A stretch of 39,700 nt of DNA, taken from positions 1 through 39,700 of the forward strand of contig JACPFF010000025.1 of the NCBI GenBank assembly GCA_016183065.1. The letters are read 5' to 3'. Made by a program: the position numbers and the translations under genes. The notes under the pieces are model-generated. The model did not search any database. It was not told where the DNA came from and was given only the letters and a program-made list of their open reading frames with translations. Positions 1 through 39,700 of the stretch are shown in pieces. Within the stretch, counting starts at the first letter, position 1. Each line of letters opens with the position of its first letter. Source of the stretch: Deltaproteobacteria bacterium. GTDB taxonomy: Bacteria > UBA10199 > GCA-002796325 > JACPFF01.

Positions 1-21
1 CGAGAAGTTCCTCGCTTTTTT
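1..21 (+). terminator. Probable rho-independent terminator of a gene left of the window
   Basis: CGAG (1-4) can pair with CTCG (11-14) across a six-base loop, followed by C and six T residues (16-21). The stem may extend to the left beyond the window, so its full length is not visible. It would separate an upstream plus-strand gene from the recombinase that starts at 66. Confidence 0.45.
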
Positions 22-65
22 GGGGAGGTGCATCGGTGATTATTTCGTAGAGAAAGGATTGGCGC

Positions 66-1835
66 ATGAACCAACAGATCAATCAGGTATTGAAGGACCT
101 CTATCCGGAAAGGAGCGGCCTGGTCATGACACCGGGGACGGAACTCAGGGCGGGGGTTTACCTGCGACAGAGCACCGTCAACCGGCAAAACTATGAAAGC
201 GTGGAGGAGCAACTGGAATTCATCCGGCACCGTTTGAATACTGCGCAGGTGCGCTCCTCACTCTTCCGCGAATGCAAGATCGTGATCGCGGACGACATGA
301 TCTTCTCCGATCGCGGGAAAACGGGACGGGTCGGCAGGGAGAAATACGACGCCTTCAAGTCGGCGATCCAGTGTGGTCTCTTCAAGATCGGTCTGGTCTT
401 CGATCTCTCCCGCTTGACCCGCGAGTTGGGAAGCCTGCTCGATGCTTATGATCTGGCCCATGCTTATAACGTCGAGACGATTTCCGTTTCGGAGGGGATC
501 AGTTCCCACACTGAAGGAGCCCGTATTCATTTCATCGCCAAGGGGATGGCCAACGAGATGTATTCGGAATCAACTTCGAGGCAGACCAAGCGCGGTCTGG
601 AACTGAGGGCGATTTCGGGAAAATCGACAGGGCACAATCCTTACGGCTACAGCAGTGTCTACGAGGATCCGAACCGGCCGCGGGATATACGCGAGCCGCA
701 TAACAAGAAGGTCATCATCAACGAGGAGCAGGCCAAGGTGATCGGCCGGATTTTCGAGCTGTATGATGCGTCGAGCGTCGGTGTCGATGGCATCGCCAAG
801 ATCCTGAATGCGGATGGAATTCCCTCCGCAAGTAGACGCTCATGGACGGGCGGATCCATCCGGTTGATTCTGCGCCAGCCCAAATACATCGGCATCTGGA
901 TCTACGGGAAGACGCACATCAAACGGGATTCGGCGAAAGACCGGCTCATCCACGTCCCCCGGCCGCAAAACGAATGGATCGTGAAAACCTACGAGCATCT
1001 GCGGATCGTTCCCCAAACCCTGTGGGACAGGGTGCAGGTGAAATTCAAGGAAGTCGAAGAGACGCGGCGAAACGCCCGCAACAAGCCCGAGTCGATCTGG
1101 GGAAAGAGCCGCGGTGCGGCGAATCACCTGTTCACGGGAACCATGCGATGCGGATCGTGCGGAGGGAATTTCATCTCCATGTCGGGACGGCACGGAGGCT
1201 ACTTCGGGTGCCGGAACGCCTATCGCAGGGGAACCTGCGACAACAGGCGACTTGTGCAGACGGAATGGATCAACGCCACGCTCACGGGACTGATCCGCAA
1301 CTGGATCGACGATCCGCGATCCATGGAAGTGGTCTGCAAGAACGCCAACGACCGGATCAAAGAGCGCCTATCGGTCGTTCCGACGCAAATCAGGGAAGTG
1401 ATGCAGGAACTCGGCAAGGTTCAGAAGGCCCTGGACAATCTCGTGGATTACATCGTTCAGGGGAACGCCTCGGAGAGCGTCTCGAGCGCGATCGGCAGGC
1501 AAGAACAGCGCAAGAAAATGCTCGAAGCGCAACTGCAAAACCTCAAGGCCCGGGAGCCGAGCGGTCCCTTGCTGACCCCTTACGCCGTGAAACCGATGCT
1601 GATCAACCTGGATGAGATTCTCACCAAGGACGTGGTACAGGCCAATGCCTACTTCAAGGGCCTGTTCCCAGAGCAGATGAAGATGACTCTGAAAAAAGAA
1701 GGCCGCTCCACGTTTTATGAAGCGGCCGGGAGAGTGAACCTCACCAAACTCATGAGGTTCGCCATGAGGGGAGGCTCCATCACACTCCGCACAGTCTTCG
1801 ACTGTGCTTCGCGGCCCAGCACAGCTGGGCCTTGA
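66..1835 (+). CDS. Large serine recombinase (site-specific integrase/resolvase family)
   Basis: A 589-residue large serine recombinase, which cuts and rejoins DNA at attachment sites through a 5'-phosphoserine link. The N-terminal catalytic domain starts near residue 28, with the nucleophile in YLRQST (Ser36) and the conserved SRLTR segment near residue 120. A recombinase domain follows (NPYGY near 200). A zinc ribbon begins at about residue 360 with CGSC and later FGC and GTC cysteines, then a coiled-coil stretch at about 430-500. AAAGGA lies about 8 bases before the start ATG. The last ~22 codons lie inside dispersed repeat R1, so the native C-terminus has been replaced or extended. No cargo genes or attachment sites could be tied to it; it may belong to an element mostly left of the window. 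The family is certain; its target site is unknown. Confidence 0.93.
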   Translation: MNQQINQVLKDLYPERSGLVMTPGTELRAGVYLRQSTVNRQNYESVEEQLEFIRHRLNTAQVRSSLFRECKIVIADDMIFSDRGKTGRVGREKYDAFKSAIQCGLFKIGLVFDLSRLTRELGSLLDAYDLAHAYNVETISVSEGISSHTEGARIHFIAKGMANEMYSESTSRQTKRGLELRAISGKSTGHNPYGYSSVYEDPNRPRDIREPHNKKVIINEEQAKVIGRIFELYDASSVGVDGIAKILNADGIPSASRRSWTGGSIRLILRQPKYIGIWIYGKTHIKRDSAKDRLIHVPRPQNEWIVKTYEHLRIVPQTLWDRVQVKFKEVEETRRNARNKPESIWGKSRGAANHLFTGTMRCGSCGGNFISMSGRHGGYFGCRNAYRRGTCDNRRLVQTEWINATLTGLIRNWIDDPRSMEVVCKNANDRIKERLSVVPTQIREVMQELGKVQKALDNLVDYIVQGNASESVSSAIGRQEQRKKMLEAQLQNLKAREPSGPLLTPYAVKPMLINLDEILTKDVVQANAYFKGLFPEQMKMTLKKEGRSTFYEAAGRVNLTKLMRFAMRGGSITLRTVFDCASRPSTAGP

Positions 1836-1992
1836 CCCGGCTTTGCCCGTTGGGGGGGCGCAGTGGCGACGACCGAGTCCGGGCACCCGCGAAGCGGGTG
1901 GACGAGGAAGTCCCCCAGCGCGCACCGCGCGCGCGAGGGGGGGACCCAACGGGCTTTGCCCGTTGGGGGGGCGACGTGAGCCCCTGTAATAG
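1766..1992 (+). repeat. Mosaic hairpin repeat, copy R1
   Basis: One of six related GC-rich copies. In order it holds: the GAGGCTCC lead-in; an inverted-repeat block with CACAGTC-TTC-GACTGTG and GCCCAGC-ACA-GCTGGGC; a hybrid CGGC-TTT-GCCCG joint; the linker GGCGACGACCGAGTCCGGG; ACCCGC-GAA-GCGGGT; a GCGCGC-rich module; a perfect 10-bp stem with TTT loop (1945-1967); and the tail GCGACGTGAGCCCC...AATAG. It encodes the final residues of the recombinase and ends 8 bp before the atpE stop codon, lying between two convergent genes. It lacks the left-end 15-bp hairpin seen in R3 and R4. Confidence 0.9.
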
Positions 1993-2000
1993 AGGGGCCC

Positions 2001-2324
2001 TTAAATCTTCCCCAGCAACAAGAACGAGATTACCCAGCTGTAGAGCACGAGCGATTCGATCAGCGCAAGACCGATGATCATGGGGGTCATGACCTTGGCC
2101 CCTGCACCGGGATTGCGGGCAATCCCTTCCAACGCAGCCGCGGCGGCCTTGCCCTGGCCGAGCGATCCGCCAAATGTCGCCAGTCCCATCCCAAGCATGA
2201 CGCCAAAGATCGCCCATCCGCGACCATCGCCGGAGACTGCGGCCTCCCCTTCTGCTGCAAAGGCGGCTCCCGCCACCAAGAGCGAACTCACGGCTGCGCT
2301 GAGCGCCACCAGTACTCGTTTCAT
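2001..2324 (-). CDS. atpE: ATP synthase F0 subunit c
   Basis: A 107-residue rotor-ring subunit of the F-type ATP synthase, in the inner membrane. A signal-like hydrophobic N-terminus ending AFA (residue 23) precedes the usual two-helix hairpin, as in several deltaproteobacterial c subunits. Helix 1 carries GQGKAAAAALEGIARNPGA; helix 2 carries the ion-binding Glu90 in ALIESLVLY. Gln57, Glu90, Ser91 and Tyr95 match positions used for sodium binding in known Na+ rings, but the position after Ser91 is Leu rather than Thr, so the ion cannot be assigned. The start at 2324 is chosen because GGGGAGGAG lies just upstream; a longer frame upstream has no such site. It is last in atpZ-atpI-atpB-atpE, 133 bp after atpB. 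The F1 genes are not in the window. Confidence 0.95.
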   Translation of the reverse strand: MKRVLVALSAAVSSLLVAGAAFAAEGEAAVSGDGRGWAIFGVMLGMGLATFGGSLGQGKAAAAALEGIARNPGAGAKVMTPMIIGLALIESLVLYSWVISFLLLGKI

Positions 2325-2457
2325 ACTCCTCCCCTTTCCGCATCCCCTCTGCACAGCTCGCTCTCTCGTATGAGTTCTATGACGGACTCGCTTACAGCCG
2401 ACTGGCAACGAGCCAACATGGAATACAGACGATGCGCGAACCGATGGGACGCTGCGG

Positions 2458-3192
2458 TTAATGTTCCTCACCATGCGCCTCGGCGAGTCCAATATAGACC
2501 GCCGAGAGCAGCGTAAAGACAAACGCCTGCACGAGACAGACAAATAGTCCCAATCCCAAAAAAACGACCGGCACGATCACCTTGGTCAAATCGGTAAACA
2601 CGCTCAGCACGGCATGATCGGCCGTCATGTTCCCCAACAACCGGATCGAGAGGGAAAACGGCCGCACCACGTGGCTGATCACCTCGATCCCAAAGAGGAG
2701 CGGCGCAATCCAGATCACCGGCCCCATGAGATGCCTGAGATAATTTCCCAACCCCTGCGCCTTAATGCCCATATAATTGTAATAGACAAAGACCGTCCCC
2801 GCGATGACGAGATTGGTGTGGAGATTACTCGTCGGCGGTGACATCCCTGGAATGAGGCCAATGAGATTACTGCAGAGGATATAAAAAAAGACCGTCCCGA
2901 GCAGTGGCAAGTGCCGCCCCGCGTGGGGGCCAATGATCCCCTCGAGCAACCCCAGCAACCACTCCACGGCCGTATCGAAGAGTGCAACCACCCCGGTCCG
3001 TTTCGGCGGGATGATCGCCTCGCCCGGACGGCGGACTCGCCGCCAGACCATGAAGGCCAGGACACTTAAAATAGAGACCGCGAGCGCCGCACTGTAATAA
3101 TGTTCCACGGCCTGCACGTGATACGCATGACCGCCGAGCATCTGCGCCACCCACGGAATGAGCCCGAAATCGTCTCCACCGGCTAAGAGCAT
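2458..3192 (-). CDS. atpB: ATP synthase F0 subunit a
   Basis: A 244-residue membrane stator subunit forming the ion half-channels against the c-ring. Several hydrophobic helices are visible, with the family signatures LIGLIPG (about 110-116) and SLSIRLLGNM, which contains the essential Arg184. Length is normal. The start codon (3190-3192) overlaps the end of the upstream atpI-like gene, implying translational coupling. The C-terminus is acidic and histidine-containing (AHGEEH), common in this subunit. No b subunit gene is next to it, so b and the F1 subunits must lie elsewhere. Confidence 0.96.
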   Translation of the reverse strand: MLLAGGDDFGLIPWVAQMLGGHAYHVQAVEHYYSAALAVSILSVLAFMVWRRVRRPGEAIIPPKRTGVVALFDTAVEWLLGLLEGIIGPHAGRHLPLLGTVFFYILCSNLIGLIPGMSPPTSNLHTNLVIAGTVFVYYNYMGIKAQGLGNYLRHLMGPVIWIAPLLFGIEVISHVVRPFSLSIRLLGNMTADHAVLSVFTDLTKVIVPVVFLGLGLFVCLVQAFVFTLLSAVYIGLAEAHGEEH

Positions 3193-3569
3193 TCTCCCTT
3201 ACCACTCCCTTCAACCACACCGCCCCACACCATCCCAAACAAGACACTGCCAAAACCGATCATGACAGCGAGCGGATCCAACGACGTTCGCATGACCACC
3301 CAGAGCAGAAGCCCGATCGGGATCACCTTCAACACCATGCGGACGGCCAAGGCTCCCGCGCCCACATCTCCCTCCGTGCGATGCGCCACGACACTACGAA
3401 CAAGCCGGTCCCAGAGGGCCAAATTGGCGAGGCCAATAACACCGCCCACCCCCACTGACAAGGGGATTTTCCCCTCCCATCCGATACAGGCCGCCCCAAC
3501 CGCCAGCAGGCCGCAGATGGCCGAACTGAGGAAGATCACTCGCGATTTTTTTCCCGCTCTTCCTTCCAT
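3183..3569 (-). CDS. atpI: ATP synthase subunit I-like membrane protein
   Basis: A 128-residue small membrane protein with about four hydrophobic segments (VIFLSSAICGLLAVGAACIG, then GGVIGLANLALW, then VIPIGLLLWVVM and a last one near the C-terminus). Size, topology and place directly before atpB fit the ATP synthase I (AtpI-like) family, thought to help c-ring assembly. The start at 3569 (MEGRAGKKSR) is chosen because a basic N-terminus directly precedes the first helix; the frame continues upstream through the atpZ gene. It overlaps atpZ by 34 bp and atpB by 10 bp. Family membership rests on context and hydropathy more than on strong motifs. Confidence 0.75.
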   Translation of the reverse strand: MEGRAGKKSRVIFLSSAICGLLAVGAACIGWEGKIPLSVGVGGVIGLANLALWDRLVRSVVAHRTEGDVGAGALAVRMVLKVIPIGLLLWVVMRTSLDPLAVMIGFGSVLFGMVWGGVVEGSGKGECS

Positions 3570-3772
3570 TGGAGGATCCTCCAGAGATTCCAAAACCCGC
3601 CGACCGCCCCACTGATCGCGCAGAGGACGGTCAAGAGCGGTGCGGTCTGCCACTGTTCGTCCAACCACCACCCAAGCATTGCCATCCCCACCACCGCACC
3701 GACGAGTTGCAGGGCCGCTCCGCTCAAGAGACCGTATGTCCGCATCCATTCCCGAGAGTCATCGCGCGGCAT
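3536..3772 (-). CDS. atpZ: AtpZ/AtpQ-type F0F1 accessory protein
   Basis: A 78-residue protein with two predicted transmembrane helices (GLLSGAALQLVGAVVGMAML and LLTVLCAISGAVGGFWNLW) joined by GWWLDEQWQTAP, the usual AtpZ plan, with a charged C-terminus. AtpZ-type proteins sit at the head of F0 operons and are linked to assembly or divalent-cation movement. The start at 3772 follows GGGAGGCGATC. It is the first gene of the minus-strand F0 operon and overlaps the next gene by 34 bp, so the operon promoter should lie in 3773-3917, shared with the divergent gene at 3918. Confidence 0.75.
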   Translation of the reverse strand: MPRDDSREWMRTYGLLSGAALQLVGAVVGMAMLGWWLDEQWQTAPLLTVLCAISGAVGGFWNLWRILQWKEEREKNRE

Positions 3773-3846
3773 GATCGCCTCCCTAGAGCACATCTCGGCA
3801 CGCGCTTCAAGATCGGCAGAAAATCGCTCGCCCTCGCTGCGGCACC

Positions 3847-3890
3847 TTGACGTGTGTTCCTGACCACGATACAGAGAGGGCGCATCGTGG
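3847..3890 (+). promoter_or_regulatory. Possible sigma-70-type promoter with overlapping operator-like inverted repeat
   Basis: TTGACG (3847-3852) is followed after 17 bases by TACAGA (3870-3875), a weak -10. A perfect 7-bp inverted repeat, CCACGAT (3864-3870) and ATCGTGG (3884-3890) with a 13-base gap, spans the -10 and expected start site. It lies 28 bp before the barrel gene at 3918 and in the divergent gap with atpZ. This is a sequence match only. Confidence 0.3.
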
Positions 3891-3917
3891 ATGCCATACG
3901 CGCGTGAGGAGGGGACA

Positions 3918-4808
3918 ATGACCCATCGACTTTTTTCTGCCATGGCAGTTGCCGGCACCCTGCTGCTGGCCCAACTGGCCGTGGCACAAGTCGCCGTACC
4001 GTCACTCAATGAACCGGGATCGCCCACACAGTGGACGGCTCCTGCAGTAGGTCGCGTTCCCTCTCCACACGGTGGCTACGCCACCGACAGTGAAGAAATC
4101 GCTGCGGAACGGCCACGGGCCACGCGCCGATTGGCACCGGTCGGCTCACGCCATTTCCAGATGGAAACGAGTGTTGATTATCAAACCGAGAATGATACGG
4201 CGGCCAAGAGAGAGCAGATCAGCTTTCCCACCCTGCTCCGTTACGGGCTTTCGGAGCACGTTGAAGTGCAGATGCAGGGGAACATGTATACCTTTCAGAA
4301 CATCAGCGGTGGAAGCAACGTCAACGGTTTCGGAGATCTCTTCTTCGGCTCAAAATGGGCCGCCCTCGATGGTGGCGGATTGCTCCCCTCGCTCGGGTTT
4401 GCCGGGCGTCTCGGGCTCCCGACCGGCTCCAACAGCGTCTCCGGCAACGCCCTGCAACCACAGGCCGAAACGATTATGTCATGGGACATGCCGTGGGAAA
4501 TGACCCTCGATGGCAATCTCGGCATGGATCTCCCCCCGAAGGATGCCGCGGGTGACCGGTTTGTCCGTCTCACCTATGGGGCGGCGGTGGAACGACCACT
4601 CCCTTTTTGGAGCGATCGCCTCAATGCCTTTGTGGAATTCGCCGGGGCCGTGCCACTCAAGAGCCAGAAAAGCGGCACGCACCTCTTCGGGACCGGCGTT
4701 GGATTCCGCATCCGCGATAATATGCAGCTCGACACCTTCGGACGCTTTGGTTTGAGTAAGTCGTCGCCCGACGTGCAAACCGGGCTTGGATTCAGCTGGC
4801 GCCTGTAA
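3918..4808 (+). CDS. Outer-membrane beta-barrel protein (phenol MetA-pathway/transporter-like family)
   Basis: A 296-residue exported protein. A signal peptide (MTHRLFSAMAVAGTLLLAQL, cleavage near AVAQ-VAV) is followed by a ~60-residue low-complexity segment and a barrel-like region rich in alternating strands (SRHFQMETSVDYQ, FPTLLRYGLSEHVEVQMQ, NGFGDLFFGSKWA, PSLGFAGRLGLPTGS). It ends in an aromatic strand, GLGFSWRL. This plan fits the putative MetA-pathway-of-phenol-degradation barrel family, whose members are outer-membrane proteins of mostly unknown substrate. The start at 3918 is preferred over an in-frame ATG at 3891 because GAGGAGGGG sits just before it and the signal peptide follows. 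It converges with the lipoprotein gene 16 bp downstream. Substrate unknown. Confidence 0.75.
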   Translation: MTHRLFSAMAVAGTLLLAQLAVAQVAVPSLNEPGSPTQWTAPAVGRVPSPHGGYATDSEEIAAERPRATRRLAPVGSRHFQMETSVDYQTENDTAAKREQISFPTLLRYGLSEHVEVQMQGNMYTFQNISGGSNVNGFGDLFFGSKWAALDGGGLLPSLGFAGRLGLPTGSNSVSGNALQPQAETIMSWDMPWEMTLDGNLGMDLPPKDAAGDRFVRLTYGAAVERPLPFWSDRLNAFVEFAGAVPLKSQKSGTHLFGTGVGFRIRDNMQLDTFGRFGLSKSSPDVQTGLGFSWRL

Positions 4809-4824
4809 TCACTCTGCTGAACTT

Positions 4825-6588
4825 TTATTCACACGCCACTGCACCAATTCCGCCCGCGGGCGTCACACACCGCTCCGGATTTCCGCAATCGTAGGAGAGA
4901 CGGACCGTGAACGGGCCGGTCGAGGCCAAGAGCGACACGACTCCCGTGGGACCACAAAAGATCGGCGACGCCAGACAGGCCTTGGTCACATCCCCCTCGG
5001 TTTTCGGCACGATGTCATAATGCTGGACGTCGCTCTCATCGCCACGACGACTGATTTCAATATCCCAGTCAGTCAACTCCGCCATCGCCGCTTCGTCCCC
5101 GACAATCCGCGCATAGGCAGCGCACTCACTCGTCGGCACCACCTTTAATGTCCCGTCGGCAATGGCCATCCCGTTGTTATCGAACAGGACGGCAGCAATC
5201 GTCGGCGGGCGTTCTGCTTCATCACGCACGGCGTCTTTTTGCGGCCCGGCTTTCATCTGCTCGACAATCGTGGCAAGACTGCTAAACACCGCATCGAGGA
5301 CTTTGCTGCTCAGTGTCGTCTCGACCTCGATCCCCACGTCGTTTCCGTGCCAGAATCGCACCATCGTTCCCAGACCAGACTGGAGATCGAGTCCCCCGCC
5401 AAGACCGAGTCCCTGATCGATGAACGCGGCCATGGCCGGCAAGGCCTCGGCCGTATCGCGCACGGCGGTGTACGCCGACTCCGGCAGTTGCTTGATCGAC
5501 GCCAACTGTATCACGGCCCGTACGCTGGCCGGTAGCGAGAGCATTTTTTGCACAATCGGCGCGTCTGCCGTGAGTCCCTTCTCCTTGGCATAGGCATCCA
5601 GGAGCGCCTGATCACCACGGAGCAGGACGATCACCGACGGTGTCGCCAGAAATCCGCGAGTCAGTTTTCCATTCGGGCCCGCATGCTCGAACAGTTCTTG
5701 TCCATCGATGCTCTTCGTCTCCCAGGTTGCACTCTGTGCCACCGTGGCAAATGCCGATTCGAGTGCCGCAACAGTATAGGTTCCCTCATCGCGTCCGAGG
5801 ACCAGCGCGACATAATCAAATGGCTCGCTCGGGGTCTTTTGCGCCCTTTCGTCCGTGGGCGTTTCGCGCGGTGTCCCCCGTTCGGCATGCGCTGTCGAGC
5901 GTGGACCGCTCGCCCTCGACACATCGGCATTGTTCGCGATGTTAAGCGGCCCGACATTGGCTGCCGTGGCCAGGGACTGCCGCGCCTTCTCCTCCACTGG
6001 CGCATCGCGCGGTGGATCCTGGTTGAGCAAAGATTGCATGACCGTGGTATCGATATTGATGTCATCCTTGCGGATCGCTCCCGGGGCGTGTTGCACACCA
6101 TACTCGCGCGCAAGACGCATGCCGGAGACGATCATCGTCGTCCCTTCGGGAACCAACTGGAAGGCCGCCTTCGCAACAGCTCCGGCATTGTCCGGGAGCG
6201 ACTGACCGTAGGTCTTCACAAGACCCTGCACATCGTTCACGGAGAGCTGCGCGAGCAGATCGATCGTCGCGGGGAGATATTCGTACAGTCCCTTTTTCGG
6301 AGGGACTGTCGGAGGTGCCGTCGTTTCCACCACCGATGCCGAAACATTTCCCAAGGCATTCAGTGTGGGAACGTCGGGTGAGATAATCGGGGCCGTGAGC
6401 GGCAAGCTGCCATCCATGGCCGGTTCCTTGGCCTCCTCTCCGATGATTCCACCCGCAGATGGCGGCGGGGCCTCAGCAAGCGGATCGGAATAATCGATGG
6501 CGCCACCGCCACACCCTCCCGTGGCCAAACTTCCCAGCGCCATGGCCACCATGCAGACGATCCCCAAAACATATTGATGGTCGCGCAT
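4825..6588 (-). CDS. Large lipoprotein of unknown function
   Basis: A 587-residue protein with a lipoprotein signal: a hydrophobic N-terminus ending LATGGC, where the Cys would be lipidated. A Pro/Ala/Glu-rich linker (about 30-90) precedes the folded part. Two halves with alternating helix/strand character follow (LYEYLPATIDLLAQLSVNDV onward, and FDYVALVLGR onward), then a Cys-containing C-terminal region (STGPFTVRLSYDCGNPERC, end GAVACE) that could hold a disulfide. No catalytic motif was recognised. Its text on model-like segments (GATIVSGMRLA-type strands, 'MVRFWHGNDVGIEVETTLSS') suggests a DUF3352-like surface protein, but that is a guess. AAGGAGGC precedes the start. The 159-bp upstream region holds a strong inverted repeat (6700-6740). 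Confidence 0.8.
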   Translation of the reverse strand: MRDHQYVLGIVCMVAMALGSLATGGCGGGAIDYSDPLAEAPPPSAGGIIGEEAKEPAMDGSLPLTAPIISPDVPTLNALGNVSASVVETTAPPTVPPKKGLYEYLPATIDLLAQLSVNDVQGLVKTYGQSLPDNAGAVAKAAFQLVPEGTTMIVSGMRLAREYGVQHAPGAIRKDDINIDTTVMQSLLNQDPPRDAPVEEKARQSLATAANVGPLNIANNADVSRASGPRSTAHAERGTPRETPTDERAQKTPSEPFDYVALVLGRDEGTYTVAALESAFATVAQSATWETKSIDGQELFEHAGPNGKLTRGFLATPSVIVLLRGDQALLDAYAKEKGLTADAPIVQKMLSLPASVRAVIQLASIKQLPESAYTAVRDTAEALPAMAAFIDQGLGLGGGLDLQSGLGTMVRFWHGNDVGIEVETTLSSKVLDAVFSSLATIVEQMKAGPQKDAVRDEAERPPTIAAVLFDNNGMAIADGTLKVVPTSECAAYARIVGDEAAMAELTDWDIEISRRGDESDVQHYDIVPKTEGDVTKACLASPIFCGPTGVVSLLASTGPFTVRLSYDCGNPERCVTPAGGIGAVACE

Positions 6589-6699
6589 AGATGCCTCCTT
6601 CTCCCCTCACAGAGAATGCAGCAAGAATCGTACCAGAAGATGGAAAATAAAGAACAATAACATCAACTATTTAAGCGGATTTTTGACCATCAAGAACGT

Positions 6700-6740
6700 C
6701 TCAGAATGAGAATTTCTCACAATGTCATTCTCATTTTGAG
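6700..6740. promoter_or_regulatory. Operator-like inverted repeat upstream of the lipoprotein gene
   Basis: CTCAGAATGAGAAT (6700-6713) and ATTCTCATTTTGAG (6727-6740) are 14-bp inverted arms with one mismatch and a 13-base gap. A second perfect palindrome, TGAGAA-T-TTCTCA (6707-6719), is nested in it. The sequence is A/T-rich in contrast to the surrounding genes, and lies 112-152 bp upstream of the minus-strand start at 6588. Repeated GAGAAT/ATTCTC units recall Fur-family boxes, but the match to the GATAAT consensus is imperfect. No regulator gene is near. Confidence 0.45.
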
Positions 6741-6747
6741 CCTGTGG

Positions 6748-6992
6748 AGCCGCACCGCGGCGTTGAGGGGGAGGCTCCATTTCACTCCGCACAGTCTTCG
6801 ACTGTGCTTCGCGGCCCAGCACAGCTGGGCCTTGACCCGGCTTTGCCGCTGGAGGGGGGGGGCGACGACCGAGTCCGGGGACCCAGCGCAGCTAGGTGGA
6901 CGAGGAAGTCCCCCAGCGCGCACCGCGCGCGAGAGGGGGGGGACCCAACGGGCTTTGCCCGTTGGGGGGGGCGACGCGAGCCCCTGTAATAG
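6748..6992 (+). repeat. Mosaic hairpin repeat, copy R2
   Basis: It begins at the GCCGC-ACC-GCGGC module and continues through GGGGAGGCTCC; the CACAGTC-TTC-GACTGTG and GCCCAGC-ACA-GCTGGGC block; GGC-TTT-GCCGCTGGAG; the GACGACCGAGTCCGGG linker; a variant ACCCAGC-GCA-GCTAGGT hairpin; the GCGCGC module; the CCCAACGGGC-TTT-GCCCGTTGGG hairpin; and the AATAG tail. The left-end 15-bp hairpin is missing; the copy starts 8 bp from the 6700-6740 inverted repeat. Its right 101 bp are read through by hemL on the minus strand and supply the hemL stop codon. Confidence 0.9.
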
Positions 6993-8241
6993 TCGCCGCC
7001 AATGCGCGCTCTGCAGCCGAGAGTGTCGCATCAATGTCGGCCTCGGCATGGGCGAGCGAGACAAATCCGGCCTCGAATGCCGAGGGGGCCAAGTAGATCC
7101 CGGCATTGAGCATGGCATGGAAAAAGGGCGGGAAAGATGCAGGGTCCTCAAAATGGAGGCCCCACATCCCGCCAATCGCATCGACATGATGGGAGAGTCC
7201 GGCCGCAGTAAAGAGGCGGTTGAATCCCTCGGCAAGACGCTGGGTCAGCGTTTCGAGACGCGCATAGGTCCCAGGGACTGCCAGCGCGGTGAGCGTCGCA
7301 ATCCCCGCCGCCATGGCCAGTGGATTGCCGGAGAGTGTCCCGGCCTGATAGACGGGCCCGAGCGGCGCGAGATGTGCCATCACGTCACGCCGTCCGCCAT
7401 ACGCGGCCACCGGCAATCCCCCCCCGATGACCTTGCCCAGGCAGGTCAGATCGGGTGTCACATCAAAACGTCGCTGCGCCCCACCAAAGGCCACACGAAA
7501 GCCGGTCATCACTTCATCAAAAATAAGCAATGCCCCGTGGCGATCACACAACGCGCGCAGGCCGGCGAGGAAGCCCTCTGCGGGCATCACCAGATTCATG
7601 TTGCCGGCCACGGGTTCGACAATCACCGCGGCAATGGTCTGTGGCGCGCACTGAAAAGAGCGTTCCACATGGGCGAGATCGTTGTAGGGCGCAATCCGGG
7701 TGTGACGTGCAAAGTCCACGGGGACACCGGCGGAATCCGGTTCACCGAGCGTGAGCGCCCCCGAACCCGCCTTGACGAGGAGATGGTCCACATGCCCGTG
7801 ATAACATCCCGCAAATTTGATGATGCCATCCCGTCCCGTGGCACCGCGCGCGAGCCGAATGGCGCTCATCGCCGCCTCGGTCCCGGAGTTGACAAAACGG
7901 ATCCGTTCCATGGACGGCAACGCCGCCCGAATCAATTGTGCGAGCGTTGTTTCCGCCACCGTCGGCGCGCCAAAACTCGTCCCCCGCGCTGCGGCTTCGC
8001 ACACCGCGCGCACCACGCCCGGCGCCGCATGACCCAAAATCGCCGGGCCCCAACTCCCGACATAGTCGATGTACCGATGACCATCCACGTCCCAGAGATA
8101 GGCGCCCTCTGCGCGTTCGATAAAAATCGGCGTCCCGCCAACGGCGCGAAAGGCGCGCACGGGCGAATTGACACCGCCGACAAGAATTTGTTCAGCCTCC
8201 GCAAAATAACGGGCAGAGCGTTCCCGATTGTTCATTGCCAT
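6892..8241 (-). CDS. hemL: Glutamate-1-semialdehyde 2,1-aminomutase with repeat-encoded C-terminus
   Basis: A 449-residue PLP enzyme converting glutamate-1-semialdehyde to 5-aminolevulinate in the C5 branch of haem/tetrapyrrole synthesis (cytosol). The family N-terminus [17 protein letters not shown], the SWGPAILGH region, [25 protein letters not shown] and the PLP-lysine segment [17 protein letters not shown] are all present. The start at 8241 (ATGGCAATG) follows GGAGAGAGG; a second ATG is 6 bp inside. The native protein appears to end near ERALAATI. The last ~32 residues come from repeat R2 and are Gly/Pro/Arg-rich, making it longer than the usual ~427 residues. All catalytic parts are upstream of this tail, so activity is probably kept. 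Only 29 bp separate its start from the divergent gene at 8271. Confidence 0.95.
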
Positions 8242-8270
8242 GATCCTCTCTCCAGTGATAATGCCACCGC

Positions 8271-8999
8271 ATGCGGGCCATCTTGGCATCCCTCGATCTC
8301 GAAATCAAATCTCTTCGCGAGAATTTGGAGGTCGACACGACCGTCTTTCTCCATCCGGGCCGCCTCTGGCAGGGACGCCTTGCCGCACAACTGGTCTGTC
8401 TGGGGCGTACAGGGATGGGACGGCAGGCCATGTTCGTGAGTGCCGAGAGCTGTTTCCGGCTCCTGCGCCCTTCGGCTGCCCTGCTGGTCGGCTTTGCGGG
8501 GGCCACCACACCGCTCTTGCATCAGGGTCATGTGGTGTGCAGTCAGACGATCATCGACGCCAAGACCCGCCAGGAATGGACTCCTGCACCAGAGGCACTC
8601 GCCCGTGGCCTCGCTGCCTGCCAGGCAGCGGGTGTCGAGGCACAATCCGGCCGCGCCATCACGGTCGATAATCCGGTGGCGACGCCGCATGAGAAGGCCT
8701 TTCTCGGCACAGAACATCAGGCAGACACGGTCGACATGGAAGGGTCGAGCTTTGCGGCAGCAGCCACGGCGGCACAGATCCCATGGCTCATGATCCGTGT
8801 GGTTGTGGACGAAATGGAATGTCCTCTCCCCTTCGGCTTTTCACCGCTCAAGCGCGATGGCCGGTTGTCGTTGGCAAAGACCGCCGGGTATTGTCTCCGG
8901 CATCCGCGGATCTTTCCGCAACTCTCCGCCTTGCACGTCGCGGCAACGCGGGGGCGCGGGCTCCTTGCACAACTCTCACAGGCATGGCTCGGCGCCTAG
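8271..8999 (+). CDS. Nucleoside phosphorylase-superfamily protein (MTA/SAH nucleosidase- or HpnG-like)
   Basis: A 242-residue protein of the PNP/UDP phosphorylase fold, which cleaves N-glycosidic bonds of purine nucleosides. Key marks are GMGRQAM (about 50-56), VGFAGATTP for the phosphate/ribose loop, [12 protein letters not shown] (the Met-Glu pair that contacts ribose), and [13 protein letters not shown], where Asp occupies the purine-binding position. The DMEG and VVxD arrangement, with proline after the Asp segment, resembles hopanoid-associated phosphorylases (HpnG) as well as MTA/SAH nucleosidases; sequence alone does not separate them. No clear ribosome site precedes the ATG at 8271. 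It overlaps the next gene by 16 bp, forming an operon through 10509. No hopanoid cyclase gene is visible here. Confidence 0.75.
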
Positions 9000-10009
9000 C
9001 CATATTCCTCTGTTGCGGTCTCCTCCTCTTTCTCGAGAGCAATAGCCCGCGTTGGAAAACACCGCAGCCACCGGCACCGCACGACACCCTCATTGCACTG
9101 TCACAGTGGATTGATGGAACGCCGCAACGCGCCATGGCATTCCATCCACAGGAACTCAACGATCGTTTGCGGGCACACCATCTGTTGGCGCCGGTGCTCG
9201 ATCTCTTCTGGCCACTCGCGTTGATCGAGGCCACTGCAACCACGTCGCAGATCGATGGATTGCTGGTGGCACAATTCAACAACGGCGGCACGGTTCTCCT
9301 CCTGGCATATCGGCAACCGCTCGATCTTCCGGCATTCATCGTCGCACTCCCACCGCCCTTCCACCTCCGCGTCCTCGCGCCCGCCGTCATCGCCATCGCC
9401 GATCCTCTGGGCAGACGGAGACTCCGTTTCCGACCGATCCAAGACGTGGGGCACCGGACTGACGTCCGGGGCCCCACGACCCAGCCGCACGGCGGCGCTG
9501 AAGGGGAGGCTCCAGCGGCTTTGCCGCTGGAGGGGGCAGTGGCGACGACCGAGTCCGGGAACCCGCGAAGCGGGTGGACGAGGAAGTCCCCGCAGGCGGA
9601 GCCGGAGGGGACGCAAGCCCCTCCAATAGTCGCACCATGGATGGCTTTCCTCTCGCCACCACATGAGAGATCCCGGCTCTTCGGATTTGTTGTCCTCACG
9701 CCCGCAATGCGCCAACAACTGCCGGCATCGCTCCGTGCCATTGACCGCGTGGTCATCGAAGGGGAGATAGATGCCATCAGCGAGTATCATCTCCAATTGA
9801 TCAGCAAAACCCCATTGCTGGCGAAGACCCTGGCACCTCATCTCCGAGAGCTGGTCACGGCCGGAGATTTTGCCTCCCGGCTGCGCCCTTGGTTGACGAC
9901 GATCTGGCGGTCAATTACAGTGGAGTTGAACGACGCGATCGTCCACGTGCGGGGATACATTGACAGTACGTTCATCGAGCGCCTCATGACACAGAAAGGA
10001 ATGCCATGA
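8984..10009 (+). CDS. Membrane-anchored protein of unknown function carrying an in-frame repeat insertion
   Basis: A 341-residue protein with an N-terminal signal anchor or signal peptide ([17 protein letters not shown]), followed by a likely periplasmic domain. No family was recognised; the style (LIALSQWIDGTPQRAMAF, LLVAQFNNGGTVLLLAYRQP) suggests a substrate-free structural domain. Residues ~154-216 are encoded by repeat R3 and are Gly/Pro/Arg-rich with no stop, so the repeat interrupts the protein between strand-rich halves while keeping frame. The start at 8984 is chosen because the signal segment follows directly; the frame is open further upstream over the phosphorylase gene. The stop overlaps the next start as ATGA. 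Whether the product folds is unknown. Confidence 0.72.
   Translation: MARRLAIFLCCGLLLFLESNSPRWKTPQPPAPHDTLIALSQWIDGTPQRAMAFHPQELNDRLRAHHLLAPVLDLFWPLALIEATATTSQIDGLLVAQFNNGGTVLLLAYRQPLDLPAFIVALPPPFHLRVLAPAVIAIADPLGRRRLRFRPIQDVGHRTDVRGPTTQPHGGAEGEAPAALPLEGAVATTESGNPRSGWTRKSPQAEPEGTQAPPIVAPWMAFLSPPHERSRLFGFVVLTPAMRQQLPASLRAIDRVVIEGEIDAISEYHLQLISKTPLLAKTLAPHLRELVTAGDFASRLRPWLTTIWRSITVELNDAIVHVRGYIDSTFIERLMTQKGMP
9445..9629 (+). repeat. Mosaic hairpin repeat, copy R3 (inside a gene, in frame)
   Basis: It has the left-end hairpin with one mismatch (CGTGGGGCACCGGAC, loop TGAC, then the complementary arm), GCCGC-ACG-GCGGC, CTCCAGCGGC-TTT-GCCGCTGGAG, the GACGACCGAGTCCGGG linker, ACCCGC-GAA-GCGGGT, and a variant tail in which GGAGGGG can pair with CCCCTCC before AATAG. 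It lacks the CACAGTC block and the CCCAACGGGC hairpin. It is 185 bp long and open in the host reading frame throughout. Confidence 0.9.
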
Positions 10010-10509
10010 AAAAAAGACTGCTGATCGCCATGGCCGCATGCTGCTGCGCCTGCGCGAAACCGGTCGGGACCTTGATGATCGTCAATATTGGCACAGAAGC
10101 CCTCACCGGCACGGCCAATGACACCGCATTCACGGTCCGTCCCGGCAAGGCCTGGTCGCTCGCCACAACACCGGTCGGCGAGCAGACCGTCACCGTCGGT
10201 GATGCCGCACTGCACGTGACCATCACCGAGGGGATGACGACCGTTGTGGAACCGAGTGGTACCGGTTGTTTTGTCGTTGCCGATTTTCAGCGCCAATATG
10301 GGGGTACCCCATCGCCCGAGGTGGTGATCGACGAACGGTTTGAGCGGAAGAAGACGTTTACCCTGCAACACCCGCTCCTGGTGGCCTTTGGCAGGAAGCT
10401 CCCCACGCGGATCCCGGAAGGGACGGCGGCGCGACGGCTCCATAGTGTCGACTGCGAACTGTTGCGTGATAAAAACAGATTGTCGGAATCATTGGCGCGC
10501 CTTCCTTAA
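10006..10509 (+). CDS. Small lipoprotein of unknown function
   Basis: A 167-residue protein with a short lipoprotein-like N-terminus (MKKRLLIAMAACCCACAKP) holding several cysteines; Cys 12-14 or 16 could be lipidated. The body looks beta-rich (GTLMIVNIGTEALTG, EQTVTVGDAALHVTITEGM), like a small carboxypeptidase-regulatory or PEGA-like domain, followed by a basic C-terminal part. It starts within the ATGA overlap of the previous gene, so it is translationally coupled to the 8984 gene, and probably partners it in the envelope. No function recognised. Confidence 0.75.
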   Translation: MKKRLLIAMAACCCACAKPVGTLMIVNIGTEALTGTANDTAFTVRPGKAWSLATTPVGEQTVTVGDAALHVTITEGMTTVVEPSGTGCFVVADFQRQYGGTPSPEVVIDERFERKKTFTLQHPLLVAFGRKLPTRIPEGTAARRLHSVDCELLRDKNRLSESLARLP

Positions 10510-10519
10510 AGGGGATCCC

Positions 10520-10573
10520 ATGGCCTCATACTACAGTGGTATTCAGGCCCGTGGCACCCTGGGCTTCGCCTAA
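10520..10573 (+). CDS. Possible 17-codon small ORF before the MDR dehydrogenase
   Basis: ATG at 10520 follows AAAGGGGATCCC and opens a 17-residue frame (MASYYSGIQARGTLGFA) ending at TAA, 17 bp before the dehydrogenase start at 10591. It has a better ribosome site than many nearby genes. It may be a leader peptide, a real small protein or chance. Confidence 0.25.
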   Translation: MASYYSGIQARGTLGFA

Positions 10574-10590
10574 ACGGAAAGGATCCTCAT

Positions 10591-11619
10591 ATGCAGGGAG
10601 TGTTTTTTCGCACCCATGGCGGTCCGGAGGTCCTGGAATATGGCGATCTGCCGGACCCCTCGCCGGGACCGGACGAGGTCCTGGTCAAGGTGGCGGCGTG
10701 CGGCCTGAATCATCTCGACCTCTGGGTCCGACAAGGGTTGGGGATAGACATCCCGATGCCCCATATCGGCGGCTGCGAGGTGGTGGGAACGGTGGCCGCG
10801 CTCGGTGCGCAGGTGGCCGGGCTTTCCGTGGGCGATCGCGTGTTGGTTTCGCCCGGCCACAGTTGTGGCACCTGCAGCGCCTGCCAGACCCGCAATGATT
10901 CGGCCTGTGCCGAGTATCGCGTCCACGGATTGCAACTGCAGGGCGGTTTCGCCGAATACAGTGTCGCACCCGCATGTGATGTCCTGCGCATTTCCGACCG
11001 ATGGTCGCCGGCCGAATGGGCGGTGACACCGCTCGTCTTCCTGACTGCCTGGCATATGCTCAAGACCCGCGCGCGATTGCAGGCCGGAGAGACCGTCCTC
11101 GTGCATGGTGCGGGGAGCGGGATCGGCAGCGCGGCCATCCAACTCTGCAAACACTTCGGCTGTACGGTCGTGACCACGGCGGGGAGCCAGGAAAAACTCG
11201 AAAAGGCCCGGGCCCTCGGCGCCGATTACGGGATCAACTACCGGACGCATCCGGCATTTCACAAAGAGGTGCGGCGCGTGCTCGCGGGTCGCGGGGTCGA
11301 TGTGGTCTTCGAGCATATCGGCCAAGCCACATGGACCTCCAGTCTTGCTTCCATGGACCCGGGCGGACGTCTCGTCTTCTGCGGTACCACGAGCGGGCCG
11401 ACGGTCACCATGGACCTCCGTTTTCTCTTCGTGCGCCAGTTTGACATCTTGGGCTCCTACATGGGGGCCAAGGCGGAATTGCAGGAGTGCCTCAAGCTGC
11501 TTGAAGCCGGGGTCGTGCGACCCATCCTCGATACGGCCTACCCGCTCCGCGAAACCCGTGCGGCACAAGAACGGATGCGCGCCCGCAATTTCTTCGGCAA
11601 ACTGGCCGTCACGGTGTGA
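10591..11619 (+). CDS. Zinc-type alcohol dehydrogenase (MDR superfamily)
   Basis: A 342-residue medium-chain dehydrogenase/reductase, NAD(P)-dependent. The N-terminal catalytic domain has Cys37 (AACGLNHLD) and a structural zinc set Cys92, Cys95, Cys98, Cys106 (SCGTCSAC...SAC). The usual GHE ligand motif reads GGCE (Cys62-Glu63), replacing the histidine. The Rossmann domain has HGAGSGIGSAAIQL, and the C-terminal part ends NFFGKLAVTV. AAGGATCC precedes the ATG. The closest style is the quinone oxidoreductase/zinc ADH group acting on unknown alcohols or enones. It converges with yajQ 57 bp downstream. Confidence 0.9.
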   Translation: MQGVFFRTHGGPEVLEYGDLPDPSPGPDEVLVKVAACGLNHLDLWVRQGLGIDIPMPHIGGCEVVGTVAALGAQVAGLSVGDRVLVSPGHSCGTCSACQTRNDSACAEYRVHGLQLQGGFAEYSVAPACDVLRISDRWSPAEWAVTPLVFLTAWHMLKTRARLQAGETVLVHGAGSGIGSAAIQLCKHFGCTVVTTAGSQEKLEKARALGADYGINYRTHPAFHKEVRRVLAGRGVDVVFEHIGQATWTSSLASMDPGGRLVFCGTTSGPTVTMDLRFLFVRQFDILGSYMGAKAELQECLKLLEAGVVRPILDTAYPLRETRAAQERMRARNFFGKLAVTV

Positions 11620-11676
11620 CAAGAAAGCGGCTTCGTCGGACCTTTGCCGCAGCACCTACTGCCTGTGCGATACGGG

Positions 11677-12162
11677 CTACTCGCGGAAATTCGTGAACTG
11701 CAGCGGCACGTCGTAGTTGCCGCCGCGCACGGTGGCCATCACTGTCTGGAGATCGTCCCGTTTCTTCCCCGAGACGCGGAGCTGCTCATCCTGAATCTGC
11801 GCCTGGACCTTGAGTCCGAGGTCTTTGATCTGCTTCACCATCTCTTTGGCGGTCTCGGTCGGAATCCCCTCCTTGAGCCGGACCAGACATTTCACCAGAC
11901 CGCCGCCCGCGGGTTCGATCGTCCCCACATCGAGGGCCTTGGTATCGACATTCCGTTTGACGCACTTCTCGCGCATCATGTCGAGCACTGCCTTGGCCTT
12001 ATACTCATCATCGGCCACCAATCGGATCCCCTCCTTGTCGAGAGTCACCTGACTCTTGCTCCCGCGAAAATCATATCGCTGGCCGATTTCCCGCATGACC
12101 TGATTGATGGCATTATCGACCTCCTGCAGATCGACTTTCGAGACCACATCGAATGATGGCAT
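11677..12162 (-). CDS. yajQ: YajQ family nucleotide-binding protein (DUF520)
   Basis: A 161-residue protein with the family start MPSFDVVSKVDLQEVDNAIN, RYDFRGSK and the late GKKRDDLQ segment followed by PLQFTNFRE. YajQ proteins bind nucleotides, and in Xanthomonas one binds cyclic-di-GMP and acts with a transcription factor. The start at 12162 follows AAAAGGAGC. It lies 13 bp after glpK on the same strand, so they probably share a transcript. Length is normal. Confidence 0.95.
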   Translation of the reverse strand: MPSFDVVSKVDLQEVDNAINQVMREIGQRYDFRGSKSQVTLDKEGIRLVADDEYKAKAVLDMMREKCVKRNVDTKALDVGTIEPAGGGLVKCLVRLKEGIPTETAKEMVKQIKDLGLKVQAQIQDEQLRVSGKKRDDLQTVMATVRGGNYDVPLQFTNFRE

Positions 12163-12175
12163 GATGATGCTCCTT

Positions 12176-13657
12176 TTACGCCTTGGCAACTGCCTGTCGC
12201 CAGGCCGCAATCTGTTCGGTTCGTTCCCCTGTTTCCATCATGGGCTGAAAGCGGCGGTCCTCTTTCCAATGTCCTGCCAACGCCTCCTCTGAATCCCAGA
12301 CTCCCACGGCCAATCCCGCAAGCGCAGCCGCACCGATCACGGTGGTTTCAATCTGCTGCGGACGAATAATCGTCCGATCCAACAGATCGGCCTGAATTTG
12401 CAACAGCAAGTCATTCGCTGCCGCCCCACCATCGACACGGAGCGACGTGAGTGACATCCCGCTGTCGCGCTCCATGGCCGTGACCAGATCGCATTGCTGC
12501 AACGCAATCCCCTCGAGCGTTGCCCGCGCCAGATGTGCCGCAGTGGTCCCCCGCGTGAGGCCGGTAATCACCCCCCGCGCATCGGCCCGCCAGTGGGGGG
12601 CCCCCAGCCCCGCCAAGGCAGGGACGAAGACCACGCCCCCACTCGATGACACCTGACGCGCCAATGTCTCGATCTCTGATGCGTGTTTGACAAGCCCCAG
12701 CCCATCCCGCAACCATTGCACCGCGGCACCCGCAATAAAACTCGCCCCCTCCAGGGCATACGTCACCCGCCCATTTTTGCGCCACGCAACGGTGGTGAGG
12801 AGTCGCTCGCGCGAGCGCACGGGACGATCGCCGGTGTTCATCATCAAAAAGGACCCGGTGCCATAGGTACACTTGGCATCGCCCGGGGCAAATCCGCACT
12901 CCCCAAAGAGTGCCGCCTGCTGATCACCCGCCATCCCGGCGATGGGGATCCCATCCGGAAGTCCGGGGACGTGACGTGTCGTCCCCACTACGGCCGATGA
13001 GTCGACAATCGTCGGCAAGAGCGCCATGGGGACCTGCAGCAGATCGCACAACTCCGGCGACCACGCACAGGTATCAAGATCCATGAGCAGGGTGCGCGAG
13101 GCATTCGAGACATCGGTCACGTGTGATTGCCCGCCCGTCAGCCGCCAGACCAGGAAACTGTCGATGGTTCCAAAGGCCAGGGCCCCATTGCGCGCCCTGG
13201 TGCGGGCACCGGGGACCTGGTCGAGGAGCCACGTGATTTTCGTTCCGGAAAAATAGGGATCGAGCAACAGGCCTGTCCGTTGCTGAAAGAGCGGTTCTTT
13301 TCCGGCGCGCTTGAGCGCCTCACAGAGTGGAGCGGTCCGACGGCACTGCCAGACAATGGCCGGATGAATCGGCACACCAGATGCGCGATCCCACACGACC
13401 GTGGTCTCGCGTTGATTGGTCAGGCCGATCCCCGCGATTTGTCGCGGATCGACGCCGGTCTGCTGGAACAGAGCGGAGATGGTTGCGCAGAGAGAAGACC
13501 AGATCGCTTCCGGATCGTGTTCGACCCAGCCCGGTTGCGGAAAGCGTTGCGGAAATTCCTGCTGCGCAACTCCGTGGAGATGAAGATTCTGATCCACCAG
13601 AAACGCCCGTGACGATGTCGTCCCTTGGTCAATGGCCAGGAGATACCGCATAGGCAT
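12176..13657 (-). CDS. glpK: Glycerol kinase
   Basis: A 493-residue FGGY-family sugar kinase that phosphorylates glycerol to sn-glycerol-3-phosphate with ATP. It shows AIDQGTTSSRAFLVD for the phosphate loop, TNQRETTVVWD, WQCRRT, the YGTGSF adenosine segment, and LRVDGGAAANDLLLQIQADL near the C-terminus. Size matches the ~500-residue family. Two in-frame starts are possible (13657 and 13651) and neither has a clear ribosome site. No glpF or glpD lies next to it; yajQ follows. The upstream 141 bp are shared with the divergent gene at 13799. Confidence 0.96.
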   Translation of the reverse strand: MPMRYLLAIDQGTTSSRAFLVDQNLHLHGVAQQEFPQRFPQPGWVEHDPEAIWSSLCATISALFQQTGVDPRQIAGIGLTNQRETTVVWDRASGVPIHPAIVWQCRRTAPLCEALKRAGKEPLFQQRTGLLLDPYFSGTKITWLLDQVPGARTRARNGALAFGTIDSFLVWRLTGGQSHVTDVSNASRTLLMDLDTCAWSPELCDLLQVPMALLPTIVDSSAVVGTTRHVPGLPDGIPIAGMAGDQQAALFGECGFAPGDAKCTYGTGSFLMMNTGDRPVRSRERLLTTVAWRKNGRVTYALEGASFIAGAAVQWLRDGLGLVKHASEIETLARQVSSSGGVVFVPALAGLGAPHWRADARGVITGLTRGTTAAHLARATLEGIALQQCDLVTAMERDSGMSLTSLRVDGGAAANDLLLQIQADLLDRTIIRPQQIETTVIGAAALAGLAVGVWDSEEALAGHWKEDRRFQPMMETGERTEQIAAWRQAVAKA

Positions 13658-13718
13658 GGTGGCGTAGCATGAAGGCCTTCCGGGGTGCAAGGGGAGAGCC
13701 GCTCCCGTCGACAAATGT

Positions 13719-13747
13719 TTGACATACCACGATATGGCAAGTTACAC
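13719..13747 (+). promoter_or_regulatory. Possible sigma-70-type promoter for the 13799 gene
   Basis: TTGACA (13719-13724) is followed after 17 bases by TTACAC (13742-13747), a weak -10. A partial dyad, CCACGATATGG, lies in the spacer. It is 51 bp before the ATG, which itself has GGAGGG at the expected distance. Sequence match only. Confidence 0.35.
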
Positions 13748-13798
13748 TTGGCTACCATGCTATAGATGGACATCGCCGTATGGTAATCGGAGGGTCAC

Positions 13799-16700
13799 AT
13801 GAGATTCGAACGATGGCATTTGCGCGTACTCCTCACAATCGGAGTCCTCGGCAGCATGATCGGGTCCGCCTATGCCGCGTGTCCATTGACGGCTGGTGGA
13901 GAAACGCTCTGGGCCATTGACAGCCTTGGCAACCCCGACGATCCCGAGGTCATCGCCACGTGCGATGCCGGCCAGGCCAACGATTGCAGCCTCTACGGCG
14001 TCATCGCTCGCGTCAACACCCTGCTCACCACAGAGTGCACCGAGACGGAGTTGAAGGCGGGAACATTGCGGCTCCACCTGACCCTGCCAACATTCACGAT
14101 TACACAACCACTCGCACTACAACCACCTCCCGCGCTGAAACGTCTCATCCTCGATGGTTTGCAGTCGAACGGGAGTGATGCTACCATTCAGATACCGAAG
14201 AATATGCTGCTACTCACCATCGAGTGCCAGACCAATGGCCTGAACGAGTGCGCGGCGGTCGAGAACATGACCGACATTGAAATCCGTCATCTCCATCTCG
14301 ACGGTGGAAGCATCGGACTCGCACTCTTCTTGAACAAGGCAAAGGGTGGCCACTTCACGTTGGACCATCTGATCATTACCGGAAGCACGATGGGTCTTGT
14401 TGCCAAAGAAATTTACGTCAACGGAACACTCACGATGTTGGAGAGTTCAATCGAGGGCGAATTCACCGGCATGCTGATTCAGAAAAGTGCCCTGGGCGGA
14501 ACCATCAGCAACTCGTCATTCACTGGCCCCCTTGCCGCAATTGCCGTGGAGAGTGCGACACTCAATCAATTTTCCATCACCCAATCTACACTGACCAGTG
14601 AGAGTGTGGGCTTTACCCTCCAGCCGGCCGGATTTGTGGGAAAGCTCTCCTTTGCGGACCTCACCATCTCTTCGGGCGAATATGGCATTTTTCTGCAGAA
14701 TCCCATGGGAAGCGGTCTGACGTTCTCCAACGTCACACTCCTTGGCACGGATCCAGCCGGTGTCAAAGCCGGTCTGCAGATCAAGCACGATTCTCCCATG
14801 GGAAATGCAGCCACGATGGAGATCACCGGACTCAAGAGCGAAGCGTTTCCCATTGGCATTGCATTGCTTGGCAACATTTCGAAGGTGGCAATCAGTAATA
14901 GTACCTTGTCGCAGGGCATCTATGGCATTGTCACCGCGGCAGGATCTTTGGCAGCGCCGCAGGGACTGACCCTCACGAACACGACATTTGAACAGATGGC
15001 AGTTGCCCCAGTCGGATACAACACCGCGGCGCCGGCCATCTATACCGATGGGACCCTCAACACCGGGGGGCCCGTCCCGCCCGCCAACATGGGCCTCGAT
15101 ACACCGCCGTCTCCGGCACCGGCCATTCTCCTCCTTCGCGACTGGCAAAAGCCGGGGTGGTTGAAGGTCACCCTCCCGAAATATTTTGCCGGCTGCACAT
15201 CGATGGAACTCTGGTGGAGCAATGGGACCTCCTACTATCCAGTCACACTCGACACGTTTTCCGCTGAACCGTGTACAAACTGTGGCGCAGATTATAGTCG
15301 ATACGTTGCAGACACATTTCTCGATGCCGCACACGCGACGACATACGCCGGTGAGGACCTTGACGCACTCAGTGTCGCTCTGGCGATGACCTGTCCCATC
15401 CCTGTGGGAGAAGCATCGCTTCCTGCAACGTCCATGGTGTCCGCCCCCATGTCGCTCGTCTCTGCAGACTGGCTCGGCATCGAAGAAATCATCGTGGATA
15501 CCGCTGAAGACGATGCCACGAAGAATGACTGCATTGCAAAAATCGCCGACGATTGCTCGCTGCGTGGCGCTATTGCCTATGCGACCCAAAAGCGCAAAGC
15601 GGGAAAAAAGCATACGATTCGCATTCTCTTTGCGGACAATGCCCAGGCATTGTCACTCACAAAAACTCTGAAAATCACCGCCAACAACCTGAAGATTCGA
15701 GGCCCCGCCACCGTGACCAAAACCCACGGATTCGACAATACGGCGCCGGATGACCTCGCCAGTGACGTGCTGATCTGGTCGACGCAGCCCCTCGTACAGT
15801 TCAACGCGCTCACTCTCAGTGGCCCGCCGAATAATCAGACACCCACAACCTTGGTGGTCGTCGACGAGATGATGCACGTGTTCGATCAGGTGACCTTCCG
15901 GAATGCCAGCATAGCCTTGCAGGCAAAAAAGTTTGTGACGGTGACCGTCCCCACGTTCAAAAAAATCAGCGATAAAGCCCTGGTCATGAAAAATGCCTAT
16001 CCCTATGTGACAAAGGCTACGGTCACTGACACAGTGCCGACACTCGTCACCGTGACTCCCGCACCGTATGCAACGCCGGAGCTGATTGACGCCGTCCAGT
16101 TCGACTTCTCCCAGATGACCGCCAAGGTCTATTTCAAGATGAATCCGACAACATTTGAGAACAAAGAGATTGCGACACTCTCGCCCATCGTCGAAGCGTA
16201 TGTGAGTTTTTCGAAAAAAGCTCCTATCACGCTTGAGTCGATCGGCACATTTACACCGTCGCAGGTGACCGATGCCGACGGGAATAAACTCTTTTTTGTG
16301 ACAATTGCATTCCCTGACTCTTGGTCGGAGACCCTACTCACCAAATGGGGGACCATGAAGCTTTCACTCCTTGTCCACATGGAGCCGTATCCGCCTTTTA
16401 AGGCCTTGATCTCCTCCACACTCTCCGCACCCGTCACGGTGATCGAGAATCTCCAATCCCTCGACACAGATGGTGACGACGTAATCGACATCAATGACAA
16501 TGCCCCCACCATCCCCAATACCGATCAGTCCGATATTGACAGTGATGGCGTCGGCGATGTGGCCGATGATGACATGGACGGCGATGGCCTCATGAATCCA
16601 CTCGACAACTGTCCCAAGTCCGCCAATGCGGCGCAGATCGACACCGACCTCGATGGCTCCGGTGACGCGTGTGATCCGGATGATGACAATGACGGCGTCA

Positions 16701-17179
16701 TGGATGATGGCGACAATTGTCCCTTCAACGCCAACACCGATCAGGCCACCTATCTTCCCGTGGACGCTGGATGCGTCCCCGACGGAGACAAAGACGGAGT
16801 TCGGGACGATGCAGACAACTGCCTTGGTCAAAGCAATCCCGACCAGCTCGATACGGACTTCGATAAAATCGGCGACGCATGCGACAACGACGCCGACGGG
16901 GACAATGCTGATGACAGCGCGGACAACTGCCTCTTACTCTCCAACGCCCATCAGGAAGACATGGACGGGGACGGGCTCGGTGACCTGTGCGATCCCGATC
17001 TCGATGGTGATGGCATTGCGAACGCGGGCGACAACTGCTCGACCACAGCGAACGCCAACCAAGCCGATACCGATGGCAATGGCCTCGGTGATGCCTGCAC
17101 GCCGCTCCCAAAGCCGGTTACGGGAATCACCCCGCTGCAAAAGAGCCCCAATACCGGAGGGTGTACGCTGATGCCGTAG
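13799..17179 (+). CDS. Secreted beta-helix protein with thrombospondin type 3 calcium repeats
   Basis: A 1126-residue exported protein. A signal peptide (TIGVLGSMIGSAYA-A) is followed by two CSLREA-like motifs, DCSLYGVIARVN near residue 62 and DCSLRGAIAYA near 584, each starting a right-handed parallel beta-helix-like region rich in short strands and Asn/Thr turns. Residues ~890-1105 hold about nine thrombospondin type 3 Ca2+-binding repeats (DSDGVGDVADDDMDGDG, DNCPKSANAAQIDTD and variants, each with paired Cys). The C-terminus stops at NTGGCTLMP, the start of a Cys-containing sorting-like motif seen complete in the 29803 protein, but here no membrane helix follows. GGAGGG precedes the ATG. 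Likely a surface or extracellular adhesin-like protein; ligand unknown. Confidence 0.88.
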   Translation: MRFERWHLRVLLTIGVLGSMIGSAYAACPLTAGGETLWAIDSLGNPDDPEVIATCDAGQANDCSLYGVIARVNTLLTTECTETELKAGTLRLHLTLPTFTITQPLALQPPPALKRLILDGLQSNGSDATIQIPKNMLLLTIECQTNGLNECAAVENMTDIEIRHLHLDGGSIGLALFLNKAKGGHFTLDHLIITGSTMGLVAKEIYVNGTLTMLESSIEGEFTGMLIQKSALGGTISNSSFTGPLAAIAVESATLNQFSITQSTLTSESVGFTLQPAGFVGKLSFADLTISSGEYGIFLQNPMGSGLTFSNVTLLGTDPAGVKAGLQIKHDSPMGNAATMEITGLKSEAFPIGIALLGNISKVAISNSTLSQGIYGIVTAAGSLAAPQGLTLTNTTFEQMAVAPVGYNTAAPAIYTDGTLNTGGPVPPANMGLDTPPSPAPAILLLRDWQKPGWLKVTLPKYFAGCTSMELWWSNGTSYYPVTLDTFSAEPCTNCGADYSRYVADTFLDAAHATTYAGEDLDALSVALAMTCPIPVGEASLPATSMVSAPMSLVSADWLGIEEIIVDTAEDDATKNDCIAKIADDCSLRGAIAYATQKRKAGKKHTIRILFADNAQALSLTKTLKITANNLKIRGPATVTKTHGFDNTAPDDLASDVLIWSTQPLVQFNALTLSGPPNNQTPTTLVVVDEMMHVFDQVTFRNASIALQAKKFVTVTVPTFKKISDKALVMKNAYPYVTKATVTDTVPTLVTVTPAPYATPELIDAVQFDFSQMTAKVYFKMNPTTFENKEIATLSPIVEAYVSFSKKAPITLESIGTFTPSQVTDADGNKLFFVTIAFPDSWSETLLTKWGTMKLSLLVHMEPYPPFKALISSTLSAPVTVIENLQSLDTDGDDVIDINDNAPTIPNTDQSDIDSDGVGDVADDDMDGDGLMNPLDNCPKSANAAQIDTDLDGSGDACDPDDDNDGVMDDGDNCPFNANTDQATYLPVDAGCVPDGDKDGVRDDADNCLGQSNPDQLDTDFDKIGDACDNDADGDNADDSADNCLLLSNAHQEDMDGDGLGDLCDPDLDGDGIANAGDNCSTTANANQADTDGNGLGDACTPLPKPVTGITPLQKSPNTGGCTLMP

Positions 17180-17213
17180 GTGACAAGGGACGGGCGGCAA
17201 CACCAGCCAGATA

Positions 17214-17326
17214 CGTGGGGCCCCGGACTGACGTCCGGGGCCCCACGATCCAGCCGCACTGCGGCGTTGAGGGGGAGGCTCCAGCGGCTTTGCCGCTGGA
17301 GGGGGCGACGTGAGCCCCTCCAATAG
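17214..17326 (+). repeat. Mosaic hairpin repeat, copy R4 (shortest complete copy)
   Basis: It carries the perfect left-end hairpin: 15-bp arms around TGAC (17214-17247). Next come GCCGCA-C-TGCGGC, GGGGAGG, and a perfect 10-bp stem CTCCAGCGGC-TTT-GCCGCTGGAG (17279-17301). The tail is GGAGGGGGCGACGTGAGCCCCTCC, which can form its own stem, ending AATAG. It lacks the central CACAGTC, GAA-loop and CCCAACGGGC modules. It lies between convergent genes and ends 9 bp before the esterase stop codon. Confidence 0.92.
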
Positions 17327-17335
17327 TGGCCAACG

Positions 17336-18073
17336 TCACGCAGGGAGAGCTTCTGAGAGAAATCGCACAATATGTGCATTGAGCGCGGCCTGTTCCCGAT
17401 CGAGCGTCACCACATGCAACGATTGTTCTAACACCACAAACCGTTTCGGGCCCTGCACGGCATCGAACAGCATGCGGGAACTCTCCCGCGGGACGGTCGC
17501 ATCGTGTCGCGCGTGAACAATGAGCAGAGGCGTGGTAATGCGCGACAACTGCGGCCAGATCGTTCGCTGCAATCGGGCCATTTCCAACACCGCCCGTGTG
17601 GGGAACCGATCATAGCCCATCGCCCGATACCGCGCACGCCCTATGGGATCGGCCACGGCACGGGCGTAGTCTTTTTTCCAGTAACGCCGAAACCGAAGAG
17701 GCGTCCAGCGCGCCAACGGCAACAAACAGCGGACCCCGCGGGAAAAACAGAGCGGTGCCGCCATGCAGACCATCCGTCGAATCCATGTCGGATGATCAAT
17801 GGCCAGCTTAAGGCCGAGAAGCCCGCCGAATGAAAGGCCGACCAGATCGATCGCCGTCGTTGCGGTCCGTTGTTGCAGATCACGGGCGACACGCACGACA
17901 TCCTGATACCATTCCTCCCATCGCAGGGACTCCATGGTCCGGATATCGGTGCCGTGTCCCAACAGCAGGGGATTGCCGACCGTCCAGCCGGCAGATTCCA
18001 GCGCCTGTTGTTGCGGTTGCAACTGCGCCGGCGCACCGGTCATCCCATGTATCAACAGGGCGGCACGAGACAT
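17336..18073 (-). CDS. Alpha/beta-hydrolase, Est30-like carboxylesterase
   Basis: A 245-residue cytosolic esterase of the alpha/beta-hydrolase fold, acting on short acyl esters by family. It has the oxyanion segment IHGMTGAPA, nucleophile elbow GLSFGG, acid segment HARHDATVP and a final SLHVVTLD with the histidine. This order and spacing match Est30/YvaK-type monoacylglycerol-like esterases. The start at 18073 (MSRAALLIHG) is chosen because the fold begins there; the frame extends upstream without support. Its gene ends 9 bp from repeat R4. Confidence 0.9.
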   Translation of the reverse strand: MSRAALLIHGMTGAPAQLQPQQQALESAGWTVGNPLLLGHGTDIRTMESLRWEEWYQDVVRVARDLQQRTATTAIDLVGLSFGGLLGLKLAIDHPTWIRRMVCMAAPLCFSRGVRCLLPLARWTPLRFRRYWKKDYARAVADPIGRARYRAMGYDRFPTRAVLEMARLQRTIWPQLSRITTPLLIVHARHDATVPRESSRMLFDAVQGPKRFVVLEQSLHVVTLDREQAALNAHIVRFLSEALPA

Positions 18074-18129
18074 GCCGGGGTTGTGCCACACGGCGGCCCA
18101 TCTGTCGACACAAGGAAACCGCACGAGCG

Positions 18130-18190
18130 GTCATCCCCGCAAAAGCGGGTCCTCTTGTGGCGCCCAGCTGGAACGCGGATGTGACGGCAC
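18130..18190. repeat. Dispersed REP-like element (VIPAKAG type)
   Basis: The sequence TCATCCCCGCAAAAGCGGGT contains a CCCGC-AAAA-GCGGG hairpin (18136-18149). It is the core of a widespread intergenic element in proteobacterial genomes whose plus-frame translation reads VIPAKAG, as here. It lies in the divergent gap between the esterase and the prenyl synthase. It is unrelated to repeats R1-R6. Ends are approximate. Confidence 0.6.
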
Positions 18191-18242
18191 ATCGTGCGGC
18201 ATCGTGATTGACGGAGCATGCAAGGCACACTATGCCCCCTCC

Positions 18243-19217
18243 ATGCAGCTCGATCAGATGCTTCTTCCGATCCGGGAAGACTTGGCCACCGTTGAGACCG
18301 TCATTCGCCATCGCTGTACGACATCGATCTCCACGATCACAGAAGTGGTCCATTATATCATCCAAAATGGGGGGAAACGGTTTCGTCCGGCATTGACGAT
18401 CCTGGCGGCCAGACTTGCCGGGTATGTGGGTGATGCCGCGGCACAGGTCGGCGCGGCCATGGAGATGGTCCATACCGCATCACTCCTTCACGATGATGTG
18501 GTCGATAATGCCCCCACGCGGCGCGGGCGGCCCTCGACCAATGCCAAATGGGGGAATCAGATCAGCGTGCTGGTCGGCGATTTTTTCTGGTGCAAGGCCT
18601 GCGAGATCATCGTCGATCTGGGGCAACACCGCATCTTGCGGGCCATTACCGATGCGGTCGTCGGCACCACCGAGGGCGAGGTCCTCGAACTGATCAAGAG
18701 TAACGACATCAGCATCAGTGAAGAGGAATATCTCAAAATCATCGCCCACAAGACCGCAAAACTCCTGGCCTGCTCGTGCCATGTGGGGGCCATGCTCGGC
18801 GGTGTCTCAGAGACGCTCGAACACGCGGTCCAACGATACGGCTTTGATCTCGGTATGGCCTTTCAACTCGCCGATGACGCGCTCGATTATGTGTCGGATG
18901 AAGATCGCTTCGGCAAATCGCGCGGCACAGATCTCCGTGAGGGACGGATGACCTTGCCGCTCATTATTGCCCTGCAGCGCTGCGACGCCCGTGAACAATC
19001 GCTGATCAAGGAGGCCCTGCTCGCGCAGACGCTACGAGACGACCAGCTCGCGGAAGTCCTGCAGATCCTCGACCGGAGCGGCGGCATGGCCTACACTCAG
19101 GAAAAGACCCTGACCTACGTCGAACGCGCCAAATCCCACCTCGCCCCCTTCAAACACTCCCTCGAAAAGGCGGCACTCTTCCAACTCGCCGATTACGTCA
19201 CCACGCGGGACATGTGA
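18243..19217 (+). CDS. ispB: Polyprenyl (octaprenyl-type) diphosphate synthase
   Basis: A 324-residue trans-isoprenyl diphosphate synthase that extends allylic diphosphate chains, probably for the quinone side chain, with FPP as primer. It has GGKRFRPAL (about 43-51), the first Asp-rich motif DDVVDNAPTRRGRPS (residues 84-88) and the second DDALDYVSDE near the C-terminal half. Two residues before DDVVD are LH after S, with small/bulky side chains consistent with long-chain products, but chain length is inferred. The start at 18243 is chosen from the family N-terminus; upstream open frame covers the hydrolase gap. It is paired in the window with the short-chain IspA (20577-21467). Confidence 0.92.
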   Translation: MQLDQMLLPIREDLATVETVIRHRCTTSISTITEVVHYIIQNGGKRFRPALTILAARLAGYVGDAAAQVGAAMEMVHTASLLHDDVVDNAPTRRGRPSTNAKWGNQISVLVGDFFWCKACEIIVDLGQHRILRAITDAVVGTTEGEVLELIKSNDISISEEEYLKIIAHKTAKLLACSCHVGAMLGGVSETLEHAVQRYGFDLGMAFQLADDALDYVSDEDRFGKSRGTDLREGRMTLPLIIALQRCDAREQSLIKEALLAQTLRDDQLAEVLQILDRSGGMAYTQEKTLTYVERAKSHLAPFKHSLEKAALFQLADYVTTRDM

Positions 19218-19378
19218 AACGATTCATTACGATCCGCAAACGGAACAATGGAATGCTTGCACGCCTCTCTGTTCTTCGGCGCAGCCTGCTTGACAAGGAA
19301 CTGAAAAACACGCTCAGCACCTATCTCAATTCGATGATCGGATTTGCCAAAATTGCGTCGGCTTGGGCATTCCGGTGA
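19214..19378 (+). pseudogene. 54-codon fragment resembling a reverse-transcriptase C-terminus (weak)
   Basis: An open frame starting with GTG in the overlap of the prenyl synthase stop encodes 54 basic residues and ends at TGA in the gap before the RuBisCO-like gene. Its last stretch, LNSMIGFAKIASAWAFR, fits the pattern (I/L)NS-x-x-G-x-x-K near the end of group II intron/diversity-generating retroelement type reverse transcriptases, remembered as INSYLGxxKH. The match is short and nothing else of such an enzyme is nearby. It could equally be a chance frame. Confidence 0.25.
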
Positions 19379-19379
19379 T

Positions 19380-20570
19380 CTACACGTGAAGTTGTGTCCA
19401 CACCTCGCGGATGCTGCGGGCGCCGGCGCGGGGGCCTTCGGCGTGGCCAAAAACGCCGCGGCCGGCGATGAAACCGAAATCGACATGCCCGACCTGTTGC
19501 GCAACGTGCGCGAGAGTCTGTGCAGAATCACTACCTCCCGGGATGGGAAGCGCGGGAGCAATGGCGCCAAGCGGTTCCAGACAGGCATGGATATTGGCAC
19601 GGACTTCATCGGGCGCGGTCTGCATGCGATCGCCAAACCCGGCAAAACCGATCATATCCGCGCCGGCGATGCGCATCAGCCTGGTCAGAAGCGCCGAGGC
19701 AATGCCACCTTGTGGCCGTCGCGTCAATACTGCGACACCGGCAAAGTGCGCCATGACCGGCACGCCACTCACGCGCCGCAACGCACGCAACGCCGAGAGA
19801 CCGGTCCACACCGGACTGATCATCACCGCCGTTGCGCCGGCACGTTCGGCGATATGGCATTGTTCGGGGATCCGGTCCACTTCGTCGATACAGTTGGCGA
19901 TGAACCCCTTCCGTTCGCCCGTGAGTTGCTCGGCGCGCTGCCGGCGTTCTGACACACATGTCACGCGCCCGCGCAATGTCGACCACGATGTATCGGCCTG
20001 CATCTCGTCGTCTTTGGCCATATCGAGGCCACCACACCACGCCTCAAAGGCCAATGCCGCAAAATCGGCGGGCGAGAGTCCGAGGTTGGGTTTCACCACG
20101 CCGATAAAAAACGGGCGTTCATGAATCTGCAATTGTTCGCGCACACCATGGAGACCGAACTGAGGCCCGGCAAACTCGGCAAGATAACCCGCCGGAAAGG
20201 TGATATCGAGCAGTGTGATTGCGGCAACCCCTGGGGCATAAAAGGTCCCCTCTCCAGCCGCCGCCACGAGCAGGTTCGGCAGACGCGCGCCAAAATTGCG
20301 ATGCGGATGCGCGATCTCCACCAGCCACCGGCCTTGGGCAACGTCACCCACCGGTTCCAGGCGAATGACCTTCGCGCCAAAACGTTCACGAAGGTCCTCG
20401 ACCACCCCAACACGCTGCCACATGGCGGTACTCTGCTCGGCACAGAGCCCTGCAACGGCCTTGCGCGGATCGATCGTTGGGACGAATTCATAGAGAAAGC
20501 GCAGATACGCCGGCTGATCCAACTGCGACCACTCGGCGAAGAAAGCGGGGATGTCGTAGTCGGTCACCAT
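19380..20570 (-). CDS. RuBisCO-like protein (form IV)
   Basis: A 396-residue RuBisCO large-chain fold protein. RuBisCO equivalents seen: KPNLGLSPADF with Lys160 (position of Lys175) but Asn162 in place of Lys177; GGLDMAKDDEM with the carbamylation Lys186 and metal ligands Asp188/Glu189 kept; PGGSDS near the C-terminus; and GRGVFGHAEGP. The loop-6 lysine region reads GFAGFGDRM with no lysine. Loss of these residues excludes bona fide carboxylation and places it in form IV; the KPNxGLSP, AKDDEM, GFGDRM and PGGSDSA patterns resemble the 'Photo' clade of Chlorobium, whose reaction is not settled. It is the last gene of the xseA-xseB-ispA operon, 6 bp after ispA, where dxs is often found. Substrate not assignable. 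Confidence 0.9.
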   Translation of the reverse strand: MVTDYDIPAFFAEWSQLDQPAYLRFLYEFVPTIDPRKAVAGLCAEQSTAMWQRVGVVEDLRERFGAKVIRLEPVGDVAQGRWLVEIAHPHRNFGARLPNLLVAAAGEGTFYAPGVAAITLLDITFPAGYLAEFAGPQFGLHGVREQLQIHERPFFIGVVKPNLGLSPADFAALAFEAWCGGLDMAKDDEMQADTSWSTLRGRVTCVSERRQRAEQLTGERKGFIANCIDEVDRIPEQCHIAERAGATAVMISPVWTGLSALRALRRVSGVPVMAHFAGVAVLTRRPQGGIASALLTRLMRIAGADMIGFAGFGDRMQTAPDEVRANIHACLEPLGAIAPALPIPGGSDSAQTLAHVAQQVGHVDFGFIAGRGVFGHAEGPRAGARSIREVWTQLHV

Positions 20571-20576
20571 CGCACG

Positions 20577-21467
20577 TCACGACTTTCGTTCGATGATATA
20601 TCGCGCAAGCGCACGAAGCGGTGCGGCCCGCTCATCAAAGTCGGTCAAGGCGTCCACCGCCTCGGCACCCAGCGCATGCATCCGTGCCCGCGCCGCCTCG
20701 GCACCGAGCATCGCGGGATAGGTCGCTTTGTCACGCGCAAGGTCATTCCCTACCTTTTTTCCCAACATCTCGGTCGTCCCCTCGATCGCCAATAGATCAT
20801 CCGCAATCTGAAAAGCCAGTCCAATGGCCGCACCGTATCGACGCAGCGCTGCAACGGCGGGCCTCTCGGCCCTCGCCAATCGCGCACCACAGACCACCGC
20901 GGCCTGCAACAGCGCCCCGGTCTTGCAACGATGCACTTGCTCCACTTCCGGCAGCGTGAGCTGCCGATGTTCCGCCAGCATATCAAGTGCCTGACCGCCG
21001 ACCATGCCCGCGCCCCCCGCGGCCATGGCCACTTCGTGGATCACGACAACTAACACCTCGGGCGCCACGCAGGCGGCAACACTCGGCTCGGACAAGACGG
21101 CAAAGGCCTCGGTCAGCAGTGCATCGCCCGTCAGAATGGCCATGGCCTCCCCATAGACCTTGTGACTGGTCGGGCGCCCGCGTCGCAGATCATCGTTGTC
21201 CATGGCCGGGAGATCGTCGTGAATCAACGAATACGTATGAATCATTTCAAAGGCACAGGCACACGACAACACTGCTGCCGCGTCTCCACCAACGGCCTCG
21301 GCGGCCGCAGTGACCAAAATCGGACGGAGACGTTTTCCCCCGGCCGTCAGGCTGTACTGCATGGCCTCGCGCAGCCGCGTCGGCATCTCGGTGCACTGCG
21401 CCAGATGGGCCTCCATGGCCGCCTCGACGTACGTCTTTCGTTCCTGCAGATACGTCGCGAGATTCAT
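20577..21467 (-). CDS. ispA: Farnesyl/geranyl diphosphate synthase
   Basis: A 296-residue short-chain trans-prenyltransferase making FPP from IPP and DMAPP. It has GGKRLRP (43-49), the first Asp-rich motif DDLPAMDND (84-92), which is the long form typical of bacterial FPP synthases, and GNDLARDKATYP. The second Asp-rich motif reads DDLLAIEG, so its final Asp is Ala rather than the usual Asp. The start overlaps xseB as ATGA. The order xseA-xseB-ispA is a common bacterial operon. Length is normal. Confidence 0.95.
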   Translation of the reverse strand: MNLATYLQERKTYVEAAMEAHLAQCTEMPTRLREAMQYSLTAGGKRLRPILVTAAAEAVGGDAAAVLSCACAFEMIHTYSLIHDDLPAMDNDDLRRGRPTSHKVYGEAMAILTGDALLTEAFAVLSEPSVAACVAPEVLVVVIHEVAMAAGGAGMVGGQALDMLAEHRQLTLPEVEQVHRCKTGALLQAAVVCGARLARAERPAVAALRRYGAAIGLAFQIADDLLAIEGTTEMLGKKVGNDLARDKATYPAMLGAEAARARMHALGAEAVDALTDFDERAAPLRALARYIIERKS

Positions 21468-21730
21468 CGAGCACGACCCGAAGTCGTGGTATCATCGGTG
21501 AACGGCTCTGTGCGCATGTTTCCATCCGTATCGGCAATCAGTTGATCAATGCGACCCTTTGCGGCTTGGAGCATGGATTCACACAGACGGACCAACCGGG
21601 TCCCTTCTTCAAAGATCGTAAGCGATGCATCGAGTGAAAGATCGCCTTTTTCCAGTTGGCGTACATGCTGATCTAGCGCACTGAGCGCATCCTCGAACGT
21701 TTGATCTTCACCCTTTGTTGTTTTGGTCAT
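21464..21730 (-). CDS. xseB: Exodeoxyribonuclease VII small subunit
   Basis: An 88-residue subunit of exonuclease VII, which degrades single-stranded DNA in complex with XseA. It shows the conserved FEDALSALDQHVRQLEKGDL and LDASLTIFEEGTRLVRLCE helical hairpin. The start and stop overlap xseA and ispA by 4 bp each (ATGA), a tightly coupled arrangement. The acidic C-terminal extension (TEPFTDDTTTSGRAR) is variable in the family. Confidence 0.95.
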   Translation of the reverse strand: MTKTTKGEDQTFEDALSALDQHVRQLEKGDLSLDASLTIFEEGTRLVRLCESMLQAAKGRIDQLIADTDGNMRTEPFTDDTTTSGRAR

Positions 21731-23010
21731 ACTCTCTCCTTCACCGTCACCTTCAGTCCGCCTTCTGCAAAACGGACATGGAGTTGTTCGCCCGGCGCGA
21801 CATCTGCGGCTCGACGCACAGCCTTTCCGCGGACGGTATCTGTCACCACGGCATACCCCTTGGCCAACACGGCCAGCGGAGAAAGGTGCTGCAATTCACC
21901 AGCGAGTCCGCGCAAGCGTCCTTCGCCCTCACGCCATCGAGTACCCACAGCCTGCACCAACCGTTCGCGGCCATGGGCAATCTGCAACAGCAAATCCGGA
22001 AATCGGGCCGTTGGCGGTCGCAATCGCTGGTGGAGATCGTTCAAGACGTTGCGTCGCTCTTCCCACCAGCGTCGCAACGAAACGTTCAGCTGGTAACGCC
22101 GTTCTGCAACTTGCAGCAATAATTCCTGCTGATCGGGCACAACAACCTCCGCCGCGGCAGAGGGCGTCGGTGCACGCACATCCGCAACAAAATCGGCAAT
22201 GGTAAAATCGATCTCATGGCCCACCGCACTCACCACTGGGGTGCGGCACGCGAATATTGCACGAGCCACCACTTCCTCATTAAAGGCCCACAAATCCTCG
22301 ACTGACCCTCCACCGCGTCCCACAATAATCACATCACACGCACCATGGTGATCCAAATGTTCCAGTGCCGCAACAATCGTTGCTGCGGCGCCCTCGCCCT
22401 GCACTTTGGCCGGGGCCAAACGGATCGCGACGGCCGGAAAGCGCCGTTGCAACACCTTCAACATATCCTGAACCGCCGCACCCGTGGCTGCCGTGACAAT
22501 CCCGACGCGACGCGGAAAGGGTGGCAGTGGTTTTTTATGTCGCGCGTCGAAGAGCCCCTCGGCAGAGAGACGCTTCTTCAACTGCTCGAATGCCAGCTGC
22601 AGCGCACCAACGCCCTTTGGCTCTGCAGAATCGACCAAGAGACTGTATTTCCCCTGCGGTGGATAGAGATTGAGACGCCCATGACAGATCAGTGCCATCC
22701 CGTTTTCGATGGCAAACGAGAATTTCTGGTTCACGCCGCGAAAGACCACGGCTTCGATAATCGATTGCTCGTCCTTCAGGCGAAAAAACCAGTGCCCGGA
22801 GGAATGCGGACGAAAATTCGAGACTTCCCCCACCACCCAGACATCGGGATAGGCACCCTCGATCGCCAGCTTCAGCTGCGTGGTCAGCGCGGACACGGTC
22901 CAAATGTGCGGCGCCTGCGATGGCACGGGCTGGTCAGCAGGGATTGTCGCATTGCTCGCAGGAAGCGACGCAGTGAAATCGAGCGAAAACTGTCCGACCG
23001 GCGTCACCAT
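21727..23010 (-). CDS. xseA: Exodeoxyribonuclease VII large subunit
   Basis: A 427-residue catalytic subunit of exonuclease VII. An OB-fold is followed by the nuclease domain: VVGEVSNFRPHSSGHWFFRL (about 59-78), GVGALQLAFEQLKKRL, PRRVGIVTAATGAAVQDML, DVIIVGRGGGSVEDLWAFN and PVVSAVGHEIDFTIADFVAD. The conserved core starts near IWTVSALT; the first ~35 residues form an unusual Pro/Ala-rich lead, and no better start is visible downstream. It heads the operon xseA-xseB-ispA-RuBisCO-like protein. Its upstream region holds repeat R5 in reverse orientation. Confidence 0.95.
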   Translation of the reverse strand: MVTPVGQFSLDFTASLPASNATIPADQPVPSQAPHIWTVSALTTQLKLAIEGAYPDVWVVGEVSNFRPHSSGHWFFRLKDEQSIIEAVVFRGVNQKFSFAIENGMALICHGRLNLYPPQGKYSLLVDSAEPKGVGALQLAFEQLKKRLSAEGLFDARHKKPLPPFPRRVGIVTAATGAAVQDMLKVLQRRFPAVAIRLAPAKVQGEGAAATIVAALEHLDHHGACDVIIVGRGGGSVEDLWAFNEEVVARAIFACRTPVVSAVGHEIDFTIADFVADVRAPTPSAAAEVVVPDQQELLLQVAERRYQLNVSLRRWWEERRNVLNDLHQRLRPPTARFPDLLLQIAHGRERLVQAVGTRWREGEGRLRGLAGELQHLSPLAVLAKGYAVVTDTVRGKAVRRAADVAPGEQLHVRFAEGGLKVTVKERV

Positions 23011-23140
23011 ACGGTGGCTCTACCGAAGCCCCCCCCCAGACGCAAGAGGAACCTCGAACCGGGCGGAATCCTGCACGTGCGATGCGCGCTGCACAACGCG
23101 TCACCCCTTCCGACGTGTCGTGTCGGGAAAACTGCCACAA

Positions 23141-23403
23141 CTATTACAGGGGCTCACGTCGCCCCCCCAACGAGCCAAGCCCGTTGGGTCCCCCCCTCTC
23201 GCGCGCGGTGCGCGCTGGGGGACTGCCTCGTCCGCCCAGCTTCGCTCGGTGCCCGGACTCGGTCGTCGCCACTCCCCCCTCCAGCGGCAACGCCGGGTCA
23301 AGGCCCAGCTCTGCTGGGCCGCGAAGCAGAGTCGAAGACTGTGCGGAGTGTGATGGAGCCTCCCCTTCAACGCCGCGGTGCGGCTGGGTCGTGGGGCCCC
23401 ACT
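23141..23403 (-). repeat. Mosaic hairpin repeat, copy R5 (reverse orientation, longest)
   Basis: Read on the minus strand it holds almost every module: collapsed left-end palindrome GTGGGGCCCCAC, GCCGC-ACC-GCGGC, GGAGGCTCC, the CACAGTC-TTC-GACTCTG and GCCCAGC-AGA-GCTGGGC block, GGC-GTT-GCC, the CGACGACCGAGTCCGGG linker, a GAA-loop variant, the GCGCGC module, AACGGGC-TTG-GCTCGTT, and the AATAG tail. Compensatory changes against R1/R2 are noted in the findings. It fills the divergent gap between xseA and the gene at 23502. The rest of that gap (23011-23140 and 23404-23501) shows nothing recognisable beyond a ribosome site at 23489. Confidence 0.92.
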
Positions 23404-23501
23404 CCCTGCGAAGGATCTGTTGCCATCAAGACCCCACGACGGAAGAGATGCTAGCCAAGCACTGGACCCCCTGCGATGATTGAGATAAAGGAACTCCGCT
23501 A

Positions 23502-23732
23502 ATGAAAACGACATTCATCATTTTTAATACGCTCGTCAAACGGGGGACTCTTCAGGCGTATGCGCTAGGCGGAGCGACAGCGCTCCTCTTTTATGCAGAA
23601 CCAGCGACGACATATGATCGAGAACGCATCGGCATACTCTTGGAAGGGAAAGTGCCATTCGATCAAGACCTCCTTTTGGACATACTTTCTCGATACGATC
23701 TGACTGAGCGCTGGGAGAAAATGCATGGGTAA
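23502..23732 (+). pseudogene. Internally deleted AbiEii-like nucleotidyltransferase remnant
   Basis: A 76-residue frame. The N-terminus, LVKRGTLQAYALGGATALLF with YAEPATTYD, matches the start of a family of AbiEii-type or DUF-class nucleotidyltransferases, where a catalytic DLDVF-like segment follows. Here it jumps directly to RERIGILLEGKVPFDQDLLL and LSRYDLTERWEKM, which resemble the C-terminal end of the same family. About 100 middle residues, including the catalytic Asp pair, are missing without loss of frame. AAGGAACTCC precedes the start. It overlaps the next gene by 8 bp. An intact short protein with no catalysis is possible, but a deletion derivative fits better. Confidence 0.55.
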
Positions 23733-24042
23733 GTTTACAGTCTTTTTTCGCAGGAAAAAGGCTCGGCGGAGGCTCTTTGCACGGCTCCCTCTCGAGCAAA
23801 AGTTCCAAATGCTGTTGGAGATGCAACAAACGACGAGTGCCATCTTGCGCAGCAGGAACATCCACAGACCGCCATGGATGACGTTTGAGTTCTTCCAGGT
23901 GACAGCGGACGTGCCACATGTGGAACCTGAATGGATGACATGCCCCAGCACCATCGATCCTCCACCTGACATTTCCCATAGTTCTGATGCGCCAACGTAT
24001 GATAAGAGTTTCAACCGACACGCTTGGGACAATTTCAAATGA
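23725..24042 (+). CDS. Partner protein of the nucleotidyltransferase pair (hypothetical)
   Basis: A 105-residue basic protein overlapping the preceding gene. The N-terminal part (KARRRLFARLPLEQKFQML, then LEMQQTTSAILRSRN) resembles the small helical partner often encoded after AbiEii-like nucleotidyltransferases (family style KxxRRxLAxLPxEEKIxI...ILRAxG). The C-terminal ~50 residues after RPPWMTFEF are Pro/His-rich and not recognised. It overlaps the next start as ATGA, so the three genes form one unit. Function unknown. Confidence 0.55.
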   Translation: MGKFTVFFRRKKARRRLFARLPLEQKFQMLLEMQQTTSAILRSRNIHRPPWMTFEFFQVTADVPHVEPEWMTCPSTIDPPPDISHSSDAPTYDKSFNRHAWDNFK

Positions 24043-24473
24043 TCAAACATGCATGGACAACAATTTGCGAGAAAACGGTCACGGCTCAGGAAACAAATAA
24101 TATCTCGTTAGACATCTTGGAACATCTGCACATTCAGGCACCGACACCCCCCGAAGAAAGCAGGGGTATCATTCTCCCCGTACGTATTGAAATTGTATCT
24201 TTATGGTATCGTGACCAGAATACCCCTGGAAAAAATGGAGAGGCCCGCATCCGACTCGAGATTCCCGACCACGAAACTCGAACGCTGATATTGGTGATCG
24301 ATCTGACGCAACACCTCCGAATGAGAACGCGAGCACGCCTGAACACACTGCCGATACCGAAACAGATCAATGATTACTATTTTTTTGTGACAGAGCTGAA
24401 ACAAGAGAACACCTGGTTAGAAGTCGCTCGTGTGCCACTGCACGTCGAGGCCGTATTCACTTCACTGCAATAG
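24039..24473 (+). CDS. Hypothetical protein (third gene of the 23.5-24.5 kb unit)
   Basis: A 144-residue soluble protein without signal or membrane segment. Beta-rich blocks (ICEKTVTAQETNNISLDIL, ILPVRIEIVSLWYRD, ARIRLEIPDHETRTLILV, YYFFVTELKQENTWLEVARV) suggest a small sandwich domain, somewhat like DUF6941-type 'cargo' proteins of unknown role; I am not sure of that family. The start at 24039 is preferred because it forms an ATGA overlap with the previous gene; an ATG 15 bp upstream is possible. Confidence 0.55.
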   Translation: MIKHAWTTICEKTVTAQETNNISLDILEHLHIQAPTPPEESRGIILPVRIEIVSLWYRDQNTPGKNGEARIRLEIPDHETRTLILVIDLTQHLRMRTRARLNTLPIPKQINDYYFFVTELKQENTWLEVARVPLHVEAVFTSLQ

Positions 24474-24491
24474 GTATTTCCGGTCAGACCC

Positions 24492-25823
24492 TTACGGTAT
24501 TCCCTCGAGGATCTTCTGCATGGCGACGGAATTTTTTCCGGCGTGGTCGAGTTGTGTACTATCCGCCTCGATCTTCTGGCGCGTCAACGCAATGCCGTAG
24601 GATTTCAGGATCGCCTCGATCTCGGCATACCGCTTATCGATGGAATTGCGGACCGATTCAAATCCGATCCGGGCGGCCTTGATGCGATGCCGATAGATAA
24701 AGGGGTTGAGCTCAAAAAAGGCCATGTCCGAGGCATACGGTTCAATCAGGATAATGTCCCCCTTGAACGTCTCGCTCTGGCGATAGTTGCGAATCGTCTG
24801 ATGGAGGCGCGTATGAAAAATGGCCCGAAAAATCTGGTTCAGCACCGCGCTAATTCCGTTCGTCGAGAGCGGGCGACCATGGGTCACATAGCGGTGATCG
24901 CGCTGGATATATTCCCAAAAAACGGTGTTTTCGACGGGACGGAACGGGTTGTAGCAGACAATCAACTCCGCACCTTTGGCCACGGAAACATCGATGTGGG
25001 CGGTTTCAAAACATCCGCCATCCACATAGTCGATACCGCGAATCCGCGCCGGTTTGTAAAAGACCGGCATTGCGGTGGAGGCCTGTACCGCCTCGGAAAT
25101 GGTCACATCATGACATTCATCCGGACCAAACACCACACGATTGGCCCCATCAAGCGTCATGGCACAGATGTAGAGCTGTTTCTGGCGCAGCTGCTCCACC
25201 ACCTGAAAATTGTTGGTGAGATGATTGCGCTCGATATTACGCCGCAGATACCGTTCAATCGGGGCATTGTCGAAGAGACCCGTGGGGAGGAGCTGCAACC
25301 AACTCGGTCCGTCGGTCGGCAATGTGACCATGGAGGTCACGAGATTCCACAGCTCCGTATAGTGGTGCGTCGTCGGTGCTTGAATGACCCGCCAGAGACG
25401 CGACACAAGCTCCGGACTGCTCTCCCGCCATCCCTTGAGGAGATTCCACGCGGCCCGCGGAAGAAAACCGAGGGCGTCGAAACACCATCGCACCGGGCGC
25501 GTGATACATTCCCGGTAATTGGGCCAGTAAAAATGCCACGGAGCCAACTGGAGAAAGTGTCGCGAACTCCCATCGAGCGAGCGGAGGATCTCTTCGGGAG
25601 TCAATCCGGCTGCCAACGGCACCGCCAGGAGGCTCCCGGAGCTCACCCCCACATAGATGTCAAAATCATTGACGGTAAAGTTGGCAAAAAAGTCATTCAA
25701 GGCCTTGACGCCGCCAGTTTTGAACGAACCCCCGGTCACCGCCCCACCTGAAAGGATCAGCGCCTTCTTGGCCCACGGCTTGACGACCGTCAGATCGCTC
25801 TTTTGGACGATGGTAATGCCCAT
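24492..25823 (-). CDS. Patatin-like phospholipase
   Basis: A 443-residue patatin-fold lipase using a Ser-Asp dyad on phospholipid or acylglycerol esters. The oxyanion loop is LSGGAVTGGSFKTGGVKAL (about 23-41), the nucleophile is GVSSG (Ser61), and the aspartate lies in VDGGCF with the DGG signature. C-terminal ~170 residues are helical and include YRHRIKAARIGFESV. No signal peptide is seen, so a cytosolic location is likely. The start at 25823 (ATGGGCATTACC) is chosen for fit to the domain; longer starts lack a ribosome site. It is divergent from ftsK; no lipid-metabolism neighbours were seen. Confidence 0.9.
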   Translation of the reverse strand: MGITIVQKSDLTVVKPWAKKALILSGGAVTGGSFKTGGVKALNDFFANFTVNDFDIYVGVSSGSLLAVPLAAGLTPEEILRSLDGSSRHFLQLAPWHFYWPNYRECITRPVRWCFDALGFLPRAAWNLLKGWRESSPELVSRLWRVIQAPTTHHYTELWNLVTSMVTLPTDGPSWLQLLPTGLFDNAPIERYLRRNIERNHLTNNFQVVEQLRQKQLYICAMTLDGANRVVFGPDECHDVTISEAVQASTAMPVFYKPARIRGIDYVDGGCFETAHIDVSVAKGAELIVCYNPFRPVENTVFWEYIQRDHRYVTHGRPLSTNGISAVLNQIFRAIFHTRLHQTIRNYRQSETFKGDIILIEPYASDMAFFELNPFIYRHRIKAARIGFESVRNSIDKRYAEIEAILKSYGIALTRQKIEADSTQLDHAGKNSVAMQKILEGIP

Positions 25824-25891
25824 GCACACTGCTCTACCGGCTTTGCAGGACCGGGTCAATGTCGTGCTCCCGGTGAGAGCGTTTGACTCGC

Positions 25892-25924
25892 GTGACCATT
25901 GCTTTTTCGGTGCGGTCACTTTTT
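25892..25924 (+). other. Inverted repeat followed by T-run upstream of ftsK
   Basis: GTGACC (25892-25897) and GGTCAC (25914-25919) can pair across a 16-base loop, followed by TTTTT (25920-25924). It lies in the 196-bp divergent gap between the patatin and ftsK genes, about 95 bp before ftsK. It could be a weak attenuator-like terminator or an operator. Sequence match only. Confidence 0.22.
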
Positions 25925-26019
25925 GTGAAGACACGCACCCCGCATTCCCATAAGTATTTCGTGCTATTTGCGCATCTTCCTGTTGCAGAATGCCACGCGG
26001 CATGCCAAGGAAAGGCGTC

Positions 26020-28473
26020 ATGGTTGCCAGTGCCCGCCTGCGAAGAGAACATCGAAAAGAACTCTCGGCCATTTTTGCCTTGGCGATCGGCGTCTTCCTC
26101 GCCCTCTGTCTGATCTCCTACGACCCCGCGGATCCGGCACTCAACGTCGCTTCCAACATGGCAGAGGTCACCAATCTCGGCGGACCGGTCGGGGCATACA
26201 CGGCGGACATCCTCTTCACGATTTTCGGTGTGAGCGCTTACGTGGTCGTTGCCGTCTGTGTACTGATCAGCATTCTCCTCTTCCTGGGGCGACAGGTCCA
26301 CCTCAACTGGCGCCAATGCCTCGCCTATCTGGTCATGATTTTTGCGGCGGCGGCCATGCTCCATATTCGTTTCACTATGGTCACCATCCGCGGCCAGCCT
26401 GTTGAGGCCGGTGGGCTCGTGGGCGGCGTACTGGGGGCCCTGGCCACGACGTACCTCAATATCTACGGGGCGTACATTCTCGCCAGCGCCCTCTTTGCCG
26501 TGGCGTTTTTTTATGTCACGCAACTCTCCCTCATGCTGCTCTGTCGCTGGTCGTGGCAGCTCCTGTACGCGAGCGCTGCCTGGGCCTGGCAATGGTCGGT
26601 CATCTACGCCGGACGCCTGACCCGCGCGGTGCCCAAACTCCTCCATGCCATCGGGGATTGGTGGCTGCGATGGATGAAAGCACGGGCCCTGGCACAGACC
26701 CGTCGCAAGAACAAAGCCGTCAAGATATCGCGGCCACTGTCGGCACAGGACGAGACGGCCAAGGCCGCGCCCCCCCCCATGGCCCGCCGAAAACCGACCG
26801 CAGGGGATGAAGAAAGAGATGGCGCGGACGGAGACAAGGAGGACGCCGAGGCATCAGAGATGGACGACGCAAACGACGACCGTCCCGGCGATGAAGACGG
26901 AGAGACCTCCGAAGAAAAGGTGGCCACACCAAAAATTTATGAACGCCAGGATCGCACGCGCCGACTCCGACCGTCCCAACTCGAATTAACACGGATCAGC
27001 GGACACTATGTCTTTCCGGCGTTGGGCCTCCTCAATGCCGAGGGGCAAAAGACTGCGGTGATCGATGAAGCCAATCTCCGCGCACGCGCACGCCTCTTGG
27101 AAAGCAAGCTGGTCGAATACGGGATCCACGGACGGGTGACGGAGATCCACCCCGGTCCCGTCGTCACCATGTACGAATACGAACCCGCCGCCGGGGTCAA
27201 GGTGAACAAGATCGTCGGCGCGGAAGACGATCTCTCCGTCACCATGGGCGGCCGCGCCATCCGCATTGTCTCGCATATCCCGGGCAAGGCCGCGGTCGGC
27301 ATCGAAGTCCCCAACATGGAACGGGAGACCGTCTGGCTCAAGGAAATCATCGGCGACCCCAAATTCCGTCGTGCCAACTCCAAACTCCCGCTGGCGATGG
27401 GAAAGGACATCGAAGGCCATACCATTGTGGCCGATCTCACCAAGATGCCGCATCTGCTCGTTGCCGGGGCCACGGGCTCTGGCAAAAGTGTCGCGATCAA
27501 TTGCATGATCACGAGCGTCCTCTACAAGGCAACCCCCGCGGATGTTCGGATGATCTTGGTCGATCCCAAAATGTTGGAGCTCTCGATTTACGACGGCATC
27601 CCGCATCTCCTCCTTCCCGTGGTCACCAAACCGAAAGATGCGACATTGGCCCTCAAATGGGCGCTGCGGGAAATGGAGCGTCGGTATCGCCTCCTCTCGG
27701 ACGCCGGTGTCCGCAATATCATCGGCTATAACGAGAAGGTCGAAAAAGGCCTCCTCGAACTCGTCTCCGAAGAAGAGGCCGAGACCCTCACGCTCGACAA
27801 TCCCGACGCCGCGCCCCACACCGGGAAAATCCCCTACATCCTGATCGTCATCGACGAAATGGCCGACCTGATGATGGTCGCCGGCCGTGATATCGAGGAA
27901 ACCGTCACCCGGCTGGCGCAAATGGCACGGGCCTCGGGGATTCACCTGATTCTGGCCACACAGCGGCCGTCGGTCGATGTCATTACCGGGATCATCAAGG
28001 CCAATTTCCCCTCGCGCATCGCGTTCAAAGTGAGCTCCAAACACGACGCGCGCACGATCATCGACACGGTCGGTGCCGAACAACTCCTCGGCATGGGCGA
28101 CATGCTCTTTCTGGCCCCCAACACGTCGAACCTCATCCGCATCCATGGGGGATTTATCACGGAAAACGAGGTACAACGTGTGGTGACCCATTGCAAACAG
28201 CAGGCCGAGGCGATTTACGACGAGACCATTTTGCAGCAGCAAGAGACCGGGAGTGCGGCTGGTGGAGAGGAAGAATACGACGAACTGTACGATCAGGCCG
28301 TCCGCATTGTGACCGACAGTGGCCAGGCCTCGATTTCCATGGTCCAGCGGCGTCTCCGGATCGGCTATAATCGCGCGGCACGGCTCATCGAACGGATGGA
28401 AGTGGATGGGATCGTCGGACCCCCGGATGGCAGCAAGCCCCGCCAAGTCCTGGCCCAGTCGCACTCATCATGA
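26020..28473 (+). CDS. ftsK: DNA translocase FtsK
   Basis: An 817-residue septal DNA pump that clears chromosomal termini during division. The N-terminus has about four membrane helices; a ~100-residue acidic Glu/Asp-rich linker (DGADGDKEDAEASE region) follows. The motor contains the Walker A motif GATGSGKSV near residue 484 and the Walker B ILIVIDEMADLMM near 608. The C-terminal gamma winged-helix domain (SISMVQRRLRIGYNRAARLI) recognises KOPS sites. The start at 26020 has AAGGAAAGG ahead of it. Length matches the family's shorter-linker members. The stop is 71 bp before greA. Confidence 0.97.
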   Translation: MVASARLRREHRKELSAIFALAIGVFLALCLISYDPADPALNVASNMAEVTNLGGPVGAYTADILFTIFGVSAYVVVAVCVLISILLFLGRQVHLNWRQCLAYLVMIFAAAAMLHIRFTMVTIRGQPVEAGGLVGGVLGALATTYLNIYGAYILASALFAVAFFYVTQLSLMLLCRWSWQLLYASAAWAWQWSVIYAGRLTRAVPKLLHAIGDWWLRWMKARALAQTRRKNKAVKISRPLSAQDETAKAAPPPMARRKPTAGDEERDGADGDKEDAEASEMDDANDDRPGDEDGETSEEKVATPKIYERQDRTRRLRPSQLELTRISGHYVFPALGLLNAEGQKTAVIDEANLRARARLLESKLVEYGIHGRVTEIHPGPVVTMYEYEPAAGVKVNKIVGAEDDLSVTMGGRAIRIVSHIPGKAAVGIEVPNMERETVWLKEIIGDPKFRRANSKLPLAMGKDIEGHTIVADLTKMPHLLVAGATGSGKSVAINCMITSVLYKATPADVRMILVDPKMLELSIYDGIPHLLLPVVTKPKDATLALKWALREMERRYRLLSDAGVRNIIGYNEKVEKGLLELVSEEEAETLTLDNPDAAPHTGKIPYILIVIDEMADLMMVAGRDIEETVTRLAQMARASGIHLILATQRPSVDVITGIIKANFPSRIAFKVSSKHDARTIIDTVGAEQLLGMGDMLFLAPNTSNLIRIHGGFITENEVQRVVTHCKQQAEAIYDETILQQQETGSAAGGEEEYDELYDQAVRIVTDSGQASISMVQRRLRIGYNRAARLIERMEVDGIVGPPDGSKPRQVLAQSHSS

Positions 28474-28544
28474 GTCTTCGCGAACGCACCAGTGAAGGGC
28501 TCTTCCCACTTGACCTCCAATAATGCCATGCTAACAGGGGTTCT

Positions 28545-29027
28545 ATGCTCACCAGGAAAGTCCCCATGACACCGGCGGGGCTCCGCCAATTGCAAGAGCG
28601 GTTGAAACGGATCAAGGGACCGGAACGGTCTGCCGCGGTGGTGGCCCTGCAGGAGGCCCGCTCGCACGGCGACCTTTCGGAAAATGCCGAATATGACATT
28701 GCCAAGGAGCGTTTGTCGCAGATCGACCATCACATCGGCGATCTCGAGCGGGCGCTCGCCAATGCGGAGGTCATCGACCCACGGGAGCTCGATCACTCGA
28801 GGATCGTCTTTGGTGCAACCGTGGAGCTCCGCGATCTCGCCACCGAAGAACGGTTCACCTATCAAATCGTCGGCATCCATGAGGCCGATATCTCTGCACA
28901 AAAAATTTCGATCGAATCGCCGATTGCCCGTGCGCTGATTGGCAAGGAAATCGGTGACGAGGCCCGCGTCCAGACCCCCAAAGGGGTCCGGGAGCTCGAG
29001 ATCTTACGAATTTCATACGTCGAATAA
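28545..29027 (+). CDS. greA: Transcription elongation factor GreA
   Basis: A 160-residue cleavage factor that rescues backtracked RNA polymerase. The N-terminal coiled coil carries the catalytic acid loop SHGDLSENAEYDIAKERL, and the C-terminal FKBP-like domain follows (ELRDLATEERFTYQIVGI, SIESPIARALIGKEIGDE). PMTPAGLRQLQERL is the family start, so ATG 28545 (with AGGGG upstream) or ATG 28566 are both possible. It follows ftsK, but a common transcript cannot be shown. Confidence 0.96.
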   Translation: MLTRKVPMTPAGLRQLQERLKRIKGPERSAAVVALQEARSHGDLSENAEYDIAKERLSQIDHHIGDLERALANAEVIDPRELDHSRIVFGATVELRDLATEERFTYQIVGIHEADISAQKISIESPIARALIGKEIGDEARVQTPKGVRELEILRISYVE

Positions 29028-29182
29028 AAACTCTCCCCAAGGTCTCTTTCGACCCAATGGACCGCAGTTTCGGGTATTCAATAACCCATAACAGATGCAT
29101 AATTTATCGTCTGATAATGAATAAACGATTTAACTTACCGAAATCATTAATTTTATTTCACTAACTTCACTGTCAACATCAT

Positions 29183-29198
29183 TGGCACACCTCTTGCT
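29183..29198 (+). promoter_or_regulatory. Sigma-54 (RpoN)-type promoter
   Basis: TGGCACACCTCTTGCT matches the RpoN consensus TGGCACG-N4-TTGCW, with GG (29184-29185) and GC (29196-29197) at the exact 10-base spacing. Only the G after TGGCAC is A. The predicted start site is about 29209, leaving a 13-base leader before ATG 29222. The upstream 150 bp are A/T-rich and hold an imperfect inverted pair, ATCGTCT (29106-29112) and AAACGAT (29123-29129), a possible activator site. Confidence 0.7.
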
Positions 29199-29221
29199 CA
29201 TTCTTGTCGTGAGAGGTGTCC

Positions 29222-29680
29222 ATGAAACGGCTAGTACAAATTCTATGCGTCTTTGCGGTGCTCGTCGGCCTGACGAGCCCACTCTTTGCAGCTCCCAAGG
29301 GACGCCTAATACCGATCGGCAAATATCTCGCCACCGATTCCGTCATGGGTCGGTACTATGCCCACTATATCAACCGCTATGGCCATGGATATGCCAATGC
29401 TGCGGAGACCTTCCGCTCGTTTTGCCGGGTCCTCAGGACAAGCGACCTCTTGGCCGATGAACTGCTCCATGCCGGGGTCCCGACCGACCTCATCTATCAA
29501 ATGCTCACTCAACTCGAGCAGTTAGACTTCAGGACTTCAGAACCTCAGGCCGTGCGCCGGCTCCTCTTGGCCGTCGATTATGCCCTCGAATCGATCGAGT
29601 CTGCCATCGCGCAGAGCCATCGGAGCGAGTTTCTCCGCGAGGTCCTGGCCCAAGTCCCCCCGTTGACACACAATGGGTAA
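29222..29680 (+). CDS. Secreted protein of unknown function under a sigma-54-type promoter
   Basis: A 152-residue exported protein with a signal peptide (RLVQILCVFAVLVGLTSPLF, cleavage near AA-PKG). The mature part is largely helical and not recognised (YYAHYINRYGHGYANAAETF, VRRLLLAVDYALESIESAIA), with a conserved-looking Arg/His-rich first third. The start at 29222 is chosen over the in-frame GTG 6 bp upstream. Its promoter implies expression tied to an enhancer-binding activator (nitrogen, phosphate, flagellar or envelope stress in other bacteria). It is followed by the 29803 gene, which also encodes an exported protein. Confidence 0.65.
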   Translation: MKRLVQILCVFAVLVGLTSPLFAAPKGRLIPIGKYLATDSVMGRYYAHYINRYGHGYANAAETFRSFCRVLRTSDLLADELLHAGVPTDLIYQMLTQLEQLDFRTSEPQAVRRLLLAVDYALESIESAIAQSHRSEFLREVLAQVPPLTHNG

Positions 29681-29774
29681 ATGGTGATCCCTATTAAGGG
29701 CACCGCAAAAAAAAATATCCGCCAATCCGCAACATTTTCAGAAATTATCCGATACAAGATAAGGAGAGAGAGAC

Positions 29775-29790
29775 TTCACCAACCGGTGAA
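29775..29790 (+). promoter_or_regulatory. Palindrome in the leader just upstream of the 29803 ribosome site
   Basis: TTCACC (29775-29780) and GGTGAA (29785-29790) form a perfect 6-bp stem with a 4-base loop. A second ribosome-site-like AAGGAG lies upstream of it (29761-29766) and AAGGAGAGGG directly after it, before ATG 29803. It could be a leader hairpin or a protein-binding dyad. Sequence match only. Confidence 0.3.
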
Positions 29791-29802
29791 AGGAGAGGGA
29801 CC

Positions 29803-30480
29803 ATGATATCGCTTCGAAAACACCCCCTACATGGCCTATTCACAGTGCTCATCTTCGGCAGCAGCCTGTTATGGACGGCGGTAGCACAGGCCGATCGGCT
29901 CGGGTTTTTTGAGGTCTACTGCCCGGGACTCATCACTGCCGCAGCAGAGCAAGGAATGGCCCGGCCCGACGGAGAACCCTTTGCCGTCGTCAAGTGTCTC
30001 GAGCAAAAATTCTGTTCGCCGAGCGACTTCCAACTCCTCTGCGAATCGTACGACAACGAAGGCGACCCGTGCACCACCCGCACATTTACCGATGTCAATG
30101 CCAACGCCATCGATGATGACTGCGAGGGGCTCGATTCCGAAGATGTCGCACTCCTTGGGGATGATCCGGACGACGACGGGGTCCTCGGCGAAGAGGATGC
30201 GTGCCCTGACCTCTACGATCCGACCAATACCTGCCTCGAGGCCAAAGAGCCGGAGGAAGGAATCGTGGGGGACGGACCAACGCCGACCACACTCGCCAAA
30301 CCGATCCCGCCCGTGCAGACCGCCCAGATGGGACTCTTCGGGACCGGCATCCCGGGAAGTGGTGAGGGGTGCACGCTCCACGCGCCCTCCCAGCGTGTCG
30401 GCGCCAGTGGCCTCCTCTATGCCGTACTCCTCTTCGCGATCGGTTCCTTCCTGGTGTCACACCGCCGGCGCCATACCTAA
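29803..30480 (+). CDS. Exported, C-terminally anchored protein with acidic calcium-like repeats
   Basis: A 225-residue protein with a signal peptide (LFTVLIFGSSLLWTAVAQA). The middle is acidic, with Asp-rich DDDG/DEDACPDLYDPTN segments like thrombospondin type 3 repeats and several Cys pairs (FCSPSDFQLLC). A Pro/Thr-rich stretch leads to GSGEGCTL, then a hydrophobic helix (LLYAVLLFAIGSFLV) and SHRRRHT. This Cys-motif, helix, basic-tail layout resembles C-terminal sorting signals such as MYXO-CTERM, but the motif lacks the second Cys. The 13799 protein ends in the same GGCTL start. AAGGAGAGGG precedes the ATG. Likely surface-associated; no enzyme motif. Confidence 0.72.
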   Translation: MISLRKHPLHGLFTVLIFGSSLLWTAVAQADRLGFFEVYCPGLITAAAEQGMARPDGEPFAVVKCLEQKFCSPSDFQLLCESYDNEGDPCTTRTFTDVNANAIDDDCEGLDSEDVALLGDDPDDDGVLGEEDACPDLYDPTNTCLEAKEPEEGIVGDGPTPTTLAKPIPPVQTAQMGLFGTGIPGSGEGCTLHAPSQRVGASGLLYAVLLFAIGSFLVSHRRRHT

Positions 30481-30495
30481 CGCCCGAGAGCCCGC

Positions 30496-30548
30496 TTGAC
30501 AACTGATACCCCACCGGGGTAGCCTATCTTTATACCGGTATGGGGTAT
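30496..30548 (+). promoter_or_regulatory. Probable csoR promoter with CsoR-type operator
   Basis: TTGACA (30496-30501) and TAGCCT (30520-30525), spaced by 18, form a promoter. Between them lies TACCCC-ACC-GGGGTA (30507-30521), a dyad of the kind bound by CsoR-family repressors (TACCCC/GGGGTA arms with a short G/C core), so a repressor there would block polymerase. A second related dyad, ATACC...GGGTAT (30532-30548), overlaps the start region just before ATG 30551. This points to autoregulation of the whole metal operon. Confidence 0.6.
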
Positions 30549-30550
30549 CA

Positions 30551-30820
30551 ATGCTCGACCGCACCACACAAGACAACGCCTTGGCCCGACTCCGAAAAAT
30601 CGAGGGTCAGATCCGAGGCATCGCCACGATGATTCAGGAGCGGCAATACTGCATCGACATCCTGACACAACTCAATGCCGTACGGCGCGCCCTGGAAAAG
30701 ACCGCCCTCCTCGTCATGCAACAACATATGAGCACCTGCGTCTCCGAGGCCATCAGCGCCAAAAAGGGGACACAAAAAATCGAGGAGTTGATGCGCACCA
30801 TCGACCAGTTCCTGCGCTAG
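30551..30820 (+). CDS. csoR: CsoR-type metal-sensing transcriptional repressor
   Basis: An 89-residue all-helical repressor of the CsoR/RcnR/FrmR family, released from DNA on metal binding. Cys34 (QYCIDIL), His59 (QQHMST) and Cys63 (STCV) match the Cys-His-Cys set of the Cu(I)-sensing CsoR branch. The nickel/cobalt RcnR branch uses extra histidines and FrmR a different set. It is the first gene of an operon whose remaining genes encode CusCBA-type efflux and metal permease genes, so a copper (or silver) sensor is the best reading. ATG 30551 lies 3 bp after the operator. Regulator assignment is by residues and context. Confidence 0.88.
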   Translation: MLDRTTQDNALARLRKIEGQIRGIATMIQERQYCIDILTQLNAVRRALEKTALLVMQQHMSTCVSEAISAKKGTQKIEELMRTIDQFLR

Positions 30821-30845
30821 CCACCGGCACGCGGAGAGAGAACGT

Positions 30846-32075
30846 ATGCGGCATGCGACCTGTATCCTACTGACCCTTTTCTTGAGCCTGGGGAGCAGTC
30901 TTCCAACCCGCGCCGCGCCCTCATCCCCCCACCCTACGGCCATTTCGCTTTTCTGGGCCATCGAGCGGGCGCTCGCGCAGCATCCACGGATTCGCGCAAA
31001 GGCCGAAGCCGCCGATGCCGCCACCCACCACGTGCGCACCACCGGCCTCTTGCCAGACCCCATGGCCATGGTGACCCTCGATCGGTCGCAATCCCCCTCG
31101 GACGAATGGATGGTCAGACTCACCCAATCGATCCCCTTTCCCGGAAAATTGATCTTTGAACGAAAGATGGCACATCAGGCGGCCAACCGCGCCAAGGCAC
31201 GTCATCTGGAAAGTCTGGTCGATCTGCGGGCGGCCGTACAGGAGGCCTTTTTCACGGTCCATTTTATCGACCAGCAATTGGCCATCGAACAGGAAAACCA
31301 GCGCCTCTTTGACCATTTCTCTGCCACCGCAGAAGTCCGGTACGCGACCGGCGATGCCCTATTCGGCGATCCACTCAAGGCCCGCGTGGAGGCCGAGGCC
31401 ATGGCCGCCCGCGTGGCGGAACTGCGACTGACGCGCGAGGCCGTTGCCGAGGAACTGGCGTACCTCCTCGATCTCCCGAGTGGAACGCCCATCCGTCTCG
31501 CCGCACCACGCGGACCCGTAGCGCCGGCGATGACACAGGACGACTATGTCGCCTATGCCAGGGCAAACCATCCCCGCCTGCGGGCGGCCGCTGCGGCCGT
31601 TGGCGAGGCCGAGGCCGGCATCGGGTATGCCAAGGCCCACTTCGGCCCCGATATCACGACCGAGGCGAGTTATCACACGATGACCGAGGCGGTGAGTGGG
31701 AGCGTAGGCCTCAGTTTTCCCCTCTATTTCGGGCGTCAGCGAGGGATGGTGGCCGAGGCACGGGCAAAGTGGCGATCGGAGCAGGCACTGGAAGACGATC
31801 TCGAGCAACAACTGAGCGCTCACATACGCCAATTCTACCGCAAAATGACGGCAGCCCGCCGCGTCGCCACGGAGTATCAGCAATCGATCATCCCGCGGGC
31901 AGACGCGACGATTCGTGCGGCAGAGACCGCCTATCAGGCCAAGAAGGTCGAGTTCCTGACGCTCGTCGATGCCATTCGCGAAAAGCGCGATTTCCAGATC
32001 CGCTATTGGGAGGCCCGTACGGAATACGAATTGATGCGGGCCAGACTGGAACAACTGGCGGGGATTGCCCAGTAA
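30846..32075 (+). CDS. cusC: TolC-family outer-membrane efflux channel (CusC-like)
   Basis: A 409-residue outer-membrane component that opens the exit duct of the RND pump. A signal peptide (TCILLTLFLSLGSSLPTRAA) precedes the OEP helical repeats (AISLFWAIERALAQHPRIRA, then the VRLTQSIPFPGKLIFERKMA region and the second half from DDYVAYARANHPRLRAAAAA). About 409 residues is shorter than E. coli CusC and fits the compact OEP type found with CusBA in other phyla. It lies 25 bp after csoR and 31 bp before cusB. Assignment to copper is by operon context. Confidence 0.9.
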   Translation: MRHATCILLTLFLSLGSSLPTRAAPSSPHPTAISLFWAIERALAQHPRIRAKAEAADAATHHVRTTGLLPDPMAMVTLDRSQSPSDEWMVRLTQSIPFPGKLIFERKMAHQAANRAKARHLESLVDLRAAVQEAFFTVHFIDQQLAIEQENQRLFDHFSATAEVRYATGDALFGDPLKARVEAEAMAARVAELRLTREAVAEELAYLLDLPSGTPIRLAAPRGPVAPAMTQDDYVAYARANHPRLRAAAAAVGEAEAGIGYAKAHFGPDITTEASYHTMTEAVSGSVGLSFPLYFGRQRGMVAEARAKWRSEQALEDDLEQQLSAHIRQFYRKMTAARRVATEYQQSIIPRADATIRAAETAYQAKKVEFLTLVDAIREKRDFQIRYWEARTEYELMRARLEQLAGIAQ

Positions 32076-32106
32076 TTTTTCACGGCACCCGGTAAAGGAG
32101 TCCGAC

Positions 32107-33195
32107 ATGCGTCTGTTTCCGATCCTCCTGCTGCTCATCCCCCTGCTCCTCACAGGGAGCGGTATGGCGGTCACCGGCTGTCAGCGTGGTGGACCGGAAA
32201 AGGCGCAGCACGGGGAGCATGCCCCGCTCTACACCTGCCCGATGCATCCCGGCATCCGACAGGATCGACCCGGGGACTGCCCGATCTGCGGCATGCGACT
32301 CGTGCCGCTTGCCGCCGAGTTGCCCGCCGAACCGCCCGGAGCCTCGGAGCCCCATGCGGGGCATGCTGCAGGAGCCACCACCGACACCACGGATCGCGCG
32401 GCAGAAAATGGTGTCTACATTTCGCCGGAACGTCAACAGCTGATCGGCGTCAAAACCCTCGTAATTGCCGTGCAACCGGCCAGGCAGGAAATCCGCACGG
32501 TGGGGCACGTCGCTTTTGATCCCGACCTGATGATTGCGCAACGGGAGTACATCGAGGCCTTGCGCCTCGGCGACCGCTCCCTCATCGAAGCGGTGGTGCT
32601 GCATCTGCAGCATATGGGGATCAGCGAGGCCGAACTCGGACGTCTCCGGCAGACGCGCAAGGAATCGCACGGCCTCTTTCTCCCCAAGAAGGGAGACTCG
32701 GTCTGGATTTATGCCCCCCTCTACGAACATGAGCTCCCCGCCGTCACACCGGGGATGCGTGCCATCGTCTCCCTGCAATCCGGGGGTCCCACGTTTGAAG
32801 GGACCATCCGCTCGATCGATCCGATCATCGACCCCAAGACGCGGAGCGCACGGGCACGTATCGAAATTCCGCACGCCGGCGGGACATTACGCCCCGACAC
32901 CTACGTTAACACCGCTATCGTCGTCGACCATGGCATGGCCATCACCGTCCCCACCACCGCGGTCATCGATACGGGGACGCGCATCCTCGTCATCCGCCGC
33001 CACGGCAAGGGCCATTTTGAGCCGGTGGAGATCGAAACCGGTGTCAATCTGGGCGATGCCTGGATCGTCCGGGCCGGACTGCAGGAAGGTGATGTCATTG
33101 TCGCCCGCGCCACGTTTTTGGTGAATTCCGAGAGTTCGCTCAAGTCGGCACTCGGCGCGCCAGAGAGCGCACCGAGTGGAGGACACCAACATTGA
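32107..33195 (+). CDS. cusB: CusB-like periplasmic adaptor with heavy-metal-binding domain
   Basis: A 362-residue membrane-fusion adaptor linking the RND pump to the outer channel. The N-terminus is lipoprotein-like (SGMAVTGC, Cys25), followed by a heavy-metal-binding domain (residues ~41-67, YTCPMHPGI...GDCPICGM) that carries two Cys-rich pairs. A His-rich linker (EPHAGHAAGATT) follows, and then the HlyD-type barrel-sandwich and beta-barrel domains (FLPKKGDSVWIYAPLYEHEL, IDPIIDPKTRSARARIEI). The start at 32107 is chosen because AAAGGAG is 8 bp before it; the frame extends slightly upstream. Its stop overlaps the cusA start. The C-terminus ends SGGHQH. Confidence 0.92.
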   Translation: MRLFPILLLLIPLLLTGSGMAVTGCQRGGPEKAQHGEHAPLYTCPMHPGIRQDRPGDCPICGMRLVPLAAELPAEPPGASEPHAGHAAGATTDTTDRAAENGVYISPERQQLIGVKTLVIAVQPARQEIRTVGHVAFDPDLMIAQREYIEALRLGDRSLIEAVVLHLQHMGISEAELGRLRQTRKESHGLFLPKKGDSVWIYAPLYEHELPAVTPGMRAIVSLQSGGPTFEGTIRSIDPIIDPKTRSARARIEIPHAGGTLRPDTYVNTAIVVDHGMAITVPTTAVIDTGTRILVIRRHGKGHFEPVEIETGVNLGDAWIVRAGLQEGDVIVARATFLVNSESSLKSALGAPESAPSGGHQH

Positions 33196-36100
33196 TCAAT
33201 GCGATCATCGAATATAGCGCACGGAACAAGTTCCTCGTCCTGCTCCTCACGGTCAGCGCCGTGCTGCTCGGCATTCACGCGATCCGCACCACCCCGCTCG
33301 ACGCCATTCCCGACCTCTCCGAACAACAGGTAATCATCCTCTCCCGGTGGGAGCAGAGCCCCGACATCATCGAGGACCAGGTGACCTATCCGATTGTCAC
33401 GTCGCTCCTCGGCGCCCCAAAGGTGCGGACCGTCCGCGGCCTCACCGATTACGGCTACTCGTTTGTCTATGTGATTTTCGAGGACGGGACCGACATCTAC
33501 TGGGCGCGCAGTCGGGTGTTGGAGTATCTCTCCAAAATCCTTCCCCAGCTTCCCGATGGCGTGAAAACAGAACTCGGCCCTGATGCCACGGGCGTCGGGT
33601 GGGTCTATCAGTATGCGCTGACCGACGAATCCGGCGCACACGACCTTGCCGATCTGCGGAGCTATCAGGACTGGAATCTCCGTTATCTCCTTCAGTCCGT
33701 CCCGGGCGTAGCCGAGGTGGCGACGATCGGCGGTTCTGTCCAGCAGTACCAGGTCCAGATCGAACCGAATGCCCTGCTGGCCTACAACGTCCCCATTACC
33801 AAAGTCGTCGAAATGATCCGCAAGGGGAACAACGACATTGGCGCACGACTGCTCGAGTTCGGCGGGACAGAGTACATGGTGCGTGGCCGTGGATACATCC
33901 GCGACATCGAGGATCTGAAGGCGATCGTCGTGGCCGTTAACGACAACGGCACGCCGATCCGCGTGCAAGATCTCGGGCAGGTCACGTTGGGTCCCGACAT
34001 TCGCCGCGGCATTGCCGATCTCGACGGACGCGGCGACAGCGTGGGGGGCATTGTCGTCGTGCGGTATGGAGAGAACGCCAAGGCCGTGATCGACCGCGTC
34101 AAGCAGCGCCTCGACGAAATCCGGCCGACACTCCCGGCAGGGATGGAGATTGTCACGACCTACGACCGATCGGAGCTGATCGAGCGATCGGTGGGCACCT
34201 TGCGCCACGAACTGACGGAAGAGTTGCTCATCGTCAGCATCGTGATTCTCCTCTTCCTCTGGCATTTTTCCAGCGCCCTCCTCCCGATCCTGACGATTCC
34301 GATCTCCGTGATCATCGCATTTATCCCGTTCAAAATGATGGGACTGACGGCCAACATCATGTCGCTCGGCGGGATCGCCGTCGCCATCGGCGCCCTCGTC
34401 GATTCGTCGATCGTGGTCGTTGAAAACGCCCACAAGAAACTCGAACAGTGGATCGCCGGGGGACGCCAGGGAGACTATCATCCCGTCCTCATTCAGGCGG
34501 TCAAGGAAGTCGGCCGCGCAAGTTTCTTTTCGCTGCTGGTCATTGCCGTCTCGTTTATGCCGATCTTTGCGCTGGAAGCGCAGGAGGGCCGACTGTTCAA
34601 GCCGCTCGCCTTCACCAAGAACCTCGCCATGGCGATCGCGGCGATCCTGACGATTACGCTGGTGCCGGCGCTGATCACGATACTGATCCGGATGCGTCCG
34701 CTCCGCCTCAAATCCCCACGGCTTTCACGGTGGGCGAACCGCGTGCTGGTGGGAACCATTCACCGGGAGGAAGACCATCCAATCAGCCACCGCCTCCATC
34801 GCTGGTATGCACCGGTCGTCCATTGGGTCTTGGAACATCCCCGGAAGGTCATTTGGGGCGCTGCGGCGGCCTTGATCGTGACACTGCCGATCTACTTCCA
34901 GATCGGGAGCGAATTCATGCCACCGCTCAACGAGGGGACGATCCTTTACATGCCCACCACGCTCCCGGGAATCTCGGTGAGCGAGGCCGAGCGGCTCCTG
35001 CAAAATCAGGACACGATGCTCAAGTCATTTCCCGAGGTCGAACGGGTCTTCGGCAAGGCGGGCCGCGCGGAGACCGCCACCGATCCGGCCCCGCTCTCGA
35101 TGGCCGAGACCGTGGTCCTGCTCAAACCGGGCGTCAAACTCACCGAGGAGCTGATCAATCGGTTCGATGCGGCCATGCAGTTTCCTGGCACGACCAATGC
35201 CTGGACCATGCCGATTAAGACACGCCTCGACATGTTGTCGACCGGCATCCGCACACCGATTGGCATCAAAGTTCTGGGGGAAGATCTGGCGGTCATCGAA
35301 CAGATCGGCCTCCAGATCGAGCAATTGTTGCAACCGCTGAAGGGGACGCGGAGCATCTTTGCAGAGCGTGTCACCGGCGGGTACTTCCTCGACATCGATC
35401 TGCAGCGATCCGCACTGGCCCGTTACGGCATGTCCATTGAGGACGCGCAGGAGGTGCTGGAAACGGCCATCGGCGGAAAGAACATCACCGTCACGGTCGA
35501 GGGACGAGCGCGCTATCCGGTCAACGTGCGCTATGCACGGGAACTGCGGGACGATATCCAGGACCTCGAGCGGGTCTTGGTGCCCACCCCCGGCGGTGAA
35601 CAGATCCCGCTCGCGGCAATCGCGACCGTGCAATTCACGACCGGTCCGGGGATGATCCGCGACGAAAACGGCCTCCTTGCCGGCTACGTCTTTATTGACG
35701 TTGCAGGTCGCGACCTCGGCGGGTACGTCGACGAGGCGAAGGCCCTCCTGGCCAGCCGGTTGAAGCTCCCCGACCGCTATTTTCTCGATTGGAGCGGCCA
35801 GTACGAATTCATGGTCCGCGTCCGCAAGAAACTGGCCGTGGTCGTGCCGATCACGCTCGTGATCATCTTCCTCCTCATCTACATCAACACCGGCTCCGCA
35901 ACGAAGACGGCAATCGTCCTCCTGGCCGTACCCTTTTCGGCAATCGGCACGATCTGGCTCCTCTGGCTCCTCGACTACAACATGAGCATTGCGGTCTGGG
36001 TCGGCATCATTGCGCTGCTCGGCATTGATGCCGAGACCGGCATCTTCATGCTCCTCTACCTCGACCTCGCCTATGATGACGCCAAGGCGACCGGACGCAT

Positions 36101-36362
36101 GCGAACCATGCACGATCTCCGCGAGGCCATTCTGCATGGCGCGGTCAAGCGGGTCCGGCCCAAAGTGATGACCGTCGCAACGACCTTCATGGGACTGATG
36201 CCGATTATGTGGTCATTCGGGACGGGCGCCGACGTCATGAAGCGGATTGCCGCACCCATGGTCGGAGGACTGGCAACATCCTTCCTGATGGAACTTATCG
36301 TCTATCCCGCCATCTATTTCCTCTGGAAGCAACGGCATCTCGCACATCAGGGGGCCACATGA
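33192..36362 (+). CDS. cusA: CusA-like heavy-metal RND efflux pump
   Basis: A 1056-residue inner-membrane proton-driven exporter of Cu(I)/Ag(I)-type ions. It starts at TTG (33192), overlapping the cusB TGA by 3 bp. The HME-RND signatures are present: TTPLDAIPDLSEQQVIILS after the first helix, the TM4 acid in GALVDSSIVVVENAHKKL, GIDAETGIFMLLYLDLA and VRPKVMTVATTFMGLMPIM, matching the Asp/Glu/Lys relay of E. coli CusA. The periplasmic methionine-bearing IDMLSTGIRTPIGIKVLG-type segment is close to CusA/SilA. Length is normal. Metal is inferred from family and neighbours. Confidence 0.95.
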   Translation: MINAIIEYSARNKFLVLLLTVSAVLLGIHAIRTTPLDAIPDLSEQQVIILSRWEQSPDIIEDQVTYPIVTSLLGAPKVRTVRGLTDYGYSFVYVIFEDGTDIYWARSRVLEYLSKILPQLPDGVKTELGPDATGVGWVYQYALTDESGAHDLADLRSYQDWNLRYLLQSVPGVAEVATIGGSVQQYQVQIEPNALLAYNVPITKVVEMIRKGNNDIGARLLEFGGTEYMVRGRGYIRDIEDLKAIVVAVNDNGTPIRVQDLGQVTLGPDIRRGIADLDGRGDSVGGIVVVRYGENAKAVIDRVKQRLDEIRPTLPAGMEIVTTYDRSELIERSVGTLRHELTEELLIVSIVILLFLWHFSSALLPILTIPISVIIAFIPFKMMGLTANIMSLGGIAVAIGALVDSSIVVVENAHKKLEQWIAGGRQGDYHPVLIQAVKEVGRASFFSLLVIAVSFMPIFALEAQEGRLFKPLAFTKNLAMAIAAILTITLVPALITILIRMRPLRLKSPRLSRWANRVLVGTIHREEDHPISHRLHRWYAPVVHWVLEHPRKVIWGAAAALIVTLPIYFQIGSEFMPPLNEGTILYMPTTLPGISVSEAERLLQNQDTMLKSFPEVERVFGKAGRAETATDPAPLSMAETVVLLKPGVKLTEELINRFDAAMQFPGTTNAWTMPIKTRLDMLSTGIRTPIGIKVLGEDLAVIEQIGLQIEQLLQPLKGTRSIFAERVTGGYFLDIDLQRSALARYGMSIEDAQEVLETAIGGKNITVTVEGRARYPVNVRYARELRDDIQDLERVLVPTPGGEQIPLAAIATVQFTTGPGMIRDENGLLAGYVFIDVAGRDLGGYVDEAKALLASRLKLPDRYFLDWSGQYEFMVRVRKKLAVVVPITLVIIFLLIYINTGSATKTAIVLLAVPFSAIGTIWLLWLLDYNMSIAVWVGIIALLGIDAETGIFMLLYLDLAYDDAKATGRMRTMHDLREAILHGAVKRVRPKVMTVATTFMGLMPIMWSFGTGADVMKRIAAPMVGGLATSFLMELIVYPAIYFLWKQRHLAHQGAT

Positions 36363-37003
36363 AGACGATGATCTGCATGGCCATGCTCCTGGTCGGGTCT
36401 GCATCTGTCACCGCATGGGGACACGGTGATGCCGACAAATTGGCGCCGATGAAGAGACCGCCGGTGACAGCACCCCGGGCCGTCGACCATCATGACACGA
36501 CTGGAGGGGCGCACATCCACGAGTCGGTACCACAGGGACCCGCATTCAAACCGGCAAAGGCCTATCTGCTCCATGCACCCCCGTTGCACCCCATGCTCGT
36601 CCACTTCCCCATTGTCCTCTTGCTCGCCGCTGCCGTCTTCGGCATCCTGCACATGGTTCAGCCGACCGCAGCCCGTTATCGGCGCCTGTATCGCACGCTC
36701 GTCGCGGGGACGGTGGGCGCGGTCTGTGCGCTCGCCAGCGGACTCTATTTCGAGGCGACGGTCACACACCGGCATGACGGCCCCATCCATGACATCATGG
36801 AGTGGCACGAATCGCTCGGCATCGCGATCACGATCCTCACCGGGGTGCTCGTCCTCCTTGGCGGGGTCGCGATGCGGCGTGCGTCACCGACGGTGCAACG
36901 CATGGTCGCCTGGGGTGCCGTGGCGAGCGGCCTTCTCGTGGCGCTCACCAGCCACTTGGGTGGCCTGCTGGTCCACGAATTTGGCATTGCCTTTGGGGTG
37001 TAG
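36359..37003 (+). CDS. His-rich DUF2231 membrane protein
   Basis: A 214-residue protein. A signal-like start (MICMAMLLVGSASVTAWGHG) is followed by a His/Asp-rich periplasmic stretch (HGDADK, VDHHDTTGGAHIHE). The DUF2231 helical bundle has the hallmark PPLHPMLVHFPIVLLL and three further helices ending GLLVHEFGIAFGV. It overlaps the cusA stop as ATGA and is 9 bp before the permease, so it belongs to the metal operon. DUF2231 proteins occur with metal and redox systems, with no settled function. The His-rich segment would suit metal binding. Confidence 0.85.
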   Translation: MKTMICMAMLLVGSASVTAWGHGDADKLAPMKRPPVTAPRAVDHHDTTGGAHIHESVPQGPAFKPAKAYLLHAPPLHPMLVHFPIVLLLAAAVFGILHMVQPTAARYRRLYRTLVAGTVGAVCALASGLYFEATVTHRHDGPIHDIMEWHESLGIAITILTGVLVLLGGVAMRRASPTVQRMVAWGAVASGLLVALTSHLGGLLVHEFGIAFGV

Positions 37004-37012
37004 GAGAAATGG

Positions 37013-38110
37013 ATGGAAGGTTTTGTGTTCCATTTTTTTGGTATTCTGATCGCCGCGTGGCAACTCTTTGTCGGTGCTGCGATCTATATCCTGTTCGGAT
37101 TGATCATTGCCGGCATCATTCATCTCTCTATCCGCAAGGAGACGATCGGCCGTCACCTGGGCGCTCGAAACATCCGTGCGGTCCTCAAGGCCGCGATCGT
37201 CGGCATCCCACTCCCGCTCTGCTCCTGCGGGGTCCTCCCCACCGCCATGAGTCTGCGCAAAGAGGGGGCCTCCAAGGCGGCGACCACGGCATTTCTCATT
37301 GCCACGCCTGAGTCGGGCATTGATTCCATTGCCGTGACCTATGCCTTGATCGATCCGCTCATGACCGTCATCCGTCCGGTGGCCGCCTTTGTCACCGCTC
37401 TCTGTGCAGGTATTGCACAGCTGATATTTGGCACAGACGATGATGTAATGCCGGCGGCCGCTCCCCAGGCCACGGCCACCGCCACGTGCTGCACCTGCGC
37501 AGACGGCGGACGTCCCGCCACTACCGTCTCCCGACTATCGTCCCTCTCCCGCGGGCTCCGCTATGCCTTCATCGATCTCCTTGCGGATATTACGCCGACA
37601 TTTCTCCTCGGCATTCTGCTGGGGGGCCTCATCAGTTATCTGGTCCCCACAGCATTCATCGAACAGTATCTCGGCCAGGGGTGGCAATCGATGCTGGTCA
37701 TGCTCTTTGCCGGCATCCCGATCTACATCTGCGCCGCGGCCTCAACGCCGATTGCCGCGGCCCTGCTGCTCAAGGGGATGAATCCCGGTGCGGCCATTGT
37801 CTTTCTCCTCGCCGGCCCTGCCACAAACATGACCGCACTGCCGGTCATTGCCAAGGGTTTGGGGTGGCGGAGCGTTGCCATTTATCTCACGACTATTGCC
37901 GTCTGCACCTTCGCTTTTGGCCTGGTCACCGATGCCCTCTACGCGACATTCCATATCAACCTTTCCGCCTCGATCGGACATGGCCATCATCCGATTTCGC
38001 TGACTGTACGCACGCTCTGCGCCATCGCGCTTCTTGGACTCATGATTGGCGCTGTTTTGGCGGATCGGCGTTCACGGGTTGACACCGGTCACAGCCACCA
38101 CGTACAGTAG
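37013..38110 (+). CDS. SO_0444-type Cu/Zn efflux permease
   Basis: A 365-residue inner-membrane permease (DUF318/UPF0718). It carries the family signature IPLPLCSCGVLPTAMSLRKE with Cys70/Cys72 in the first half and the matched half-repeat ICAAASTPIAAALLLKGMNPG in the second. A Cys cluster (TCCTCADGG) sits in the central loop and the C-terminus is GHSHHVQ. SO_0444-type permeases are described as heavy-metal (Cu/Zn) effluxers. AGGAG precedes the ATG by about 7 bp. Last gene of the copper operon; a weak terminator follows at 38124. Confidence 0.88.
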   Translation: MEGFVFHFFGILIAAWQLFVGAAIYILFGLIIAGIIHLSIRKETIGRHLGARNIRAVLKAAIVGIPLPLCSCGVLPTAMSLRKEGASKAATTAFLIATPESGIDSIAVTYALIDPLMTVIRPVAAFVTALCAGIAQLIFGTDDDVMPAAAPQATATATCCTCADGGRPATTVSRLSSLSRGLRYAFIDLLADITPTFLLGILLGGLISYLVPTAFIEQYLGQGWQSMLVMLFAGIPIYICAAASTPIAAALLLKGMNPGAAIVFLLAGPATNMTALPVIAKGLGWRSVAIYLTTIAVCTFAFGLVTDALYATFHINLSASIGHGHHPISLTVRTLCAIALLGLMIGAVLADRRSRVDTGHSHHVQ

Positions 38111-38123
38111 CATCGTTCTCACA

Positions 38124-38141
38124 ACCGACACGGCTTTTTTT
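38124..38141 (+). terminator. Weak terminator-like sequence after the copper operon
   Basis: CCG-ACA-CGG (38125-38133) is a 3-bp stem followed by C and seven T residues (38135-38141), 14 bp after the permease stop. The stem is short, so termination strength is doubtful. Confidence 0.3.
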
Positions 38142-38302
38142 GCTGCACGCTCGCCAGCATTGTGCGCGGAGGGTCCCGTACAATCTGCGGGCGCAAGATG
38201 GCATTGTGCAGGGCGTTCCCGGTGAGGACTACGCGCTTGCCCGTGGGAAGCTATAGGGCCTCTCTCCTTGCCAACGATCCGAGGCTTCCCTATGGTACGC
38301 GC

Positions 38303-39601
38303 ATGACGCTACGGACACTGGACGCCTTGGTGAAACACTATCCCGACCTCCCGCGGGAGGCGATCCTCAAGACTGATCTTCTCCGCTTGGGGGTTGCCTT
38401 CACGCCGGCGGCTTTGTGCCGCTGCGCGAGTGCCAAGCCAAAATCCTATTTCATCTTCTCGTTTGATCGCAAATCTCAGAAGGAGTTGTCACCCGAAGAA
38501 CGTCACTGCGCTCCTGAAGAGATTGCCCTCATCGGTGGCCCGTGGGATTGTCAGCGGACGATTGTCTCCGTCCGCTTGAATCCCGATTCACCGTACCGGA
38601 TCGATGCTGTTGATGAGCACCCCCTGACACTGCAATGCGACGGGACACCGCTCTGCACCATCGAACTCCCGACGTTCCCCGCCTATTACGCCCGGCCGCT
38701 TGCCAATGGAAAGCCGGTCACCGATATCGCACCCACCCTGGAGTGGGGATATCTGATCTATCTCACGACATTCCGGCTCTGCCAATATTGGGGACGTGAG
38801 GAAGAGTGCCAGTATTGCGACATCAACGAAAACTACCGCCAGCAGCGCGCCGAAGGACGCTCATATACCGGCGTCAAAACACCGGAAGACGTCTGTGAAG
38901 CGCTCGCGATAATCAACGAACTCGATGTCGAACGACAGAGCCGGACCTATACCGTCACGGGAGGGAGCATTACCACGCAGCTCCAGGGGCTCAGCGAGGG
39001 GGCCTTCTACGCGCGGTATGCCGAGGCAATCGAGTCGCGTTTTCCGGGCCGATGGATCGGCAAGGCTGTGGTGCAGGCCCTTTCGCGCGACGAGGCCCGG
39101 AGGTTGCGGACCGCAGGCTACCAGATCTATCATCCCAACTTCGAGGTCTGGGACCCCGTGTTGTTCGACAGAATCTGTCCTGGCAAGGCCCGACATGTCG
39201 GCCGCGAGGAATGGATCCGGCGGATCATGGATGCCGCGGAATTTTTCAGGCCGACACATGTCATTCCGAATTTCGTCGCCGGCGTCGAAATGGCCAAGCC
39301 TCATGGATTTACCACAATCGATCAGGCCCTGCAGTCGACCGGTGCGGGGTTGGACTGGTTCATGGCACGCGGGATCCTCCCGCGATTCACGGTCTGGTGC
39401 GTGGAACCGAACACCACACTGGCGCGAACCAATCCCGAGCCACCGCCGCTCGCCTATTTCGCCGGATTGTTGCAACGCTATTGCGAGACCTTTCACCGCT
39501 ATGGTCTTCCGCTCCCGCCGGGGTATGGTCCGACAGGCCGTGGCAGGGCCGTTTTTTCCGTCTCCGCATTCATGGATGTCTTGCCGGAATCCGGAGCCTG
39601 A
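38303..39601 (+). CDS. Radical-SAM-like protein with CX8CX2C cluster motif
   Basis: A 432-residue protein. Near residue 160 it has LCQYWGREEECQYCDIN: three Cys (160, 169, 172) with CX8CX2C spacing and an aromatic before the last Cys, like the CxxxCxxC that binds the [4Fe-4S] cluster in radical-SAM enzymes but with a longer first gap. YTVTGGSI then fits the Gly-rich SAM segment, and TIM-barrel-like strands follow (GYQIYHPNFEVW, FTVWCVEPNTTL). The ~150-residue N-terminal region, with LCRC and LQCDGTPLCTIELP, may be a separate domain. The start at 38303 (MTLRTLDALV) is a guess; ATG 38198 and GTG 38162 are in frame. No ribosome site decides it. Substrate unknown. Repeat R6 begins 7 bp after the stop. 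Confidence 0.65.
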   Translation: MTLRTLDALVKHYPDLPREAILKTDLLRLGVAFTPAALCRCASAKPKSYFIFSFDRKSQKELSPEERHCAPEEIALIGGPWDCQRTIVSVRLNPDSPYRIDAVDEHPLTLQCDGTPLCTIELPTFPAYYARPLANGKPVTDIAPTLEWGYLIYLTTFRLCQYWGREEECQYCDINENYRQQRAEGRSYTGVKTPEDVCEALAIINELDVERQSRTYTVTGGSITTQLQGLSEGAFYARYAEAIESRFPGRWIGKAVVQALSRDEARRLRTAGYQIYHPNFEVWDPVLFDRICPGKARHVGREEWIRRIMDAAEFFRPTHVIPNFVAGVEMAKPHGFTTIDQALQSTGAGLDWFMARGILPRFTVWCVEPNTTLARTNPEPPPLAYFAGLLQRYCETFHRYGLPLPPGYGPTGRGRAVFSVSAFMDVLPESGA

Positions 39602-39608
39602 ACGACGG

Positions 39609-39700
39609 CGTGGGGCCCCACGACCCAGCGCGCACCGCGCGCGAGAGGGGGGGGACCCAACGGGCTTTGCCCGTTGGGGGGGCAGTGGCGACGACCGAGT
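39609..39700 (+). repeat. Mosaic hairpin repeat, copy R6 (cut by window end)
   Basis: It opens with the collapsed palindrome CGTGGGGCCCCACG, then goes directly to the GCGCGC-type module and the perfect 10-bp stem CCCAACGGGC-TTT-GCCCGTTGGG, and only then to the AGTGGCGACGACCGAGT linker. That order is the reverse of R1, R2 and R5, where the linker comes first. It begins 7 bp after the radical-SAM-like stop codon and runs off the window. Confidence 0.88.

Follow-up and report, generated by a model that had tools for sequence, protein, structure and literature searches.

In elements of the IS200/IS605 type, a conserved tetranucleotide lies in the left flank and has an equivalent at the right end (PMC6006769), and RAYT enzymes, guided by GT[AG]G, cleave at C|T (PMC6006769, PMC8266576). 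The palindrome-associated transposable elements (PATEs) of Haloquadratum are related to the IS605 type (PMC3119063), and palindromic repeats lying in frame are already known (PMC3733652, PMC2759123), so that such insertions are not new in kind. We analysed a stretch of 39,700 nt (the window), contig C7 of a single MAG (a 1.97-Mb bin of 30 contigs, 88.8% complete), in which an earlier note had described six mosaic, hairpin-built repeats, R1 to R6. These repeats are probably non-autonomous single-strand mosaic elements that depend on an HUH-Y1 transposase acting in trans, are inserted 3' of CNAC, and are kept in genes when translatable.

The window repeats and their family

All six repeats are present where they had been placed, with pairwise matches of 60-95% over 30-112 nt, and their modular build from hairpins was upheld. 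The count of six was too low: BLAST returned 58 pieces for R1 and 55 for R3, and a covariance model (CM) of module C gave 106 matches in the genome. We read 112 tails together with their flanks, and the family has some 20-30 further copies. The reported tail, AGCCCCTNYAATAG, is real, occurring five times in the window (0.71 expected from shuffles) and 133 times in the genome (6 for a reversed control pattern), apart from its last G, which is better assigned to the target flank as its first base.

At least four hairpin modules (A, B, C and D/E) can be distinguished, with C composed of three hairpins (~75 nt) and A measuring ~57 nt in the window copies, where B stands ahead of the shared tail and B-left is followed by another C (C2). 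R1 (1768-1991, plus strand, starting at ~1768; CM score 85.0 bits) is truncated at its left end and consists of C1-left, A (~1780-1836), B-left (~1863-1915) and a complete C2 (1912-1985) before the AATA end. R2 (6744-6991, plus strand) is a 248-nt unit running from GTGGAGCCGC to AATA, with C1-left, A, B-left and C2 (75.0 bits at 6910-6985). The 183-nt R3 (9446-9628, plus strand) is made of D-short, C1-left and B, while the 111-nt R4 (17215-17325, plus strand), made of D-short and C1, gives the best CM score, 86.3 bits; both are shortened internally between CCCC runs. On the minus strand, the 261-nt R5 (23142-23402) comprises D-short, C1-left, A, B-left and C2 (81.9 bits at 23148-23221), and a fragment of an E-type left module (ATAGCTTCCCACGGGC...) lies at 38224-38254. 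R6 (39610-39700, plus strand, 46.9 bits) has D-short and C2, then B-left, where the contig end cuts the unit.

Among the other genes of the window, a RuBisCO large-chain-like protein with the Pfam catalytic domain is encoded at 19380-20570 on the minus strand. The ORF at 66-1835 (plus strand) encodes a large serine recombinase with Resolvase, Recombinase and zinc-ribbon domains and weak similarity to CcrB/XisF. Its last residues are encoded by R1, which has overwritten the 3' end of the gene; we dropped this recombinase as a mobiliser and treat it as a host gene outside the element.

Modules A, B and C were each found as separate elements in related genomes of the class. In R1, R2 and R5, A is placed inside the left arm of the second hairpin of C, and the terminal ACGTGAGCCCCTNNAATA is a right end common to B and C. 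Because the three modules exist separately and B and C have this end in common, the mosaic would be explained by small elements nested in each other and sharing one end, in an order of events that we infer from sequence; recombination at shared loops, as the earlier note had proposed, would account for a part of it only. The stems covary: 13 of 16 pairs show compensatory changes among 48 sequences, with a covariation score of 0.362, compared to 0.135 when shuffled and 0.042-0.086 with partners slid.

Of 46 genomes from the same class, 22 contain module C according to the covariance model, with copy numbers ranging from 0 to 106 across the class, and the module also occurs in MAGs deposited as Nitrospirae (Nitrospirota), Troglogloeales, Syntrophus, Deltaproteobacteria, Bdellovibrionales and Acidobacteria. 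Searches of IMG/VR and of plasmid and phage collections gave no match. A minus-strand tail near 1815 in L194 holds three tandem copies of ACGTGAGCCCCTGTAG with a 16-nt period. In other genomes (L069, L072, L111, L132, L156, L162, L327, L331), a small number of C or B units are bordered on both sides by a repeated 17-37 bp of flank that often corresponds to a tRNA or gene 3' end; such flank repeats are absent from the 112 units here and may reflect integration, tandem duplication or an assembly effect.

Ends, target sites and strand polarity

A unit runs from GTGG to GAGCCCCTNNAATA with sharp ends, a random left flank and GTNG as its right flank. For 51 left ends, which had been gathered by their GTGG start, each of the 25 preceding positions holds at most 0.26 bit before GTGGGGCCCCACG starts; a looser parse assigned 68 GTGG starts and 9 TAGN starts and left 36 units without an assigned left end. 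On the right side (112 ends), AGCCCCTNYAATA is almost invariant and is followed by G (98%), T (78%), any base, G (75%) and then random sequence. Read on the complementary strand, the layout becomes a CNAC flank, then TATTNNAGGGGCTC ... CCAC, then a random flank (the transposition strand is also written TATTNNAGGGG..CCAC, and the family end sequence is AGGGGCTCRCGTCGCCCC), with the element end and the target formed by the same kind of tetranucleotide. The conserved tetranucleotide borders one end only, without target duplication: when the right flank was sought upstream in the 112 units of this genome, the sole match was repeat DNA itself. The earlier claim that there are no terminal inverted repeats is correct, the hairpins being subterminal.

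Units with the other left module (ATAGCTTCCCACGG) carry TAGA as their right flank, and the type of left end is coupled to the flank at the right: GTGG units had TAGT in 50 cases and TAGA in one, compared to five TAGA and one TAGT for TAGN units (Fisher 8e-6). Across the relatives and named MAGs, TAGA is the commonest such flank motif, and a TAG lies no more than 10 nt away in 39 of 112 copies in the named MAGs and in 12 of 18 copies in the relative G024, against a background of ~4%. Because left end and target have changed together, the evolution of target choice becomes directly testable.

Joining the flanks without the unit restores intact host genes, revealing exact empty sites in homologous genes. 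For MurF, the joined flanks align to the solved E. coli enzyme (1gg4) with no gap at the join, and those of OPRT align to 4paw. The same applies to genes for SQS_PSY (squalene/phytoene synthase), an RNR with an intein, SLT-LysM, a FAS-like protein and SLT, as well as to ACPS, for which the match is below the curated cut-off.

GC skew, which is steady along the contigs, served as a proxy for replication direction. As a rule, the tail strand lay opposite the G-rich one (51/18 on contigs with positive skew and 2/13 on those with negative skew, p = 2e-5), also when units in open frames were excluded over all scored contigs (45/14 vs 3/17, p = 1.8e-6). From the orientation of the units relative to the skew, the strand bearing CNAC|TATT...CCAC is therefore the lagging-strand template by this proxy, a polarity that had been predicted from the target side ahead of the skew measurement. 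A lagging-strand template is the expected polarity for IS200/IS605-type transposition.

Taken together, the ends, the one-sided target, the exact joins and the strand bias lead us to deduce that an HUH-Y1 enzyme acts in trans, and the earlier suggestion of mobilisation in trans is backed by the same features. The units would move as a single strand by 'peel-and-paste', with a transposase of the IS200/IS605 or REP/RAYT kind supplied from elsewhere. On the transposition strand, a CNAC flank would be followed by TATTNNAGGGGCTC, the hairpins, CCAC and a random flank, and insertion would take place directly 3' of the CNAC tetranucleotide on the lagging-strand template, creating no target duplication. 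With more than 100 copies, sharp ends and strand polarity, the family offers a large natural data set on single-strand transposition beyond a few model elements.

Units inside coding sequence

Each of the 11 in-gene units that were scored has a length divisible by three; 10 of them are read through in a stop-free open host frame. These 10 are found in SQS_PSY (129 nt), the intein (240), RNR (168), MurF (168), SLT-LysM (168), FAS-like (99), PyrE-like (90), ACPS (240) and SLT (168) genes, and as R3 in the window (183), which lies without stops and in frame within the plus-strand ORF at 8783-10009 and would add 61 residues (VGHRTDVRG...GTQAPPI) to a host protein that has no Pfam match. Relatives of this host protein were sought as an empty site for R3 in the window, and the matches covered the repeat part only. 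The eleventh, a minus-strand unit of 168 nt in a Peripla_BP_2 (periplasmic-binding-protein) gene at L244, has one in-frame TGA and is not read through. A cupin-like gene with a 129-nt unit behaves alike and was left out of the count as it lacks a Pfam match. In MurF, the only copy found in the incomplete assembly, the unit, corresponding to an insert of 56 residues, is located shortly after the P-loop within a single open frame of 539 aa. At L186 (C3:5628-15196), one RNR gene holds two units in one frame, the first inside the intein and the second in the RNR part. The lineage with in-gene units has been deposited as deltaproteobacterial groundwater MAGs, with at least one case in a relative of another family (G028), where a C unit is in frame within a long ORF.

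When considering all GTGG units, 42 of 65 have lengths that are multiples of three (11 of 11 in genes vs 31 of 54 elsewhere, p = 0.006), including every amplified size class (168, 240 and 129). The binomial value for this excess, 2.5e-7, overstates independence since length is shared by descent; counted by distinct lengths, p = 0.03. The module lengths follow the same pattern, with 168 for D+C and additions of 57 for A, 72 for B and 39 for C2. Translation of the in-gene units is predicted from their open frames, and units inside genes would persist given a length that is a multiple of three and an open frame. We infer selection as the reason for the lengths divisible by three. A more tentative proposal, which we put forward as a possibility, is that the elements themselves were selected to be translatable, with stop-poor modules in multiples of three serving as harmless linkers in a gene-dense genome, and that a natural switch of target from TAGA to GTNG went along with the left end; if true, this switch would be the counterpart in nature of IS608 retargeting. 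Here small mobile DNA has become part of the genes for enzymes that apparently have no second copy and are likely essential, such as MurF, with a predicted extra peptide of up to ~80 residues, and how palindromic repeats enter proteins, a question posed for Rickettsia, becomes directly testable.

Candidate enzymes, rival explanations and known systems

The rival explanation that survives best is a strict domesticated REP/BIME system, in which a resident RAYT makes and spreads the repeats, which would act as gyrase/IHF-type or mRNA-stabilising sites. Both the GTGG start and the GTNG target agree with the GT[AG]G guide that RAYTs use (PMC6006769, PMC8266576), and the genome contains one RAYT-like gene, the only full-length Y1 gene found in it. 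However, this gene scores 44.6 bits, below the family cut-off of 80 bits, and is bordered by a different inverted repeat, GGGTACGTCATAC. The units are also chains of 82-336 nt, far longer than the 20-40 bp palindromes of REPs, and many are intragenic, making such a system doubtful as the source of the family. The earlier note saw no transposase, and no gene for one with these ends was found; the genome does have a Y1 gene, though without the family ends. GGGTACGTCATAC is found inverted around the RAYT-like gene (L182 1286-1300 and ~2085-2100), recurs at L186, L231, L235 and L245, and probably represents the family of terminal repeats that belongs to the RAYT itself.

We sought Y1 transposases in 45 genomes and read 29 loci of relatives (the best of each genome, up to a limit), and none of these had A, B or C ends within 1.5 kb. 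In some genomes with C copies (G016 and G036), no Y1 gene was detected. At L183 (C8:65820-65984), a unit of this family interrupts an IS200/IS605-type tnpA remnant at the HUH motif. For the HUH-Y1 transposase that we favour, the cognate enzyme may have been lost, may be encoded in the missing 11% of the genome, or may act on ends unlike its own, as suggested for the CGTC repeats (PMC3733652).

It is very unlikely that the modules were shuffled without any transposition, solely through homologous recombination or gene conversion at the loops they share. The copies do have stems and loops in common, and the shortening of R3 and R4 between CCCC runs fits this process, but it does not explain how units came to be joined exactly at new sites in genes, the coupling of left end and right flank, or the strand bias. 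Recombination as the sole mechanism is thus contradicted, and it may have added diversity. A conserved structured RNA or regulatory element (terminator, riboswitch or sRNA) copied along with genes would account for the strong covariation and wide phyletic spread. This is highly improbable given the more than 100 copies in unrelated contexts and within coding sequence in both orientations, the range from none to 106 copies within one class, and the lack of an Rfam match, which the earlier note had asked about: no family reached the gathering score, and a sub-threshold E-value scan gave only tRNA and chance matches. For a classical MITE mobilised by a DDE transposase, the short length, lack of coding capacity and high copy number would fit, but the missing terminal inverted repeats and target duplication and the one-sided target leave it scarcely credible. 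An artefact of metagenome assembly, suggested by contig ends that fall in repeats (R6, C23, C26), can be dismissed almost entirely, as more than 100 copies each have different unique flanks and homologous modules recur across numerous independent MAGs that come from different projects.

Compared to known systems, the elements that we propose to be mobilised in trans share with IS200/IS605-type elements the lack of terminal inverted repeats, the subterminal hairpins, the absence of target duplication, the one-sided tetranucleotide and the lagging-strand bias, while ends common to a tnpA-bearing element were found at none of the Y1 loci read. The family thus appears to work like a non-autonomous element of this type, a likeness rather than proven membership. 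The earlier view that it is unlike a simple REP does not stand, as the GTGG start and hairpins are those of REP/BIMEs and PATEs and mark a variant of that kind. Like REP/BIME/REPIN sequences with their RAYTs (PMC3733652, PMC8266576, PMC3116915), the units have hairpins with GT[AG]G at one end (GTGG on 68 of the parsed units), high copy number, mosaic combinations and occasional in-frame gene insertion; beyond the difference in length, the clean one-sided unit here includes a second end (AGCCCCTNNAATA), and a RAYT flanked by these repeats was looked for and not found. With PATEs (PMC3119063) they share the lack of terminal inverted repeats, the near-terminal palindromes, the absence of target duplication and of a gene, mobilisation in trans, and small elements invading at palindromes, whereas this family is bacterial, inserts in frame into genes and has two coupled target types, and IS605-type elements with related ends were not found. 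Rickettsia palindromic elements (RPEs; PMC3733652) also lie in frame within unrelated protein genes, although RPE-4 and RPE-6 bear a CGTC tag, unlike the GTGG or TAGN ends, defined target and modular build seen here. The enterobacterial RU elements (PMC2759123), small mobile repeats of 103-168 bp with intragenic copies read as peptide, are described as MITE-like, in contrast to units without terminal inverted repeats. REP/BIMEs, PATEs and RPEs each share parts with the family, and each falls short in one tested defining feature. A direct search of the literature for the core sequence found no paper, and what is new, as far as we have searched, is the family as such, together with its mosaic construction, the coupling of its two target types and the load that it places on coding sequence.

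Follow-up and report, generated by a model that had tools for sequence, protein, structure and literature searches.

The window, i.e. the whole stretch of DNA analysed (39,700 nucleotides), carries the gene of a RuBisCO-like protein (RLP) directly behind ispA. The genes of interest are the following.

18240-19217, plus strand: second (long-chain) polyprenyl diphosphate synthase (PF00348, 243 bits; start codon estimated)
19380-20570, minus strand: RLP of type IV-Photo, 396 amino acids, intact (PF00016, 138 bits; PF02788, 30.5 bits)
20577-21467, minus strand: ispA, farnesyl diphosphate synthase (NF045485, FPP synthase, 376 bits, cut-off 275)
21464-21730, minus strand: xseB, exonuclease VII small subunit (TIGR01280, 71 bits, cut-off 35)
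21727-23010, minus strand: xseA, exonuclease VII large subunit (TIGR00237, 470 bits, cut-off 180)

The frames of xseA and xseB, and likewise those of xseB and ispA, overlap by 4 bp, and the TGA of ispA is separated from the ATG of the RLP gene by the 6 bp CGTGCG. All four minus-strand genes lie where the original prediction had placed them. In the canonical operon xseA-xseB-ispA-dxs-tlyA it is dxs that comes after ispA, whereas here this place is taken by the RLP gene. The second polyprenyl synthase gene is convergent with the RLP gene; its top equivalog, the octaprenyl synthase model NF008140, is matched with 254 bits, which is below the cut-off of 412.

Clade and active site of the RuBisCO-like protein

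The nearest solved structures are those of the C. tepidum RLP (1tel/1ykw, E ~1e-120) and of R. palustris RLP2 (2qyg, 8e-119), and the next-best structure match is a form III protein (6e-47). In a 30-sequence tree the window RLP and these two proteins split off from the other RLP and RuBisCO forms with a support of 100/100. The RLP signature is intact at E60, W66, E123, K175, N177, K201, D203, E204, H294, F295, R334 and M335, as well as at G379-G380-S381, G403 and R404. At position 65 the clade residue is Q, and the window RLP has M, as does the protein of genome G001. Structure matches, signature residues and tree all bear out the earlier assignment to the Photo clade.

The carboxylation residues T65, N123, K177, R295, H327, K334 and S379 are replaced by M, E, N, F, G, R and G, respectively; the residue set of a functional RuBisCO (forms I-III) is absent at these positions. 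The protein is the only member of the RuBisCO superfamily found in the genome. A scan of genome contigs with the RLP as query returned nothing but distant relatives (~30%).

The C. tepidum and R. palustris proteins thus belong to the same fully supported clade, their signature is equal at nearly all of 19 positions, and R. palustris RLP2 in particular shares nearly all active-site residues with the window RLP. Both come from phototrophs and have no assigned reaction, i.e. the IV-Photo clade has solved structures and a reaction that is so far unassigned, whereas the window RLP is found in the ispA operon of an organism that lacks dxs. A quick tree hinted that the phototroph RLPs are nested within the clade of the class to which the window's genome belongs. 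This was not upheld by a careful tree and the AU test, which does not separate a position inside the class clade from one beside it (p 0.38).

Absence of dxs and conservation of the neighbourhood

The window's genome (89% complete) has dxr, and a search for an intact dxs elsewhere in it found none: the best TIGR00204 matches reach 134 and 58 bits against a cut-off of 466. With 844 bits to NF004559, the 134-bit match is an ordinary transketolase, and so are the sub-threshold matches that were checked. The same pattern is seen in the class survey of 46 genomes, nearly all of them draft assemblies, in which dxr occurs in 43/46 and dxs in 6/46. A replacement for Dxs, its identity unknown, has been independently inferred by Marshall et al. 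2023 (PMC10663253); that genome survey considers a replacement probable for some among 181 bacterial species.

Orthologous RLPs with a conserved active site are present in 26 of the 46 genomes. We left the divergent RLP of genome G021 out of this count: its identity is 36%, its active-site residues differ and its gene does not adjoin ispA. In 23 of the 25 assessable genomes ispA and the RLP gene share a strand, with the RLP gene downstream, and since the order ispA-(yjbQ)-RLP recurs so regularly, at about 45-57% RLP identity, the arrangement in the window is not a matter of chance. The intervening gene, where there is one, is commonly that of a UPF0047/YjbQ protein, which adjoins the RLP gene in 19 of the 26 genomes. 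This is an ordinary member of its family (PF01894, 135 bits) with three invariant histidines (H45, H79, H93); a pairing with RLP is not known for the family. YjbQ is ruled out as a requirement because the other seven RLP genomes, the window's among them, do not have it beside the RLP.

In the common operon tlyA comes after dxs. Here tlyA is the next gene downstream of the RLP gene in three genomes (G001, G010, G013) and the next but one in two (G002, G009), so the RLP of these genomes can be said to occupy the dxs slot. Linkage to isoprenoid genes extends to another phylum: in the purple sulfur bacterium Ca. Thiodictyon syntrophicum the order idi-YjbQ-RLP is found beside carotenoid genes. The clade is therefore far from never being linked to isoprenoid genes.

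A second gene set, often beside ispA

In genomes that have neither dxs nor RLP, paired zinc alcohol/polyol-type dehydrogenases are found instead, in many cases together with an LsrF-type aldolase and next to ispA. Over the 46 genomes, RLP and the dehydrogenase MDR_A never occur together: 26 genomes have only the RLP, 17 only the dehydrogenase and three neither (Fisher p 6.5e-10). The alternation involves at least 7 switches on the DxR tree. Among independent pairs, a change in one trait went with an opposite change in the other in 4-6 cases and with a change in the same direction in none, and there is one case within a genus (G007/G019). One of the two sets is present in 39/40 dxs-less genomes, the exception being a genome that is 67% complete. 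Loss of the RLP does not simply track gain of dxs, as three of the six dxs genomes (G003, G005, G011) have an RLP as well.

The LsrF-type enzyme passes the LsrF equivalog cut-off (408 bits, cut-off 297), and its alignment to E. coli LsrF spans the full length. Unlike the LsrF of AI-2 processing it sits with dehydrogenases and, in genome G044, also with ispA (gene order ispA-lsrF-MDR); lsr transport genes were not recognised in the loci that were read. The LsrF substrate/product 3-hydroxy-5-phosphonooxypentane-2,4-dione is DXP oxidised at C4.

Possible routes to DXP

The original prediction gave the RLP a role in isoprenoid supply. The linkage to ispA, the absence of dxs while dxr is kept, the alternation with the second gene set and the linkage to idi and carotenoid genes speak for such a role, and from this genomic evidence we infer, with a probability of roughly 0.6, that the RLP set and the dehydrogenase/LsrF set supply DXP in place of DXS. 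As dxs is absent, the RLP route would be the main source of DXP rather than a salvage side route as in R. rubrum. What counts against this reading is the coexistence of dxs and RLP in three genomes, the missing operonic YjbQ in the window's genome, the draft state of nearly all assemblies, and R. palustris RLP2, for which neither turnover of MTRu-1P nor a deletion phenotype in MTA metabolism was seen (see below).

In the proposed mechanism the RLP would form an enediolate on the Lys201-Asp203-Glu204 metal site and, in a 5-deoxypentulose 1-phosphate, move the carbonyl from C2 to C4. If the substrate is 5-deoxy-D-ribulose 1-phosphate, the product would be DXP itself. R. rubrum RLP converts 5-methylthioribulose 1-phosphate (MTRu-1P) to 1-methylthioxylulose 5-phosphate (MTXu-5P), and the proposed reaction would be the same minus the methylthio group, which would make a cupin unnecessary. 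The substrate could come from 5'-deoxyadenosine via MTA phosphorylase and MtnA, or from an aldol reaction of DHAP with acetaldehyde. On a rough estimate, radical-SAM enzymes may release too little 5'-deoxyadenosine for it to be the sole source of isoprenoids. YjbQ would be an auxiliary protein whose step we do not specify, and a dispensable one in view of the seven genomes that do not have it beside the RLP. We favour a 5-deoxypentulose phosphate because no activity on MTRu-1P could be detected for the IV-Photo RLP of R. palustris, but as regards this exact substrate the proposal is tentative and may well be wrong. In genomes without RLP, the starting materials for DXP would be DHAP and a two-carbon unit, used by the LsrF-type aldolase/thiolase together with the polyol-type dehydrogenases; the LsrF-type enzyme would then run in reverse of the known LsrF direction. 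Literature searches gave no relevant paper that links either LsrF or 5-deoxyribulose-1-P to DXP.

The parallel with R. rubrum, which was part of the original prediction, holds in part. In the MTA-isoprenoid shunt of that species, MtnP, MtnA, a DeepYkr RLP and a cupin-type MTXu-5P methylsulfurylase feed DXP. The window's genome likewise holds MTA phosphorylase (G000:C9:90772-91485, 318 bits, cut-off 275) and MtnA (G000:C4:17514-18503, 425 bits, cut-off 279), and in the class MtnA is present in 43/46 genomes and MTA phosphorylase above the cut-off in 36/46. A class II aldolase (MtnB/Ald2/FucA superfamily) was not found in 30 of the 46 genomes, the window's included. An R. rubrum-like shunt would have the RLP make MTXu-5P from MTRu-1P and another protein, YjbQ instead of the cupin, strip off the methylthio group to give DXP; the invariant histidines of YjbQ and its position next to the RLP fit such a role, and PMC5893883 cites a report that R. 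palustris RLP2 slowly converts MTRu-1P in vitro. However, the window RLP is IV-Photo and not DeepYkr, its active site differs (compare locus L164, in which an RLP lies beside a cupin), and the window's operon has no YjbQ. Next to the RLP genes of the loci that were read, no cupin-type methylsulfurylase was recognised, YjbQ usually being in its place, and RLP2 had no measurable turnover of MTRu-1P, its deletion being without a phenotype in MTA metabolism, albeit in a strain that also has other routes (PMC5893883). Because RLP2 shows no detectable activity on MTRu-1P and no cupin was seen next to the RLP, the shunt is not simply transferable, and we consider it unlikely here.

Still less probable is a role in detoxification only, with the RLP and the dehydrogenase set clearing products of MTA or 5'-deoxyadenosine, the adjacency to ispA an inherited accident, and DXP coming from a third enzyme or from promiscuous known enzymes. 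This would agree with the three genomes that keep both dxs and RLP and with the class-wide presence of MtnP and MtnA, and promiscuous routes to DXP do exist as suppressors of dxs loss, i.e. AceE, RibB and YajO (PMC10663253). Against it, both sets have kept or regained the linkage to ispA at the RLP identities given above, the RLP is linked to idi and carotenoid genes in another phylum, and the LsrF chemistry points to DHAP and acetyl-CoA rather than to detoxification. A role in sulfur or stress metabolism with no tie to isoprenoids, as proposed for C. tepidum, whose RLP is linked to sulfur oxidation and stress in the summaries of PMC5893883 and PMC10892978, is very improbable, as the neighbours that the RLP keeps across the loci read are ispA and YjbQ, and a sulfur gene that recurs next to it was not recognised there.

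With its proposed role in DXP supply, the RLP is a concrete and testable candidate both for the replacement of DXS and for the function of the IV-Photo clade. A wider version, to which we give somewhat less than even odds, is that there are two interchangeable, undescribed routes to DXP, one with an IV-Photo RLP (usually with YjbQ) and one with an LsrF-type aldolase and polyol-type dehydrogenases, and that phototroph IV-Photo RLPs boost DXP. If true, green and purple bacteria would use their RLPs in this way for carotenoids and bacteriochlorophyll, and the function of the clade would be settled. In the MEP pathway it is the first step, that of DXS, which limits the flux, and replacements of DXS therefore matter for metabolic engineering and as antibacterial targets. 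The LsrF-type aldolase with its dehydrogenases, the second candidate set for such a replacement, came to light through its strict alternation with the RLP.

Gene order and clade of the RuBisCO-like protein

The window is a complete contig (C7, 39,700 bases) from a draft genome (1.97 Mb, 89% complete), and the operon lies on its minus strand:

21727-23010, minus strand, xseA
21464-21730, minus strand, xseB
20577-21467, minus strand, ispA
19380-20570, minus strand, RuBisCO-like protein (RLP), 396 amino acids

Overlaps of 4 bp link the successive genes xseA, xseB and ispA, and six bases separate the TGA of ispA from the ATG of the RLP. Among solved structures the RLP comes closest to IV-Photo RLPs from C. 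tepidum and R. palustris (E ~1e-120), and all others match far more weakly. K201, D203 and E204 of the metal site are present together with the remainder of the IV-Photo signature, the carboxylation residues are absent, and this is the sole RuBisCO-superfamily gene detected in the genome. The original prediction of an RLP following ispA in an xseA-xseB-ispA operon is confirmed. A patatin-like phospholipase is encoded upstream of xseA (24492-26072), and many genomes of the class have a patatin gene next to xseA.

A related arrangement occurs in another phylum. Plasmid pTs485 of Ca. Thiodictyon syntrophicum has the order idi-YjbQ-RLP (YjbQ being the UPF0047 family) inside a photosynthesis gene cluster, adjoined on the opposite strand by genes for phytoene synthase and desaturase, and its RLP is 48.8% identical to that of the window. 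The RLPs of the phototrophs and of the class form one clade with full support, in which the AU test (p 0.38) does not separate nesting of one group inside the other from a side-by-side placement.

DxR without DXS, and the linkage of RLP to ispA

In the window genome the best matches to the DXS model TIGR00204 score just 134 and 58 bits (cut-off 466), and DxR, the next enzyme of the pathway, is present (484 bits). The stronger of the two matches belongs to a transketolase, which scores 844 bits with NF004559. Because this draft genome is incomplete, dxs and dxr were surveyed in 46 genomes of the class, nearly all of them draft assemblies, representing 21 family groups (G000-G045). DxR was detected in 43 of the 46 and DXS in six, i.e. 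above the cut-off in G003, G005, G011, G041 and G044 and, as an evident fragment at the end of a contig, in G004; therefore nearly all of the class runs DxR without DXS. The top-scoring sub-threshold pair among those checked, in G009, is a split transketolase. A published survey lists 181 species in which only Dxs is missing, and its authors concluded that some of these probably have a substitute enzyme (PMC10663253). Where family group f3 has dxs (L166 on G005:C174, G004:C60, G003:C11), the gene does not adjoin ispA; downstream of it comes a class II aldolase gene (PF00596), joined at L166 by pyrF.

RLP orthologues (~45-57% identity) occur in 26 of the 46 genomes, the G005 copy being a fragment at a contig end. 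In 23 of the 25 assessable genomes ispA is the nearest or next-nearest gene upstream on the same strand; this is not so in G003 and G009. A YjbQ gene is usual between ispA and RLP and adjoins RLP in 19 of 26 genomes; none is found at the RLP of the window genome, G002, G009 and the four f14 genomes. The gene tlyA directly follows RLP in G001, G010 and G013, and lies one gene further on in G002 and G009. The common bacterial order places dxs between ispA and tlyA, and RLP therefore occupies the dxs slot. The absence of dxs elsewhere in the genome and the recurrent linkage to ispA in the class support the proposed role of the RLP in isoprenoid supply. In G022, counted among the 23, two small genes separate ispA and RLP (L144, 1858-2557); by eye they resemble a nucleotidyltransferase/HEPN-type pair inserted in the operon.

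A mutually exclusive gene set

In genomes that have neither dxs nor RLP, a zinc-type medium-chain dehydrogenase often adjoins ispA. A search of all 46 genomes with one such dehydrogenase, MDR_A, found strong orthologues (at least 236 bits) in G006, G007, G014, G015, G016, G020, G021, G025, G026, G030, G031, G033, G035, G036, G039 and G042, and in G041 at 42% identity; the best match in genomes with an ispA-type RLP reaches just 134 bits. RLP and MDR_A are mutually exclusive: no genome has both, 26 have RLP only, 17 MDR only and 3 neither (Fisher p 6.5e-10, a statistic that ignores kinship). The state changes at least seven times on the DxR tree, and G007 and G019, from a single genus, differ in their set. 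Among differing independent pairs the second trait goes in the opposite direction in 4-6 and in the same direction in none, which with so few pairs puts the sign test at the edge of 0.05. One or other set is present in 39 of the 40 genomes without dxs; G029, which has neither, is 67% complete. G021, which has the MDR set, also encodes a divergent RLP (L032, L156; 36% identity, altered active-site residues) that does not adjoin ispA.

A paralogue, MDR_B, accompanies MDR_A in most genomes and adjoins ispA in those of group f12. Among solved structures, both are related to sorbitol/ketose, threonine, galactitol-1-phosphate and other alcohol dehydrogenases. MDR_B adjoins a DeoC/LacD-family aldolase gene in seven genomes; the copy tested scores above the LsrF equivalog cut-off (408 vs 297 bits) and matches E. 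coli LsrF along its full length. In G044 the genes run xseA-xseB-ispA-lsrF-MDR, the final pair 4 bp apart. A ferrochelatase gene separates MDR_A from MDR_B in G026 (L128/L232), and a UbiD decarboxylase follows MDR_B at ispA in f12 genomes (L118/L233).

Candidate routes to DXP and other features of the window

We infer 1-deoxyxylulose 5-phosphate (DXP), the compound made by DXS, as the product of both sets, and propose their substrates on the same footing. The R. rubrum RLP shifts a carbonyl, converting 5-methylthioribulose-1-P to 1-methylthioxylulose-5-P. On 5-methylthioribulose-1-P no detectable reaction of this type was seen with R. palustris RLP2, which is of the IV-Photo clade like the window RLP and has nearly the same active-site residues; traces had been reported earlier (PMC5893883). 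MTA phosphorylase is above cut-off in 36 of the 46 genomes and MtnA is matched in 43; MtnA acts on both 5-methylthioribose-1-P and 5-deoxyribose-1-P (PMC10986504). In 30 of the 46, window genome included, no member of the class II aldolases, to which MtnB and Ald2 belong, was found, so the best-known onward routes from the MtnA product are missing there. The RLP might instead perform the same carbonyl shift on 5-deoxyribulose-1-P, which would yield DXP directly; our literature search found no paper testing such a reaction. A weakness of this route is that too little 5'-deoxyadenosine may be available. YjbQ has three invariant histidines.

The compound through which LsrF condenses DHAP with acetyl-CoA, or releases the two, is 3-hydroxy-5-phosphonooxypentane-2,4-dione, a C4-oxidised form of DXP; therefore reversed LsrF with a C4 ketone reductase would yield DXP. 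Another option starts with an aldol reaction between DHAP and acetaldehyde, after which two dehydrogenases would act; this route would employ all three proteins. Either way, an LsrF-type aldolase and dehydrogenases may together supply DXP.

The window itself has genes for a zinc-type dehydrogenase with only distant kinship to MDR_A (99 bits) and, close by, for an FGGY carbohydrate kinase (10591-11619 and 12176-13714). A 1126-residue protein at 13799-17179 has a signal-peptide-like start, and its C-terminal part contains thrombospondin type 3 repeats. An RND heavy-metal efflux set (30846-36362), i.e. an outer membrane factor, a HlyD/CusB-like protein with a metal-binding domain and an AcrB-family pump, is followed by an ArsP-type permease (37013-38110), and a large serine recombinase with a weak CcrB/XisF-type match lies at the contig end (66-1835).
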